Assembly (NCBI GenBank): GCA_028345955.1
Contig: JAOMEO010000004.1
Span: forward strand, 1 to 64,000
Reading direction: 5' to 3'
From: Candidatus Thioglobus sp.
GTDB taxonomy: Bacteria > Pseudomonadota > Gammaproteobacteria > PS1 > Pseudothioglobaceae
Length of the DNA stretch: 64,000 bases
The position numbers and the translations under genes are program-made. Under the pieces are notes generated by a model. It did no database searches and was not told the origin of the DNA. It worked only from the letters and a program-made list of their open reading frames with translations. This document shows, one piece after another, positions 1 to 64,000 of this stretch. Positions within the stretch are counted from its first letter, which is position 1. Every line of letters starts with the position of its first letter.

Positions 1-627
1 AATACTCACATTGAAGACATTCTAGTTGAAAAAGAAAGAATCTCTTCAATAAAGACAAATCGAGGTGAATTTGATTCTGATAGTTATGTAGTAGCTTTAG
101 GAAGCTACTCATCAAAAATCCTCTCAAAAGTAGGTATTAATATTCCTGTATACCCAGTTAAAGGCTATTCAATTACATTACCAGTTTTGAATAATGAAGA
201 TGCGCCACAATCAACAATTATTGATGACACTTTCAAAATTGGCATTACCAGACTAGGTAACAACATTAGAGTTGCTGGTACAGCCCATTTAACGGGCTAT
301 AACTTAGAGTTAAGAGAAAAATCACTATCTTTATTGAAATATGGTTTAAACAGGCTTTTTCCATATGCAACCGAAGAAAGTGATGACATGAAGTTTTGGG
401 CAGGACTACGCCCAAATACTCCAGATGGCCCTCCTATTATTGGGTCAACGCCCTACTCAAATTTATATCTGAATACAGGACATGGCACTTTAGGATGGAC
501 AATGTCTCTCGGCTCTGGCAAACTGTTGGCAGATATCATTTCAGGCATTGAGCCTGAAATCTCTTCGGTGGGTATAGATATGAGTCGCTTTAATTATGCT
601 AATAAAACTCTCTTAAATTATGGCTAG
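1..627 (+). CDS. dadA: D-amino acid dehydrogenase (DadA-like FAD oxidoreductase), C-terminal part, truncated by window start
   Basis: Frame +1 is open from base 1 (NTHIEDILVEKERISS...) into the listed ORF; C-terminal 'FWAGLRPNTPDGPPIIGSTPYSNLYLNTGHGTLGWTMSLGSGKLLADI' is typical of DadA. Confidence 0.88.
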   Translation, partial: NTHIEDILVEKERISSIKTNRGEFDSDSYVVALGSYSSKILSKVGINIPVYPVKGYSITLPVLNNEDAPQSTIIDDTFKIGITRLGNNIRVAGTAHLTGYNLELREKSLSLLKYGLNRLFPYATEESDDMKFWAGLRPNTPDGPPIIGSTPYSNLYLNTGHGTLGWTMSLGSGKLLADIISGIEPEISSVGIDMSRFNYANKTLLNYG

Positions 628-1696
628 AAAGTGTACCGCTTCTATTAATCTTAGCGCAATTAAGGAAAACTATTTATACGCAAAATCTTTAGCACCGAAC
701 TCAAAAGCCATTGCTATTATTAAAGCTGATGCCTATGGTCATGGTGCCATTGAAGTAGCCAATGAATTAAACGAAGTAGCTGATGCTTATGGCGTAGCTT
801 GCATCGAAGAGGCTATTGAATTAATAAACTCTGGAATAGATAACACCCCAATACTATTATTGGAAGGAGTTTTTGAAAAATCTGAACTCATTCTTGCTGA
901 AAAATATAGTCTAATTGTTACAGTATGTAATTTAATACAACTTCAATGGCTTCTAGATGCTAATCTAAATGAACCTTTTGACGTATTTGTTAAATATGAT
1001 TCTGGCATGGGACGCTTGGGCTTTCAAGACGATTCATTTATCCAAGCAATAAATTTTCTTGAAAAAAGCAACAATATTGGTGAAATAACTCTAATGACGC
1101 ATTTTTCAAGTGCCGATGACTTAGGCAGTACTCTAACTACCAAACAAATCAGCAACTTTGATAACACCCTAAACACAGAAAAATACCCTTGCTCACTTGC
1201 AAATTCAGCTGCAATTTTGAAGTGGAGTGAATCTCATAGAGAATATATTCGTCCAGGTATCATGCTTTATGGTTCTTCTCCATTTTTAGATAAAATCCCT
1301 CCAAATAAACTAACACCAGTCATGACACTGTCCTCAATCCTAATATCAATTAAAAGCTTTAAAGCAGGACAATCGATTGGCTATGGTAGTCGCTATACCT
1401 GTAAACAAGATATGCAAATTGGCGTTGTGGCCATTGGTTATGCTGATGGCTATCCACGAAGTGCAGAAGATGGTACGCCTGTTTTTATCAATGGTGTTAA
1501 AAGTAAAATTTCTGGAAGAGTTTCAATGGACATGATAACGATAGATTTAACTGGTGTCCCGAATCCACAAATAGGCGATCGCGTTGAGCTTTTTGGTGAA
1601 AACGTGTCTGTGGATGAAGTTGCTAAATATTGCAACACAATTTCTTATGAAATCTTTACTAAAATCACAAAAAGAGTTTACAAATCCTACGTCTAA
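620..1696 (+). CDS. alr: Alanine racemase (PLP-dependent)
   Basis: 'AIIKADAYGHG' PLP-lysine motif, 'RPGIMLYGSSP', 'GYADGYPR'; 8-bp overlap with dadA. Confidence 0.93.
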   Translation: MARKCTASINLSAIKENYLYAKSLAPNSKAIAIIKADAYGHGAIEVANELNEVADAYGVACIEEAIELINSGIDNTPILLLEGVFEKSELILAEKYSLIVTVCNLIQLQWLLDANLNEPFDVFVKYDSGMGRLGFQDDSFIQAINFLEKSNNIGEITLMTHFSSADDLGSTLTTKQISNFDNTLNTEKYPCSLANSAAILKWSESHREYIRPGIMLYGSSPFLDKIPPNKLTPVMTLSSILISIKSFKAGQSIGYGSRYTCKQDMQIGVVAIGYADGYPRSAEDGTPVFINGVKSKISGRVSMDMITIDLTGVPNPQIGDRVELFGENVSVDEVAKYCNTISYEIFTKITKRVYKSYV

Positions 1697-1756
1697 TTAT
1701 TAGTAATGTTAATATAATATATTCAATTAATCCTTGATTTATTTTTCTCTAAACTC

Positions 1757-2572
1757 ATGCTTACATCAATTCAAATAGAAACCTTTGAAAAAAATGGCTA
1801 TTTAGTTATAGAAGATTTTATTGATCAAAGACAAAGAAATCTTTTAATGCAGCGAGCAGAAGAATTAATAGATGAATTTCAACCACCTTCAAAACATTCA
1901 GTGTTTTCTACCGATGAACAAGAAAGAACTAGTGACGATTATTTCTTGAACTCAGGCGATAAAATAAGATTTTTCTTTGAAGAAAAAGCTATTGATAAAA
2001 ATGGTAGCTTCACTGTCCCTAAACAAAAATCTATTAATAAAATAGGTCATGCTCAGCACATTCTTGACCCCGTATACAAAGAGGTGATTAATGAGTTAAA
2101 CTTTCCAAAATTAGGTAAGCAATTGGGTATCAAAACACCAAGGGCTTTGCAGTCAATGCATATCTTTAAACAACCTAGCATTGGAGGCGAAGTAGGTCTG
2201 CATCAAGACTCCTGTTTTTTGTATACGAAACCGATGAGTTGTATTGGTTTTTGGTTTGCACTAGAGGACGCTAACGAAGAAAATGGTTGTCTACAAGCTA
2301 TGACTGGTGGACACAAAATTCCACTCAAAAAACGATTTCATTTGTCAGAAAACGGAGGCACGGAGTTTGACCTTTTAGATGACAGTCCATGGCCTGAAAA
2401 ACCTCTTGATATGTTAGAAGTTAAGGCGGGTACTTTAATTATATTGCACGGCCAATTACCTCACTATAGCGCCGCCAATAAATCAACCAAATCTAGACAA
2501 GCTTTTAGTCTACATTTGGTGGACCAGGAGTGCCATTATGCTGAAGACAACTGGCTTCAGTCAGACCTTTAA
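1757..2572 (+). CDS. Phytanoyl-CoA dioxygenase (PhyH) family Fe(II)/2OG oxygenase
   Basis: 'LHQDSCFLYTKPMSCIGFWFALEDANEENGCLQAMTGGHK' HxD motif and PhyH-like core. Confidence 0.8.
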   Translation: MLTSIQIETFEKNGYLVIEDFIDQRQRNLLMQRAEELIDEFQPPSKHSVFSTDEQERTSDDYFLNSGDKIRFFFEEKAIDKNGSFTVPKQKSINKIGHAQHILDPVYKEVINELNFPKLGKQLGIKTPRALQSMHIFKQPSIGGEVGLHQDSCFLYTKPMSCIGFWFALEDANEENGCLQAMTGGHKIPLKKRFHLSENGGTEFDLLDDSPWPEKPLDMLEVKAGTLIILHGQLPHYSAANKSTKSRQAFSLHLVDQECHYAEDNWLQSDL

Positions 2573-2588
2573 AAAAATCTCATACATT

Positions 2589-2936
2589 ATGAAAAAAAGA
2601 AAAATAACTGATATTCATGGGGTAGATTTTTTACCTTTTGACCGATATGGTCCAGTCGTGCCAAAGATGAGTTGGCACAAGATTAGCTTTGATGAAAAAA
2701 TTAATTTTGGTAGCTTTATACTAAAGATGGATCCCGGTGCAAGAAGTACTCCACACACTCATATTGGTTTTGAAGAGTTTTTAGTAATAGAGGGCGAACT
2801 GATTGATGCAGATAATACGGTCTTTAAAAAAGGCGACTTTGTTACCTTTGAGCCTGGCAGCAAACATTCTTCCTATACAGAAAAAGGCGCTCTATTAATT
2901 GTTTTCCAAAGAGGTATAAATAAACCAATCAAGTAG
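2589..2936 (+). CDS. Cupin-domain protein (ChrR-like/anti-sigma cupin-like)
   Basis: 'HTHIGFEEFLVIEGELIDADNTVFKKGDFVTFEPGSKHSSYTEKGALLIVF' cupin motifs; ATG at 2589 preferred over 2538. Confidence 0.75.
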   Translation: MKKRKITDIHGVDFLPFDRYGPVVPKMSWHKISFDEKINFGSFILKMDPGARSTPHTHIGFEEFLVIEGELIDADNTVFKKGDFVTFEPGSKHSSYTEKGALLIVFQRGINKPIK

Positions 2937-4185
2937 CACTTTGTTCAGATTGAGATTCCAATGCCTCTTCTGCAATAACTTCCATAGCAACGACACTTGG
3001 TCTCTGTCCCATGATCTGAAAGTCTGTTTGTTCAGACTCGTCAACGTTGTCGGTAATCATCATCATCATTATCACTGTAACAGCAATAACCAAATGAACG
3101 ATGCCCATATAGAGCATAAACCCAAACATTTCAAAGAGTTCAAGAAAATAACTCATGGTAAGTGGACCTAATGCTGCAAAAACACTAAACACAAGAACGA
3201 TAGTTCCGCTCGCACTGATCATTTGTTTTGGTTCCAGACGATCATTGGCTTGTGCCACACCAAGTGAATATAGCGGTAAAGTAAAAGCACCTACTAGAGC
3301 ACTTAATATTAGAAGAATTGTGCTTCTAAATTCGAATGATGACAAAGTAATACAAATGCTGATAACACTGGCACAACACAACAAAATGACTTTTCTTCGA
3401 TCAATCTTGTCTGACAACCAGCCCAGAGGCAATTGAGAAGCAGCTCCAAAACCGATAAAAAGTGTCATAAAAAGTGCCGTTTCAGACACTGAAAAGCCTG
3501 CCTTGATGGCATAGATCGTTCCAACCCCAAAAAAACCGGCAGAGGCAAGTCCAGATAAACCAATCGTTACCACACCTGATGGTGAGCCTTCCCACAAAGC
3601 TTTCAGGCCTAGTGACTCTTGAGAATCCAATTCTGGTGCTTTAATTTCTGTCAGGAGGATCGGTATTAATGAAATCGACAGCAAAATAGAGGCCAACAAG
3701 AAAAGGCTTACGCCTGCAGGGTCATCGACGGCAAATAAGCCTTGACCAAGTGCCAAACCTGCCCAAACAACAACCATGTGAATTGAAAAAATTTGTCCTC
3801 GATTTTCATTTGAAGAAATCGAATTTAACCATCCTTCAACTATAATCATAATGCCCGCAATACAAAAGCCAGACAAGAATCGAGCTACAAACCATACTGG
3901 AGGCTCAATAAACAAAATTTGAATCAAAATTGCTGTGGAAGCTATAGACGCATATGCAGCATATGTTCGAATTTGACCCGTCTTTTCAATTTGTTTAGGT
4001 GAAAAAATAGAACTGGCTAATTGACCGATAAAATACCCTGACATTACCAGACCTGTGGTCAAAACCGAGAAACCCTCAAAGTCAGCACGCCAGCTACTTA
4101 GAGTTCCTTGGAGACCGTTTCCTAATCCTATAAAAAGTATTCCTAGAAATAGTGGCCAAGTTGTACGAATAACATTACTTAACAT
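2929..4185 (-). CDS. MFS transporter (YcaD/YfkF-like)
   Basis: 12-TM hydrophobic pattern, 'GWLSDKIDRRKV' MFS loop motif. Confidence 0.8.
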   Translation of the reverse strand: MLSNVIRTTWPLFLGILFIGLGNGLQGTLSSWRADFEGFSVLTTGLVMSGYFIGQLASSIFSPKQIEKTGQIRTYAAYASIASTAILIQILFIEPPVWFVARFLSGFCIAGIMIIVEGWLNSISSNENRGQIFSIHMVVVWAGLALGQGLFAVDDPAGVSLFLLASILLSISLIPILLTEIKAPELDSQESLGLKALWEGSPSGVVTIGLSGLASAGFFGVGTIYAIKAGFSVSETALFMTLFIGFGAASQLPLGWLSDKIDRRKVILLCCASVISICITLSSFEFRSTILLILSALVGAFTLPLYSLGVAQANDRLEPKQMISASGTIVLVFSVFAALGPLTMSYFLELFEMFGFMLYMGIVHLVIAVTVIMMMMITDNVDESEQTDFQIMGQRPSVVAMEVIAEEALESQSEQSAT

Positions 4186-4319
4186 ATCAATTTATTGAGT
4201 TAACTGAAGATAAAAATCATAAAAAACTAGATTAGTTTATTACGACATATTTTTTTTAAAAACGCGCATTTTAATATATTTCTTAACCAAAATAAATAAA
4301 CATGGTAAAAAGTTTTTTT

Positions 4320-4604
4320 ATGGGTACAACAACCCAACATAATTGGCTGATTTATATACTTGAGTGTAGAGATGGTAGCCTCTATTGTGGTATCACAAAT
4401 AACTTAGAAAAACGTCTCAAACAACACACAGGGGAAATCAAAGGTGGCGCTAAATATACTCGCTCACATTGGCCCTGCAAATTAGTTTATAAAGAAAAAT
4501 CAGTAAGTCGAAGTGAAGCTTCGCAAAGAGAGTCAGTTATAAAAAAAATGTCAAGAGATGAAAAACAGGTTCTTATTAATTTAGCAAGTGAAAATATTAG
4601 TTAG
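4320..4604 (+). CDS. GIY-YIG nuclease superfamily protein (YhbQ-like)
   Basis: 'WLIYILECRDGSLYCGITNNLEKRLKQHTGEIKGGAKYTRSHWP' GIY-YIG signature. Confidence 0.9.
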   Translation: MGTTTQHNWLIYILECRDGSLYCGITNNLEKRLKQHTGEIKGGAKYTRSHWPCKLVYKEKSVSRSEASQRESVIKKMSRDEKQVLINLASENIS

Positions 4605-5142
4605 ACCCTGCCTTTTCACTTTCTTTTTGAAGGCTATTAAGGTCATTCAAGACCATCTCCGAGTGAGTTTTGGGATTAACAGATAGATATATTTTGGAAA
4701 TGTTACCTTCAGGGTCAATGATAAAGGTATTTCTGTTTGCCACCTTAAAAAAACTGCTTAATGAATCATATAGCTCGGACACTTCTCTTGTTTCATCTGC
4801 AAGTAATGAGAACGGTAAATTGTACTTTTCAGCAAAAAGTTTGTGTGATCTAACACTATCAACACTCAGTCCAAAAACCACAGCTTTACTTGAAATGATT
4901 CGTTTCACGGCATCTCTAAAATCACAAGCTTGGGTTGTACAGCCAGGGGTATCGTCTTTGGGATAAAAGTACAACACAACCCATTGACCTTCATAATTGC
5001 TTAAAGTATGAGTTATGTTATTCTGATCTTGCAAAGCAAAGTTTGGCGCCTTGTCACCAACCTTAAGTCCAGCAATTGAAGATGAAGAGAGAGTCAGAAG
5101 AAATGCTATTACTGACGCTGTTATGATTGATTTGAGTTGCAT
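4597..5142 (-). CDS. Peroxiredoxin (Bcp/PrxQ type) with predicted signal peptide
   Basis: 'FYPKDDTPGCTTQACDFRD' active site; hydrophobic N-terminal leader 'MQLKSIITASVIAFLLTLSSSSIAG'. Confidence 0.88.
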   Translation of the reverse strand: MQLKSIITASVIAFLLTLSSSSIAGLKVGDKAPNFALQDQNNITHTLSNYEGQWVVLYFYPKDDTPGCTTQACDFRDAVKRIISSKAVVFGLSVDSVRSHKLFAEKYNLPFSLLADETREVSELYDSLSSFFKVANRNTFIIDPEGNISKIYLSVNPKTHSEMVLNDLNSLQKESEKAGSN

Positions 5143-5221
5143 GATTTCGATAATATCATACCTAATCGAAAATCTACATTAATTAAGAAACAAGTTGATG
5201 GCTATAAGACTTGAAGAACCT

Positions 5222-5383
5222 TTAGTGCTTACTTTTCTCTTTTTTGGAACTTTGTATAGCGCTGTGATACCAAGCTAAAGCCTTTTTAAATTGATATTCA
5301 TTAATGTTATTCCTTTTGCAATAGGCATTAGTTCTAATATCGCTTAGATCCTTGGAAATTGATTGATTCTTTATTTGATTCAT
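5222..5383 (-). CDS. Short uncharacterised ORF (53 aa) not in the supplied track
   Basis: Hand translation MNQIKNQSISKDLSDIRTNAYCKRNNINEYQFKKALAWYHSAIQSSKKEKSKH*; intact ATG and TAA, no homology assigned. Confidence 0.3.
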   Translation of the reverse strand: MNQIKNQSISKDLSDIRTNAYCKRNNINEYQFKKALAWYHSAIQSSKKEKSKH

Positions 5384-5395
5384 TTATTATTCCAG

Positions 5396-5437
5396 TAAAA
5401 AAGCTTTAGCTGGAGGGTAGGAGCAACCCACCAGCTA
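5396..5437 (-). terminator. Stem-loop followed by a T-rich run on the minus strand (candidate intrinsic terminator of an unannotated transcript)
   Basis: Minus strand reads TAGCTGG-T-GGGT-TGCTCCT-ACCC-T-CCAGCTA then AAGCTTTTTTAC. Confidence 0.4.
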
Positions 5438-5837
5438 TAAGCCGCTACCTCATTTACCAAACGGAGAGTGAATGGCAAGGGTATCGAGGTTCTTAATAAA
5501 AGCAAAATCATGTTCTCAATTTAATCATTAATGTCTAAATACTTAGCTTCAATAGTATTGTTTTTAGTCATTAGAGAATTTTTCGGCACACATGTTTGTT
5601 GATATCATCACTCGTAACGTTCTTGAGCTTTGCTATCTAAGCACTGGCATTTGCAACTTTAAGTGGTTTACGTCGCATTTTTTCTCTAATTAACTAAAAA
5701 CAATGACCTAATAATAGGTGATGTAAATAGATGGCAAATGTTTTATAAGTGAAGTTTTGGTGAAGATTGTGTGAAGATTGTTTTTTTTATTGAATTTTGA
5801 ACTACAATAATATCTTTTCTTATAGGGGTTTATCTGC

Positions 5838-6515
5838 ATGCAACATATTCTAATAGTTGAAGATGATAGAACGATTGCTGAAAGTATAGCTTTCATCCTT
5901 GAACAGGACTCTTTCAGCTGCCAGTGGTTCGATAACGGTACTGATGCCCTTGACTACATAGAAAGCAATGCAGTAGACCTTATGCTTCTTGATGTAGGCT
6001 TACCCGACATGAGCGGCTTTGATGTACTGCGAAAAGTTCGCACTAATTCAGACCTGCCTGTTGTCATTATTACTGCCAGAGATGATGAGTCTGACCAAGT
6101 TCTTGGTTTAGAGGGGCTAGGTGCCAATGGATATATAACCAAACCCTTTAGTCCCAGATTAGTTGTTGCTCATGTGCGCTCACAACTAAGACGTGATCGT
6201 ACGGATACAAATCCTGAATCAAAATTCAGCATTAATCAAGACATGCAACAAATATTGTTTCATAACCAAGAGCTGACCTTAACTCAGACTGAATTTAAAA
6301 TTCTGTCTCACCTCATACAACACCCTAATCGAGTCCATACAAGGGAATATTTGATGAAAAATATATGGGGGGATAAACCACACGGCTCAGATAAAAAAAC
6401 AATCAATACACACATCAAGTCTATCCGTAAACGTTTAAAAGAAATTGATGAATCGTGCGACCCCCAGAAATTAATATTAACCAACAGAGGTATCGGCTAC
6501 AGTCTTATTGAATGA
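5838..6515 (+). CDS. OmpR-family response regulator (CreB-like)
   Basis: Receiver 'ILIVEDDRTIAESI...LMLLDVGLPDMSGFDVL' plus C-terminal winged helix 'RVHTREYLMKNIWG'. Confidence 0.88.
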   Translation: MQHILIVEDDRTIAESIAFILEQDSFSCQWFDNGTDALDYIESNAVDLMLLDVGLPDMSGFDVLRKVRTNSDLPVVIITARDDESDQVLGLEGLGANGYITKPFSPRLVVAHVRSQLRRDRTDTNPESKFSINQDMQQILFHNQELTLTQTEFKILSHLIQHPNRVHTREYLMKNIWGDKPHGSDKKTINTHIKSIRKRLKEIDESCDPQKLILTNRGIGYSLIE

Positions 6516-8014
6516 AATACTTCAAATTAAATATAGGCACCAAACTGTTTATTCTTTACTTTTTAGCCAGTAGCACCTTGGTCTGGGCTTTTGCCCATCG
6601 CACAAGTATAGAGTCTGCAAAAGAGGTTATGGTCGAGGTAGCAACCATGTTTAGCAAAATTGCCTCCCAAAATATCATAGACGGTGAAATTAATCTCAAT
6701 ACTTTTGGAGGTATTATTTTTGACTACTTCCAATCACCGCATGGTGATGCGAGATTACAGAATCTGGCGATTTACATTACTGATATGGATGGCATTCTTG
6801 TCTTGGACTCTCGTGGTTTAAACCTAGGAACAGACATGAAATCTCATTCAGTGGTTGGTTCGGCATTGGCAGGGAAGCAAGGAATAAGTAGAATTTCTAA
6901 CGAACCTGTTCGCGGCCCTTGGAAGGCAAGAGGGGTAAACATAGAATATTTTTTTAAACCTGAATTCTTACATGTCTCAAGCACTATTTACGACAACAGG
7001 CAAGAAGTTCAAGGGGCTCTTGTCCTTGTAGCTCCGATGCTAGACCTCATGGATAGAACCCGTTTATGGAGGTTCATCTTCTATATATTTCTCCTCGCTT
7101 TGTTTTTTGGTGCCTTAGGTAGCTACAGAATTTCAAGAAACATTCGTCGTGTTGAGAAATATACTAGAGAGCTTTTCAAGGGTGAAGATATATCGATCCC
7201 TAATGTAAACGTTCAGTTTAATAAACTTGCTGTGGCTATAGAGCAAGCTCGAAGCGAAGTAGAACTTAAGGATGATGTTGAAGAATACATTGATACTCTT
7301 GCTCATGAATTAAGAACTCCTATTACTGGGATTCGGCTAACTGCAGAAAATCTGTTAACACCGATGGGCATTGAGAGTTATCTTCTAGAAGAGAAAGATG
7401 ATAAAAAAAATAAAATTCTAACTAAAGAAATCAAGAAGAGACGAGAATTTATTCGAAGCATTCTTGATTCAAACAATCAAATGGATGCGCTTGTATCACG
7501 GTTACTGGCTCTCTCAAGAATTGAAAGACGTGACAAACTAACCAATACAGAAAAACTCAAAATCTTGCCCATAATACAAAATGTCTTAAAAGTGCATGGC
7601 ACCCATAATCGTTTAATTGTCAGTAAAAATATCACTATAAATCTTGACGATATAGATAAAAAAAACACAGTTTTTGCTGAAAAAATACTCTTGGAACAAG
7701 CTTTAGGAAATATCTTAAAGAATGCACTAGACTTTAGTCCCAAAGGTGGTACGATTACAATAAAAGTCTCAGAATCTAATACGGCTCTTACAATTGTCGT
7801 GCTCGATGAAGGACCAGGCATACCACCTCACGTTTCAAGTAAACTGTTTACTCGCTTCTTCTCAGTTGCAAGGCCGGATACAGGTAGACGAGGTACTGGC
7901 CTAGGTCTAAGATTTGTGAGAAAGATTATGCAACTGCATGGAGGAGAGATAACTATAAAAAACCGATTATTACAGGTGGGAACTGAAGCGAAATTAAGAT
8001 TTCCATTGAGTTGA
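6512..8014 (+). CDS. Sensor histidine kinase (CreC-like)
   Basis: H-box 'DTLAHELRTPITGIR', N/G boxes 'ALGNILKNALDFSP', 'DEGPGIP', 'GTGLGLRFVRKIMQLHGG'; 4-bp overlap with the regulator. Confidence 0.9.
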   Translation: MKYFKLNIGTKLFILYFLASSTLVWAFAHRTSIESAKEVMVEVATMFSKIASQNIIDGEINLNTFGGIIFDYFQSPHGDARLQNLAIYITDMDGILVLDSRGLNLGTDMKSHSVVGSALAGKQGISRISNEPVRGPWKARGVNIEYFFKPEFLHVSSTIYDNRQEVQGALVLVAPMLDLMDRTRLWRFIFYIFLLALFFGALGSYRISRNIRRVEKYTRELFKGEDISIPNVNVQFNKLAVAIEQARSEVELKDDVEEYIDTLAHELRTPITGIRLTAENLLTPMGIESYLLEEKDDKKNKILTKEIKKRREFIRSILDSNNQMDALVSRLLALSRIERRDKLTNTEKLKILPIIQNVLKVHGTHNRLIVSKNITINLDDIDKKNTVFAEKILLEQALGNILKNALDFSPKGGTITIKVSESNTALTIVVLDEGPGIPPHVSSKLFTRFFSVARPDTGRRGTGLGLRFVRKIMQLHGGEITIKNRLLQVGTEAKLRFPLS

Positions 8015-8141
8015 TATTAAAAATTTTCAGAAAAACAAAATCAATCAAAATATGGTATTCTAATTTTGTCTTTTCTATGTCTAGACAAAAATAATATATA
8101 TGGTATTATCGCGACATTTTTAACGATAAACTTTATCGGGT

Positions 8142-8903
8142 ATGAAAATAATTATCCCAATTAAACGTGTACTTGACCCCTACACTCAGGCACGAGTTAA
8201 CAAACAAACCCAGTTAGTTGATTTGACTAATGCAAAAATGGCAATGAACCCTTTTTGCGAAATTGCTGTTGAAGAAGCTTTAAAGATTAAAGAGAGCGGT
8301 GCTGCTAGCGAAACCATAGCTGTCAGTATTGGCACCGAAAAAACAATAGATACCCTGAGGACTGCTTTAGCAATGGGTGTAGATCGAGCTATTTTTGTCA
8401 ATACAGAGTCAGACCTTGACCTACAACCCCTTCATCTTGGTAAGATTTTGGCAAATATTGTTAAACGCGAAGATGCTCAACTTATTATTATGGGCAAACA
8501 AGCTGTTGATAATGATAACAACCAAACTGGTCAAATTCTCTCTGGCCTTTTGGATTATTCTCTGGGAACTTTTATCTCTAAATTTCAACTAAGTGATGAC
8601 GGAAAAAGCGCAGAAGTATGTCGAGAAATTGACTCGGGAATTGAAACTAGACAGCTAAATTTGCCAGCTATTGTTACTGTTGATTTGAGGCTTAATGAAC
8701 CAAGATACGCCTCTTTGCCTAATATAATGAAAGCTAGATCAAAACCTTTAGAAACGATTGAAATATCAAGCCTTGGCATCGATATTAGCCCTAGAGTCAA
8801 AGTTATCAGTGTTGAAGAGTCTGGAACGAAGGATAGAGCATCAAAACAAGTCCAATCAGCTGAAGAGTTATTTTCCGAACTAAACCAGTTAGGGGTCCTC
8901 TAA
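8142..8903 (+). CDS. etfB: Electron transfer flavoprotein beta subunit
   Basis: 'MKIIIPIKRVLDPYTQARVN', 'LIIMGKQAVDNDNNQTGQILSGLL', 'LPAIVTVDLRLNEPRYASLPNIMKARSKPLE'. Confidence 0.95.
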   Translation: MKIIIPIKRVLDPYTQARVNKQTQLVDLTNAKMAMNPFCEIAVEEALKIKESGAASETIAVSIGTEKTIDTLRTALAMGVDRAIFVNTESDLDLQPLHLGKILANIVKREDAQLIIMGKQAVDNDNNQTGQILSGLLDYSLGTFISKFQLSDDGKSAEVCREIDSGIETRQLNLPAIVTVDLRLNEPRYASLPNIMKARSKPLETIEISSLGIDISPRVKVISVEESGTKDRASKQVQSAEELFSELNQLGVL

Positions 8904-9829
8904 TGTCTGTACTAATTTTAATCGAACTAAACGGGTCTGAAGTAAGCTCTAACAGTCGCGCTGCAATAACAGCTGCAACTCAACTTTCAGATACAATTGA
9001 TGCATTAGTACTGACAGATGATTCGACTAATGCTGCCTCGGTTGCTTCTCTAGATAGTATTAATACCGTAAAAGTTATTGCTGACTCACAGTTAGAACAT
9101 GTAAGTGTTGGAGTTGCCAGTAAATTAGTGGCAGAAGCGATGGCTGGCTATAAATACCTGCTTTCTGGATCTTCCACTTATAGTAAAAATATTTTACCAA
9201 GGGTAGGCGCCCTACTAGATATTCAACCAATATCTGATGTATGTGAAATCAAATCAAATAACACCTTTGTGAGACCACTTTATGCGGGCAATATTATGGC
9301 AACTGTTGAGTCGAGTGATGACACTATCTTAATGACAGTAAGAGCCACTGCATTTGAACATTCTGGCGATGGAGGTTCTGCCGCCATAGAGGAGTTATCA
9401 TTACCCATACCTGAGCAAAAATCAAATTTCATTTCAATTCAAGAATCTCAATCAGAACGACCTGAATTAACAACTGCAGATAGAATTGTTTCAGGTGGAC
9501 GTGGGCTTGGATCAAAGGAAAATTTTGCTTTAATTGAGAAGTTAGCTGACAAACTTGATGCGGCGGTTGGTGCTTCTAGAGCTGCAGTTGATGCTGGCTT
9601 TATTTCAAATGATTATCAAGTCGGCCAGACTGGTAAAGTTGTTGCGCCTAAACTATACTTAGCTGTTGGAATATCGGGTGCTATTCAACACCTTGCAGGC
9701 ATGAAAGATTCTCAGGTGATTGTGGTGATTAATAATGACCCAGATGCACCAATGGCTAGAATGGCTGATCTGGTATGGGAGACTGATCTATTTGGTGCCT
9801 TAAAAGAATTGAATGATCATTCCTTATAA
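8903..9829 (+). CDS. etfA: Electron transfer flavoprotein alpha subunit
   Basis: 'RIVSGGRGLGSKENF...LAVGISGAIQHLAGMKDSQVIVVINNDPDAPM' FAD-binding domain. Confidence 0.95.
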   Translation: MSVLILIELNGSEVSSNSRAAITAATQLSDTIDALVLTDDSTNAASVASLDSINTVKVIADSQLEHVSVGVASKLVAEAMAGYKYLLSGSSTYSKNILPRVGALLDIQPISDVCEIKSNNTFVRPLYAGNIMATVESSDDTILMTVRATAFEHSGDGGSAAIEELSLPIPEQKSNFISIQESQSERPELTTADRIVSGGRGLGSKENFALIEKLADKLDAAVGASRAAVDAGFISNDYQVGQTGKVVAPKLYLAVGISGAIQHLAGMKDSQVIVVINNDPDAPMARMADLVWETDLFGALKELNDHSL

Positions 9830-9849
9830 CTTCTATTGGAATTTGTTTA

Positions 9850-11469
9850 ATGGAAAGAGAGTCAATTGAATATGACGTTGTAGTTGTTGGTGGAGGACCA
9901 TCAGGTCTGGCTTCAGCATGCAAACTAAAACAACTTAATCAAAATCTTTCTGTTTGTTTATTAGAAAAAGGCTCTGAAATAGGTTCTCATATCATTTCTG
10001 GAGCTGTTTTTGAACCTGAAACATTATTTGACCTTTTTCCTGAAAACGCAAGTAGTTGTCCTACTCTTAATATTCCTGTTAAAAGAGATGATGTTTATTT
10101 CCTAACCGGGAATAAAAAAAGTATCAAAGTGCCCTCTTGGCTAACACCTAAAGGATTACACAATCACGGTAATTATATAATTTCTCTCGGTGAACTCTGT
10201 CAATGGATTGGAGAAAGAGCTGTCGAACTTGGTGTCGATATTTTTCCAGGATTTCCTGCTCAAAATTATTTACTTGATAAAAGTGGTAGAGTTTGTGGTA
10301 TCACAACAGGCGATATGGGTCTTGATAAACAAGGAAATCAAAAAGTCACTTGGACACCGGGTATGAATATATACGCGAAACAAACTATATTCGCAGAAGG
10401 TTCAAGAGGTCACTTAGGCAAACAGCTGATTAAGGAATTCAATTTAGATGGAAACAAAACACCACAACACTATGCAATTGGCTTTAAAGAAATTTGGGAG
10501 GTTGATACAGACAAACATAGCTCAGGGGATGTCCTACATACAATTGGTTGGCCACTTAACAAGGGCACATCAGGTGGAGGGTTTTTATATCATTTTAGTG
10601 ATAACCGAATAGCGGTTGGACTTATTGTAGACTTGAACTATAACAATCCTCATCATAGCCCCTTTCAAGAATTCCAACAGTATAAACAACACCCTAAGAT
10701 CAAACAATTTCTGGAGTCCGGTAAACGAGTTTCTTATGGTGCAAGAGCTATCACCAAAGGAGGTCTTAACTCACTTGTTAAAATGGACTTTGAAGGTGGA
10801 ATGATTATTGGTTGTGACGCGGGTACATTGAATCCCGGAAAAATCAAGGGTAGTCATTGCGCATTACAATCTGGAATACTTGCTGCAGAATATGTAAATA
10901 AAGTACTCTCTGAAGAGGTCTGTGACTTTGATGATATGTTTAGTTCCAGCGCCCTTTACAAAGAACTTCATAAGGCAAGAAACTTTAGTAGTGCGCTTCA
11001 TAAGTTTGGTTTTTATGGGGGTTCAATTTATAACTTTATTGAATCCAATATTTTTCACAATAAATTACCAATTGATATCAAGGATAATGAGCAAGATTGT
11101 GATTCTTTAAAGCCTTCCAAAGATTCAAAAATAAAATCCTACCCGTCGCCAGATAATGTTTTAAGTTTTGACATTACTTCTTCCTTGTTCCTTTCTGGCA
11201 CGAACCACGAGGAAGACCAGCCAGTTCATTTAAAATTAGCTGACGCTAAAATTCCATTGGATTACAATCTTGATAAATATGACGAACCGGCACAGAGATA
11301 CTGTCCTGCCGGAGTCTATGAAATCATCGAAAAAGATGGGGCGGATTATTTCCAAATAAATGCCCCAAATTGCCTACATTGTAAGACTTGTGATATTAAA
11401 GACCCGGCGCAAAATATTACCTGGACTCCTCCTGAAGGAGGTGGAGGTCCAAATTACATAAGCATGTAG
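9850..11469 (+). CDS. Electron-transferring-flavoprotein dehydrogenase (ETF:ubiquinone oxidoreductase)
   Basis: 'VVVGGGPSGLASACKL' FAD motif; C-terminal 4Fe-4S 'CLHCKTCDIKDPAQNITWTPPEGGGGPNY'. Confidence 0.95.
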   Translation: MERESIEYDVVVVGGGPSGLASACKLKQLNQNLSVCLLEKGSEIGSHIISGAVFEPETLFDLFPENASSCPTLNIPVKRDDVYFLTGNKKSIKVPSWLTPKGLHNHGNYIISLGELCQWIGERAVELGVDIFPGFPAQNYLLDKSGRVCGITTGDMGLDKQGNQKVTWTPGMNIYAKQTIFAEGSRGHLGKQLIKEFNLDGNKTPQHYAIGFKEIWEVDTDKHSSGDVLHTIGWPLNKGTSGGGFLYHFSDNRIAVGLIVDLNYNNPHHSPFQEFQQYKQHPKIKQFLESGKRVSYGARAITKGGLNSLVKMDFEGGMIIGCDAGTLNPGKIKGSHCALQSGILAAEYVNKVLSEEVCDFDDMFSSSALYKELHKARNFSSALHKFGFYGGSIYNFIESNIFHNKLPIDIKDNEQDCDSLKPSKDSKIKSYPSPDNVLSFDITSSLFLSGTNHEEDQPVHLKLADAKIPLDYNLDKYDEPAQRYCPAGVYEIIEKDGADYFQINAPNCLHCKTCDIKDPAQNITWTPPEGGGGPNYISM

Positions 11470-11470
11470 T

Positions 11471-12463
11471 TTACTTGCACTGGTTTGCAGTAATAACTAC
11501 AGTATTAAATATCTCGTCAACACTACAACCTCTTGATAGATCATTTACAGGCTTGGCCATCCCTTGAAGGATTGGCCCAATCGCTTTAGCACCTGAAAAT
11601 CGTTGAACAAGCTTATAACCAATATTTGCTGCGTCTAAGTTTGGAAAGATAAGAACATTGGCAGGTGGTACAAAAGTTGCTTCAGGATATTTTATTTGTA
11701 ACACCTTACTTTCTAATGCTGCATCCAATTGAATGTTGCCAATAATATCAACATCTGGCAATTTAGTCTTACAGATACTGGTCGCTAGTCTTACTTTTTC
11801 AACTTGAGAGTGTTGGGTGCTTCTATTAGTGGAAAAAGAAAGCATTGCAATTTTTGGCTTAATGTCTAAATCTTTTGCAGATTTAAAGGCACTTTGTGCT
11901 ATTTCAGCTAACTCTTCTACAGACGGGTCAATATTCATTGCACAGTCGGAAAAAATAATATTCTCCCCATATTTTTGATGATTATGGTCAAAAATCATCA
12001 AAAAAAAGCTAGACACAAGTTTACTGTTATTTGAAACACCAATAATTCTCAATGCATTACCAAGGACCTTTTGACTGGGAGTGATTGCACCAGTTACAAG
12101 TCCATCTACCTCATCTCTATGTAAGGCCAACATTGCAAAAACAGTAGGGTCATTTACTAAATCTAGAGACTCATTGAGCTCCAAACCTTTATGTTTGCGT
12201 CTCTCAAACAAAGTTTTGGCATAATCGTTTCTTAATTTTTCGTCGTTTGGATCGATAAATTCTAGGTCATGCCTTTTGCTCTTTTCTGACAGTTCTAATT
12301 GAGAACAAATTTGATCCTCATTGCCAAGAAGAACAATTTTCGCAATTTTTTCAGTGGATAGTGATAATGCTGCCTGTATAACGCGCAGATCAGTCGATTC
12401 TGGTAGTAAGATTCGCGGATAAATCTTCTGTGCTCTATTGGTTAACTTTTCCAGTAATGCCAT
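11471..12463 (-). CDS. pta: Phosphate acetyltransferase
   Basis: 'RILLPESTDLRVIQAA', 'VDGLVTGAI', 'VLIFPNLDAANIGYKLVQRFSGAKAIGPILQGMAKPVNDLSRGCS'. Confidence 0.92.
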   Translation of the reverse strand: MALLEKLTNRAQKIYPRILLPESTDLRVIQAALSLSTEKIAKIVLLGNEDQICSQLELSEKSKRHDLEFIDPNDEKLRNDYAKTLFERRKHKGLELNESLDLVNDPTVFAMLALHRDEVDGLVTGAITPSQKVLGNALRIIGVSNNSKLVSSFFLMIFDHNHQKYGENIIFSDCAMNIDPSVEELAEIAQSAFKSAKDLDIKPKIAMLSFSTNRSTQHSQVEKVRLATSICKTKLPDVDIIGNIQLDAALESKVLQIKYPEATFVPPANVLIFPNLDAANIGYKLVQRFSGAKAIGPILQGMAKPVNDLSRGCSVDEIFNTVVITANQCK

Positions 12464-12550
12464 TATAAAGTTCCCATTAACAAGGGATTAGTTTACCCGA
12501 AAAAGGCTTTAAATCCCCTACCTTAACGATGTGAACAGAAAATTGTTTAA

Positions 12551-15472
12551 TTAAGCTTGTTTGAACTGTTCGGCTATTTTAAGCCTCTGTATTTTTCCTG
12601 AAGGACCTTTAGGTAATGGTTCATCAACAAATATAATCTGGCTTGGAGTTTTGTATTCACCTAAATCAGCTATACATAAATCTATTAATTCTTTCTCGTT
12701 TGCTTTGAAATTATCTTTAAGAAAAACACAAGCTGAAATCTCTTCTCCATAGTCTTCATCAAATATTCCAAAAGTACATACCTCTAAAACAGAGTTGTGT
12801 TTATAAATTGTGTCATCAATCTCTCTTGGAGAGATATTCTCGCCGCCTTTTATAATAAGTTCTTTCTTTCTTCCAGTAATAAAAAAGAAGCCATCTTCAT
12901 CTTCAACTCCCAGGTCTCCCGTCAAAAAATATCCGTCTTTAGTAAAAGATGATTTTGTAGCCTCTTCATTGTTATAGTATTGCTTCATAACGTTGTCACC
13001 TTTAATAACCAACTCGCCAGATTCACCTGGTTCAACAAAATTACCCTGATCATTAACAACTCTAACTTCATTTCCATAGGCTATACCTGCAGAGCCATGC
13101 TTATAGTTGTCTAACGGATTTGAAAGGATTTGCGCTGCAGTTTCAGTAAGACCCATCGTTTCCACAATATTTACCTTAAATACTTGCTCAAACTTTTTAT
13201 GCACTTCTGGTGAAAGAGGTGCAGAAGCTGAACGACCAAAACGAATACTGCTCAGGTTAAGCTTACTGACATTAAAATTATCATTCAAAAGATAACTAAT
13301 GATTGTTGGCACAACACTGAACCAAGTGCACTGATATTTCTCAAGCATTTGCCAAAAATTAGAAACACTAAATTTGCTAATAATTACTACACAGCTGTTA
13401 CTCACCAAAGCACTAGAGATAGAAACCATTTCGGCATTAATATGATAAAGTGGTAGCACACATAAAGACACATCATTGGGTGCAATTTCGTGTGCTAAAA
13501 CAGTGTTTCTACCCCCTGCAATTACATTTTGATGGGAAAGCATAACCCCCTTTGGTAAGCCAGTTGTACCAGATGTATAAATCAAAACAGCCGGTGTATC
13601 AGAGCTTAGATTGCCCTTCAGTGAATTTATATTGTTTTCACCAGAACAATTCAAATCTTTAACTTTTTCATATACAAAAACACTAGCCTTTGAACTCTTT
13701 AGAATACTTTCAAACTTATCTAAATAAATTTTCGATGTAAAAAGTAATTTGCATTCAGAGTGATTAATTGTGTACTCTATTTGATTATTGCCTGCAAGAA
13801 TATTTATTGGAACAATAGTTACACCGTGATACATTGCTCCTAAAAATAACATAACTGATGCGTAACTATTATCAAGCAAAAAACCAACTTTATCTTTAAA
13901 TTGAATGCCTTGTTCATTCAAGAAATAACCCAAGAGAATAATGTCCTTTTTAAGCTGAGCATAAGATATGTGCAAATCAAGGTCAGCATCGATAAGGAAT
14001 GTTTTATCTGGAGTACTTTCAGCATATTTGTCAACAAGCACCTTTATTGTTGAGCCTATTGAGGGATATTTCTTCCAATAACTCGAAAAGATTTCATCCT
14101 CTGATGGTTCATTAGCTTTGATTGTTTTGACAATTTTTGTAATATTCAAGTAGTGTTTGTAATTGAGATTCTCATCAATGATATTGTTGCCCCAAGTTCC
14201 ACAGCCCATAGAGAGCGAAAAAGGTAAACTATTGTCAAAATTTCCACCAGTAGCGAAGCAATGAGCTTGGTTAACAATAACCCTACAAACCGGTAACTCA
14301 TTACCGAGTCTCATAATATTGTCTTCGTTTTTGCTATGAATACTACAAGAGTGTCCTTGCCCCTGATGTTGTAAGATTTTGTTTACCAAATTAACAGCGT
14401 GATCAAAGTCTCTAGCTCGGTAAACAGCCAACACAGGAGAGAGTTTTTCTCTTGAAAATGGATAATTTTCTCCTATACCATCCTCTTCTACCATTAAAAA
14501 CTCAGTTTTAGAATATTTTTTTGTATCGAGGCCTACAAGGGTCGCAATTTTAGAGGCCCTTTTAGCTATGATATCGCGGTTAATAATGAGATCTTCATTC
14601 CACATCTTTTTACCGAGGATTTTCTTTTCTTTTGCATTTAATAATGCGCCACCCTCTTTCTCTAAAACCTTAATCAATTTTTCGTAAACACTATCAACAA
14701 CGATGATGCTATTTTCAGAAGAACAGCTTGTTGCGTAGTCAAATGTTTTCGAGGTTTTTATTTTATGAGCAGCATCCTTTAAATCAGCACTAGAATCAAT
14801 AATTGCGGGCACATTTCCTACACCAACACCTAGGGTCGGGGTACCACTTTGAATGGCTCTTTTAATGTTATTTTGAGAGCCTGTAGCAACAACCAAATCT
14901 ACTAGGTTAGTTAATTCATTGGTGTCTTTTTTATCTATAGGGTCAGATAGTGACTGCACAATGTTGATTGGGGCGCCAACGCGCCCAAGAGCCTTCTGTA
15001 TCAAGCCTACGACCTCTGTACAAACCAAAGCACCTTTTGGTGAAGGTGCTAATATAATCGCGTTCCTACATTTTAAGGCATTAATGACTTTGTTTAGTGG
15101 TGTGGCAATCGGATTAGTTGAAGGAACAATTGCGCCAACCACACCAACCGGTCTTGCAATTTCAATAAGTCCTTTTTCATCATCTTGATTAATTATTCCG
15201 ACTGTTTTAATATTCTTTAAATCTCTTAATAAACCAATAGTTTTACGTTTATTTTTTCTCTTTTTATCCTCCACATTACCAAGACCGGTTGTTTTAACAG
15301 CAAGCTCGGATAAGGATTGATTGTTTTCGGGTTTGATTACTTCCCAAGCGACAGCAAGTATCAATTCGTCAACTTGTTCCTGTGAATACCCATTTATTGA
15401 GGTTTGGGCATCCCTTGCTTTTGTTATTAATTGTTTGATATGAGAGTTACTCATTTGATTGTATTTAGTCAT
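12551..15472 (-). CDS. Bifunctional fusion: CoA-acylating aldehyde dehydrogenase (N-term) + AMP-forming acyl-CoA synthetase (C-term); candidate sulfoacetaldehyde dehydrogenase/sulfoacetate-CoA ligase
   Basis: N-half 'RPVGVVGAIVPSTNPIATPLNK...ATSCSSENSIIVVD...SLSMGCGTWGNN' (acylating ALDH); C-half 'LIYTSGTTGLPKGVMLSHQN...FFITGRKKELIIKGGENISPREID...GKIQRLKI' (ANL ligase). Substrate assigned from context. Confidence 0.8.
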   Translation of the reverse strand: MTKYNQMSNSHIKQLITKARDAQTSINGYSQEQVDELILAVAWEVIKPENNQSLSELAVKTTGLGNVEDKKRKNKRKTIGLLRDLKNIKTVGIINQDDEKGLIEIARPVGVVGAIVPSTNPIATPLNKVINALKCRNAIILAPSPKGALVCTEVVGLIQKALGRVGAPINIVQSLSDPIDKKDTNELTNLVDLVVATGSQNNIKRAIQSGTPTLGVGVGNVPAIIDSSADLKDAAHKIKTSKTFDYATSCSSENSIIVVDSVYEKLIKVLEKEGGALLNAKEKKILGKKMWNEDLIINRDIIAKRASKIATLVGLDTKKYSKTEFLMVEEDGIGENYPFSREKLSPVLAVYRARDFDHAVNLVNKILQHQGQGHSCSIHSKNEDNIMRLGNELPVCRVIVNQAHCFATGGNFDNSLPFSLSMGCGTWGNNIIDENLNYKHYLNITKIVKTIKANEPSEDEIFSSYWKKYPSIGSTIKVLVDKYAESTPDKTFLIDADLDLHISYAQLKKDIILLGYFLNEQGIQFKDKVGFLLDNSYASVMLFLGAMYHGVTIVPINILAGNNQIEYTINHSECKLLFTSKIYLDKFESILKSSKASVFVYEKVKDLNCSGENNINSLKGNLSSDTPAVLIYTSGTTGLPKGVMLSHQNVIAGGRNTVLAHEIAPNDVSLCVLPLYHINAEMVSISSALVSNSCVVIISKFSVSNFWQMLEKYQCTWFSVVPTIISYLLNDNFNVSKLNLSSIRFGRSASAPLSPEVHKKFEQVFKVNIVETMGLTETAAQILSNPLDNYKHGSAGIAYGNEVRVVNDQGNFVEPGESGELVIKGDNVMKQYYNNEEATKSSFTKDGYFLTGDLGVEDEDGFFFITGRKKELIIKGGENISPREIDDTIYKHNSVLEVCTFGIFDEDYGEEISACVFLKDNFKANEKELIDLCIADLGEYKTPSQIIFVDEPLPKGPSGKIQRLKIAEQFKQA

Positions 15473-15480
15473 AAGTAATC

Positions 15481-15511
15481 TACTGAAGCGCTTTAATAAA
15501 GCGCTTCAGTA
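15481..15511. promoter_or_regulatory. Perfect 14-bp stem-loop between tctC and the fusion gene
   Basis: tactgaagcgcttt-aat-aaagcgcttcagta; no T-tract on either side. Confidence 0.7.
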
Positions 15512-15537
15512 AGAAAAGATCCCAATAAAAGGTTATC

Positions 15538-16497
15538 TTATTGGAGACCTGCTAGTAGATCAGTCAAGTAAGCCTGTCTTTCATTCCACATTGCGATGAC
15601 TTCATCTCTTGTCATCACTCTTGCAGGTGAGTTAGTAGACTTCATCTTGCCTTGAGTCTTTTTGTCGTTGAACATATCAGGAGTCTTACTTGCCAAGAAA
15701 TCAATAACGTCTTGAGGAGTTCCAGCTGGAACCATCAAGCCACGGAAATTGACACTTGAATCATCGACATCAACACCACTTTCCATTAGTGTAGGAACAT
15801 CTGGAAGATATGCATGTCTTGTAAGGTCTGCAACGGCTAAGATTTTAAGATCAGCAGCACTTCTAGCTGAGTCCGACAAGTTATTAAAACCTGCACTGAC
15901 TTCACCAGCTTTAACCAATCTCAATGCATCAACACCACCTTTGGCAGGGATATAAGTCAAGTCTCTACCCGAAGCTTTAGCAAACTGCAAGAATGCAATA
16001 TGGTGACCCACAAATTTACCAGCGCCACTAATAGTTACAGCGCCTGGATTAGCATCAGCGTGTGCAAGCAAGTCAGCTACAGTGTTAAAAGGACTGTCTT
16101 TGCCAACAATCAGCACTGCTGGATCAGCACCCCAGTTACCTAATGGTTCAAGGGTATTGATATTGTAAGCAGTATCAAACACAATTGACTGTGCTATAAA
16201 GTGAGGCACATTGTATGCTGCTAACATAGAGCCGTCTTTTGGGGCTTCGCTAGCAAACCAGTTCCAACCAGTCCTTCCACCTGCACCAGGTTTGTTAAGA
16301 ATATAAATTGGTTGACCAATTAAAGCCTCTTTACCAGACGCTAATGTTGCAATTCTTGCCTGAAAATCTGTCGCACCACCAGGTCCGTAAGCCACCATAA
16401 CCCCGATTGGTTTATCAGGATAATCGGCTTGAGCATGCATAAACATCAGTGACGTTAGTGCAAGCAAGGCAATTTTAGTTATTTTCATAAGTTTCAT
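15538..16497 (-). CDS. tctC: TTT-family (tripartite tricarboxylate transporter) periplasmic binding protein, TctC-like
   Basis: 'ADYPDKPIGVMVAYGPGGATDFQAR' signature, signal peptide. Confidence 0.9.
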   Translation of the reverse strand: MKLMKITKIALLALTSLMFMHAQADYPDKPIGVMVAYGPGGATDFQARIATLASGKEALIGQPIYILNKPGAGGRTGWNWFASEAPKDGSMLAAYNVPHFIAQSIVFDTAYNINTLEPLGNWGADPAVLIVGKDSPFNTVADLLAHADANPGAVTISGAGKFVGHHIAFLQFAKASGRDLTYIPAKGGVDALRLVKAGEVSAGFNNLSDSARSAADLKILAVADLTRHAYLPDVPTLMESGVDVDDSSVNFRGLMVPAGTPQDVIDFLASKTPDMFNDKKTQGKMKSTNSPARVMTRDEVIAMWNERQAYLTDLLAGLQ

Positions 16498-16525
16498 TTA
16501 GTTTTTCTCCTTTTGGTTTAGTTTA

Positions 16526-16981
16526 TTAAAAAAACAACCCTCCTGGCAAACGCACTTGTAACATTAATGTGAATAAACTGTACAGTATTAAAATAAATAC
16601 TGCTGAGATACTCAACTTCATAAGTAACACACGCCAAAAGTCCTTGGTTTCTTCGGGTTTTTTATAAATCATTATTACCGCGAAGAACATAATCATTGAT
16701 GCCATATAAAAGCCGATAGTATTCATACTTATAAGATAAGCAAGAATAAGGCCTAGTCCTGGCAACAAATCCATAAAATTAGTTGATTTTCCTTTTTCGT
16801 CACGCTCGAACCACAAAAGCAATGCTAGTACTGCAATGCCACCAGATATAAATCTTGGGAATAGATAGTCCTCATTTTCACCCCAGGGACTGGGATTGAA
16901 GACCTCTTGAAACGAGGTAAATAGCAATGCTGCCGCTAGTGCAGTTACAATTAATGTCGAAATTTTTAAATACTGGTTCAT
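16526..16981 (-). CDS. tctB: TTT transporter small membrane subunit, TctB-like
   Basis: Four hydrophobic helices, position between tctA and tctC; ATG at 16981 abuts the tctA stop. Confidence 0.8.
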   Translation of the reverse strand: MNQYLKISTLIVTALAAALLFTSFQEVFNPSPWGENEDYLFPRFISGGIAVLALLLWFERDEKGKSTNFMDLLPGLGLILAYLISMNTIGFYMASMIMFFAVIMIYKKPEETKDFWRVLLMKLSISAVFILILYSLFTLMLQVRLPGGLFF

Positions 16982-16982
16982 A

Positions 16983-18485
16983 TTACGTACTTCTCTTTGA
17001 TTTGCGATTTGAATAGAGGCCATAAGTAATAGATGCTATGCAAATAACAATGAGGGTTACATTGATAGTACCCGTTGTAAAATATATCATCCAATCATCA
17101 CCATATCGAGCGCCTCCAATTAACTTACCGAGAAGGAAATTGTTTTCAGCTATTGGACCTAATATAATTCCTAACACAACCGGCACAGCGCTAAAACCTG
17201 CCTTACTGGCAAAAAACATAATAGTTCCCAAGACCACCATAATGAGGACGTCAGAGTATGAGTTGCCAATACTGTATGTGCCAAACACTGCCAAAACTAA
17301 AATACTTACCGCCATGTAGTTATCTGGCACTTTCATAATCCAACCACTATGTCGACTCAAAAATAGGCCAATAATCAACATGAAAATTTGTGCAAGAATT
17401 AAAGAGTCGATAAATGTCCAAACAACCGGTGCAGTGTTCTCGGACACAAAAATTTCATGACCAGGAAAAATTCCATGAATCAATAAACCTCCCAATAATA
17501 CTGCAGCAGTCGGACTGCCTGGAATACTTAAAGTGAGCAATGGAATTAGAGAAGGCCCCACCATTGAATTGTTTGCACTCTCTGCGGCAATAATTCCTTC
17601 AGGCTCACCCTTTCCATAATTTGACTGGTTTTTACTTACTTTTTTGGTTTGATCGTAAGCCACTAATCCAGCTATTTGACCCCCTGCTCCAGGAATGATT
17701 CCAACAAGAGATCCTATAAATGATCCTATTGAAAGAGCTTTAACTTTACCGAATACAAATCTAAACGATTGCATCAAACTGGAATGACCCTCTGTTGAAA
17801 GAACTGGGTGTTTTTCGCTATAGTACTTCTCCATTAAGTTAAGCACTTGAGGCATTGCAAACAAGCCTATCAAACCAACAACAATGTTAACTCCACCCTC
17901 TAAATGGTCAGTAAATACAAATCTCTCCACACCCAAAACTGGGTTGTCTCCGATAGTGGCTAGCATTAAACCGAATAAACCTGATAGTAGTCCTTTGACA
18001 ACTGATTTGGAATCTATGGTCGCAATAATGGTAATTCCCAAAATGGCAATCCAAAACAACTCTGTAGTGCCAAACTCCAACGATAAACGTGCTAATGGAG
18101 GGGTAAAAAATATAAGAATAAAGACACCAAAAATACCACCTACAAAGGAACTCATAAAGCAATAATGTAGGGCCTCCCTAGACAATCCTTTTTTAGCCAT
18201 TTGATGACCATCCATCGCTGTTGCAATATTGGCCGGCGCACCAGGGACATTAACTAATATTGCACTTATAGCACCACCAGCAACAGTTGCTGTATACATC
18301 GCACCCAGTAAGATCAGACCACTTTCAGGCTTCATATGAAACGTAAAAGGAATCAGTAGTGCTACAGACATTGTTGGGCTTAGTCCAGGAAGCGCTCCAA
18401 GAATAATTCCTGCAAAGGTTCCGCCTACAAGTAGCGCTATGTGATAAACGGTGAAAACATTAGAAAAATAGTCTAGAAATTCCAT
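16983..18485 (-). CDS. tctA: TTT transporter large membrane subunit, TctA-like
   Basis: 'GALPGLSPTMSVALLIPFTFHMKPESGLILLGAMYTATVAGGAISAILVNVPGAPANIATAMDG'. Confidence 0.93.
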   Translation of the reverse strand: MEFLDYFSNVFTVYHIALLVGGTFAGIILGALPGLSPTMSVALLIPFTFHMKPESGLILLGAMYTATVAGGAISAILVNVPGAPANIATAMDGHQMAKKGLSREALHYCFMSSFVGGIFGVFILIFFTPPLARLSLEFGTTELFWIAILGITIIATIDSKSVVKGLLSGLFGLMLATIGDNPVLGVERFVFTDHLEGGVNIVVGLIGLFAMPQVLNLMEKYYSEKHPVLSTEGHSSLMQSFRFVFGKVKALSIGSFIGSLVGIIPGAGGQIAGLVAYDQTKKVSKNQSNYGKGEPEGIIAAESANNSMVGPSLIPLLTLSIPGSPTAAVLLGGLLIHGIFPGHEIFVSENTAPVVWTFIDSLILAQIFMLIIGLFLSRHSGWIMKVPDNYMAVSILVLAVFGTYSIGNSYSDVLIMVVLGTIMFFASKAGFSAVPVVLGIILGPIAENNFLLGKLIGGARYGDDWMIYFTTGTINVTLIVICIASITYGLYSNRKSKRST

Positions 18486-18552
18486 TCTTTAATCATTCAG
18501 CTTATTAAATAAATAATAGAAAAGTAAATTATGAGTATTAAAACTAATATTA

Positions 18553-18566
18553 ACTCATATATATGA
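18553..18566. promoter_or_regulatory. Candidate GntR operator (partial palindrome)
   Basis: actcatatatatga (core tcatatatatga is a 12-bp palindrome); shares its sequence with the site at 18695. Confidence 0.5.
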
Positions 18567-18694
18567 CCTGTTGATAGTACACTTAGGTCAGGAAGTTGTC
18601 AAATGATATTCTAAAAAAAAGATAGATGCTTTTATAATAAGTTTAAAAGAACTAAACAGACAAAAATGGCGTTAATTTAGGATTAGAACTAACA

Positions 18695-18714
18695 ATACTC
18701 ATATATATGAGTAT
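18695..18714. promoter_or_regulatory. Candidate GntR operator (20-bp perfect palindrome)
   Basis: atactcatatatatgagtat in the divergent tctA/gntR intergenic region. Confidence 0.6.
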
Positions 18715-18776
18715 ACTGTGAAATTCTTAGATTAAAAATTATGTCGAATTATTCACTTCATTTCTAATAAACGCAA

Positions 18777-19499
18777 ATGAATAAAAAGCTTTACCATAAA
18801 GTCATAGATTATATAAACGAAGAAATAACTAGTGGCAACCTCACCATTGGTGATTTGCTTCCTTCTGAAACACAGCTATCCAAATTGTTAAATGTTAGTG
18901 TTGGAACTGTAAGAAAAGCAATAGACAAATTAGAAAACAGTAATCTTTTGTATCGTCACCACGGTAAAGGGACCTATGTCTCTGATTATGGATTTGACAA
19001 TAGTATGTTTAACTTTTTTAGTTATGGTAGTGAAACAGGTTCATCAATTAGAATCTACAAAACCACTCCAATACGAAAAAAAACAACCGCCACTACAGAG
19101 GTAGCCTTGCAGTTAGAAATAGAGCGTGGTGCGGACGTTATTTATCTCGAAAGAAGAGGTTATATAGATGAAAAAAATCCGATTATCATTGAAAAATCTT
19201 GGTGGATTGCAGAGGTTGTCGAAGGTCTTCAAAAACCTAACATACATATACCTGATCTACTCTATGCCCTTATCTATAAAAAATTTGCAACACAAATCAT
19301 AACATCAAAAGAAGTATTAACTGCAGGTATTGCTGATAGCAAAACGGCGAAAATTCTACACATAAATAAAGGCGATCCTGTGGTCATATTAAATCGATAC
19401 TCTTATGCAAAGGATAAAGGTTTGGTTGAGTTTCGTATAACCACCGGCAGAGCTGACATGTTCAGTTATAGAACTACAATTGGTAACAACGATTATTAA
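18777..19499 (+). CDS. GntR-family transcriptional regulator (HutC/UTRA subfamily)
   Basis: 'GDLLPSETQLSKLLNVSVGTVRKAIDKLENSNLLYRHHGKGTYVSDY' wHTH plus UTRA-like C-terminal domain. Confidence 0.9.
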   Translation: MNKKLYHKVIDYINEEITSGNLTIGDLLPSETQLSKLLNVSVGTVRKAIDKLENSNLLYRHHGKGTYVSDYGFDNSMFNFFSYGSETGSSIRIYKTTPIRKKTTATTEVALQLEIERGADVIYLERRGYIDEKNPIIIEKSWWIAEVVEGLQKPNIHIPDLLYALIYKKFATQIITSKEVLTAGIADSKTAKILHINKGDPVVILNRYSYAKDKGLVEFRITTGRADMFSYRTTIGNNDY

Positions 19500-19500
19500 T

Positions 19501-20190
19501 TCATGGCATTACTATATTGGCCAACTGAGATTTAAAAAGCTTTAATAAAAATATCTTTTGTTTGTCGTTGAAGCGACTGATTGGTCCAGAAACTACTATT
19601 GCACCAACAAATTTAGAGCTGCTAGATATTACTGGAACAGCAAGTGCAAACAAAGAGGCATTATGCTCACGAATTGAAAGATAATACCCAGCATCTCTAA
19701 TTTCCTTATAGAATCCAGTTTTGTCATTTTTTCTTTTACCATAAGCGAGAATGATTCTTCCAGAAGCTCCACGATTCAATTCTAAACGGCTACCTTGTTC
19801 AATATTGTGACGTATTTCATCACGCGAATGAGCCCTATATAGGCAAATTCGCATACTATCCTCTTCTACAAAGAATGAAGCTGTTTCTCCGGATATATCT
19901 CTTATTTCATCAATAATAGGACGAATTTGTTCTAAGCGATTACTTTGAGTATAAATGGCACTTAAATAAAGCGCCTGAGTTCCAACTACATAATCTTTAT
20001 TTTTTAATCTTGAAATATATCCATATTCTTCAAGTGTAGACAAGATGCGATAAGTGGTAGATATATTAAAGTCTAATTTTTCACAAATTTCATTGATGCT
20101 GAATTGTGTCTTATCAAGTGAAAATACAGACAGAATTTGAAGACATTTTTCAATGGCATTGTGTTTTTTGTCTAGAGATCTTAGAATCAT
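19501..20190 (-). CDS. IclR-family transcriptional regulator
   Basis: 'ALQILSVFSLDKTQFSINEICEKLDFNISTTYRILSTLEEYGYI' HTH; C-terminal 'GRIILAY...FALAVPVISSSSKFVGAIVVSGP'. Confidence 0.9.
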   Translation of the reverse strand: MILRSLDKKHNAIEKCLQILSVFSLDKTQFSINEICEKLDFNISTTYRILSTLEEYGYISRLKNKDYVVGTQALYLSAIYTQSNRLEQIRPIIDEIRDISGETASFFVEEDSMRICLYRAHSRDEIRHNIEQGSRLELNRGASGRIILAYGKRKNDKTGFYKEIRDAGYYLSIREHNASLFALAVPVISSSSKFVGAIVVSGPISRFNDKQKIFLLKLFKSQLANIVMP

Positions 20191-20195
20191 AATTA

Positions 20196-20210
20196 TTTCA
20201 TATTATGAAA
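20196..20210. promoter_or_regulatory. Candidate IclR-type operator (15-bp inverted repeat)
   Basis: tttcata-t-tatgaaa in the iclR/aceA divergent intergenic; second palindrome tgaatattca at 20236-20245. Confidence 0.45.
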
Positions 20211-20375
20211 AATAAGTATTATATAGTGAAATTATTGAATATTCAGAATTTATCGTTGGTATCATAAAAACAACTAACAAATCTAATCAATGCAAATGGA
20301 CAACATTGATGATAGACTAATAACCTGTCTAAAAACTGTCAGGCTTAAATACAAATAAATACATAGGGAGAAGAA

Positions 20376-21683
20376 ATGAATAGAGAAAAACAAATAGAGG
20401 CACTACAAAAAAATTGGCAAGATAACCCTAGATGGGCTAATGTTAAGCGTACTTATGATGCTGAAGACGTTATACGCTTGCGTGGTTCAGTTCAACCCGA
20501 ATGCACCTATGCTCATCGTGGTGCAGAAAAGCTTTGGAACTTAGTAAATGGCTCCGCTAAAAAGGGCTATGTGAATTGCATGGGAGCCATTACTGGTGGC
20601 CAGGCGATGCAACAAGCAAAAGCAGGTATAGAGGCAATCTACCTATCAGGTTGGCAAGTTGCAGCTGATGGAAATACCTCCGAAACAATGTATCCAGACC
20701 AATCATTATATGCATATGACTCAGTTCCAACCATGGTAAGGCGAATCAATAATACTTTTAAGAGAGCAGATGAAATTCAATGGGCAAAAGGCATTGAGTC
20801 TGGTGACGAGGGTCATGTTGATTACTTTTTGCCGATTGTTGCTGACGCTGAAGCTGGCTTTGGTGGAGTATTGAATTCTTTTGAATTGATGAAAAATATG
20901 ATCTCTAACGGTGCCGCAGGTGTCCATTTTGAAGATCAATTAGCCGCCGTTAAAAAATGTGGCCACATGGGCGGTAAAGTTTTAGTGCCTACTCAAGAAG
21001 CAATTCAAAAGCTTATTTCTGCACGACTGGCAGCAGATGTTATGGGAGTACCCACTGTTTTATTAGCTCGGACTGATTCAGAAGCTGCAAACTTGCTGAC
21101 ATCGGATGTAGACCCGTACGATGCGTCATTTATAACAGGCAAGCGCACCGCGGAAGGCTTTTATGTTGTAAAAAATGGTTTAGAACAATCCATTTCTCGT
21201 GGCGTAGCCTATGCACCATATGCAGATTTGGTTTGGTGCGAAACTGGTAAACCTGACCTTGGTTTTGCTCGTGAGTTCGCTGAAGCAGTTTTAGCTGAAA
21301 ATCCTAATCAATTATTGGCATACAACTGCTCACCTTCATTCAATTGGAAGAAAAATTTAAACGATACTGAGATTGCCTCTTTTCAAGAGAAGATTGCAGA
21401 AATGGGTTACAAGTATCAGTTTATCACTTTAGCGGGTATTCATAATATGTGGTATAACATGTTTGACTTGGCTTATGACTATGCAAAAGGTGAAGGTATG
21501 AAGCACTACGTAAACAAAGTTCAGGAACCTGAGTTTGAAGCTTCCAAAAAAGGTTACACTTTTGCATCGCATCAGCAAGAAGTTGGAGCTGGCTATTTCG
21601 ATGATGTTACCACGGTAATTCAAGGCGGCCTGTCATCGGTGACTGCATTGACAGGTTCCACGGAAGAAGAGCAATTTAACTAA
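20376..21683 (+). CDS. aceA: Isocitrate lyase
   Basis: '[46 protein letters not shown]' catalytic signature. Confidence 0.96.
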
Positions 21684-21754
21684 GAAATGGTAGCCTAACA
21701 ATTATGCTTTGCTTCACCAAATGAAGCTTAATTTTTTTTGTTGGTTGATTCTTT

Positions 21755-23560
21755 ATGTTTAATGATTTTTCAGATACATTATCACTTACGATTGCTAAGC
21801 AGATTTTGGGTGGCTTTGAGCAACACTATCGAAACATTAAAAAAGCCTCAGTAGAGGCAAAGAGGTGTTTTGAAGAAAGAGAATGGGGAAAAATTGATAA
21901 AGATTCAAAGCTTAGACTTAATTTCTATGACAAGCAAGTTAATACCTTCTGCAAAAAACTATCTAAAGATCTAAATCTAAAAAAACAAAATGTTTACGGC
22001 GCTAAAGCTGAAATGCGTCAGCAAACGCATTTAGATAAATTTAATTCTGATTTTTGGAAAAGAACTAAACTTGCCTACATTGAACTGATTACACTACATA
22101 AACAACCAGAATTAGCAGAAACCTTTTACAACTCAGTGTTTTGTCGCTTGTTTTCTAGAAGCTATTATACCAATCAATATATTTTTACCAAACCCTGTGT
22201 TTCGCTTAGCTACATTGACATGGATGAACCTGTAGTTGAAAGCTTCTTCATTGAACAAGGGCAAATTAAAGATGCCTTTACACAAATCCTTAAAAGCTTT
22301 TCATTTAATTGCAAGTTTGGCAACCTCGAACAAGATATCCAGCGCTTACAAGAACAGCTCCACAAACAAATACCTCCATTAAAATCTCAAACCTTCGAAA
22401 TTCAAGTAATAAAAACCCCTTTTATTAGAGGCAAGGGTGCATATATTGTCGGTAAAATTATTTCCCAACTATACTCCGACCAACCACTTTTAATCGCTCT
22501 ACTAAACGATAAAAAGAGTGGACTTTATGTTGACAGTTTGCTCACTGATACTGGAAGCATTTCAGTTGTATTTAGCTTCTCTAGGTCATACTTCTTTATT
22601 ACTACTGATTACCCCGCAGCTGTAGTTGATTATTTAAAAGTACTGATGCCGGCAAAAACAAGAGCGGTTCTTTATAGTGCTATTGGTCTTCATAAACAGG
22701 GCAAGACTCTACTCTACAGACACTTTTTAAAATATTCAAGAATCACCAGTGAGAAGCTAATAATAGCTCCCGGAATCAAAGGTATGGTGATGACAGTCTT
22801 CACCTTCCCGATGTACCCTTACGTTTTTAAAGTAATTAATGACCATTTTGCACCACCAAAGATGGGTACAAAAGAAATGGTTAAAGAAAAATATTATTTT
22901 GTTAAAAATCACATTCGAGTTGGAAGACTTGCAGATACATGGGAGTTTTCTAATGTGGCCTTTCCAATGAAGTATATTGATGACTCTTTGCTTGATGAGT
23001 TAAAGAAAAAAGCTGCTTCAAATTTAGAGTTTGAGGATGATTTGTTGATCGTCAAACATATGTATATAGAAAACAAGATGACTCCACTTAACATCTATCT
23101 TGAAACAGCCAATAAAAATGAACAAACCCATATCATTAATGACTATGGTAAAGCGATTGATCAGTTGATTAACTCGAACATCTTTCCTGGTGATATGTTG
23201 ACAAAAAATTTCGGAGTTACCCGTCATGATCGTGTCGTTTTCTATGACTATGATGAAATCACTTTAATGAGCACGCCGGTCTTTAAAAAGATACCAAAAT
23301 CAAGAACTTATGAAGAAGAGATGTCATCAGAGCCGTGGTATTACGTTGGACCAAATGATGTTTTTCCTGAGGAATTTAAATACTTTATGTTCCCAACTGA
23401 GCATATGAAAGATACATTTAATGCACGCTATCAAAAATTACTAGATGCAGAGTATTGGGGGTCAATTCAAGAAAATATTAAAAAGAATGGTGTGATGGAT
23501 TATTATCCCTATGGTTCCGATAAAAGGATGTGTGAGATCTATGGAGAAAACAATGAATGA
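21755..23560 (+). CDS. aceK: Isocitrate dehydrogenase kinase/phosphatase
   Basis: 'APGIKGMVMTVFTFPMYPYVFKVINDHFAPPKMGTKEMVKEKY', 'FYDYDEITLM', 'MFPTEHMKDTFNARYQKLLDAEYWGSIQ'. Confidence 0.95.
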   Translation: MFNDFSDTLSLTIAKQILGGFEQHYRNIKKASVEAKRCFEEREWGKIDKDSKLRLNFYDKQVNTFCKKLSKDLNLKKQNVYGAKAEMRQQTHLDKFNSDFWKRTKLAYIELITLHKQPELAETFYNSVFCRLFSRSYYTNQYIFTKPCVSLSYIDMDEPVVESFFIEQGQIKDAFTQILKSFSFNCKFGNLEQDIQRLQEQLHKQIPPLKSQTFEIQVIKTPFIRGKGAYIVGKIISQLYSDQPLLIALLNDKKSGLYVDSLLTDTGSISVVFSFSRSYFFITTDYPAAVVDYLKVLMPAKTRAVLYSAIGLHKQGKTLLYRHFLKYSRITSEKLIIAPGIKGMVMTVFTFPMYPYVFKVINDHFAPPKMGTKEMVKEKYYFVKNHIRVGRLADTWEFSNVAFPMKYIDDSLLDELKKKAASNLEFEDDLLIVKHMYIENKMTPLNIYLETANKNEQTHIINDYGKAIDQLINSNIFPGDMLTKNFGVTRHDRVVFYDYDEITLMSTPVFKKIPKSRTYEEEMSSEPWYYVGPNDVFPEEFKYFMFPTEHMKDTFNARYQKLLDAEYWGSIQENIKKNGVMDYYPYGSDKRMCEIYGENNE

Positions 23561-24029
23561 GACAACCTGTGATATCTCAGACAAGCTACATCCTAATGTA
23601 CAGTATTTAGCGCCAGTATATAAAAATTACGGTGCAAAAACTTCATTTTCAGGCCATATTGTTACTGTAAAGTGCTATGAAGATAACTCACTTGTTGAAG
23701 TAGCTTTAAAGACTAATGGTAAGGACTCAGTTTTAGTAATTGATGCAGGTGGCTCTATGAATTGTGCAATGTTGGGGGATAAAAGAGCAACTGATGCAAT
23801 CAAAAATGAATGGGAAGGTATTTTAATTCATGGATTGATTAGAGACTCCGCAACAATCAAAGGTATGGAGATTGGTATTCGTGCACTTGGAGTTTGCCCT
23901 CTTAAAAGCATTAAAAATGGAATTGGTGATAGCAACTTAATTGTCAATTTTTCTGGAGTTACATTCACTCCAGGTGAGTATTTATATGCCGACGAGGATG
24001 GTGTTATTGTAGTGAAGGAGAAATTATGA
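23541..24029 (+). CDS. RraA-family protein (RraA-like / HMG aldolase-like)
   Basis: 'VLVIDAGGSMNCAMLGDKRATDAIKNEWEGILIHGLIRDSATIKGMEIGIRALGVCPLKS'; true start within the aceK 3' end (23541 or 23553). Confidence 0.85.
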   Translation: MEKTMNETTCDISDKLHPNVQYLAPVYKNYGAKTSFSGHIVTVKCYEDNSLVEVALKTNGKDSVLVIDAGGSMNCAMLGDKRATDAIKNEWEGILIHGLIRDSATIKGMEIGIRALGVCPLKSIKNGIGDSNLIVNFSGVTFTPGEYLYADEDGVIVVKEKL

Positions 24030-24448
24030 AGCAAGTACTAAAGCTTACGCTTAAAGATGCAAAGAAAATGATGGATGGTGCCATTAATAAAGCCATCGAG
24101 ATAGGTGTAGATATGGATATCGCGATTGTGGACGATGGTGGTCACCTTATGTTATTTACAAGAATGGATAATGCAAGAATTACAAGCATTAATATCTCCA
24201 TCGATAAGGCTTTTACTGCGGCGGCAGCTAGAAAAGCAACCTTAGATTATGGTAATGCTGTTCGTAATCACGGCCCAGCCTTTGGCATCCAAACTTCACA
24301 TCAAGGTCGTTTTTGTGTCGTAGGTGGTGGCTTGCCGCTTTTTGTCGATAGTCAGATTGTTGGTGGGATTGGTTGCAGTTCTGGTACTCCTGACCAAGAT
24401 ATAGTGGTTGCTCAAGCGGGGCTTGACGCATGTCTTAAAGCTAAATAA
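24026..24448 (+). CDS. GlcG/HbpS-family (heme-binding-like) protein
   Basis: 'VDMDIAIVDDGGHLMLFTRMDNARITSINISIDKAFTAAAARKAT...VGGIGCSSGTPDQDIVVAQAGL'. Confidence 0.85.
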   Translation: MKQVLKLTLKDAKKMMDGAINKAIEIGVDMDIAIVDDGGHLMLFTRMDNARITSINISIDKAFTAAAARKATLDYGNAVRNHGPAFGIQTSHQGRFCVVGGGLPLFVDSQIVGGIGCSSGTPDQDIVVAQAGLDACLKAK

Positions 24449-24462
24449 TAAAAAAGTTCGTT

Positions 24463-25014
24463 CTAGCCTTTAAATGCACTATCAGAAAGTAAGTATTCAA
24501 CTTCATCTGTACTACTCTTTCTTCCCAAAATATCATTTCTATGCGGGAAACGACCAAACCTCTTTATGATATTCCTATGATGTTTGGAATATTCATCGTT
24601 GAAATCATATTTCTCAAAAAGTTTGACCTGTAAATCTTGATGTTCAAGATTTTCGCTATGCATTAAAGGCATAAAGAGAAAAAGTAATTCTTCAGCATTC
24701 AAATTTTCATCGTAGCCGTTATCAATTGCTTTTAAAGCCACTTCAACAGCCATATTTTCGGTTTGAAAACCTTTAGTTTCACCTCTAAACATATTCAAAG
24801 GAAACTGATCTAAGACAATAATCAACGCCAAACAACCTTGTGGTGAATCTTGCCAATCGTCAAGTTCTCCAGATGCAGCGCTCATCCAAAGCATTTCATA
24901 ACGCCGCTTTATTTCATTGTCTATTTCAGGAGTCGAGGAAAACCAATGTTGTCTACTTTTTTCAGAAAACCAATATTTAATGACATCAGAATGATTCATA
25001 GTTAACGAAGGCAT
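24463..25014 (-). CDS. DUF924 family protein
   Basis: 'ALIIVLDQFPLNMFRGETKGF', 'FLFMPLMHSENLEHQD', 'IIKRFGRFPHRNDILGR'. Confidence 0.88.
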   Translation of the reverse strand: MPSLTMNHSDVIKYWFSEKSRQHWFSSTPEIDNEIKRRYEMLWMSAASGELDDWQDSPQGCLALIIVLDQFPLNMFRGETKGFQTENMAVEVALKAIDNGYDENLNAEELLFLFMPLMHSENLEHQDLQVKLFEKYDFNDEYSKHHRNIIKRFGRFPHRNDILGRKSSTDEVEYLLSDSAFKG

Positions 25015-25064
25015 TTATTTATTGAGAGAGGAAAACCTGACTAAAACAAACAAATAGTTAAAGT

Positions 25065-26837
25065 TTAACGATGTTTCGTGTCACTACCGTAGTCTTTATA
25101 TTTAGGCAAATGACGGACTGGCTTACTCAATGCATCCTTTCTGAATGGGTCACCGAGTTCACGAGTACACATAATTTCAATAATTGTTGTCTTTCTTTCA
25201 TTCATTTGCATATCTATAGCTGTTTTCAGTGCTGGACCTACATCCTCAAGTTTATTAACATGAATACCTTCAGCGCCCATTGACTTTGCAATACTAACAA
25301 AATCTTGATCTGTAAGTTCTGCAGCGACGAAGCGTCTGTCATAGAAGTCTACTTGGTTTTTCTTTTCTGCACCCCAATGACGATTATGGAACACAACTGC
25401 TGTTACAGGTATGTCATGGCGAACACATGTCATCGTCTCAACCATACTCATTGCCCAAGCGCCGTCACCCGCATAAGAGACAGCAGGTCTATTTTGTGCA
25501 GCAGCTTTTGCTCCGATTATTGTTGGGAAGGCATAACCACAATTACCCCAGCTCATTGCTGCAAAGAAGCTACGAGGTTTTTCAAAACGAAGATAACTAT
25601 TTGCAACAGAATTAATATTACCAATATCTGTTGACACCATGACGTCATCAGGCATTGCTTTTTCTAGTTCACGCAAAACTTGCCTAGGGTGAAGCCAACC
25701 CTCTTCCTTATTAGCGATCATGTCCATACTATATGAGTCAGTTTCATGAATCCACTCATCCAACTCTAGCTCCCAAACTGCTTTTTCATCGGCAATCTTT
25801 TGCGCTCTTTCTTCTTTTGTTGAATCACAGGAAAGTTTTGCAGAAACTAATTTTTCGCAAAGCGATTCAGCAACAGCCTTTGCATCACCACAAATACCCA
25901 CAGTAATTGACTTAACTAATCCAAGCATTTTATGATCTGCATCTATTTGGATGATTTTGGCGTCTTTTGGCCAATAATCCATTCCATGCTGAGGTAATGT
26001 TCCAAATGGTCCTAGGCGAGTTCCTAATGCAATGACAACGTCTGCCTGTGATATCAGTTTCATGCCTGCTTTCGAGCCTTGATATCCTAATGGTCCACAC
26101 CAGAGGTCATGACTTGCAGGAAAAGAGTCGTTATGGAGATAACTATTTACAACTGGAGCACCTAACCGCTCGGCTAATGCTATACATTCTTGAACACCAT
26201 CGGCCATCACTACACCACCACCAGAAACAATTACAGGAAATTTGGCTTTAGCGATTAAAGCTACAGCTTCATTTAAAGTCTCTTCGCCACCCGTACCTCG
26301 ATCAATTCTTCGAGGTTGAGGAATTGTAAATTCACCTTCTGCATAAAAATAATCCCTCGGTATGTTGAGTTGAGTAGGCGCCATTTCGCTCATTGCTCTA
26401 TCAAAACAACGACCAGTAAACTCAGCCATCCTCATTGGATTGACGACATGACCTTGGTATTTAGTAAATTCTTGAAACATTGGTAGTTGATTGGTTTCTT
26501 GGAATCCACCTAAACCAATACCGCCAGTTCCAGCCTCAGGAGTAACAATTACCACTGGACTATGAGCCCAATAAGCCGCTGCAATTGCAGTCACACAGTT
26601 TGATATACCTGGACCATTTTGACCAATACAAACGCCATGCCTTCCACTCACTCTGGAATAGCCATCAGCCATATGAGCAGCACCCTGTTCATGAACCACC
26701 GGAACAAATCTTATGCCTGCAGGTTCAAAAATATCCATAGCATCCATGAATGCTGAACCCATAATACCAAAGATATCCTTAACACCATTTGCAACCATTG
26801 TTTCAACAAAGGCTTCACTTGCAGTCATTTTCGACAT
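25065..26837 (-). CDS. xsc: Sulfoacetaldehyde acetyltransferase (ThDP-dependent)
   Basis: 'MTASEAFVETMVANGVKDIFGIMGSAFMDAMDIFEPAGIRFVPVVHEQGAAHMADGY', 'MSWGNCGYAFPTIIGAKAAAQNRPAVSYAGDGAWAMS'. Confidence 0.94.
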   Translation of the reverse strand: MSKMTASEAFVETMVANGVKDIFGIMGSAFMDAMDIFEPAGIRFVPVVHEQGAAHMADGYSRVSGRHGVCIGQNGPGISNCVTAIAAAYWAHSPVVIVTPEAGTGGIGLGGFQETNQLPMFQEFTKYQGHVVNPMRMAEFTGRCFDRAMSEMAPTQLNIPRDYFYAEGEFTIPQPRRIDRGTGGEETLNEAVALIAKAKFPVIVSGGGVVMADGVQECIALAERLGAPVVNSYLHNDSFPASHDLWCGPLGYQGSKAGMKLISQADVVIALGTRLGPFGTLPQHGMDYWPKDAKIIQIDADHKMLGLVKSITVGICGDAKAVAESLCEKLVSAKLSCDSTKEERAQKIADEKAVWELELDEWIHETDSYSMDMIANKEEGWLHPRQVLRELEKAMPDDVMVSTDIGNINSVANSYLRFEKPRSFFAAMSWGNCGYAFPTIIGAKAAAQNRPAVSYAGDGAWAMSMVETMTCVRHDIPVTAVVFHNRHWGAEKKNQVDFYDRRFVAAELTDQDFVSIAKSMGAEGIHVNKLEDVGPALKTAIDMQMNERKTTIIEIMCTRELGDPFRKDALSKPVRHLPKYKDYGSDTKHR

Positions 26838-26857
26838 TCTTACTTCTCCTGTTAAAA

Positions 26858-27976
26858 TTAATTTTTTAGCGCGTCAGACGCTGATACATATTCATAACCC
26901 AAATCTTCGGCTACTTCACGACATGTTACCTTGCCTTTATGAACATTTAAACCTGCTCTAAGGTGTTCATCGTCAAGTAATGCCTGTTTAACCCCTTTAT
27001 TAGCAATATCAATTGCGAATGGTAGAGTTACATTATTAAGCGCAAATGTTGATGTTTTAGGGACACCACCTGGCATATTGGCTACACAATAATGAACAAC
27101 ATCATCCACAATATATGTCGGATTTGCATGCGTTGTTGCTTTTGAGGTTTCAAAGCAACCGCCTTGGTCAATCGCTACATCAACAACAACTGAACCAGGC
27201 TTCATTGCCTTAATCATCTCTTTTGTAACTAGTTTTGGCGCTTCAGCACCAGGTATTAAAACTCCCCCAATGACTAAATCAGCTTTTAGTACATATTGTT
27301 CAACTGTACTTTGAGTTGAAAAAACGGTATTCGTACTACGACCAAATTGTTGCCAATGTTTTTCTAATGTGTCAGGATTATTGTCAAGCACCCAAACATC
27401 AGCCCCCATTCCTACTGCCATATGAGCGGCATGGGCACCTACAACACCTCCACCCAAAATTACAACTTTTAATGGGTTAACACCAGGTACACCTCCAAGT
27501 AAAGCTCCCATGCCGCCATTAGGGTGTTCCAAAAAGTGTGCACCTGCCTGAACAGCCATTCTCCCAGCAACTTTTGACATTGGTGCTAATAGCGGCAAAC
27601 CGCCTCGAGGAGATGTTACCGTCTCGTAAGCAATACAAGTAGCGCCACTTTTAATTAAATCTTTTGTCTGTTCAGGGTCTGGAGCAAGATGAAGATAGGT
27701 ATAAAGTATTTGACCTTCTCTGAGCATAGCTCTCTCATTTGCTTGAGGTTCTTTAACCTTGACGATCATTTCTGAAGTTGCAAAAACCTCTTCAGCAGTC
27801 GCTATAATTTCAGCACCATTTTCACTGTAATCATCATCACTTGCACCAATTCCATTACCAGCATTAGTTTGGACCATCACTTGGTGACCGTTTCTGACAA
27901 GTTCCTTAACACTTCTTGGTGTTAAGCCAACTCTGTATTCGTGGTTTTTAATTTCTTTTGGTACTCCAATAATCAT
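26858..27976 (-). CDS. ald: Alanine dehydrogenase
   Basis: '[20 protein letters not shown]', '[25 protein letters not shown]', '[18 protein letters not shown]'. Confidence 0.95.
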
Positions 27977-28036
27977 ATCAAATATCTTGTTTATAAAAAA
28001 CGAGAGATTATACTGAACTAGCGCTCAATTTAACTA

Positions 28037-29395
28037 TTAATTAACCTCAAGGGCGCTGTCAACAGCTTCAATAATAAGATCGACTTCATTTTTAGTGCAT
28101 ATAAATGCTGGGCTAAATAGCAATACATTATTGTTATGCTCGAAACATCTATTGGTTCTTCCAATCATTACTTTATTTTTCAAGCAATGACTAACGATTG
28201 ACATTGCAACTGTTTCATCTACAGGCTCTTTAGTTTGCCTATCTTTGACAAGCTCTAGGCCACAAAATAAACCCTTTCCACGAACTTCACCAATTATTTG
28301 ATGTTTTTCTTCAAGTTCATACAGCCTACTTTTTAAATATCCACCAACAGTATTAACATTTTCAAGAAGCTTATCTCTTTTAATAATATTTAAAGTTTCC
28401 AAAGCAGCAGCTGGACCAGCCGTACATCCTCCAAATGTAGATATATCTCTGAAATAGCTGTCAGGGTTACTTGAATCCTCTTTAAACATTTCAAAAACTT
28501 TATCAGAAGTAACTGTTACTGATATCGCTGCATAACCAGCCGCCAGACCTTTCGCTACAGTTACAATATCAGGCTGCACATCATAATTTTGATAACCAAA
28601 CCATTTTCCAGTCCTTCCAAGACCGCAAACCACTTCGTCAATATGAAGCAACACATCATACTTTCTACAGATTGATTCAATGATTGGGAAATACTCTGGC
28701 ACTGGAGTAATAACTCCACCACCTGCAGTTATTGACTCTAAAACTACAGATCCGACATTATCTGCACCCTCTTTTTGAATAACATCTTCAAGAGCGTGAG
28801 CACATTCAATATTACATTCACCATATTTTTTACCAAACGGACAGCGGTAACAGCAACAATTTGGCATTTCAACAAAACCAGGCGCAAATGGTCCATATTG
28901 CTTTGTTCTTTGAATTTGACCAGATGAGCTCATTGCACCAATGGTTGTTCCATGATAGTCACGGTCACGATATATAATTTTATGTTTTTTTCCTTCATTA
29001 TGAAAATGGGCAATTTGTCGTACCATTTTGTAGCCTTTTTCATTAGCTTCAGAACCTGAATTTGAATAATAAACACGATCTAAACCAGGCATAATTGAGG
29101 TTAACTCTTTTGCATATTGTGCAGCTGGCTCATTACCAACGACGCCTGCGAAATAGGGAATTTTTGATAACTGATTACTGACAGTATCTACCATTTCATC
29201 CCTTCCATAGCCAAGGTTAACAGTCCATACTCCGCCAGAAGTTGCGTCTAAATATTCATCACCTTTGGTATCAGTTACATACATTCCTTTTCCTTTTGAA
29301 ACCACAAGTGGGTCACTCGATTCAAAAGCTTTATGCTGAGTTAAATGATGCCAAACATGTTTCTTATCATTTTGTATAATTTTGCTTTCAGACAT
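28037..29395 (-). CDS. tpa: Taurine--pyruvate aminotransferase
   Basis: Class-III aminotransferase 'HVWHHLTQHKAFE...KGDEYLDATSGGVWTVNLGYGR', 'LLHIDEVVCGLGRTGKWFGYQNYDVQPDIVTVAKGLAAGYAA'; neighbours xsc/ald/tau. Confidence 0.92.
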   Translation of the reverse strand: MSESKIIQNDKKHVWHHLTQHKAFESSDPLVVSKGKGMYVTDTKGDEYLDATSGGVWTVNLGYGRDEMVDTVSNQLSKIPYFAGVVGNEPAAQYAKELTSIMPGLDRVYYSNSGSEANEKGYKMVRQIAHFHNEGKKHKIIYRDRDYHGTTIGAMSSSGQIQRTKQYGPFAPGFVEMPNCCCYRCPFGKKYGECNIECAHALEDVIQKEGADNVGSVVLESITAGGGVITPVPEYFPIIESICRKYDVLLHIDEVVCGLGRTGKWFGYQNYDVQPDIVTVAKGLAAGYAAISVTVTSDKVFEMFKEDSSNPDSYFRDISTFGGCTAGPAAALETLNIIKRDKLLENVNTVGGYLKSRLYELEEKHQIIGEVRGKGLFCGLELVKDRQTKEPVDETVAMSIVSHCLKNKVMIGRTNRCFEHNNNVLLFSPAFICTKNEVDLIIEAVDSALEVN

Positions 29396-29473
29396 ATTAA
29401 ATCCTTGATATTAAATTTAGTTTAATTCAGAATATTGAATTGTAAAATATAAGTGGTCATAGTATAAAGAAAT

Positions 29474-31942
29474 TTAATTTCTAATTTTCTTATTTAATGG
29501 ATCGTACATTGGCGTAAGAGAAGCTTTAGCTTTTTCAACTACACCTTCGACCTCAATACTATATTCAGCATTTAAAATATCCTCGTGACTCTCGTTAGGC
29601 AAGCATGTAACATACCCAAGACCGACTGCACCCTCAAGGGTATGGCTATAGGTTCCACTAGTTAAGTACCCAACTATATCTCCATTCTTAAGAATAGGTT
29701 CATTATGGTATAGCATTAACTCGGGATTACTTAGCAAAAATTGCATTACACGCTTTTCATAACCAGAGGTTTTTTTAGCTTCAACAGCATCGTAACCTAT
29801 GAATTTTCCAAACTTTGATGTTGTCTTTTGTAATTTGACAGCAAAACCAAGTCCTGCATCTATTACGTGATCTTCATCGGTAATATCGTGCCCAAAATGT
29901 CTATATGCTTTCTCAATACGGCAACTATCTACAGTATGCATTCCACAATATCTTAAAGAGTATTTTTCACCTACAGAATCAATTAAATCTGCAACATAGT
30001 TTGAAAACTCGATAGGAAAGTATAGTTCCCAACCTAATTCTCCAACATAAGTAATACGATGAGCGCGGACATTTGCCATACCAACTTCAATATTTCGAAC
30101 ATTTGCAAATGGGAAGCTTTCATTACTCATATCAGTATCAGTAAGGGATTGAATAAGGTCTCTTGAATTAGGTCCCATAATGGCTAAACAACCTTCGGAA
30201 CTTGTGGCATCAAAAAGTGAACAGTTCGCATTTTTAGGCATGTTTTTTCTTAGCCAATGCATGTCTCGATTAAGGCACATTGTTCCGCTAACTATTAAGA
30301 AGTCGTCATGATCTAAACGGGAAACAGTTACATCTGCCTCAATCCCTCCTCTATGATTTAACCACTGAGTATATGCCAACTTTCCAATCTCAATATCAAC
30401 ATCATTAGCACAAATCATTTGAAGGTAATCCATTGCATCTGAACCTTTGACTCTGATTTTTGCATAAGAAGACATTTCATAAACTCCAACACTTTCTCTA
30501 ATCGCTTGTTGCTCTAATTTTTGAAATTCAAACCAATTTTGTCTACCCCATGAATACTCATACTTAGCTTCAATCTTGCCAATCATCTCTTTAGGAACAA
30601 ACCAGTTAGCTCTCTCCCAACCAGCAACTTCACCGAAACATGCACCGCGATCTTTATAAAATTCATAAAGGGGGGTTTTTCTTAGTCCTCTTCCAGTCTC
30701 ATATTGATGATATGGGAAATGATTTTCGTATAGATAGCCTAACGTCTCCGTTACTCGGTTAGCTAGGTATAGTTTATTATTTTGGAATGGGTCGTTTCTT
30801 CTGATATCTACTTCCCATAAATCACAAGGAGGCTCTCCACCAACAATCCACTCAGCTAAATATTTACCTGCACCACCTGCCGCTTGAATGCCAATAGAAT
30901 TAAATCCAGCAGCAACAAAGAAGTTTTCAAGTTCAGGTGACTCTCCTATTTGGAAATTATCATCAGGTGTAAAGCTCTCTGGTCCATTAAAAAAAGTCTC
31001 AATACCTAAGCTTTCCATTACCGGAACTCGATTCATAGCAAGTTCAAGATAAGGCATACAATGCTCCAAATCATCCTGTATTTGGTCAAAGCAAAAATCT
31101 TCAGGAATGCCATTTTGAGCCCATGGCTTAGCATTAGGCTCAAATAAACCAACCAATATTTTTCCAGCATCCTCCTTGTAATACGCAGACTCATCGGGCA
31201 CTCTTACAACAGGCATATCGCCTAAATCTGGAACGGATGAGGTTAGAAAATAAAAATGCTCACAAGCATGAAGAGGTACAGACACTCCAGCCATTCTTCC
31301 AACCTCTCTTGCCCACATTCCACCGCAATTAACAACTACTTCAGATTGTATATCGCCTAACTCAGTTTGAACACCTTTAACTTTTCCATCTTCTTTAAGA
31401 ATACCAGTCACCTTGACATCTTCAAAAATCTTAACTCCATTATTTTTAGCACCTTTTGCGAGTGCCATAGCAACATTAGCAGGGTCAGCCTTTCCATCTT
31501 TTGGTATCCAGGCACCCCCTACTACATCATCAAGGTTAAAGAGATTAATTTTATCTTTAAGTTCTTCCGTAGTTAATATTTGAACATCTACATCATGAAC
31601 CTTTGCAAGTGAAGCATTTCGTTTGAATTCAGTAAGTCTTTCTTGATTCGTCGCAAGACTAACTGAGCCAGTTCGGCGATATCCAGTAGCCATTCCTGTC
31701 TCTGCCTCTAATGTCTCATAAAGGTTTCCTGAGTATTGAACCATTTGAGTTAGGTTCAAAGATGAGCGCATTTGACCTACAAGTCCTGCAGCATGCCAAG
31801 TGGTTCCAGAGGTAAGTTTTTTTCGCTCTAAAAGGACAATATCAGTGTAATCAAGTTTGGCGAGATGGTAAGCTACCGAGCAACCAATAACACCTCCCCC
31901 AATAATTACAACTTGTGCCTCTTTAGGCAATGTATTAGACAT
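29474..31942 (-). CDS. Dimethylglycine/sarcosine dehydrogenase-type FAD oxidoreductase with C-terminal GcvT-like domain (N-methyltaurine dehydrogenase candidate)
   Basis: 'VVIIGGGVIGCSVAYHLAKLDYTDIVLLERKKLTSGTTWHAAGLVGQMR' DAO N-terminus; GcvT-like C-terminus 'YVGELGWELYFPIEF...YRHFGHDITDEDHVIDAGLGFAVKL'. Confidence 0.85.
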   Translation of the reverse strand: MSNTLPKEAQVVIIGGGVIGCSVAYHLAKLDYTDIVLLERKKLTSGTTWHAAGLVGQMRSSLNLTQMVQYSGNLYETLEAETGMATGYRRTGSVSLATNQERLTEFKRNASLAKVHDVDVQILTTEELKDKINLFNLDDVVGGAWIPKDGKADPANVAMALAKGAKNNGVKIFEDVKVTGILKEDGKVKGVQTELGDIQSEVVVNCGGMWAREVGRMAGVSVPLHACEHFYFLTSSVPDLGDMPVVRVPDESAYYKEDAGKILVGLFEPNAKPWAQNGIPEDFCFDQIQDDLEHCMPYLELAMNRVPVMESLGIETFFNGPESFTPDDNFQIGESPELENFFVAAGFNSIGIQAAGGAGKYLAEWIVGGEPPCDLWEVDIRRNDPFQNNKLYLANRVTETLGYLYENHFPYHQYETGRGLRKTPLYEFYKDRGACFGEVAGWERANWFVPKEMIGKIEAKYEYSWGRQNWFEFQKLEQQAIRESVGVYEMSSYAKIRVKGSDAMDYLQMICANDVDIEIGKLAYTQWLNHRGGIEADVTVSRLDHDDFLIVSGTMCLNRDMHWLRKNMPKNANCSLFDATSSEGCLAIMGPNSRDLIQSLTDTDMSNESFPFANVRNIEVGMANVRAHRITYVGELGWELYFPIEFSNYVADLIDSVGEKYSLRYCGMHTVDSCRIEKAYRHFGHDITDEDHVIDAGLGFAVKLQKTTSKFGKFIGYDAVEAKKTSGYEKRVMQFLLSNPELMLYHNEPILKNGDIVGYLTSGTYSHTLEGAVGLGYVTCLPNESHEDILNAEYSIEVEGVVEKAKASLTPMYDPLNKKIRN

Positions 31943-31977
31943 AATTGACGTGAAACTAAAAACTAAGAATTATAAGG

Positions 31978-33246
31978 CTATTTACCTTTCCAGGGTACCA
32001 GATAATTTTCTGCAATACGCATGAGAATATCTATAGAGTATCCTATCACTCCAATCAGAACAATTCCCATAATAACTAGATCGGTCATTTGAAATTTTGA
32101 AGCATTGATTATCATCATGCCTGCACCCTTCTGAGCTGCGACAAGTTCAGCTGCGACAACGGTACCCCAACAAACACCCATGGATACACGGGCACCTGTA
32201 AATATCTCAGGTAGGCTATTAGGCACAATTACCAGTCTCATAATCTGTCGCTTTGACGCCCCAAGAGAGTATGCGGCATGAATTTTACTAATCTTAACTC
32301 CAGAAACACCAGCTCTGGCAGAAATTGTCATAATCCAAAGCGACGCAAGGAAGAGTAAAATTATCTTACCCTCTTCACCAATTCCAAACCAGATAATTAC
32401 CAGTGGAATAAGTGCAAGTGGCGGAACTGGACGCATAAATTCGACGATTGGGTCAAACCAGCCACGAAACCAGCCCGAAAGTCCCATCGCGTAACCAAGC
32501 GGAATACCAATAAGTGCGCCCGCCAAAAATCCAACTACTACACGAATAAGCGACCAGCCAAGGTGTTCTACCAAGGTAAAAGTTTTATACCCTTCAGAAG
32601 CTACCAGAACTAATCTCGACCAAACAGCTTCAGGTGAAGGTAGCCAAATCGGTTGCATCTGCCAACCTTTTTCTGGAGTAAAGCTCAGCGTTCCTTTAGC
32701 GGTCATATAGATTCGAGCATCATCGATAAAAATTTCTGAACTAGGGGAAATTTCCTGACCATTAATAGCAATAACTTTATAACCATCCTCTTTGCTACCA
32801 ACATCATTACGTTTCACTTTAATTAACCCACTACGCCAAGCTACAATATTAGCAGTATCATTTTTTGCAAATCCTGTTCCTGGATCAATCTTCATTTTTG
32901 AAGGCGTTTTGCCAGACTGTATATCGTAAACAGTGACAATAACCTCTGCGTCATCTGTCTCACCCTCTGCATTAATTGCGGTATAGGTAAAGGAAGTTTC
33001 ACCAATAAACGGACCTGGTGCGTGAAAAGGCATCAATTTTGAACCTGTAAATGCCCCCCAAATCATAAAAATAGCCAGAACTGAGATAATTGAGGCGGGT
33101 CGGTTAGGCGAAACGGCGCTTTCATCGCCAAATGTTACAGTTTTAAGACTTGTATAGTCTTTCTGAGCAGTCATCATTTTTGTGGCTATGTGCACTACAT
33201 AAAAAGCAATAATGAAAACAATAATATAGATCAGTAAAATGGCCAT
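31978..33246 (-). CDS. tauC: Taurine-type ABC transporter permease TauC with N-terminal TM pair and periplasmic insert
   Basis: Permease core 'LGYAMGLSGWFRGWFDPIVEFMRPVPPLALIPLVIIWFGIGEEGKIILLFLASLWIM...EIFTGARVSMGVCWGTVVAAELVAAQKGAGMMI'; ~125-aa insert aa 75-200. Confidence 0.88.
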   Translation of the reverse strand: MAILLIYIIVFIIAFYVVHIATKMMTAQKDYTSLKTVTFGDESAVSPNRPASIISVLAIFMIWGAFTGSKLMPFHAPGPFIGETSFTYTAINAEGETDDAEVIVTVYDIQSGKTPSKMKIDPGTGFAKNDTANIVAWRSGLIKVKRNDVGSKEDGYKVIAINGQEISPSSEIFIDDARIYMTAKGTLSFTPEKGWQMQPIWLPSPEAVWSRLVLVASEGYKTFTLVEHLGWSLIRVVVGFLAGALIGIPLGYAMGLSGWFRGWFDPIVEFMRPVPPLALIPLVIIWFGIGEEGKIILLFLASLWIMTISARAGVSGVKISKIHAAYSLGASKRQIMRLVIVPNSLPEIFTGARVSMGVCWGTVVAAELVAAQKGAGMMIINASKFQMTDLVIMGIVLIGVIGYSIDILMRIAENYLVPWKGK

Positions 33247-34088
33247 CAGTTGTTCTCCACTCTACCCATAATTTCTTCTTCCATCTCCCAAATAATGGAA
33301 AGTATTTCATCTCGAGTTTCGATATATCCTTCAGATTTTTTGACTTCTCGAAGATCCATACCGGAACCCATTTCAGCATAAGGAAGTTTGTATTCTTTTA
33401 GGATCCTCCCGGGTCTTGGAGCCAATACCAGAAGTCTCTCGCCGAGCAAAACTGCTTCCTCGACGGAATGTGTTATCAGCATAATCGTCTTTCCTGTTTC
33501 TTTCCAGAGCTTGAGCACCAAACCTTGCATCTTTTCGCGAGTTAGTGCATCCAGAGCCCCCAAGGGTTCATCCATCAAAATAACATCTGGATCGTTTGCT
33601 AGACAGCGCGCTAAAGCAACCCGTTGCTGCATTCCACCCGAGAGTTCGTAAACCGCTTTGTCTTCGAAATCATGAAGCCCGACTACTTCCAACAGGTGCT
33701 GGACTTTTTCATTTTGCTCTGCTTTTGGCATACCCTTCATTCGTGGTCCAAAGGCAACATTTGAACGCACATTCATCCACTCAAAGAGTGCTCCCTGTTG
33801 GAAAACCATACCACGTTCAGCACCTGGTCCAAGAACGGTCTGATCGTTGAGAACGACTTGCCCTTCAGTCGGAGCTAAAAAACCTGCAATAATATTTAAG
33901 AGTGTTGTTTTACCGCAACCTGATGGCCCAAGTACGGTAATAATTTGTCCCTCTCCGATCTCCAGAGATATATCTTTAAGTGCCTGAATTGATTTTCCAT
34001 CTTTTAAATCAAAACGCATCGATATGTTTTCAATTGATAATCCTTTCAAATCAATCTCCGGTGTTTTTTCAGTAAAAAGGTGGCACAC
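33246..34088 (-). CDS. tauB: Taurine-type ABC transporter ATP-binding protein TauB
   Basis: Walker A 'GPSGCGKTTLLN', 'LSGGMQQRVALARCLANDPDVILMDEPLGALD'. The listed start is a GTG inside a hairpin; a TTG near 34049 is more plausible. Confidence 0.9.
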   Translation of the reverse strand: MCHLFTEKTPEIDLKGLSIENISMRFDLKDGKSIQALKDISLEIGEGQIITVLGPSGCGKTTLLNIIAGFLAPTEGQVVLNDQTVLGPGAERGMVFQQGALFEWMNVRSNVAFGPRMKGMPKAEQNEKVQHLLEVVGLHDFEDKAVYELSGGMQQRVALARCLANDPDVILMDEPLGALDALTREKMQGLVLKLWKETGKTIMLITHSVEEAVLLGERLLVLAPRPGRILKEYKLPYAEMGSGMDLREVKKSEGYIETRDEILSIIWEMEEEIMGRVENN

Positions 34089-34105
34089 TAATAGTGCGCC
34101 ACCTT
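34070..34105 (-). terminator. Intrinsic terminator/attenuator between tauA and tauB
   Basis: Minus strand AAGGTGGC-G-CACT-ATT-AGTG-T-GCCACCTT + TTTTA: 13 paired positions counting a G.U, then a T-run. Confidence 0.7.
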
Positions 34106-34160
34106 AAGTCTAACAGATACTTAGATATCAGACATTTATTTAAGTCCGATATTTAGTATT

Positions 34161-35156
34161 TTATTGGCTTGCTAATGCTTCCAAACCGTCTGTATTAACT
34201 GCACCTGCATATGAGCCACGTGCACTTGGGATTTCACCAGCATTAACAAATACATCAGCTACACCCTTAAGGAATTCTACTCCTGAACTGCCAAGCCATG
34301 CGCTTGATAGTTGGTTACTGACTGATGGGAATACAAATGTAGACATGGTGTCAGCAGTTGCAGCCTCATCCATACCAGCATCTCTTGCAATATGAGGAAG
34401 CATTAGTGAAGTAAATCCACCAGAATTCCACATTGCATTAGAAGCAGCTGTTACTCCCAAGAATGTCGATAAAACTTCAGCGTTTTCATTAGCAAATTGT
34501 GCTGTTGTTGAAGTTACATCCCAAACTAGGATACCTAGTGCTGTTTTCTCTGCGCCAGTCAAAAGCACATTACCATGTTCTAAGGCACGGCGAAGTGATC
34601 CACCCCAGCCACAGAATACATCAACACTACCTTGAGCAAAAGCAGCCGCACCTTCTGGTGGAGCCATATCAACAACATCCATTGAAGCTACATCAACACC
34701 AAAATGATCCATCTGCTTTAAGTAACCGTAGTGAGCTGCAGTACCGATTGGTACAGAAACTTTTAATCCGGCTAACTCAGAGGCATTGCTTGCGTCAATT
34801 TCAAGAGCTGAAGCTACAACACAGTTGTCATTGTCAGCGTAGCTAACTGCCACGTCAACAATTTGCAAGTCTTGTCCTGTAGAGGCTGCCACAATAAATG
34901 GCGGCACACCTTGACTCACTGAGATATCAATATCTCCAGAAGCCATAGCGGCTGACATTGCGGTACCAGTACCGAAAGCACTCCAGTTTACTGTCATTCC
35001 TAAAGCTTCGTCATATGCACCAATTTGTTTTGCATATTCAAATGGCATAGGCCACTCTTCAAAGTAAGCAACGTTTAACTCATCAAGAGCCATAACATTG
35101 ACGGTAGCTATTGCACCGACAATCGTGGCTCCAATTTTTTTATAAAGACCTTTCAT
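34161..35156 (-). CDS. tauA: Taurine-type ABC transporter substrate-binding protein TauA
   Basis: 'LNVAYFEEWPMPFEYAKQIGAYDEALGMTVNWSAFGTGTAMSAAMASGDIDISVSQGVPPFIVAAS'; signal peptide; upstream of tauBC. Confidence 0.88.
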   Translation of the reverse strand: MKGLYKKIGATIVGAIATVNVMALDELNVAYFEEWPMPFEYAKQIGAYDEALGMTVNWSAFGTGTAMSAAMASGDIDISVSQGVPPFIVAASTGQDLQIVDVAVSYADNDNCVVASALEIDASNASELAGLKVSVPIGTAAHYGYLKQMDHFGVDVASMDVVDMAPPEGAAAFAQGSVDVFCGWGGSLRRALEHGNVLLTGAEKTALGILVWDVTSTTAQFANENAEVLSTFLGVTAASNAMWNSGGFTSLMLPHIARDAGMDEAATADTMSTFVFPSVSNQLSSAWLGSSGVEFLKGVADVFVNAGEIPSARGSYAGAVNTDGLEALASQ

Positions 35157-35327
35157 TTTCTCTCCTTCATAATTTGAAAAAAAATCACATCTAACTTATA
35201 GCCATCAAAAAAAAATGCTTTCTTTTTAGGAAAAAGCTAACCATAACCAATTAATAAATTAAAGTCATTTTTTTCTATGGAAATGAAATAATACCATTTA
35301 ATTGCTTATGATAAAACTCATTTTGAA

Positions 35328-35762
35328 TTAGGTTTTAGTATTTGTTTTATCGCTCACTTCAATACTACGAACGTTTTGTGCTATTTTATCCAATGACGTA
35401 TTAATCAACTTATAAGCGCCATCTGCACCATAAAGTTTAGTTAATTCAACTGCTTCATTGATAACAACCTTGTATGGAACTTCTAGTTGAAATTTAAGCT
35501 CATAAGCTCCCAAATACAAAATGGCTCGTTCAGTTGGTCCGAGCTCATCAATACTTCTATCCAATGATGGCTCAACAATCTCATTAAGTAATGATATATT
35601 TTTAGGAATATTTATAAATAAATTAGAAAAAAAAGCTTTTGAAATCTTACCTTCTTTCTGATTTAGAAATTGTTTTTCAATTTGTGCTAAGTCACCACCA
35701 GATACTAGCCATTGATATAAAGCTTGAACGACTCTAGCACGTGAGCGCTGTTTTGGTGTCAC
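35328..35762 (-). CDS. nusB: Transcription antitermination factor NusB
   Basis: '[17 protein letters not shown]', '[55 protein letters not shown]'. Confidence 0.94.
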
Positions 35763-36220
35763 AATTGTTCAAGCAAATTTATCATTCTAATAGCGCTCTG
35801 CGCTGCTTCAGCACCTTTATTTTCAGAATTAGCACCAGCACGATCAATTGCTTGCTCTATTGTATCAACCGTCAAAACACCAAAGGCAATAGGCACTTCT
35901 GACTCTAATGAAACTTGTGAAATACCTTTCACACACTCTCCAGCTACATATTCAAAATGAGGTGTTCCACCGCGTATTACTGCCCCTAAGGCCACAATAG
36001 CATCATATTTACCACTACTAACAACCTTTTTAAGAGCTAAAGGAATTTCAAAAGCTCCTGGTACATAAATAAGGTCAATATCAGTCTCTTCAGCACCATG
36101 CTTTAATAGGGTGTCTTTAGAGCCATTAATCAAATGTTCAACTACAAATAAATTAAATCGACTAGCAACAAGCGCAATTTTTTTATCTCTAATAGTTAAA
36201 TCACCTTCGATAGTTTTCAA
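35759..36220 (-). CDS. ribH: 6,7-dimethyl-8-ribityllumazine synthase
   Basis: '[25 protein letters not shown]', '[14 protein letters not shown]', '[19 protein letters not shown]'. Confidence 0.95.
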
Positions 36221-36224
36221 TTTT

Positions 36225-37301
36225 TTATAACTCCTTAGTATTTATGTATTCAGTAATATTTAAACCAAAACCTTCTAGACCAGGCCACTTTCTCGGGTTT
36301 CCTAATGACTTCATATTTGTAACGCCTAAATCAGCTAATATTTGAGCTCCAATTCCAAAAGTTCTACTATCATCACTACTACTATAATCCTGGTTATCAA
36401 TGTTTCCAAGAATAGCTTGGTTGTCTTGCTTACGAAGAAGCAAAAATACTCCTGTATCTACTTCAGATATTTTGTTCAATGCACTATTAATACTAAAGCC
36501 ACGTTTAACTTCTTGCAATACATCTTTAAAAATATTTTCCATATGAACTCTAACATATGGTTCACTTGATTCATCAATCACTCCTTTAACTAGTGCTATA
36601 TGAATGTCATTATGGATGCTATCTAAATACGAATAAAGATTAAACTTGCCATACTTGGTTTTAAAGGGTCTCTGGCTTATTCTCTCTATTGTTTTTTCGT
36701 TCTCTACTCGATAATGGATTAAGTCAGCAATTGTGCCAACCTTAATTCTATGTTTTTTCCCAAATTTCTCCAAGTCAACACTTCTTGCCATAGATCCATC
36801 TTTATTTAATACTTCCACAATTACTGAGGAAGGTTCAAAGCCAGCTAATCGAGCTAAATCGCAACCAGCTTCTGTATGTCCAGCACGTATAAGAACACCG
36901 CCCTGCTGGGCCATTAATGGAAAAACATGTCCTGGCTGAATAATGTCAATTGGTTTTGCATCTTTAGCTACAGCATCGATAATAGTTTTGGCTCTGTCTG
37001 CAGCTGAAATACCTGTAGTTACACCTGAAGCGGCTTCAATCGAAACAGTGAAGTTTGTTGAGTGAGGGTCGCTATTCTGAGATACCATTAAAGGAAGATT
37101 CAATTGTTGGCAACGTTCTTGTGTCAATGTTAAGCAAATCAAACCTCTACCATGAGTAGCCATAAAGTTAATATCTTCTTTGGTAACTTTTTCAGCAGCT
37201 ATCAGTAAATCACCTTCATTTTCACGATCCTCGTTATCCATTAGAATGATCATCTTGCCTTTCCGATAGTCTTCTATAAGTTTCTCAATTGTTGCTTTCA
37301 T
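36225..37301 (-). CDS. ribB: 3,4-dihydroxy-2-butanone-4-phosphate synthase with a degenerate GTP cyclohydrolase II-like C-terminus (RibBX-type)
   Basis: '[23 protein letters not shown]', '[16 protein letters not shown]'; the C-terminal half lacks the RibA zinc cysteines. Confidence 0.9.
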
Positions 37302-37332
37302 AAATATCCATTTTTAATTATCGGTGCCTTAT

Positions 37333-37935
37333 CTATGCACCAGTCTTGTGATTAAGTAACTGTTCTATATGTCTGGCAATTATATCTATCTCTAAATTAA
37401 CTTGAGAATTTACCTTCAATTCGTCAAGTGTTGTAACAGAAAAAGTATGAGGAATAATATTGACACCAAAAACATTGCCATCAATTTCATTCACGGTCAA
37501 GCTAACGCCATTAATACAAATTGAACTTTTTTTTGCAATGTATTTTACCAAATTGTTATTAACCATAATTTTCATACGAGTACTCTCGCCCTCAATTGCA
37601 ATTGAGGTAACCTTTCCTACGTCATCAACGTGCCCACTCACGAGGTGACCATCAATTCCCTGTTCAAGTCGTAATGACTTCTCTAAGTTGATATTTTGGC
37701 CTTTTTTTAATTGAGAAAAAGTTGTACAGTTTAAGGTTTCTTGGGATACATCAGCAGAAAAAGAATTATCATTAAGTTGAGTTACGGTTAAACATACTCC
37801 ATTCACAGCAATACTGTCACCTATAGAGACGTCCGAAAGGTCTAACGAATTAGAATTAAGAACTAAAACAACACCATTATTCGATGAACGAATTTCTTTG
37901 ATATTACCCTGTGCCTGAATAATTCCTGCAAACAT
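37333..37935 (-). CDS. ribE: Riboflavin synthase
   Basis: 'MFAGIIQAQGNIKEI', 'GDSIAVNGVCLTVT', 'GHLVSGHVDDVGKV', duplicated lumazine-binding fold. Confidence 0.94.
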   Translation of the reverse strand: MFAGIIQAQGNIKEIRSSNNGVVLVLNSNSLDLSDVSIGDSIAVNGVCLTVTQLNDNSFSADVSQETLNCTTFSQLKKGQNINLEKSLRLEQGIDGHLVSGHVDDVGKVTSIAIEGESTRMKIMVNNNLVKYIAKKSSICINGVSLTVNEIDGNVFGVNIIPHTFSVTTLDELKVNSQVNLEIDIIARHIEQLLNHKTGA

Positions 37936-38055
37936 TTATAAGTTACCTCAATATTATTTGGATAAATTTTACGCTTAAACGCTATATTTAGACTATTTAA
38001 CCACTGAATTAAAGATTTAATAATTAATAGATTTCATAGAAACATATAATTAAAT

Positions 38056-39642
38056 TCACAATTGAGTCAACAAGTAGTCTTCATAATTACCAGAGTAATA
38101 GTGCGCACCATCCTCTTTAAGTTCAACAACTTTGGTTGACAAAGAAGAAACAAACTCTCTATCGTGGCTAACAAATATTATTGTGCCTTTGTAATTATCG
38201 AGTGCAAGATTTAATGCTTCAATAGATTCCATATCCATGTGATTTGTTGGCTCGTCCATTAATAAAATATTTGGCTTCTGTAGCATCAACCTTCCAAAAA
38301 TCATCCGCCCTTTCTCGCCACCTGATAAGGACTTTACGGATTTCTTTATATCCTCCTTACCAAAAAGCATTTTGCCTAATACGGAACGCATCATCTGTAT
38401 ATCGTCTTTCTCATTTTTAAATTGAGTCATCCAATCAAGTACACTGATATCCTTCTCGAAATCGGCATTGTGATCTTGAGCATAATAACCAATGTTAGCG
38501 TTTTCACTCCATTTGACCTTACCGCTGTCAGCTTCAAGTTCTCCGTATAAGGTTCTCAGTAGTGTAGTTTTACCAATACCGTTTTGACCAATGATTGCAA
38601 CCCTTTCACCTGAATCAATCATTAGATTAATATCTTTTAGTACTTCTATGCTATCAAAACTTTTGTTGACGTTTTGAACCTCAAGAATATTTCTGAATAA
38701 CTCCTTACTCTGATTAAAAACAATAAAGGGGCTTACACGTGAAGATGGTTTAATATCATCAAGCTCAATCTTGTCCAATTGCTTGAGTCTAGAGGTCGCT
38801 TGCCTGGATTTAGAAGCATTCGCTGAAAATCGGGATACAAAATGTTTCAAATCTTTAATTTTTTCTTCTTTCTTAGCATTATCTGCACGCATTTTTTCCT
38901 GAATAGCGGTTGCCACAATCATAAAATTATCATAGCTTCCAGTAAAAATATTTAACGCGCCATAATCAAGATCTGCCATATGAGTACAAACACCATTCAA
39001 AAAATGCCGGTCATGAGAAATAATCACCATGGTTGACTTTCGAACACTCAAAATGCCTTCTAGCCAGCGAATTGAGTTGATGTCTAAGTTATTTGTTGGC
39101 TCGTCTAAAAGAAGTACCTCAGGCTCAGAAAAAAGGGCCTGGGCCAAAAGAACTCGTAATTTCCATCCAGGCGCAATTTCACTCATCAAACCATAATGTT
39201 GCTCAAGAGGAATTTCAAGACCTAGCAACAATTCACTTGCCGAAGATTCTGCAGAATAGCCATCCATCTCTGCAAACTGCATTTCTAATTCAGCAACTTT
39301 AATACCATCTCCCTCAGTCATTTCAGGGAGAGCATAAATACTATCTCTCTCTTCCTTTATCTTCCATAATTCCTTGTAACCCATAATAACGGTATCGATC
39401 ACACGATGCTTTTCAAAAGCGAACTGATCCTGTGACAAAATACCGAGTCTTTGTCCTTCACCAACTGTGACCGAACCATAGGTTGGACTTAACTCTGCCG
39501 TTAATATCTTCATTAAAGTCGATTTACCGCAACCATTGGCTCCAATCAAGCCATAACGGTTGCCATCCTGAAATTTGACAGATATGTTTTCAAATAGAGG
39601 TTTTTCACCAAATTGCATGGTGATATTGGCAGTAGAAATCAT
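38056..39642 (-). CDS. ABC-F family ATPase (YbiT-like)
   Basis: Two ABC domains ('[12 protein letters not shown]', '[12 protein letters not shown]'), linker and '[19 protein letters not shown]'. Confidence 0.92.
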
Positions 39643-39761
39643 GTACTTAGCTTATTTTAAAAATGGAGCATTATCCCATATAGACTTACTTACAGCCCAA
39701 CTTTTATCCTTGAAGATATCTAGTTAAACTTGTCTTTATTAAGTATAAAATACAGTTTAAG

Positions 39762-40889
39762 ATGCTATCAGACAGAACCATGAGAACCAGGCAAATGCCA
39801 GATAAGTCATTACTATCTGCGATCATTGCCTTGATTATTTTTGGCTGGATTATGTCATTTTCAGCTTCACTTGCCTACTTTGAAAGTTATTCATACTTTT
39901 TTAAGCAAACGCTTTTCATTTTAATGGGTCTTAGTGCAGGTCTCGTTATTCTTAATACCCCAATTTCAGTCCTTCAAAAATATTCAATACCTTTATTTAT
40001 CCTCTCTCTTGTTCTCTTAGTTGTCGTATTTTTTCCTGAACCAATTGGTCATGAAGTAAACAACTCCTCTCGTTGGATTAATTTAGTTTACTTTAAGTTT
40101 CAACCCTCAGAACTAATGAAACTATCAATGATTCTTTTTATGGCAGGCTTTTTAATTCGACAAGAAAAGGATGTACGTAGACCCTGGATGGGGTTCATTA
40201 AAACTTTGCTTATTATCGGTATCGCTGATGTTTTACTATTACTTGAAACTGATTTTGGTGCCCTATTAATTATTTCACTGACGGCATTAGCTATGCTTTT
40301 TGCAGCTGGCTCATATCTTAAACAACTCAGTATAGTTACTATAGGCTTGTTTACCGTAGTAGGAATATTTATAGCTTACAACCCTAACCGTTTGGATCGA
40401 CTAACATCCTTTTGGAATGATTACACTCAAGTTCATCAAACATATCAAGCTTTGATAGGTATTGCAAGAGGCGAATGGTTTGGCACTGGCTTGGGTGGTG
40501 GAATTCAAAAATACGCTTTGTTGCCTGAAAGACATACAGATATGATTTTTGCCGTTATTGGCGAAGAGCTAGGTATTTTAGGCATGCTTTTTGTATTATT
40601 GTCCTTTGCCTATATATTGACTAAAGGTTTTAATATTGCAAAATTAGCATTAAAAAAAGGCAGGAAATATAGCTCCTATGTTGTATTTGGAATTAGCACA
40701 TGGTTTGCTATGCAAGTTACCGTCAATATTGGCATGAACCTAGCGCTTCTACCACCTAAAGGCTTTACTTTACCGCTTCTAAGTTATGGTGGAACTTCAA
40801 TGATTTTTACAATCATCTCATTGGCTATTGTGCTTAGAGTCGATATGGAAAACAAAACAAACTACTTAAAACAAAGAAAATATGTCTAG
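39762..40889 (+). CDS. ftsW: Peptidoglycan glycosyltransferase FtsW (SEDS family)
   Basis: 'SSRWINLVYFKFQPSELMKLSMILFMA', 'PERHTDMIFAVIGEELGILG', 'LPLLSYGGTSMIFTI'; followed by murG. Confidence 0.92.
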   Translation: MLSDRTMRTRQMPDKSLLSAIIALIIFGWIMSFSASLAYFESYSYFFKQTLFILMGLSAGLVILNTPISVLQKYSIPLFILSLVLLVVVFFPEPIGHEVNNSSRWINLVYFKFQPSELMKLSMILFMAGFLIRQEKDVRRPWMGFIKTLLIIGIADVLLLLETDFGALLIISLTALAMLFAAGSYLKQLSIVTIGLFTVVGIFIAYNPNRLDRLTSFWNDYTQVHQTYQALIGIARGEWFGTGLGGGIQKYALLPERHTDMIFAVIGEELGILGMLFVLLSFAYILTKGFNIAKLALKKGRKYSSYVVFGISTWFAMQVTVNIGMNLALLPPKGFTLPLLSYGGTSMIFTIISLAIVLRVDMENKTNYLKQRKYV

Positions 40890-41928
40890 AAAAGTTCTAA
40901 TTATGGCAGGTGGTACCGGTGGTCATATCTTTCCAGCTCTTGCAATCGCAAAAGAACTGACAAATCAAGGCGTCAATATTGAGTGGCTGGGTGGTCGAAA
41001 TAGTATGGAAGTCTCACTGGTGCCAAAACATGGTTATAAACTTCATTGTGTTCATACCAGTGGCTTAAGAGGGAAAAATCTCCTAACTCTTTTGAAAGCT
41101 TTTTTCTTGCTAAGTCTTGGCTTAATTGAAACGATTTTTGTTTTTCTCAGATTTCGACCTGACAAAGTTGTTGGTATGGGTGGTTATGCTTCGGGTATTG
41201 GTGGAATGGTTGCCAAAATATTTTTTATCCCCTTAATTATTCATGAACAAAATGCCATTCCAGGTACTACAAATAAATTACTCGGAAAGCTTGCTAAGCA
41301 AAGCTTTCAAGCTTTTGACAATACATTTAATTTATCAATTAATGCTATAACCGTTGGAAACCCTATTCTGTTTACCCCAGAGCCAAAAAATACGCCTGAA
41401 TTAGTAAATAATTTACTTGTTTTGGGAGGTTCACTAGGTGCCCAAAAAATCAATGAAACAATTACAAGCATTAAAACGCCTTTAAATATATGGCATCAAA
41501 CCGGTGTCAAACATTTAGAGTCTGTCAAACTTGCTTATCAAAATAATCCAAACACTAATCTTTGTATTGAGTCGTTTATAGAAAATATGGCAGAAGCTTA
41601 TGCATGGGCAGATGTGGTTGTGTGTCGATCTGGAGCAATGACTGTGTCAGAATTGGTAGCCACTAAAACAATAGCTATTCTTGTTCCCTTTCCTTACGCT
41701 GTTGATAATCATCAAACAAAAAATGCTCAATACTTGTCTGATCAAGGTGCTGGAATATTACTTGAAGAATCTCTACTAAGTGCAGAAACGATAGACAAGC
41801 AATTGCGCTCCTTAACCTCTAGCAAACTAAAAGACATGACAATCGCTTTGAAGTCACTTCAAATACCTAGTCCAGAGAAAACGATTGTCGATTATATATT
41901 AATGCCTAATCGATCAAAAAGTAGCTGA
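40882..41928 (+). CDS. murG: UDP-GlcNAc--undecaprenyl-PP-MurNAc-pentapeptide GlcNAc transferase
   Basis: '[19 protein letters not shown]', '[33 protein letters not shown]', '[13 protein letters not shown]'. Confidence 0.95.
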
Positions 41929-42833
41929 TCATTAGCTACAGTTGGATTATCGGTTGTTAGCAATTGCTCACCATAAAAAATTGAGTTTGCACCAGCAAAA
42001 AAACAAAGTGCTTGCATACTTTCACCCATTTCAAGTCTTCCGGCAGATAAACGGACGACTGATTTAGGCATCAAAATTCTTGCTACAGCAATGGTTCGCA
42101 CGAACTCACTTTCACTTGGTGGTTTAACGTTCTCAAAAGGAGTGCCTGGAATTGGAACCAATAAATTAATAGGAACGCTGTCAGGGTGTACATCCAAATT
42201 GGCTAAAGATTGAAGCATTGATGCACGGTCTGTTTCTGTTTCACCTAAACCTAAAATACCACCACTACAAACGCTAATATTAGCATTTTTTACCGCTTCC
42301 AAAGTATCAAGCCTGTCTTGGAAATGTCGAGTCGTTACGACGTTGGAGTAGTGTTCTTTTGAGGTGTCTATATTGTGATTATAGTAATCTAAGCCAGCAT
42401 CCTTCAAAGTAAAAGCTTGCTCCTGAGTGAGCATACCCAAAGTGACGCATGTTTCCATACCCATTTCCTTTACACCCTTAATCATAGGTATCACTTTGTC
42501 AAGACTTTTATCAGTGGGATTTCGCCAAGCTGCTCCCATACAGAATCTAGAAGCTCCTTTGTCTTTTGCTTCCTTTGCTTGTTGCAATACTTGATCAATT
42601 TCCATTAATTTTTCTCGCTCAAGACCAGTATCGTATTTGGAACTTTGAGAGCAATAAGAACAATCTTCTGGACATGCACCAGTCTTAATATTAAGTAAGG
42701 AACTAACCTGAACTTGGTTCGGGTCAAAAACCTCTCTGTGTATACTGTGAGCCATAAAAATTAGATCACTAAAAGGCATCTCAAAGAGTGCTTCTATTTC
42801 ATCCAATTTCCAATCATTTCTAACTTCAATCAT
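41892..42833 (-). CDS. bioB: Biotin synthase
   Basis: '[33 protein letters not shown]' radical SAM motif, '[12 protein letters not shown]'. Confidence 0.96.
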
Positions 42834-42895
42834 TTTCTTTTATGAGTTTGTTTACATTAATTTTACCGTATAGTGAAGTCATAAAAATAACAATA

Positions 42896-42920
42896 AAAAG
42901 CCGCGCATTGCGCGGCTTTT
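42896..42920 (-). terminator. Intrinsic terminator downstream of glnA
   Basis: aaaagccgcgc-att-gcgcggctttt hairpin with flanking A/T runs. Confidence 0.85.
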
Positions 42921-42941
42921 GATTTTCTTAATGCTGAATTA

Positions 42942-44348
42942 TTAGCAACTGTAGTATAAATCGAACTCAAGCGGTTGAGGTGAAGATCTCATTGCTGTGA
43001 CTTCTTGCATTTTTAATTCAATAAATGAATCAATCACCTCATCAGTAAAGACACCACCCTGCTTGAGAAATTCACGGTCTTCATCCAATGCTTCAAGAGC
43101 GATGTGGAGCATACCACTAACCTTTGGTATACCTGTTGTATCAGAGTCATATAGGTCTTGATCAACAGGTTCTCCTGGATGAATCTTGTTTTTAATACCA
43201 TCCAGACCTGCCATAAGCATCGCTGCAAAAGCTAAGTATGGGTTTGCAGTTGAATCCGGGAAACGCACTTCAACACGACGACCTTTTGGATTTGAAACAT
43301 AAGGAATACGAATCGCGGCAGAACGGTTTTTAGCCGAGTAAGCTAGCATTTCTGGCGCCTCAAAACCGGGAACCAGACGTTTGTATGAGTTTGTAGATGG
43401 ATTGGTAATAGCATTTAAGGCACGAGCATGCTTGATAATACCACCAATGTAGAAAAGCGCTGTTTCACTAAGATTGCCATAGCCATCTCCATCAAATATG
43501 TTGACACCGTCTTTAGCAAGAGACTGATGGACGTGCATACCATTTCCATTATCAACCGCAATCGGTTTCGGCATGAATGTAGCGGTTTTGCCATATAGCT
43601 GAGCAACATTGTGAACGCAGTACTTTAAGATTTGTGTTTCGTCGGCCTTTTTCACCATTGTATTGAATAATGCACCAATTTCACATTGTCCTGCAGTACC
43701 CACTTCATGGTGATGGACCTCTGTCGTTACACCCATCTCTTCAATCGCCAAACACATTTGAGATCGGAGGTCATGCAACGAGTCGACTGGAGGCACCGGA
43801 AAGTATCCACCCTTGATATGTGGACGGTGACCCTTATTACCGCCATCCATGTCTTTACCCGAACTCCAAGCAGCCTCTTCAGAGCTGATCTCATAAAAAG
43901 CCTTACCCAAACCAAAACCTGCGTCCCACTTGACACCATCAAAAACAAAGAATTCTGGTTCGTTACCGAAATAAGCTGTATCAGCAATACCAGTATCTAT
44001 AAGATAGGCCTCAGCGCGAGCAGCAAGAGAGCGGGGATCTTTAATATAAGGCTTCAAATCATTTGGTTCAATGACATTACAACGCACATTGAGCGTGACT
44101 TCTTCAGTAAAAGGGTCCAAAACAGCCGTTTCAGTATCCGGCATCAAAATCATGTCAGAATCATCGATATCTTTCCAACCAGCAATCGAAGAGCCGTCAA
44201 ACATTTGACCCTCCTTTAATTTTTTAGCATCGATTGTATGTGAGGGTACGCTTACGTGTTGTTCTTTGCCTTTGGTATCGGTAAAACGAAAATCAATAAA
44301 CTTTACGCCTTGATCTTCAATCATTTTTATTACATCTTTTACAGACAT
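42942..44348 (-). CDS. glnA: Glutamine synthetase type I
   Basis: '[22 protein letters not shown]', '[11 protein letters not shown]', '[45 protein letters not shown]'. Confidence 0.97.
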
Positions 44349-44477
44349 ATTAATCTCCTAAAATAAATTAGATTAAACATTGACAGGCATTGTCAGGGAA
44401 GTCTGCGCCGTTGCAAACAAAATATTGACTCTCAGAGAGGTCAACATGAGCATTTTTTTTCAGAGGTAAATTATATA

Positions 44478-44699
44478 CTAATTCTTTTCAATTAAGAGAA
44501 CAATCTTTTCATCTCGTTCTTCAACGCCAAGAACTTTATGCCCATGAACTCTGCACCAAGCTGGAATGTCATGTTTAACACCAGGGTCAGTTGCAAAAAC
44601 CTCAATCTTATCACCTACAGATAGATCACCAATCTTTTGACTAAGTTTAATCACTGGCATTGGGCACATTAGTCGAGTTGCGTCCAATGTATGTATCAT
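44478..44699 (-). CDS. tusA: TusA/SirA-family sulfur carrier protein
   Basis: '[19 protein letters not shown]' CPxP motif, 74-codon ORF. Confidence 0.88.
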
Positions 44700-45598
44700 T
44701 TAATCCACTCCTTAGGCTTCAAATAATAATTATACAGTTTCTCTTCTTCACTATCCTTTTCTACTTGGAACTGATATGACCATTTAACTTCTGGAGGCAT
44801 TGACATCAAAATCGACTCCGTTCTACCGCCACTTTGAAGACCAAACAAGGTCCCCCGATCATAAATTAAATTAAATTCTACGTACCGGCCCCGGCGATAA
44901 AGTTGAAAGTTTCTCTCTTTTTTTCCATAAGGATTGTCTTTTCGCTTTATGACGATAGGTAGATAAGCCTCGGTAAAGTGGTCACCCACACTTTTTGTAA
45001 ATTCAAAACAACTATCAAAACCACCCTTATTAAGGTCATCAAAAAATAATCCTCCTATGCCACGCTGTTCGTTTCTGTGTTCTAGATAGAAATAGTCATC
45101 ACAGCATTTTTTGTATTTTGAATAGACTTTTTCACCAAAAGAAAGACAAGCTTTTTTGGCGGTCGTATGCCAATGTATAGCATCTTCATCAAAGCCATAG
45201 AAGGGAGTTAGATCAAAACCTCCTCCAAACCACCATATAGTTTCTTTTCCAGGCTTTTCGGCAACAAAAAAACGTACATTTAAATGGACAGTGGGTACGT
45301 ATGGATTTAGTGGATGTATCACCAAAGAAATTCCAAGCGCAGTATATTTTCTACCTTCCAGTTCTGGTCTAAGAGCGGTTGCAGAATTTGGCATTTTATT
45401 ACCTTGAACGATTGAGAAATTGACTCCCCCCTTCTCAAAGACATTACCATCACAAATAACACTAGTAATACCACTCCCGCTACCATCTCCTTTTGTCCAG
45501 CGATCTTTTTTAAAAATGGCTCTTCCATCAAGCGACTCCAAATCAGAGCAGATATTTTCTTGTAACTGGACTAGATATTTTTTTACTTGCTCTATCAT
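44696..45598 (-). CDS. hemF: Oxygen-dependent coproporphyrinogen III oxidase
   Basis: '[24 protein letters not shown]'-like motif, '[18 protein letters not shown]', '[34 protein letters not shown]'. Confidence 0.96.
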
Positions 45599-46146
45599 CG
45601 ATGGCGTTTCCCTGTAACTAAATCAATTATTATCGAAGGCTCTGAATTATACTTATTTGGAGGTAATACATATGAAAGGGCTTGATTAAAATAAGCCTCC
45701 AATTCAGCTATATTAGAGGCAACTTTTTGGCCTTGCAGATTAGCACTAGTTGAAATGAGAGCAGAGCCGGTATTTTCACAAAAATAACACACTAAAGAAT
45801 CTGAGGTAATGCGAACTGCAACCAGATCACTGGATCCACTGATTAAACTTGATGTACTTTTAGATTTCGGCACTAAATAGGTCGTAGGAACTTTAGTTAA
45901 CCGGCCAAGCTTGTTTATCAACTTAATGTCTAGATTTGTATCAATATAGGGTAATACATAGTCCACATCAGAAGCTAGTAATATAAAACCCTTATCAAGG
46001 TCTCTTTGTTTGAGATCAATCAATGCTTTAATCGCGCTTGGATTGTTTGCCAAACAAGCTAGACCGTAGACTGTATCTGTAGGGTGCGCGATAACCCCTT
46101 TCCTTAAATGTTGCAAAGCCAACTTTTTTTCTATCATTGAGTTCAT
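45595..46146 (-). CDS. tsaC: Threonylcarbamoyl-AMP synthase (TsaC/YrdC)
   Basis: '[42 protein letters not shown]', '[12 protein letters not shown]'. Confidence 0.9.
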
Positions 46147-47057
46147 TTTTTGGCTCTGGGATGAAATTCATCGTAGACTTTCGATAATTCCAAAAAATCT
46201 AAGTGGGTATATACTTGGGTGCTTTTAATACTCTTATGACCCAAAAACTCTTGTACAGTCCTAAGATCATGACTTGATTGCAGGAAATGAGTCGCAGCAG
46301 CATGCCGAAGCATATGAGGATGAACGTTGACAGTCACCCCTACCTCAAGAGCTCTTTTTTTAACAATATTTTGTACAGACCGAGGGCTGATTCTATTATT
46401 ATTTTGGTTCACAAATAAGGCTTTATTTTCACAGTTAGATCTCTTTGACAGATACATCTCAACTGCACTAATGGCTGAACTTCCTACTGGTGAAAATCGG
46501 GTTTTTCCGCCCTTACCTTTCACTCTTACAAATCCTTCTTCCAAATCCAGATCATTGATATCAATGCCAACCAATTCAGAGACCCTTAAACCACATGAAT
46601 ACATCAACTCTATCATAACCACTGAACGTAGCTCTGAATATAGTCCAGAACTCAAAGTCGTCATTCTTTTAAGGTCATCAAAATCAATTGTTTTTGGCAA
46701 AACTTGATCAATTTTAGGAGTCTGGATAGAGATAACACAATTCTCAGCTAATATGCCTTGTTGTACCAAAAAAGTAAAAAAACCACGTATCGAGGATAAA
46801 TACCTTCTAATTGACCTTGCTGATACTCCTTTATGACGAAGCCCCATAACAAATAGATTTAAAGTATCAGGTTCAATGTCTTTCCATTCAGTTACAGAAT
46901 TCTCTATACAAAAAGACAGAAACTTAAATATATCTCTTTGATAGGCAGAAATAGTGTTCAAGGCATAGAGTTTCTCGACCTCAAGATAGGCAACAAATCG
47001 ATCGATTTGTTCGATTAAATTATGGCTTTGGTACTTGTTTTTTTCCTGATTGACCAT
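46143..47057 (-). CDS. xerC: Tyrosine recombinase XerC/XerD
   Basis: 'ELMYSCGLRVSELVGIDINDLDLEEGFVRVKGKGGKTRFSPVG', 'HPHMLRHAAATHFLQSSHDLRTVQEFLGHKSIKSTQVYTHLD'. Confidence 0.85.
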   Translation of the reverse strand: MVNQEKNKYQSHNLIEQIDRFVAYLEVEKLYALNTISAYQRDIFKFLSFCIENSVTEWKDIEPDTLNLFVMGLRHKGVSARSIRRYLSSIRGFFTFLVQQGILAENCVISIQTPKIDQVLPKTIDFDDLKRMTTLSSGLYSELRSVVMIELMYSCGLRVSELVGIDINDLDLEEGFVRVKGKGGKTRFSPVGSSAISAVEMYLSKRSNCENKALFVNQNNNRISPRSVQNIVKKRALEVGVTVNVHPHMLRHAAATHFLQSSHDLRTVQEFLGHKSIKSTQVYTHLDFLELSKVYDEFHPRAKK

Positions 47058-47094
47058 ATCTTAGCATTTTACGTTAAACGATAAAGGAATTCAG

Positions 47095-48948
47095 ATGAGT
47101 CAAAAACAAACACATGCTTTTCAAACAGAAGTATCTCAGCTGCTTCACCTCATGGTTCACTCCTTATACTCTAATAAAGAGATTTTCTTAAGGGAGTTGA
47201 TCTCAAATGCTTCAGACGCGATCGATAGACTCAAATTTGAGTCACTGTCAAACGATTCATTGGTTGAGGGAAAAGATGACCCAAACATCCATATTGATGT
47301 TGATAAAGATGCAGGAACGATCACAATCAGGGACAACGGTATTGGAATGAATCAAGATGAAGTGATGGAAAATATTGGCACAATAGCAAACTCAGGCACT
47401 CGAAAATACCTAGAAAGTCTTGATAAAAATCAAGCTCAAGATTCAAATCTAATCGGACAGTTTGGAGTTGGCTTTTATTCATCCTTTATAGTCTCAAATT
47501 CGGTCACCCTTATAAGCCGGAAAGCTGGTGATAAAAAGGAAAATGGAACAAAATGGGTATCAAAAGGAAAGGGTGAATATTCCATCGAAACAATTGAAGT
47601 AGAAGATTGTGGAACATCAATAACTCTTGATATCAAAAAAGCTGAAAATGAATTCCTCAATGATCATCGAATTCGTGGCATTGTCTCCAAATACTCAGAC
47701 CATATAACAGTTCCAATTATGATGATCAAGTCTTCAGAAGACGAGAAACTTATTGAGTATGAGACAATCAACAAAGCAACTGCTTTTTGGGCGCAAGATA
47801 AAAAAGAACTGTCACAAAAAGATTATGATGAATTCTATAAATCATTAACCTATGATTTTGATGGCCCATTAACTCAAATACACAACAAATTGGAAGGAAA
47901 ACTAGACTATACATCTTTGCTTTTTATACCTAGAAAAGCACCATTTGATATGTGGGAACCCAAAAGAAAAGGCGGAGTAAAACTCTATGCCAAAAGAGTT
48001 TTTATCATGGAAGGTAACGAGGAATTGTTGCCTCAATATCTGCGCTTTATCAAAGGTGTCATTGATACAGATGATTTATCTCTCAATGTTTCTAGAGAAA
48101 TTTTACAAGGAAGTAAAGTGGTTGATACGATTCGAAAAGCATCCGTTAAGCGCATACTATCTGAGTTAGACAAGATGTCAAAAAATAAGCCTGAGGATTA
48201 TGCAATATTCTGGAAAGAATTTGGCATGGTTGTCAAAGAGGGAGTTGTTGAAGATTTTGCTAATAAAGACAAAATTACAAATCTATTGCGCTTCGCTACA
48301 ACTACCAATGACACTGAAGAACAAACAGTATCTCTTAAAGATTATGTTGAACGTATGAATGATGATCAAAAATCTATTTATTATGTAACCGCCGACAACT
48401 ATGCTGCTGCTAAAGGTTCACCTCATTTGGAAATTTTCAAACAAAAAGATATCGAAGTATTGCTTTTATCTGACCGGGTTGATGAGTGGCTTGTTGCAAA
48501 TTTTGGTGACTATGAAGAGTTTCCTCTTAAATCAATTGCCAAAGGAGACCTAGAGGACTTGGATTCAAAAGAGGACAAGAAGAAGAAAGAAAAAACAGCC
48601 AAAGATTTTGAAAAAGTCATCAGTAAGGTACAAAAGATTCTTGAAAATCAAGTCAAAGAGGTCAAAGTTTCGAGCCGTCTAAGTGAATCTCCTTCCTGTC
48701 TTATTGCTGATGAAAACGAGATGGGTAGCAACATGGAACGTATCATGAAGTCACTTGGTCAAGATGTCCCTGAAACTAAGCCAATTCTTGAAATTAATCC
48801 AAAACATCCTTTAGTTAAAAAACTCAAAACCAAGGTTGATAAAGACCTAGTGAAGGTTTTATTCGATCAGGCGGTTCTCAGCGAAGGAGGTCAAATCAAA
48901 GAGCCTGCTGAGTTTGTCAAGCGTATGAACAAGCTTATGCTTGGCTAA
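47095..48948 (+). CDS. htpG: Chaperone protein HtpG (Hsp90)
   Basis: 'QTEVSQLLHLMVHSLYSNKEIFLRELISNASDAIDRLKF', 'NIGTIANSGTRKYLE', 'QFGVGFYSSFIVS'. Confidence 0.97.
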   Translation: MSQKQTHAFQTEVSQLLHLMVHSLYSNKEIFLRELISNASDAIDRLKFESLSNDSLVEGKDDPNIHIDVDKDAGTITIRDNGIGMNQDEVMENIGTIANSGTRKYLESLDKNQAQDSNLIGQFGVGFYSSFIVSNSVTLISRKAGDKKENGTKWVSKGKGEYSIETIEVEDCGTSITLDIKKAENEFLNDHRIRGIVSKYSDHITVPIMMIKSSEDEKLIEYETINKATAFWAQDKKELSQKDYDEFYKSLTYDFDGPLTQIHNKLEGKLDYTSLLFIPRKAPFDMWEPKRKGGVKLYAKRVFIMEGNEELLPQYLRFIKGVIDTDDLSLNVSREILQGSKVVDTIRKASVKRILSELDKMSKNKPEDYAIFWKEFGMVVKEGVVEDFANKDKITNLLRFATTTNDTEEQTVSLKDYVERMNDDQKSIYYVTADNYAAAKGSPHLEIFKQKDIEVLLLSDRVDEWLVANFGDYEEFPLKSIAKGDLEDLDSKEDKKKKEKTAKDFEKVISKVQKILENQVKEVKVSSRLSESPSCLIADENEMGSNMERIMKSLGQDVPETKPILEINPKHPLVKKLKTKVDKDLVKVLFDQAVLSEGGQIKEPAEFVKRMNKLMLG

Positions 48949-48965
48949 CATTGATCGAGATAGTT

Positions 48966-48991
48966 AAAAAGCCCGATTAATCGGGCTTTTT
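48966..48991. terminator. Bidirectional intrinsic terminator between htpG and trmJ
   Basis: aaaaagcccga-ttaa-tcgggctttttat; trmJ stop codon (tta, 48977-48979) lies in the loop region. Confidence 0.8.
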
Positions 48992-49744
48992 ATTGTACGG
49001 CTTAATGCTTTTAAGAATGCCTCTTAGAATAGCCACCTCTTCTTTTTCTGGATAACTTCGACCAATCAATCTTCGAAGACGGCGCATTAGCAAACTTTTG
49101 GGTCGCTTTTCTTCAAAATAATCAATATGATCGAGCACCTGTTCAAGATGAACATAAAAGCCTTCTAACTCTTCAAAACTTGCCAATTCTTTATCAGAGT
49201 TTTCAAAATCTACCTGGATATTACTGACAAAGTTTTGGTAAGCAAAAACTTGAATCGCTGATGCAACATTCAATGAAAAATAATCAGGATTGCCAGGAAT
49301 TGTCATAAGAATGTGACACAGATCTAATTCTTCATTCGTTAGTCCAGAATTCTCGGTCCCAAAAATTACAGCGACATGTTGTTTGGATTTAGCTAGAGTT
49401 TTTTGTATTTCATTACAAGTATCTAATACATCCATCTGTTTCCATTTAATGTTGCGTTGACGAGCGCTAGCACCAATAACCAAGTGCACTCCCTCTAAAG
49501 CTTCAACCAAAGAGCTACAAACAACGGCACTTGATAAAACATCGTCTGCACCACTAGCCCTTGCAGTTGCAGCAGCTGAGGGATAGCTGGTGGGATTAAC
49601 TAAAAACAATCGAGAAAGAGACATATTTTTCATAGCTCTTGCGGCAGCTCCAATATTGCCAGGCTCTGTAGTGCTCACCATGACAATCCTTACTTTATCA
49701 AAAGCCGCCAAGGTATAATTCGTGTCTTTAATTAATTGGCTCAT
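48977..49744 (-). CDS. trmJ: tRNA (cytidine/uridine-2'-O-)-methyltransferase TrmJ
   Basis: 'VRIVMVSTTEPGNIGAAARAMKNMSLSRLFLVNP', 'VAVIFGTENSGLTNEELDLCHILMTIPGNPDYFSLNVASAIQVFAY'. Confidence 0.93.
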   Translation of the reverse strand: MSQLIKDTNYTLAAFDKVRIVMVSTTEPGNIGAAARAMKNMSLSRLFLVNPTSYPSAAATARASGADDVLSSAVVCSSLVEALEGVHLVIGASARQRNIKWKQMDVLDTCNEIQKTLAKSKQHVAVIFGTENSGLTNEELDLCHILMTIPGNPDYFSLNVASAIQVFAYQNFVSNIQVDFENSDKELASFEELEGFYVHLEQVLDHIDYFEEKRPKSLLMRRLRRLIGRSYPEKEEVAILRGILKSIKPYNKKPD

Positions 49745-49749
49745 TAAGC

Positions 49750-50550
49750 ATGCATCCTACCGTTAATATTGCAGTTCGAGCTGCCCGTGCAGCTGGTGAT
49801 GTTGTCCTTAGGTATCACAACCAGATCGATTTATTGACCATTGAAAATAAGTCTATCAATGACTTTGTTACAGAGGTCGATAAAGCGGCTGAAAAAGCCA
49901 TTATAAACGAGATTAAAAAAGTCTTTCCAAATCATTCAATTTTAGCTGAAGAGAGTGGTGAATCATTGGGTGACAGTGATTTTCAATGGATTATTGACCC
50001 TTTAGACGGAACAACGAACTATCTGCATGGCTTCCCTCAATACGCTGTTTCGATCGCTTTACTTGAAAAGCAAGTCATAACTCATGCCGTAATCTATGAC
50101 CCTTTTAAGGAGGAACTCTTCAATGCTTCAAATGGAGAAGGTGCCTATCTAAATAATGAGAGAATCAGAGTTACTATGTCAAACGGACTCCAAGACACAT
50201 TAATAGGCACAGGATTTCCTTTTAGGCACCCAGAACACCTAGATTGCTATCTAAAAACATTTAAAGCCATCCACCCCCATGTATCTGGTATTCGTAGGGC
50301 AGGATCTGCTGCACTTGACCTGGCTTACTTAGCAGCTGGACGTTTGGATGGTTTCTGGGAAATTGGACTTAAATCCTGGGATATAGCTGCTGGAGCTCTA
50401 TTAGTGAAAGAGGCAGGTGGATTTATTGGAGACTTTTCAGGTAGAGACCAGTACTTGGAGACAGGTAATGTGGTCGCCGGAAATGCTGATGTCTATAAAA
50501 TCCTACTAAAGACAATACACCCTCACTTAACTCAAGAATTACAACGTTAA
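49750..50550 (+). CDS. suhB: Inositol-1-monophosphatase family protein SuhB
   Basis: 'MHPTVNIAVRAARAAGDVVLRYH', 'SNDFVTEVDKAAEKAI'-like, 'WIIDPLDGTTNYLHGFPQYAVSIAL', 'WDIAAGALLVKEAGG'. Confidence 0.93.
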   Translation: MHPTVNIAVRAARAAGDVVLRYHNQIDLLTIENKSINDFVTEVDKAAEKAIINEIKKVFPNHSILAEESGESLGDSDFQWIIDPLDGTTNYLHGFPQYAVSIALLEKQVITHAVIYDPFKEELFNASNGEGAYLNNERIRVTMSNGLQDTLIGTGFPFRHPEHLDCYLKTFKAIHPHVSGIRRAGSAALDLAYLAAGRLDGFWEIGLKSWDIAAGALLVKEAGGFIGDFSGRDQYLETGNVVAGNADVYKILLKTIHPHLTQELQR

Positions 50551-50557
50551 TAAACAC

Positions 50558-51307
50558 TCAGTCAGCTAAGGCCAATTTTTTACCATTGTATTTCGAACTA
50601 ACAGGCAACATCAAATATATAATAGCTGGGCTTTTACTCTCCGGTAAAGGATTTTTGGTCGTGTCTTCTGCAGGATAAGCTGCCCTTCTCATCTCTGTTT
50701 TCATTACACCAGGATCTAGAGTATTGACTTTAATATTTGTCTTTTCTAATTCCTCAGAAAGTGTTTTAGAAAAACCCTCAATACCAAACTTGCTTACCCC
50801 ATAAGCGCCCCAATAAGCTTTCGCTTCTCTGCCCTGTTCTGCTGAAAGAAATAATATTCTTGCATCGTCAGATTTGCTAAGTAACGGAATCAAAAACTGA
50901 GTCATCATAAAAGGTCCATTAAGATTAATCTGTAATGTGGAGTACCATAATTTAATGTCGTATTGATCAACCGGCATCATCGTACCTAGAATGGCAGCAT
51001 TATGAATAAGCCCATCAAGTTTTTCAAATTGATTAAATATGTCATCTTGCAATGACTGGTAATTCTCAGGGGTCGCTCCTTCTATATCTAACGGATATAG
51101 AATTGGCTCTTGAAAGCCTCTATCAATTACGGCATCATAGGCATATTCCAAAGAGCCTAAGTCTCGGCCCAACATGATTACGGTTGCACCAGCCTTAGAT
51201 AGATCCATTGTCATAGCTAAACCAAAGCCTCGGTTTGCCCCTGTAACCAATATAACTTTGCCCTCAAGTTCTCCTTCTCTCACCTTATGGCTTGAAGGAA
51301 TTATCAT
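50558..51307 (-). CDS. Short-chain dehydrogenase/reductase (YciK-like)
   Basis: 'KVILVTGANRGFGLAMTMDLSKAGATVIMLGRD', 'YGVSKFGIEGFSKTLSEEL'. Confidence 0.87.
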   Translation of the reverse strand: MIIPSSHKVREGELEGKVILVTGANRGFGLAMTMDLSKAGATVIMLGRDLGSLEYAYDAVIDRGFQEPILYPLDIEGATPENYQSLQDDIFNQFEKLDGLIHNAAILGTMMPVDQYDIKLWYSTLQINLNGPFMMTQFLIPLLSKSDDARILFLSAEQGREAKAYWGAYGVSKFGIEGFSKTLSEELEKTNIKVNTLDPGVMKTEMRRAAYPAEDTTKNPLPESKSPAIIYLMLPVSSKYNGKKLALAD

Positions 51308-52443
51308 TCACTCAATTCTTTTTTTGGTGCTACGCCAAGCGTTTTAATTTTTTCAGCTCTACTGATTAAATTACCCTTCCCTGTCGCAAGCTTTTTACGT
51401 GCCTCAGAATAACCATCTTTGGCTTTATCTAGATGACCTTCTACCCTATCCAACTCTTCAACAAAGAGTGCCAGTTTGTCGTACATAGCGCCAGCCTGTC
51501 TCGCTATTTCTTCAGAGTTTGTATTTTGATTAGCAGTTTGCCACATAAAATTGACCAACTTCAAACTCATACTCAGTGATGATGGAGAAACCAGTAAAAC
51601 ATTCTTTTTAAGGGCATCACTATGCAAACTCTGTTTTTTGTTGTATGCGCTCAACAGTGCACCTTCAATTGGAATAAAAACAAGTATGAAGTCAAGCGTT
51701 TTGACGCCTTCAAGGTTTTCATATTCCTTAATACTTATGTTTTTAATCTGGTTTTCGATTGATTTTAAATGTCTATCTAGTGCATCTTCGTTTGATGTAT
51801 CTGCAATATATTCTTTATAATCTTTAAGAGAGACTTTTGAGTCAATAACGATATCTTTTTCATCGGGTAAATGGAGTATCACATCAGGCTGAAATATTTC
51901 GCCAGTTTCGCTTTTTATTTGTTTCTGCGTATCAAACTCATGCCCCTCTCTAAACCCAAAGCTTGTCAACATTGAGTTTAAAATTACTTCTCCCCAGTTG
52001 CCCTGATGTTTGTTGTCATAAGTCAACGCATTAGTGAGATCTTGGGCAGTTTGTTGGGTTTCTAAATTCGCTTTATGTAAACCCTTTATTTGCTCGCCAA
52101 GGGTGGTACGTTCCTTGAGCTGGTCTCTAGTAATTGACTCAATTCTTTCTCTAAAGCTTTTTAATTCAGTTTGTAAAGGGGTCAGTAATTCTGAATTATC
52201 ATCCTTAAGCTTATCACGATTATTTTTGAGAATATCAGAGGCTAGTGATTTAAAGTCAGTATTGACTTGTGATTTTAGTTGATCAACAAATGCCAATTTC
52301 TCAGCATAATTCTTTTCTTTTTCATCAAGTGTAGTTTTTAGTTGAATATTTTTTTCACTTAAAGATAGTAGTTTTTTATTGAGAATATAGTAACTAGCAA
52401 AAGCGCCAATTACTAGGGAAAACAGTCCAATTACTATATCCAT
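51304..52443 (-). CDS. rmuC: DNA recombination protein RmuC homolog
   Basis: N-terminal TM + coiled coil, 'KHQGNWGEVILNSMLTSFGFREGHEFDTQ', 'QPDVILHLPDEKDIVIDSKVSLKDY', 'LVSPSSLSMSLKLVNFMW'. Confidence 0.92.
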   Translation of the reverse strand: MDIVIGLFSLVIGAFASYYILNKKLLSLSEKNIQLKTTLDEKEKNYAEKLAFVDQLKSQVNTDFKSLASDILKNNRDKLKDDNSELLTPLQTELKSFRERIESITRDQLKERTTLGEQIKGLHKANLETQQTAQDLTNALTYDNKHQGNWGEVILNSMLTSFGFREGHEFDTQKQIKSETGEIFQPDVILHLPDEKDIVIDSKVSLKDYKEYIADTSNEDALDRHLKSIENQIKNISIKEYENLEGVKTLDFILVFIPIEGALLSAYNKKQSLHSDALKKNVLLVSPSSLSMSLKLVNFMWQTANQNTNSEEIARQAGAMYDKLALFVEELDRVEGHLDKAKDGYSEARKKLATGKGNLISRAEKIKTLGVAPKKELSE

Positions 52444-52587
52444 AAAACTCTTCCTAGACTCAAAATTTTATTAGCTCCTTCAACGACATTACTGACTCTA
52501 TTGAAAAACATAGATTTACTATCAACAATGTTAGTAAAATTTTAAATAAAATAACTAATAAATTATAACGTTAACCCTCTACTAACT

Positions 52588-53292
52588 ATGCTATTTTTTA
52601 GATCTTTATTGTACTTTATTGGCTCAATTGTCAGTGTTATTTTGATAGCTTTTTGTAGCTTATTTTTTGTATTTTCACCCTACTCAATACGCTATAAAGT
52701 GATTTCAAAATGGGCATTTTTTTGCATTTGGTGGTTAAAAATTACATTAAATATAACAATAAATATAAATGGCAAAAATAATATTACTGATTCACCATGT
52801 GTTATCTCTTCAAATCATCAATCAACCTGGGAAACGCTTGCTTTCCAAACAATCTTTCCGGCACATACATGGGTACTGAAAAAAGAACTCTTATGGCTGC
52901 CTATTTTTGGATGGAGTCTAGCCCTTCTTAAACCCATAATTATTGATAGAGGTGATAAATTTCAATCAATTAAGAAAGTTATAAAACAAGGCAAGGACAG
53001 ATTAAATAATGGCATCTCTGTCGTCGTCTTTCCTGAAGGGACACGACAACCATGGGAAAGATTGGGTGATTATCAAAATGGTGCAGCAGCGATAGCAAAG
53101 TCTTCTGGATATCAGATTCTGCCTGTTTATCATAATGCTGGAAAACTATGGCCAAAGAGTAGCTTTATCAAAAAACCAGGTATTGTAACAGTCATTATTG
53201 GCGAACCTTTATCGGCCTCTAATGGCTCCGCAGCAGAGATAACTGAAAAAATAAGAAATTGGACCCTTGAGCAGGCCAAAAAACTAGAATAA
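52588..53292 (+). CDS. plsC: 1-acyl-sn-glycerol-3-phosphate acyltransferase
   Basis: 'SSNHQSTWETLAFQ' (NHxxxxD-like variant), 'VVFPEGTRQPWERLGDYQNGAAAIAKSSGYQILPVYHNAG'. Confidence 0.88.
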   Translation: MLFFRSLLYFIGSIVSVILIAFCSLFFVFSPYSIRYKVISKWAFFCIWWLKITLNITININGKNNITDSPCVISSNHQSTWETLAFQTIFPAHTWVLKKELLWLPIFGWSLALLKPIIIDRGDKFQSIKKVIKQGKDRLNNGISVVVFPEGTRQPWERLGDYQNGAAAIAKSSGYQILPVYHNAGKLWPKSSFIKKPGIVTVIIGEPLSASNGSAAEITEKIRNWTLEQAKKLE

Positions 53293-53316
53293 CTATGCTA
53301 TATTAGAAGATGAATT

Positions 53317-53835
53317 ATGCCAAAAACTGAATACAGATTATTTCACCAACGAACTGCAGAAACAATTAGGTATGAAGTCAGTCGCCTAAGGGATTCATTT
53401 CTTTTTGGCAGTAAGGATAAAGTGCACAAATTTGGTAAAGTAGATATTACTTGCGATATTGCCACTCTTGAAATTCTTCTATCAGACTACATTCTTGATT
53501 ATGAAAATTCTGAAGAATCCGAAAGGCAATTAACTACAAGACAAGAATGGCATGATTTTTTAACCAAAACAGAACATCTAAGCTATAACGAATGTCTTTT
53601 GATACTTTTGGGTGTTAGTCCTACACTTGCAGAGCTTCTTGAACCAAAATTATACAAAATTAACTTGATAAACGAGGGCGACCTTCATGAAGAGCCTTTA
53701 AGTTTAATATTTTTTCAAAGAATGGAAAACCACCTATTAAGAAATAGGTTCAATGCCAAAAAAATAAACACAAAAAAATTTATCGATTGGGCTCTGGAAA
53801 ATAGACTTTTAAGACAAAATGTTGACGAAGCTTAA
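53317..53835 (+). CDS. Hypothetical protein (172 aa), no recognised domain
   Basis: Intact ORF with ATG and TAA between plsC and the GNAT gene; charged, soluble, helical appearance. Confidence 0.6.
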   Translation: MPKTEYRLFHQRTAETIRYEVSRLRDSFLFGSKDKVHKFGKVDITCDIATLEILLSDYILDYENSEESERQLTTRQEWHDFLTKTEHLSYNECLLILLGVSPTLAELLEPKLYKINLINEGDLHEEPLSLIFFQRMENHLLRNRFNAKKINTKKFIDWALENRLLRQNVDEA

Positions 53836-53860
53836 GTATATAAACATTGTCTCAGTTTAT

Positions 53861-54283
53861 TTAGAGCTTTTTTAAATAAATAGTTGATTTGCGTTGATAG
53901 TCGTAGCTCTTCTGACGAGTGAGTGGTAAAGCACTTATAACACCCTCTACAAACCCGTGCCGAAGAAAAAACCTACCTCCGTACTTAGAAAGTGCAAAAA
54001 TACCAATAAGATCTAACTCAGATGCCCTTTTCATCAATTTTTCCATTAATTGTGATGAAATACCGGTATTGTGATACTCTTTATTGACCGCTAGAGCGTA
54101 AATTTCGCCTTTCCTTTCATTTTTATAGTGCCTTAGTGCGGCACAGGCGACTATTTGGTCGCCATCAGTTACAAAAACAAAGTCTTCAAGGCATTCATTG
54201 AGTTGCTCGTAACTTCTTGTTAACAACTTTCCGTCATCAACATAGGGCTGCATTAAATTGATTAATTGTGTGATCTTACTCAA
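53861..54283 (-). CDS. GNAT N-acetyltransferase, N-acetylglutamate synthase-like
   Basis: '[71 protein letters not shown]...[10 protein letters not shown]' resembles the ArgA acetyltransferase domain. Confidence 0.82.
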
Positions 54284-54357
54284 GTTCAGGCCTCAAATTG
54301 ATAATAGAACCGCACCATTTTAGTCTAAAATTTGTATTTTTTGCTCATTTAAAAGAG

Positions 54358-56022
54358 ATGTCAAATACTAGAAAATTTTCCTCAGCGGTTGTTGACGGTT
54401 ACGAACGTGCTCCTTCTCGTGCTATGCTCTATCCGGTCGGATTCAAAAAAGAAGACTTCAGTAAACCTCAGGTCGGTATTGCATCAACCTGGTCAATGGT
54501 GACGCCTTGTAATATGCACATAGATACACTGGCTGATGAGGCGGAAAAAGGCATCAACAATGCTGGTGGTAAGGCTGTAATTTTTAACACTATAACCGTT
54601 TCAGATGGTATCTCTATGGGATCTGAGGGAATGAAGTATTCGCTCGTTTCACGCGAAGTCATTGCTGATTCAATTGAAACCGTCGCAGGAGCCCAAGGGT
54701 TTGATGGTGTGGTGGCAATTGGTGGTTGTGATAAAAATATGCCTGGATGCATTATGGGTCTATCTCGACTGAATCGTCCAGGGGTTTTTGTCTATGGTGG
54801 AACCATACAACCAGGTGATAATCACACTGATATTGTCAGTGTTTTTGAGGCAGTTGGAAAGCGAGCAAATAATGACATTAATGATATTGAACTAGAGCAA
54901 ATCGAATCAACAGCCATTCCTGGACCTGGTTCTTGTGGCGGCATGTATACTGCAAACACGATGGCTTCAGCAATTGAGGCATTGGGCATGAGTTTGCCTA
55001 ACTCTTCATCGCAAGATGCGATTTCAGAAGATAAAAATAGTGACTGCCTTCGTGCCGGGGAAGCAGTAGTCAATCTACTTAATCAAGACATCAAACCAAG
55101 TGACATTATGACTAAAAAAGCATTTGAAAATGCTATTACTCTGATCATTACACTTGGAGGCTCAACTAATGCAGTCTTGCACTTGATTGCAATGGCTGAT
55201 GCTATTGATGTTGACTTAAATATCGATGATTTCACACGTATCGGAGCCAAGGTGCCTGTTCTTGCAGATCTAAAGCCTTCTGGTAAGTATATGATGAGTG
55301 AATTGGTCAAAATTGGTGGAACATTGCCGTTAATGAAAATGCTTTTAGACGCTGGCATGCTTCATGGGGATTGCTTAACTGTAACAGGTAAAACTGTTTC
55401 TGAAAATTTAAAAGACGTTAAACCTTATTCAGAAAAACAAAAAATTATAATGCCTTTAAACAATCCCATCAAAAAGGACTCTCACCTTAGAATTTTGCGA
55501 GGCAATTTATCCCCAGATGGATCGGTTGCAAAAATCACTGGCAAAGAAGGTTTGACCTTCCAAGGCAAGGCTAAAACGTTCGCCTGTGAAGAAGATGCAC
55601 TCCAGGCTGTCCTTAACGACAAAATAATCGAAGGTGATGTCATCGTCATTAGATATGAAGGCCCAAAAGGAGGGCCAGGAATGCGTGAAATGCTGGCCCC
55701 TACGTCTGCCGTTATGGGTAAAGGTTTAGGTGGTAAAGTGGCACTTATTACGGATGGTAGATTTTCAGGGGGAACGCACGGTTTTGTTGTAGGTCATATA
55801 ACACCTGAAGCCTTTAGTGGCGGGATACTTGCAGTCGTAGAGGATGGCGATGAAATCTTAATCGATGCAGAAAATAATCTCCTTGAACTGCTAGTTGACA
55901 AACCCATTATCGACCAAAGATTATCGAATTGGCAGAAGCCGAAACCACGATACACAAAAGGGGTTTTAGCTAAATACGCAAAACTTGCTCAGTCTGCATC
56001 AAGGGGTGCAATAACTGAATAA
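54358..56022 (+). CDS. ilvD: Dihydroxy-acid dehydratase
   Basis: '[10 protein letters not shown]'-like N-terminus, '[32 protein letters not shown]', '[21 protein letters not shown]'; ATG at 54358 preferred. Confidence 0.96.
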
Positions 56023-56044
56023 TCAGATACTCAATATTGATTGA

Positions 56045-58159
56045 TTAACTTGCAAGAATAAAGTTAATTTTTCGATCGTCCAGACTTACCGAGGCTACCT
56101 TTACTTCAACCACATCACCTAGACGAAAAATTTTTCCACCTCTTTCACCTGTCAGTTGATGGTGGGTCTCATCATAAACATAATAGTCGTCTTTTAGATC
56201 TCGGACTGACACCATACCTTCTACAAAAATTTCAGACAGTTCCACAAAGAATCCGAATCCTGCCACTCCGGAAATAACTCCACTAAATTCGTCTCCAACT
56301 TTATCCCTCATATACTCACACTTGAGCCACTGCTCAACGTCTCTGGTAGCGTCATCAGCACGTCTCTCTGTCATAGAAAGGTGGGAGCCAATTTCGCTCA
56401 TTTTATTTGATGGCGATCTAGGTTGATTATTTAAAACACGCTTAATGGCACGATGAACCAGAAGATCAGGGTAACGACGAATTGGCGAAGTAAAGTGGGT
56501 ATAGTCTTCAAAAGCAAGACCGAAATGTCCCTCATTGGATGGCGTATAGACAGCCTGCTTCATTGTCCTCAAGACAACAGTCTTGATGATATTCTCGTCA
56601 TCTCTTCCCCTAGCATTTTTTAAGACTTTAGCAAAATCTCGAGACTCTGGCTCATTGCCACCTTCCAAGGTAAGTCCCACTGCCGAGAGAAATTGTCTGG
56701 TGACTTCAATTTTTTCAGAGGTAGGTTTAGGATGAATTCGGTAAAGGAAGTCCTCATTGTGTTTACCTAAAAATTTAGCACTTGACTGATTCGCCATCAA
56801 CATGCATTCTTCGATAAGTTTATGTGCATCATTTCTCTGGCGAGCAATTATGTTGTCAATCTTTCCTTTATCGTTAAACAATATTTGACTTTCGATTCGA
56901 TCGAAATCCATAACTCCTCGCTTTTGACGTGAGATTCTAAGAGTTTTATATAGGCCATACAAAAACTCAATATTCTCAATCACATTGCTGTAAGAATCTC
57001 TAAGGGAACTTTTTTTGTTTTCTAGTATCTCATGAACCTGACTATAGGTGAGCCTTGCATGTGAAAACATTAGCGCTGGATAGAACTTATAGTCAATCAA
57101 TTCACCCAAAGAATCGATACTCATCTCGCACGCCATACAAAGTCGTTCTACATTTGGATTTAAAGAACACAAACCATTCGATATTACTTCTGGAAGCATT
57201 GGAACAACGCGGTGCGGAAAATATACTGAGTTACCTCGATCAAATGCCTCAGTATCAAGAGCCGAGTTTTCGTTAATATAGTGTGAAACATCGGCAATCG
57301 CTACGATAAGCTTCCAACCATTTTCAGAGGGTTTAGCATACACAGCATCATCAAAGTCTCTGGAATCATCACCGTCAATCGTAATTAACTGAAGGTGGGT
57401 TATATCAACCCGACCTTTTTTATCTTTCTCAAGAACCTTATCCGATAATCTGTTTGATTCAGACAACGCATCATCGCTAAACATAGATGGAATTTGGTGA
57501 CGGTGGAGTGCTGAATCTATCTCCACACCTTCGTCTAGATAGGTACCAAGAATATCAGTCACCTTGCCTGTGGCTTCAGACTCAAGAGTTGGTGAAGACA
57601 AAATCTCAACAATAACCACTTGGTTGTCCATACACTCCTTTAATAACTTTGTGATTTTAATATTGTGTTTAATCCTCCTATCATCAACCACAACGTATGG
57701 ATATTGACCATCTAAATGAAGCCTTCCAACAACAGTTTTAACGGTTTCAATAACCTTAACGACTTCAGCATCCAATTTACGATTAAGCAATCGAACTTTA
57801 ACCTTATCGCCATGGAAAACAAGTTTCATTTGTTGCGAAGACAACCTTAAATCTTTGCCACCCTTATCTAACACTACAAAGCCAAAACCTTTTGGATTAG
57901 CAATAACGCTACCTGTAAGAAGTCCTCTATTTGAGAAGATTCTATAGACTCCATTCTTGTTGCAACTGAGCTGTTTGTCTCTCACCATTGCCCTTAAACG
58001 TTTCTCAAACGGTTTTTTCTGTTCATCCGTCAAAAACAATAATTCAAATAGCTGATGTTTGCTTCTTGGTTTCTCTTGAATAAAATTTAGGATATGTTCG
58101 CGAGACGGGACTGGGCTTTCGTACTTTTCCGCTTCTCGATCATAGTGGGGGTCAGACAT
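56045..58159 (-). CDS. rnr: Ribonuclease R
   Basis: 'LITIDGDDSRDFDDAVYAKPSENGWKLIVAIADVSHYI', 'YTHFTSPIRRYPDLLVHRAIK', C-terminal S1 domain. Confidence 0.95.
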   Translation of the reverse strand: MSDPHYDREAEKYESPVPSREHILNFIQEKPRSKHQLFELLFLTDEQKKPFEKRLRAMVRDKQLSCNKNGVYRIFSNRGLLTGSVIANPKGFGFVVLDKGGKDLRLSSQQMKLVFHGDKVKVRLLNRKLDAEVVKVIETVKTVVGRLHLDGQYPYVVVDDRRIKHNIKITKLLKECMDNQVVIVEILSSPTLESEATGKVTDILGTYLDEGVEIDSALHRHQIPSMFSDDALSESNRLSDKVLEKDKKGRVDITHLQLITIDGDDSRDFDDAVYAKPSENGWKLIVAIADVSHYINENSALDTEAFDRGNSVYFPHRVVPMLPEVISNGLCSLNPNVERLCMACEMSIDSLGELIDYKFYPALMFSHARLTYSQVHEILENKKSSLRDSYSNVIENIEFLYGLYKTLRISRQKRGVMDFDRIESQILFNDKGKIDNIIARQRNDAHKLIEECMLMANQSSAKFLGKHNEDFLYRIHPKPTSEKIEVTRQFLSAVGLTLEGGNEPESRDFAKVLKNARGRDDENIIKTVVLRTMKQAVYTPSNEGHFGLAFEDYTHFTSPIRRYPDLLVHRAIKRVLNNQPRSPSNKMSEIGSHLSMTERRADDATRDVEQWLKCEYMRDKVGDEFSGVISGVAGFGFFVELSEIFVEGMVSVRDLKDDYYVYDETHHQLTGERGGKIFRLGDVVEVKVASVSLDDRKINFILAS

Positions 58160-58198
58160 AATGTGCTAAGTATATAGCAAGCTCCTTATCGGCAAGAG

Positions 58199-60644
<2,446 letters not shown>

Positions 60645-60653
60645 TACAAATAA

Positions 60654-61514
60654 TTAATCTGTAGGATTAAAGTGTCGGAAGAATTCTGAATCTGGGTTAA
60701 GTACTAAAATGTCACCTTGTTCGTTAAACGATTGTTTGTATGACTCAAGCGAGCGATAGAAAGAGTAGAATTCAGAATCTTGGCTATAGGCCTCAGCATA
60801 GTTACTTGCTGAAATAGCGTCACCTTCACCTCGAATCTTTTCGGAATCTCTGTATGCATTGGCCAGGATAATTGTGCGCTCCTTATCTGCAAAAGCTTGG
60901 AGTTTTTCAGCCTCCTCAGCACCATTAGCGCGATACTTGTTAGCAAGACCCTTTCTTTCTGTTTCCATACGACTATAGACAGAATTTCGAACCTCTTGAG
61001 ACAGCTCAATACGTTTAATACGCACATCTACAACTTCAATACCATACTCGTCTTCTGCGATCGCCTTAAGTTTAGCTTTAACGCTGGCCATAATAGCTTC
61101 ACGTTCATCTGAAATCACTTCAATGATCGTACGTTTTGAAAATTCACTCCTTAGTGCATCCTGATTATTTTGTGCAAGCCTTAGGTTAGCTTGCGCCATT
61201 GCACCACCTGTAGAAATGTAGAACTTTTGAGTGTCAACAATACGCCACTTAACAAAGGAGTCCACTACCACATTCTTCTTTTCAACGGTCAAAAATGACT
61301 CTGCCGCTGAATCCAAAGTTTGAATACGTTTATCAAACCGCACAACGTTGTTCACAAAAGGGGTTTTAAATTTCAAACCAGGTTCATTTTCGATGGAAAC
61401 AATTTCACCTAATCGCAACTTGAGTGCTACTTGAGTTTCTTTAACAGTATATAAACTAGAACTCAACAAGATTGCAACCACTACAGCTAAAACTAAAATT
61501 ATTCTATTCATCAT
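60654..61514 (-). CDS. hflC: Modulator of FtsH protease HflC (SPFH family)
   Basis: 'TVKETQVALKLRLGEIVSIENEPGLKFKTPFVNNVVRFDKRIQTLD', 'MRTERERVA'-like 'METERKGLANKYRANGAEEAEKLQAFADKERTIILANAYRDSEKIRGEGDA'. Confidence 0.95.
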   Translation of the reverse strand: MMNRIILVLAVVVAILLSSSLYTVKETQVALKLRLGEIVSIENEPGLKFKTPFVNNVVRFDKRIQTLDSAAESFLTVEKKNVVVDSFVKWRIVDTQKFYISTGGAMAQANLRLAQNNQDALRSEFSKRTIIEVISDEREAIMASVKAKLKAIAEDEYGIEVVDVRIKRIELSQEVRNSVYSRMETERKGLANKYRANGAEEAEKLQAFADKERTIILANAYRDSEKIRGEGDAISASNYAEAYSQDSEFYSFYRSLESYKQSFNEQGDILVLNPDSEFFRHFNPTD

Positions 61515-62671
61515 CTGTTCTCCCTTGAGCGTAATACACTTCCATCATTGCTCTGTGTTGTCGGGGAATCTTGAAAAGTAGTGACGCTTGACGACGAACG
61601 TGACGACCTCGAAGAATTAATCAATTGGTCTATCGGTAAATACATCAAAGAATTAGAATTAGAGTCTACAATAACTTTACTAGTAGAACCCAAAACCTCT
61701 TCAAGTGTCTCTCTATATAGTCTCTCTTTGGTCACAACTGGCGCCTTTAAGTATTCAGCGAGAATTTGATTAAAACGGTAAGCTTCACCTTCGGATTTAG
61801 AAACAACTTGAGATTTGTAGGCTTCCGCTTCAGCAATAAGTCTTTGGCTCGCACCACGCGCCTTAGGGACAATGTCGTTGGCATAAGCTTTCGCTTCGTT
61901 AATGTATCTTTGTTCATCTTCTCGAGCCTTGACAACATCATCAAAGGAGGCTTTAACCTGTATTGGCGGTTGCGCGTCTTGCATAGTGACTGCGGTAATT
62001 ATTAGACCGGTATTGTATTCATTAAGTAAACCTTGGGAAGCAGCTTTGACTTCTTGTGCAACCTGCTCACGGCCTGTCGTTAAGACATGGTCCATAGTGT
62101 TGTCACCTACTACTTGTCTAATAACACTTTGAACGACATGACTTAAAGTCAACTCTGGGTTAAAGACGTTAAATAAATAAGCTTGAGCATCTGCAATCTT
62201 ATATTGCACAGCCAACTTAACATCAACCATATTCTCATCTTTGGTCAACATCAATGATTCAGAGCTTACAGCACCACTATAAGATGAGTTTTGGATATTT
62301 CTAAAACCAATTTCTGTCGCACGTATCTGTTCTACATTAACTTTGTATACTGATTCAAACGGGTAAGGAATGCGCCAATGTGGGCCTTGACTGGTAGTGT
62401 GTTGGTATGCTCCAAATCTTAAAACAACACCCTTTTCGGCCGGATCAACAATGTAGATACCAGACAGCAGCCAAAGCAACACAGCAAGTATTATGAAGTA
62501 TTTCAAACTACCTTTAGCAGCTTTACTTACCCCACTACCTGAAGAGCCGCCACCGCCACCGAATCTTGTATTAAACTTCTTTTTAAAGTCTTTAATAACT
62601 TCATCTAGTTCTGGAGGTGTTTGGTTGTTGCCACCCCAAGGGTTCTTATTATTTTCGTCGTTCCAAGCCAT
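61511..62671 (-). CDS. hflK: Modulator of FtsH protease HflK (SPFH family)
   Basis: 'MAWNDENNKNPWGGNNQTPPELDEVIKDFKKKF', 'YIVDPAEKGVVLRFGAY'; ATG at 62671 preferred over the ORF start at 62749. Confidence 0.95.
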   Translation of the reverse strand: MAWNDENNKNPWGGNNQTPPELDEVIKDFKKKFNTRFGGGGGSSGSGVSKAAKGSLKYFIILAVLLWLLSGIYIVDPAEKGVVLRFGAYQHTTSQGPHWRIPYPFESVYKVNVEQIRATEIGFRNIQNSSYSGAVSSESLMLTKDENMVDVKLAVQYKIADAQAYLFNVFNPELTLSHVVQSVIRQVVGDNTMDHVLTTGREQVAQEVKAASQGLLNEYNTGLIITAVTMQDAQPPIQVKASFDDVVKAREDEQRYINEAKAYANDIVPKARGASQRLIAEAEAYKSQVVSKSEGEAYRFNQILAEYLKAPVVTKERLYRETLEEVLGSTSKVIVDSNSNSLMYLPIDQLINSSRSSRSSSSVTTFQDSPTTQSNDGSVLRSRENR

Positions 62672-62958
62672 TTTGGCTCCAGTTTGTTTTTGACTCACCT
62701 GAAATCCTATATATATATATTTAAATGTTAAGATATGGTCAAACATCAAAAAAACAAGTATCTAGACCGCCTTTTAATAAAAACTGATCATTTTGCCTAA
62801 AATATGAATGCTATCTATCATTGTAAATCAAAAGCTATTTTACCCAATAAATATTTTTTTAGAACTGATTTTAATTAGATAACTCTATAAATAATGTGGT
62901 CATGTAATTACTCAATATAATGATAAAATAAGCGCTTCTGGATTAACCTAATTCATTC

Positions 62959-64000
62959 ATGAAAAAACACTTAATTTTTTCCATACTTATAATGAGTGTC
63001 ACTTTAATCCACGCTGAAGGTGTAAATTTAACAAAAGATAAACAACTAACTTGCCAACAATATTATCCTGTTTGTCAAGCCTGTACTAAGAATCAATATT
63101 TGCTTCCTTTTAATAAATTTTCTAGTGATCCTGATGCTTTAGAAGTTGAAGCTGATCAAAGTGAAATAACTGAAAAAGACAATTATCTTATTACTGGCAA
63201 TGTGAAATTAAGGTCAAAGGCTCATTATCTGTCAGCAGATAAAGTTCTAGTTTCAAAAGAAGATCAATCTTCCAAATCCACCGGGAACGTTAAATATCAA
63301 GACAATAATTTTTTTCTTACAGGTGATGAACTTAATATCAACAAAGAAAATGATGATTTAATTGTAGATATAACTAACGCTCATTATCAAGAAATTGAAA
63401 CAACAGCCAATGGTTTTGCCAAATTTATTCGCAAAAATCCTAATAATGCAATTCTTGAAGAAGCTACCTACTCTTTTTGTCCTATTAATAACAATCAATG
63501 GTTTATTAAAACAGAAAAACTTAACCTAAACTTAAATAATAATAGGGCAATTAGTAAAAATGCTTATCTTGTTTTTTATGGTTATCCAATATTTTATTTA
63601 CCTCTCTATAGCTGGATAACTCAAGGTCGAGGATCAGGATTTCTTACTCCAAGTTTTGGCACCTTTAAGGAATCTGATAAAGATAAAAGTGACTATCTAA
63701 TAAGAATTCCATATTACTTTGATATTGCGCCTGATAAAGACCTAATATTGGAACTAAGTTACCTTTCAAATCGTGGCGCTGTTTATAAAGGTCAATATCG
63801 GCAATTAATAGCTCCCGCTAAAAGTCAAGACGATGGTTTATTTGAATTTGAATTCCAATTTCTTAATAACGATCGTATTGCTAACTTGAATCGTTGGCTC
63901 GTTAATACATCTGTAGAACTTGATTTGAATGAAAAAATGCATTTAAGTATGCTTTATAACAAAGTATCGGATGTAGAATACTTTAGAGAAGTCGCCCGAG
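62959..64000 (+). CDS. lptD: LPS-assembly protein LptD (N-terminal part; runs off window end)
   Basis: Hand translation MKKHLIFSILIMSVTLIHAEG...DALEVEADQSEITEKDNYLITGNVKLRSKAHYLSADKVLVSKED...YPIFYLPLYSWITQGRGSGFLTPSFG; frame open to window end. Confidence 0.9.
   Translation, partial: MKKHLIFSILIMSVTLIHAEGVNLTKDKQLTCQQYYPVCQACTKNQYLLPFNKFSSDPDALEVEADQSEITEKDNYLITGNVKLRSKAHYLSADKVLVSKEDQSSKSTGNVKYQDNNFFLTGDELNINKENDDLIVDITNAHYQEIETTANGFAKFIRKNPNNAILEEATYSFCPINNNQWFIKTEKLNLNLNNNRAISKNAYLVFYGYPIFYLPLYSWITQGRGSGFLTPSFGTFKESDKDKSDYLIRIPYYFDIAPDKDLILELSYLSNRGAVYKGQYRQLIAPAKSQDDGLFEFEFQFLNNDRIANLNRWLVNTSVELDLNEKMHLSMLYNKVSDVEYFREVAR

Follow-up and report, generated by a model that had tools for sequence, protein, structure and literature searches.

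Organization of the locus

The 64,000-nucleotide stretch of DNA analyzed here (the window) corresponds to contig 34 in a gammaproteobacterial assembly (G000) of 1.25 Mb in 41 contigs, 81% complete. Between the end of pta (11471) and the start of tauA (35156), we find two operons. Operon A has the order tauA-tauB-tauC-(DMGDH-like)-tpa-ald-xsc, where DMGDH denotes dimethylglycine dehydrogenase, and operon B has the order tctA-tctB-tctC-fusion-pta, with a GntR/UTRA regulator divergent from tctA; the interval between them holds an IclR regulator gene, aceA and aceK, genes for RraA-like and HbpS-like proteins, and a DUF924 gene. The twelve genes of the two operons are all intact and all on the minus strand (Table 1), and the gene content, order and strand that an earlier note on this DNA had assigned to each operon are borne out. 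Ten further genomes of the genus have operon B in the identical order, and the order of operon A is repeated, up to contig limits, in those members of the genus whose xsc region was read. Because both orders recur across the genus, the layout is beyond chance.

Table 1. Features of the locus, in window coordinates, with the models or observations that identify them
Feature	Position	Strand	Basis
pta, phosphate acetyltransferase, 330 aa	11471..12463	-	TIGR00651 343.0 bits vs cut-off 311.2
SauS-SauT fusion, 973 aa, one frame	12551..15472	-	NF047625; Pfam Aldedh, AMP-binding, AMP-binding_C
Hairpin in the tctC/fusion gene gap	15480..15512	-	Compensatory changes across 10 genomes
tctC, TTT-family periplasmic binding protein	15538..16497	-	PF03401 110.5 bits
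tctB, TTT small membrane subunit	16526..17023	-	PF07331 58.3 bits
tctA, TTT large permease	16983..18485	-	PF01970 427.9 bits
Second operator-like site	18553..18568	.	2 mismatches to palindrome ACTCATATATATGAGT
Palindrome ACTCATATATATGAGT, candidate operator of divergent GntR regulator	18697..18712	.	Window search
GntR/UTRA (HutC-type) regulator	18777..19499	+	PF00392 + PF07702
aceA, isocitrate lyase	20376..21683	+	NF011645 759 bits vs 562
aceK, isocitrate dehydrogenase kinase/phosphatase	21755..23560	+	NF002804 693 bits vs 488
xsc, sulfoacetaldehyde acetyltransferase	25065..26837	-	TIGR03457 1014 bits vs 676.4
ald, alanine dehydrogenase	26858..27976	-	TIGR00518 525.7 bits vs 391.85
tpa, class-III aminotransferase, presumed taurine:pyruvate aminotransferase	28037..29395	-	PF00202; position between tau genes and ald-xsc
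DMGDH-like protein of 822 aa with FAD (DAO) and GCV_T domains, candidate N-methyl(taurine) dehydrogenase	29474..31942	-	4pab match
tauC-like permease, 422 aa	31978..33246	-	NF007545 231.5 bits vs 342, residues 197-421
tauB-like ATPase	33246..34088	-	NF008421 290.7 bits vs 357
tauA-like binding protein	34161..35156	-	TIGR01729 125.1 bits vs 304.25

Predicted taurine genes and a dimethylglycine dehydrogenase-like protein in operon A

Judged by their scores, the transporter genes of operon A are TauABC-like only: taurine-transporter models are the best matches of TauA, TauB and TauC, at scores below the NCBIfam cut-offs (125/304, 291/357 and 232/342 bits, respectively). The TauC-like permease carries about 190 extra N-terminal residues, and its 422-residue length is constant across the genus. 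Similarly, the tpa product scores 459.7 bits with its best NCBIfam model, PRK07678, under the cut-off of 488. A different aminotransferase (24-25% identity) holds the tpa position in two relatives, G028 (locus L160, 11944-13290) and G016 (L170, 6894-8240); the one in G028 matches the AptA omega-aminotransferase (575 versus 500 bits).

The gene between tauC and tpa had previously been read simply as an FAD oxidoreductase. An FAD protein is indeed encoded there, but in full it combines an FAD and an aminomethyltransferase domain, as dimethylglycine dehydrogenase does; it aligns over its full length with dimethylglycine dehydrogenase 4pab (4pab 44-816 to 8-781, E 3.4e-140) and retains the TWHAAGL motif. 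The gene occupies this position in all members of the genus that are readable there, which suggests that the enzyme is a candidate for demethylation of N-methylated taurines, not of dimethylglycine. Genes for ETF-beta, ETF-alpha and ETF-QO (8142-11469), which are convergent with pta and conserved beside it across the genus, encode possible electron acceptors for such an enzyme.

Operon A might therefore also serve N-methylated taurines, which the DMGDH-like enzyme would demethylate to taurine, with the methyl group passing to folate and the electrons to ETF/ETF-QO, giving a third route into Xsc. This reading adds to, and is compatible with, the conversion of taurine and sulfoacetate to sulfoacetaldehyde that we propose below, and we put it forward tentatively, at somewhat less than an even chance. 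In addition to the position of the gene and the conserved ETF genes, it draws on the TauA/B/C scores below the taurine cut-offs and on homologues in genome G178, where Tpa (61%) and a TauR-like gene are nearby, and in G300, where xsc is. Against it, family members lie beside glycine-betaine genes in Agrobacterium, and homologues in most genomes outside the genus are found away from sulfonate genes; the protein marks taurine clusters outside the genus weakly.

In most relatives, a MocR (TauR-like) regulator gene of about 490 codons lies between the DMGDH-like gene and tpa, divergent from tpa, and splits tauABC and the DMGDH-like gene from tpa-ald-xsc, whereas in the window the seven genes are uninterrupted. 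The regulator gene is missing from the window (29396-29480), with a clean junction (29467/29480 versus 6269/7835 in G022), and was not found elsewhere in the assembly. Since TauR proteins activate taurine genes (PMC5320631), control of operon A is probably different in the window's species.

A SauS-SauT fusion in operon B

The first half of the fusion protein (residues about 1-465) is an acylating sulfoacetaldehyde dehydrogenase (SauS), with a score of 705.5 bits for NF047625 relative to an equivalog cut-off of 600, and the second half (residues about 475-971) is a SauT-type, AMP-forming acyl-CoA ligase (PF00501, PF13193). When 11 fused proteins are compared with 15 unfused pairs, C250 in the TSCSSEN motif of the dehydrogenase half is invariant, as are the P-loop (632-642, YTSGTTGxPKG), D853, R868 and K960 of the ligase half, and both active sites appear intact by these residues. 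An AlphaFold model built from 41 alignment rows, which replaced an earlier model from 11 close sequences (pLDDT 43), has a mean pLDDT of 85.9; its pTM of 0.60 leaves uncertain how the two halves sit relative to each other. The ligase half of the model matches oxalyl-/malonyl-CoA synthetase structures (TMt 0.85 for oxalyl-CoA synthetase) and the dehydrogenase half matches acylating acetaldehyde/succinyl-CoA reductases, and these are the nearest families in sequence too. These matches agree, as would be expected, with a small dianionic acid as the substrate. SauT has no curated equivalog model, and we assigned a candidate ligase substrate from the fusion to SauS and from the adjacency of homologues. 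Together, homology and context support the identity of the protein as SauS plus SauT, and thus the earlier suggestion that it could make sulfoacetaldehyde from sulfoacetate.

Sulfoacetate as the candidate substrate of operon B

We read 20 neighborhoods of unfused SauS genes from other families. Close TctA homologues (52-61% identical) are present in 14 of these, xsc lies in or beside the TTT-sauST cluster in four (L084, L086, L090 and L098), and pta is found in three (L090, L095 and L096). The gene order is sauS-sauT-xsc-tct in L084, xsc-sauT-sauS-tctCBA in L086 (with a divergent GntR protein 48% identical to that of the window) and pta-xsc-sauT-sauS-tctCBA in L090; the order in L095 and L096, tctA/B-tctC-sauS-sauT-pta, is that of operon B in the window without the fusion. 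TctA and TctB are themselves fused, in a protein of about 652 residues, in sau clusters of another gammaproteobacterial family (L093 6211-8169, L095 11692-13653 and L096 5897-7852). The presence of xsc inside an unfused cluster would tie the product of that cluster to sulfoacetaldehyde. Because the unfused relatives sit in TTT-sauS-sauT clusters, some with xsc and pta, sulfoacetate is the best-supported candidate substrate of operon B. The TctA, TctB and TctC Pfam models (PF01970, PF07331 and PF03401) are all over cut-off, indicating a complete TTT transporter, and TctC is 87-99% identical across the genus; we infer import of sulfoacetate by TctABC, with the specificity of TctC lying beyond what sequence can tell.

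Operon B could instead serve a different short acid that resembles a dicarboxylate, such as 3-sulfopropionate, malonate or oxalate, in which case the aldehyde product of the fusion would bypass Xsc. The similarity of the ligase half to oxalyl-/malonyl-CoA synthetases, the many carboxylates carried by TTT transporters and the lack of a curated SauT model are in keeping with such a substrate, but we judge it unlikely given the SauS equivalog score (705/600), the occurrence of xsc and pta within homologous clusters of unrelated families, and the position of pta as the last gene of operon B. AMP-forming, PPi-releasing ligases are in practice one-way. Since the ligase of the fusion is of this type, TctC is a binding protein that points to uptake and pta closes operon B, we consider it highly improbable that the fusion runs in reverse, oxidizing surplus taurine-derived sulfoacetaldehyde to sulfoacetate for export; sulfoacetate is excreted by some bacteria using taurine nitrogen (PMC12625764, citing Krejcik 2008, Neptuniibacter), but the excretion enzyme known from that account is SafD, a different, non-acylating dehydrogenase (PMC12625764).

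Predicted convergence on one Xsc and one Pta

The earlier note's proposal that one Xsc and one Pta could serve two entry routes, from sulfoacetate through operon B and from taurine through operon A, agrees with the gene content. Xsc has one match over cut-off in the window genome; across the genus, 21/29 genomes have one copy over cut-off and none has two. Similarly, the window genome has one PTA gene, and each of the 15 genus genomes tested has only one PTA_PTB gene over cut-off, also where operon B is absent (e.g. G027, G001 and G018) and the gene lies near xsc and ETF genes. With a single Pta and never more than one xsc over cut-off per genome, both routes can share these enzymes. Xsc is over cut-off in 12 of the 13 fusion-bearing genomes compared to 9 of the 16 others (p = 0.04, with counts that ignore relatedness), an association that is weak when taken alone; the fusion is present and xsc absent in G024, the assembly of which is 70% complete.

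We consider it likely that sulfoacetate and taurine are both converted to sulfoacetaldehyde and then processed by the single Xsc and the single Pta. Behind this model stand the gene content, the assignment of SauS, Xsc, Ald and Pta to their families, the intact active-site motifs, the copy numbers and the conserved synteny, all of which are observed; from these we infer all of its substrates, its direction of flux and its regulation. TctABC would import sulfoacetate, the ligase half of the fusion would convert sulfoacetate, ATP and CoA to sulfoacetyl-CoA, AMP and PPi, and the acylating dehydrogenase half would reduce sulfoacetyl-CoA with NAD(P)H to sulfoacetaldehyde. In operon A, Tpa would make sulfoacetaldehyde from taurine while Ald would recycle alanine to pyruvate. 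The single Xsc would then convert sulfoacetaldehyde and phosphate to acetyl phosphate and sulfite, and the single Pta would convert acetyl phosphate to acetyl-CoA. The sulfite may pass to an AprA-type oxidation system encoded elsewhere in the genome; AprA is over cut-off in 21/29 genus genomes, including G000. A broader version, in which three organosulfonates (taurine, N-methylated taurines via the DMGDH-like enzyme, and sulfoacetate) enter one Xsc/Pta in a free-living marine lineage, with the SauS-SauT fusion holding sulfoacetyl-CoA near the second active site, strikes us as speculative and rather unlikely.

Candidate control of operon B

A search for the palindrome ACTCATATATATGAGT that allowed up to 3 mismatches yielded only two matches in the 64-kb window, both in the 291-bp gap between the GntR gene and tctA; 7 of 100 shuffled windows reach two matches anywhere. 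Similar palindromes lie upstream of tctA in other members of the genus, and the GntR/UTRA gene adjoins operon B across the genus. The divergent GntR/UTRA protein probably represses operon B through the ACTCATATATATGAGT site. In 10 genomes, the gap that separates tctC from the fusion gene retains a hairpin, and 8 of its 13 pairs show double changes. Hairpins of this kind often keep the message of a binding protein above that of the downstream genes. In G018 (L164 18408-19625), a 405-aa frame beside IclR fuses Pta to the DNA-binding domain of the GntR protein of operon B, and looks like what remains after operon B (tctABC-sauST) was rearranged and lost.

The two operons and the aceA-aceK interval

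Operon A together with the aceA-aceK locus is the usual arrangement in the genus, but operon B adjoins this region only in G000, G008, G022 and G017, and the distance between the two operons is 118 kb in G006, a complete genome, and about 103 kb in G025. Thus, the order within each operon recurs in the genus, whereas the combined block is restricted to four genomes, and the description of the two operons as one island is not supported.

In relatives, a malate synthase G gene is flanked by the RraA-like gene on one side and by the genes toward xsc on the other (e.g. L161 4346-6493). It is missing from the window (23977-24030) and from G022 at the same junction, and no malate synthase was found elsewhere in either draft assembly. 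Malate synthase G was therefore lost from the locus in both genomes; since both assemblies are incomplete drafts, loss from the whole genome is likely rather than certain. The position of aceA-aceK between the operons had been taken to link the locus to C2 assimilation, but because malate synthase G is missing from the aceA-aceK locus, this glyoxylate-shunt argument fails in the window genome as stated.

Distribution and origin of the fusion

Our scan of genome contigs for the fusion found one relative only, and we then used whole-genome searches, in which the full-length fusion gene is present in 11/29 genus genomes, with contig-end fragments in two more (G017 and G007). A sequencing artefact or frameshift as the source of the fusion is ruled out by its full length in 11 independent genomes. 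None of 50 SauS loci outside the genus is fused, in a sample that spans the class, the phylum and one further class, and nine annotated plasmid records that contain both parts list them as two genes each. The SauS halves of the fused proteins group on a single branch (SH-aLRT 99, in a tree limited to rows on the forward strand of their loci), and by this phylogeny the fusion is of single origin. A 4-base overlap of sauS with sauT is found in 7/15 unfused pairs, a layout that needs little change to become a fusion.

Relation to known systems

Clusters of TTT and sauST genes for sulfoacetate, together with taurine genes, xsc and pta, were predicted in 2025 in sponge symbionts (PMC12625764), where the TTT version of the sauST cluster was called the 'hybrid' type, so that our reading of the pathway has a precedent. 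In those Arctic sponge symbionts, as here, TTT transporter genes lie beside sauST and the taurine genes, xsc and pta are in the same genomes, but the symbionts are alphaproteobacterial and tethybacteral whereas the window is from a different, gammaproteobacterial genus (PMC12625764). The sauST genes of Cupriavidus necator H16 (Weinitschke 2010, via PMC12625764) encode the same acylating SauS and AMP-forming SauT, which convert sulfoacetate to sulfoacetaldehyde for Xsc; as described there, sauS and sauT are separate and transport is by a single-gene MFS transporter, SauU, in contrast to the fused protein and TctABC of the window. The sauSCD-XYZ system of Bilophila wadsworthia (Liu 2023, via PMC12625764) shares the SauS-type dehydrogenase and a TTT transporter (SauXYZ), but has an ADP-forming ligase, SauCD, and, to judge from the title cited in PMC12625764, an isethionate intermediate, unlike the AMP-forming ligase fused to SauS and the Xsc chemistry of the window. 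Operon A has the same predicted enzyme chain as the known tauABC-tpa-ald-xsc clusters for taurine dissimilation with TauR, in which AprA-type sulfite oxidation is possible (PMC5320631; Ca. Taurinisymbion, PMC10356861); relative to these clusters, the window has an extra DMGDH-like gene and lacks the MocR/TauR-like regulator present in relatives.

In contrast to the pathway type, which is already known, the fused SauS-SauT enzyme appears to be new: the main text of PMC12625764 does not mention a fusion, and we found no other report in the open-access literature searched. There is to date little genetic evidence for sulfoacetate as a food of open-ocean bacteria. The fused gene is an unambiguous single-frame marker for marine metagenomes and transcriptomes, since it cannot be confused with generic aldehyde dehydrogenases or acyl-CoA ligases, and because it would place the whole sulfoacetate-to-sulfoacetaldehyde step on one protein, the prediction is easy to test. 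The fusion may also serve as a 'Rosetta stone' argument that the clusters of aldehyde dehydrogenase, AMP-binding and TTT genes with generic annotations in other marine bacteria would serve one substrate together.
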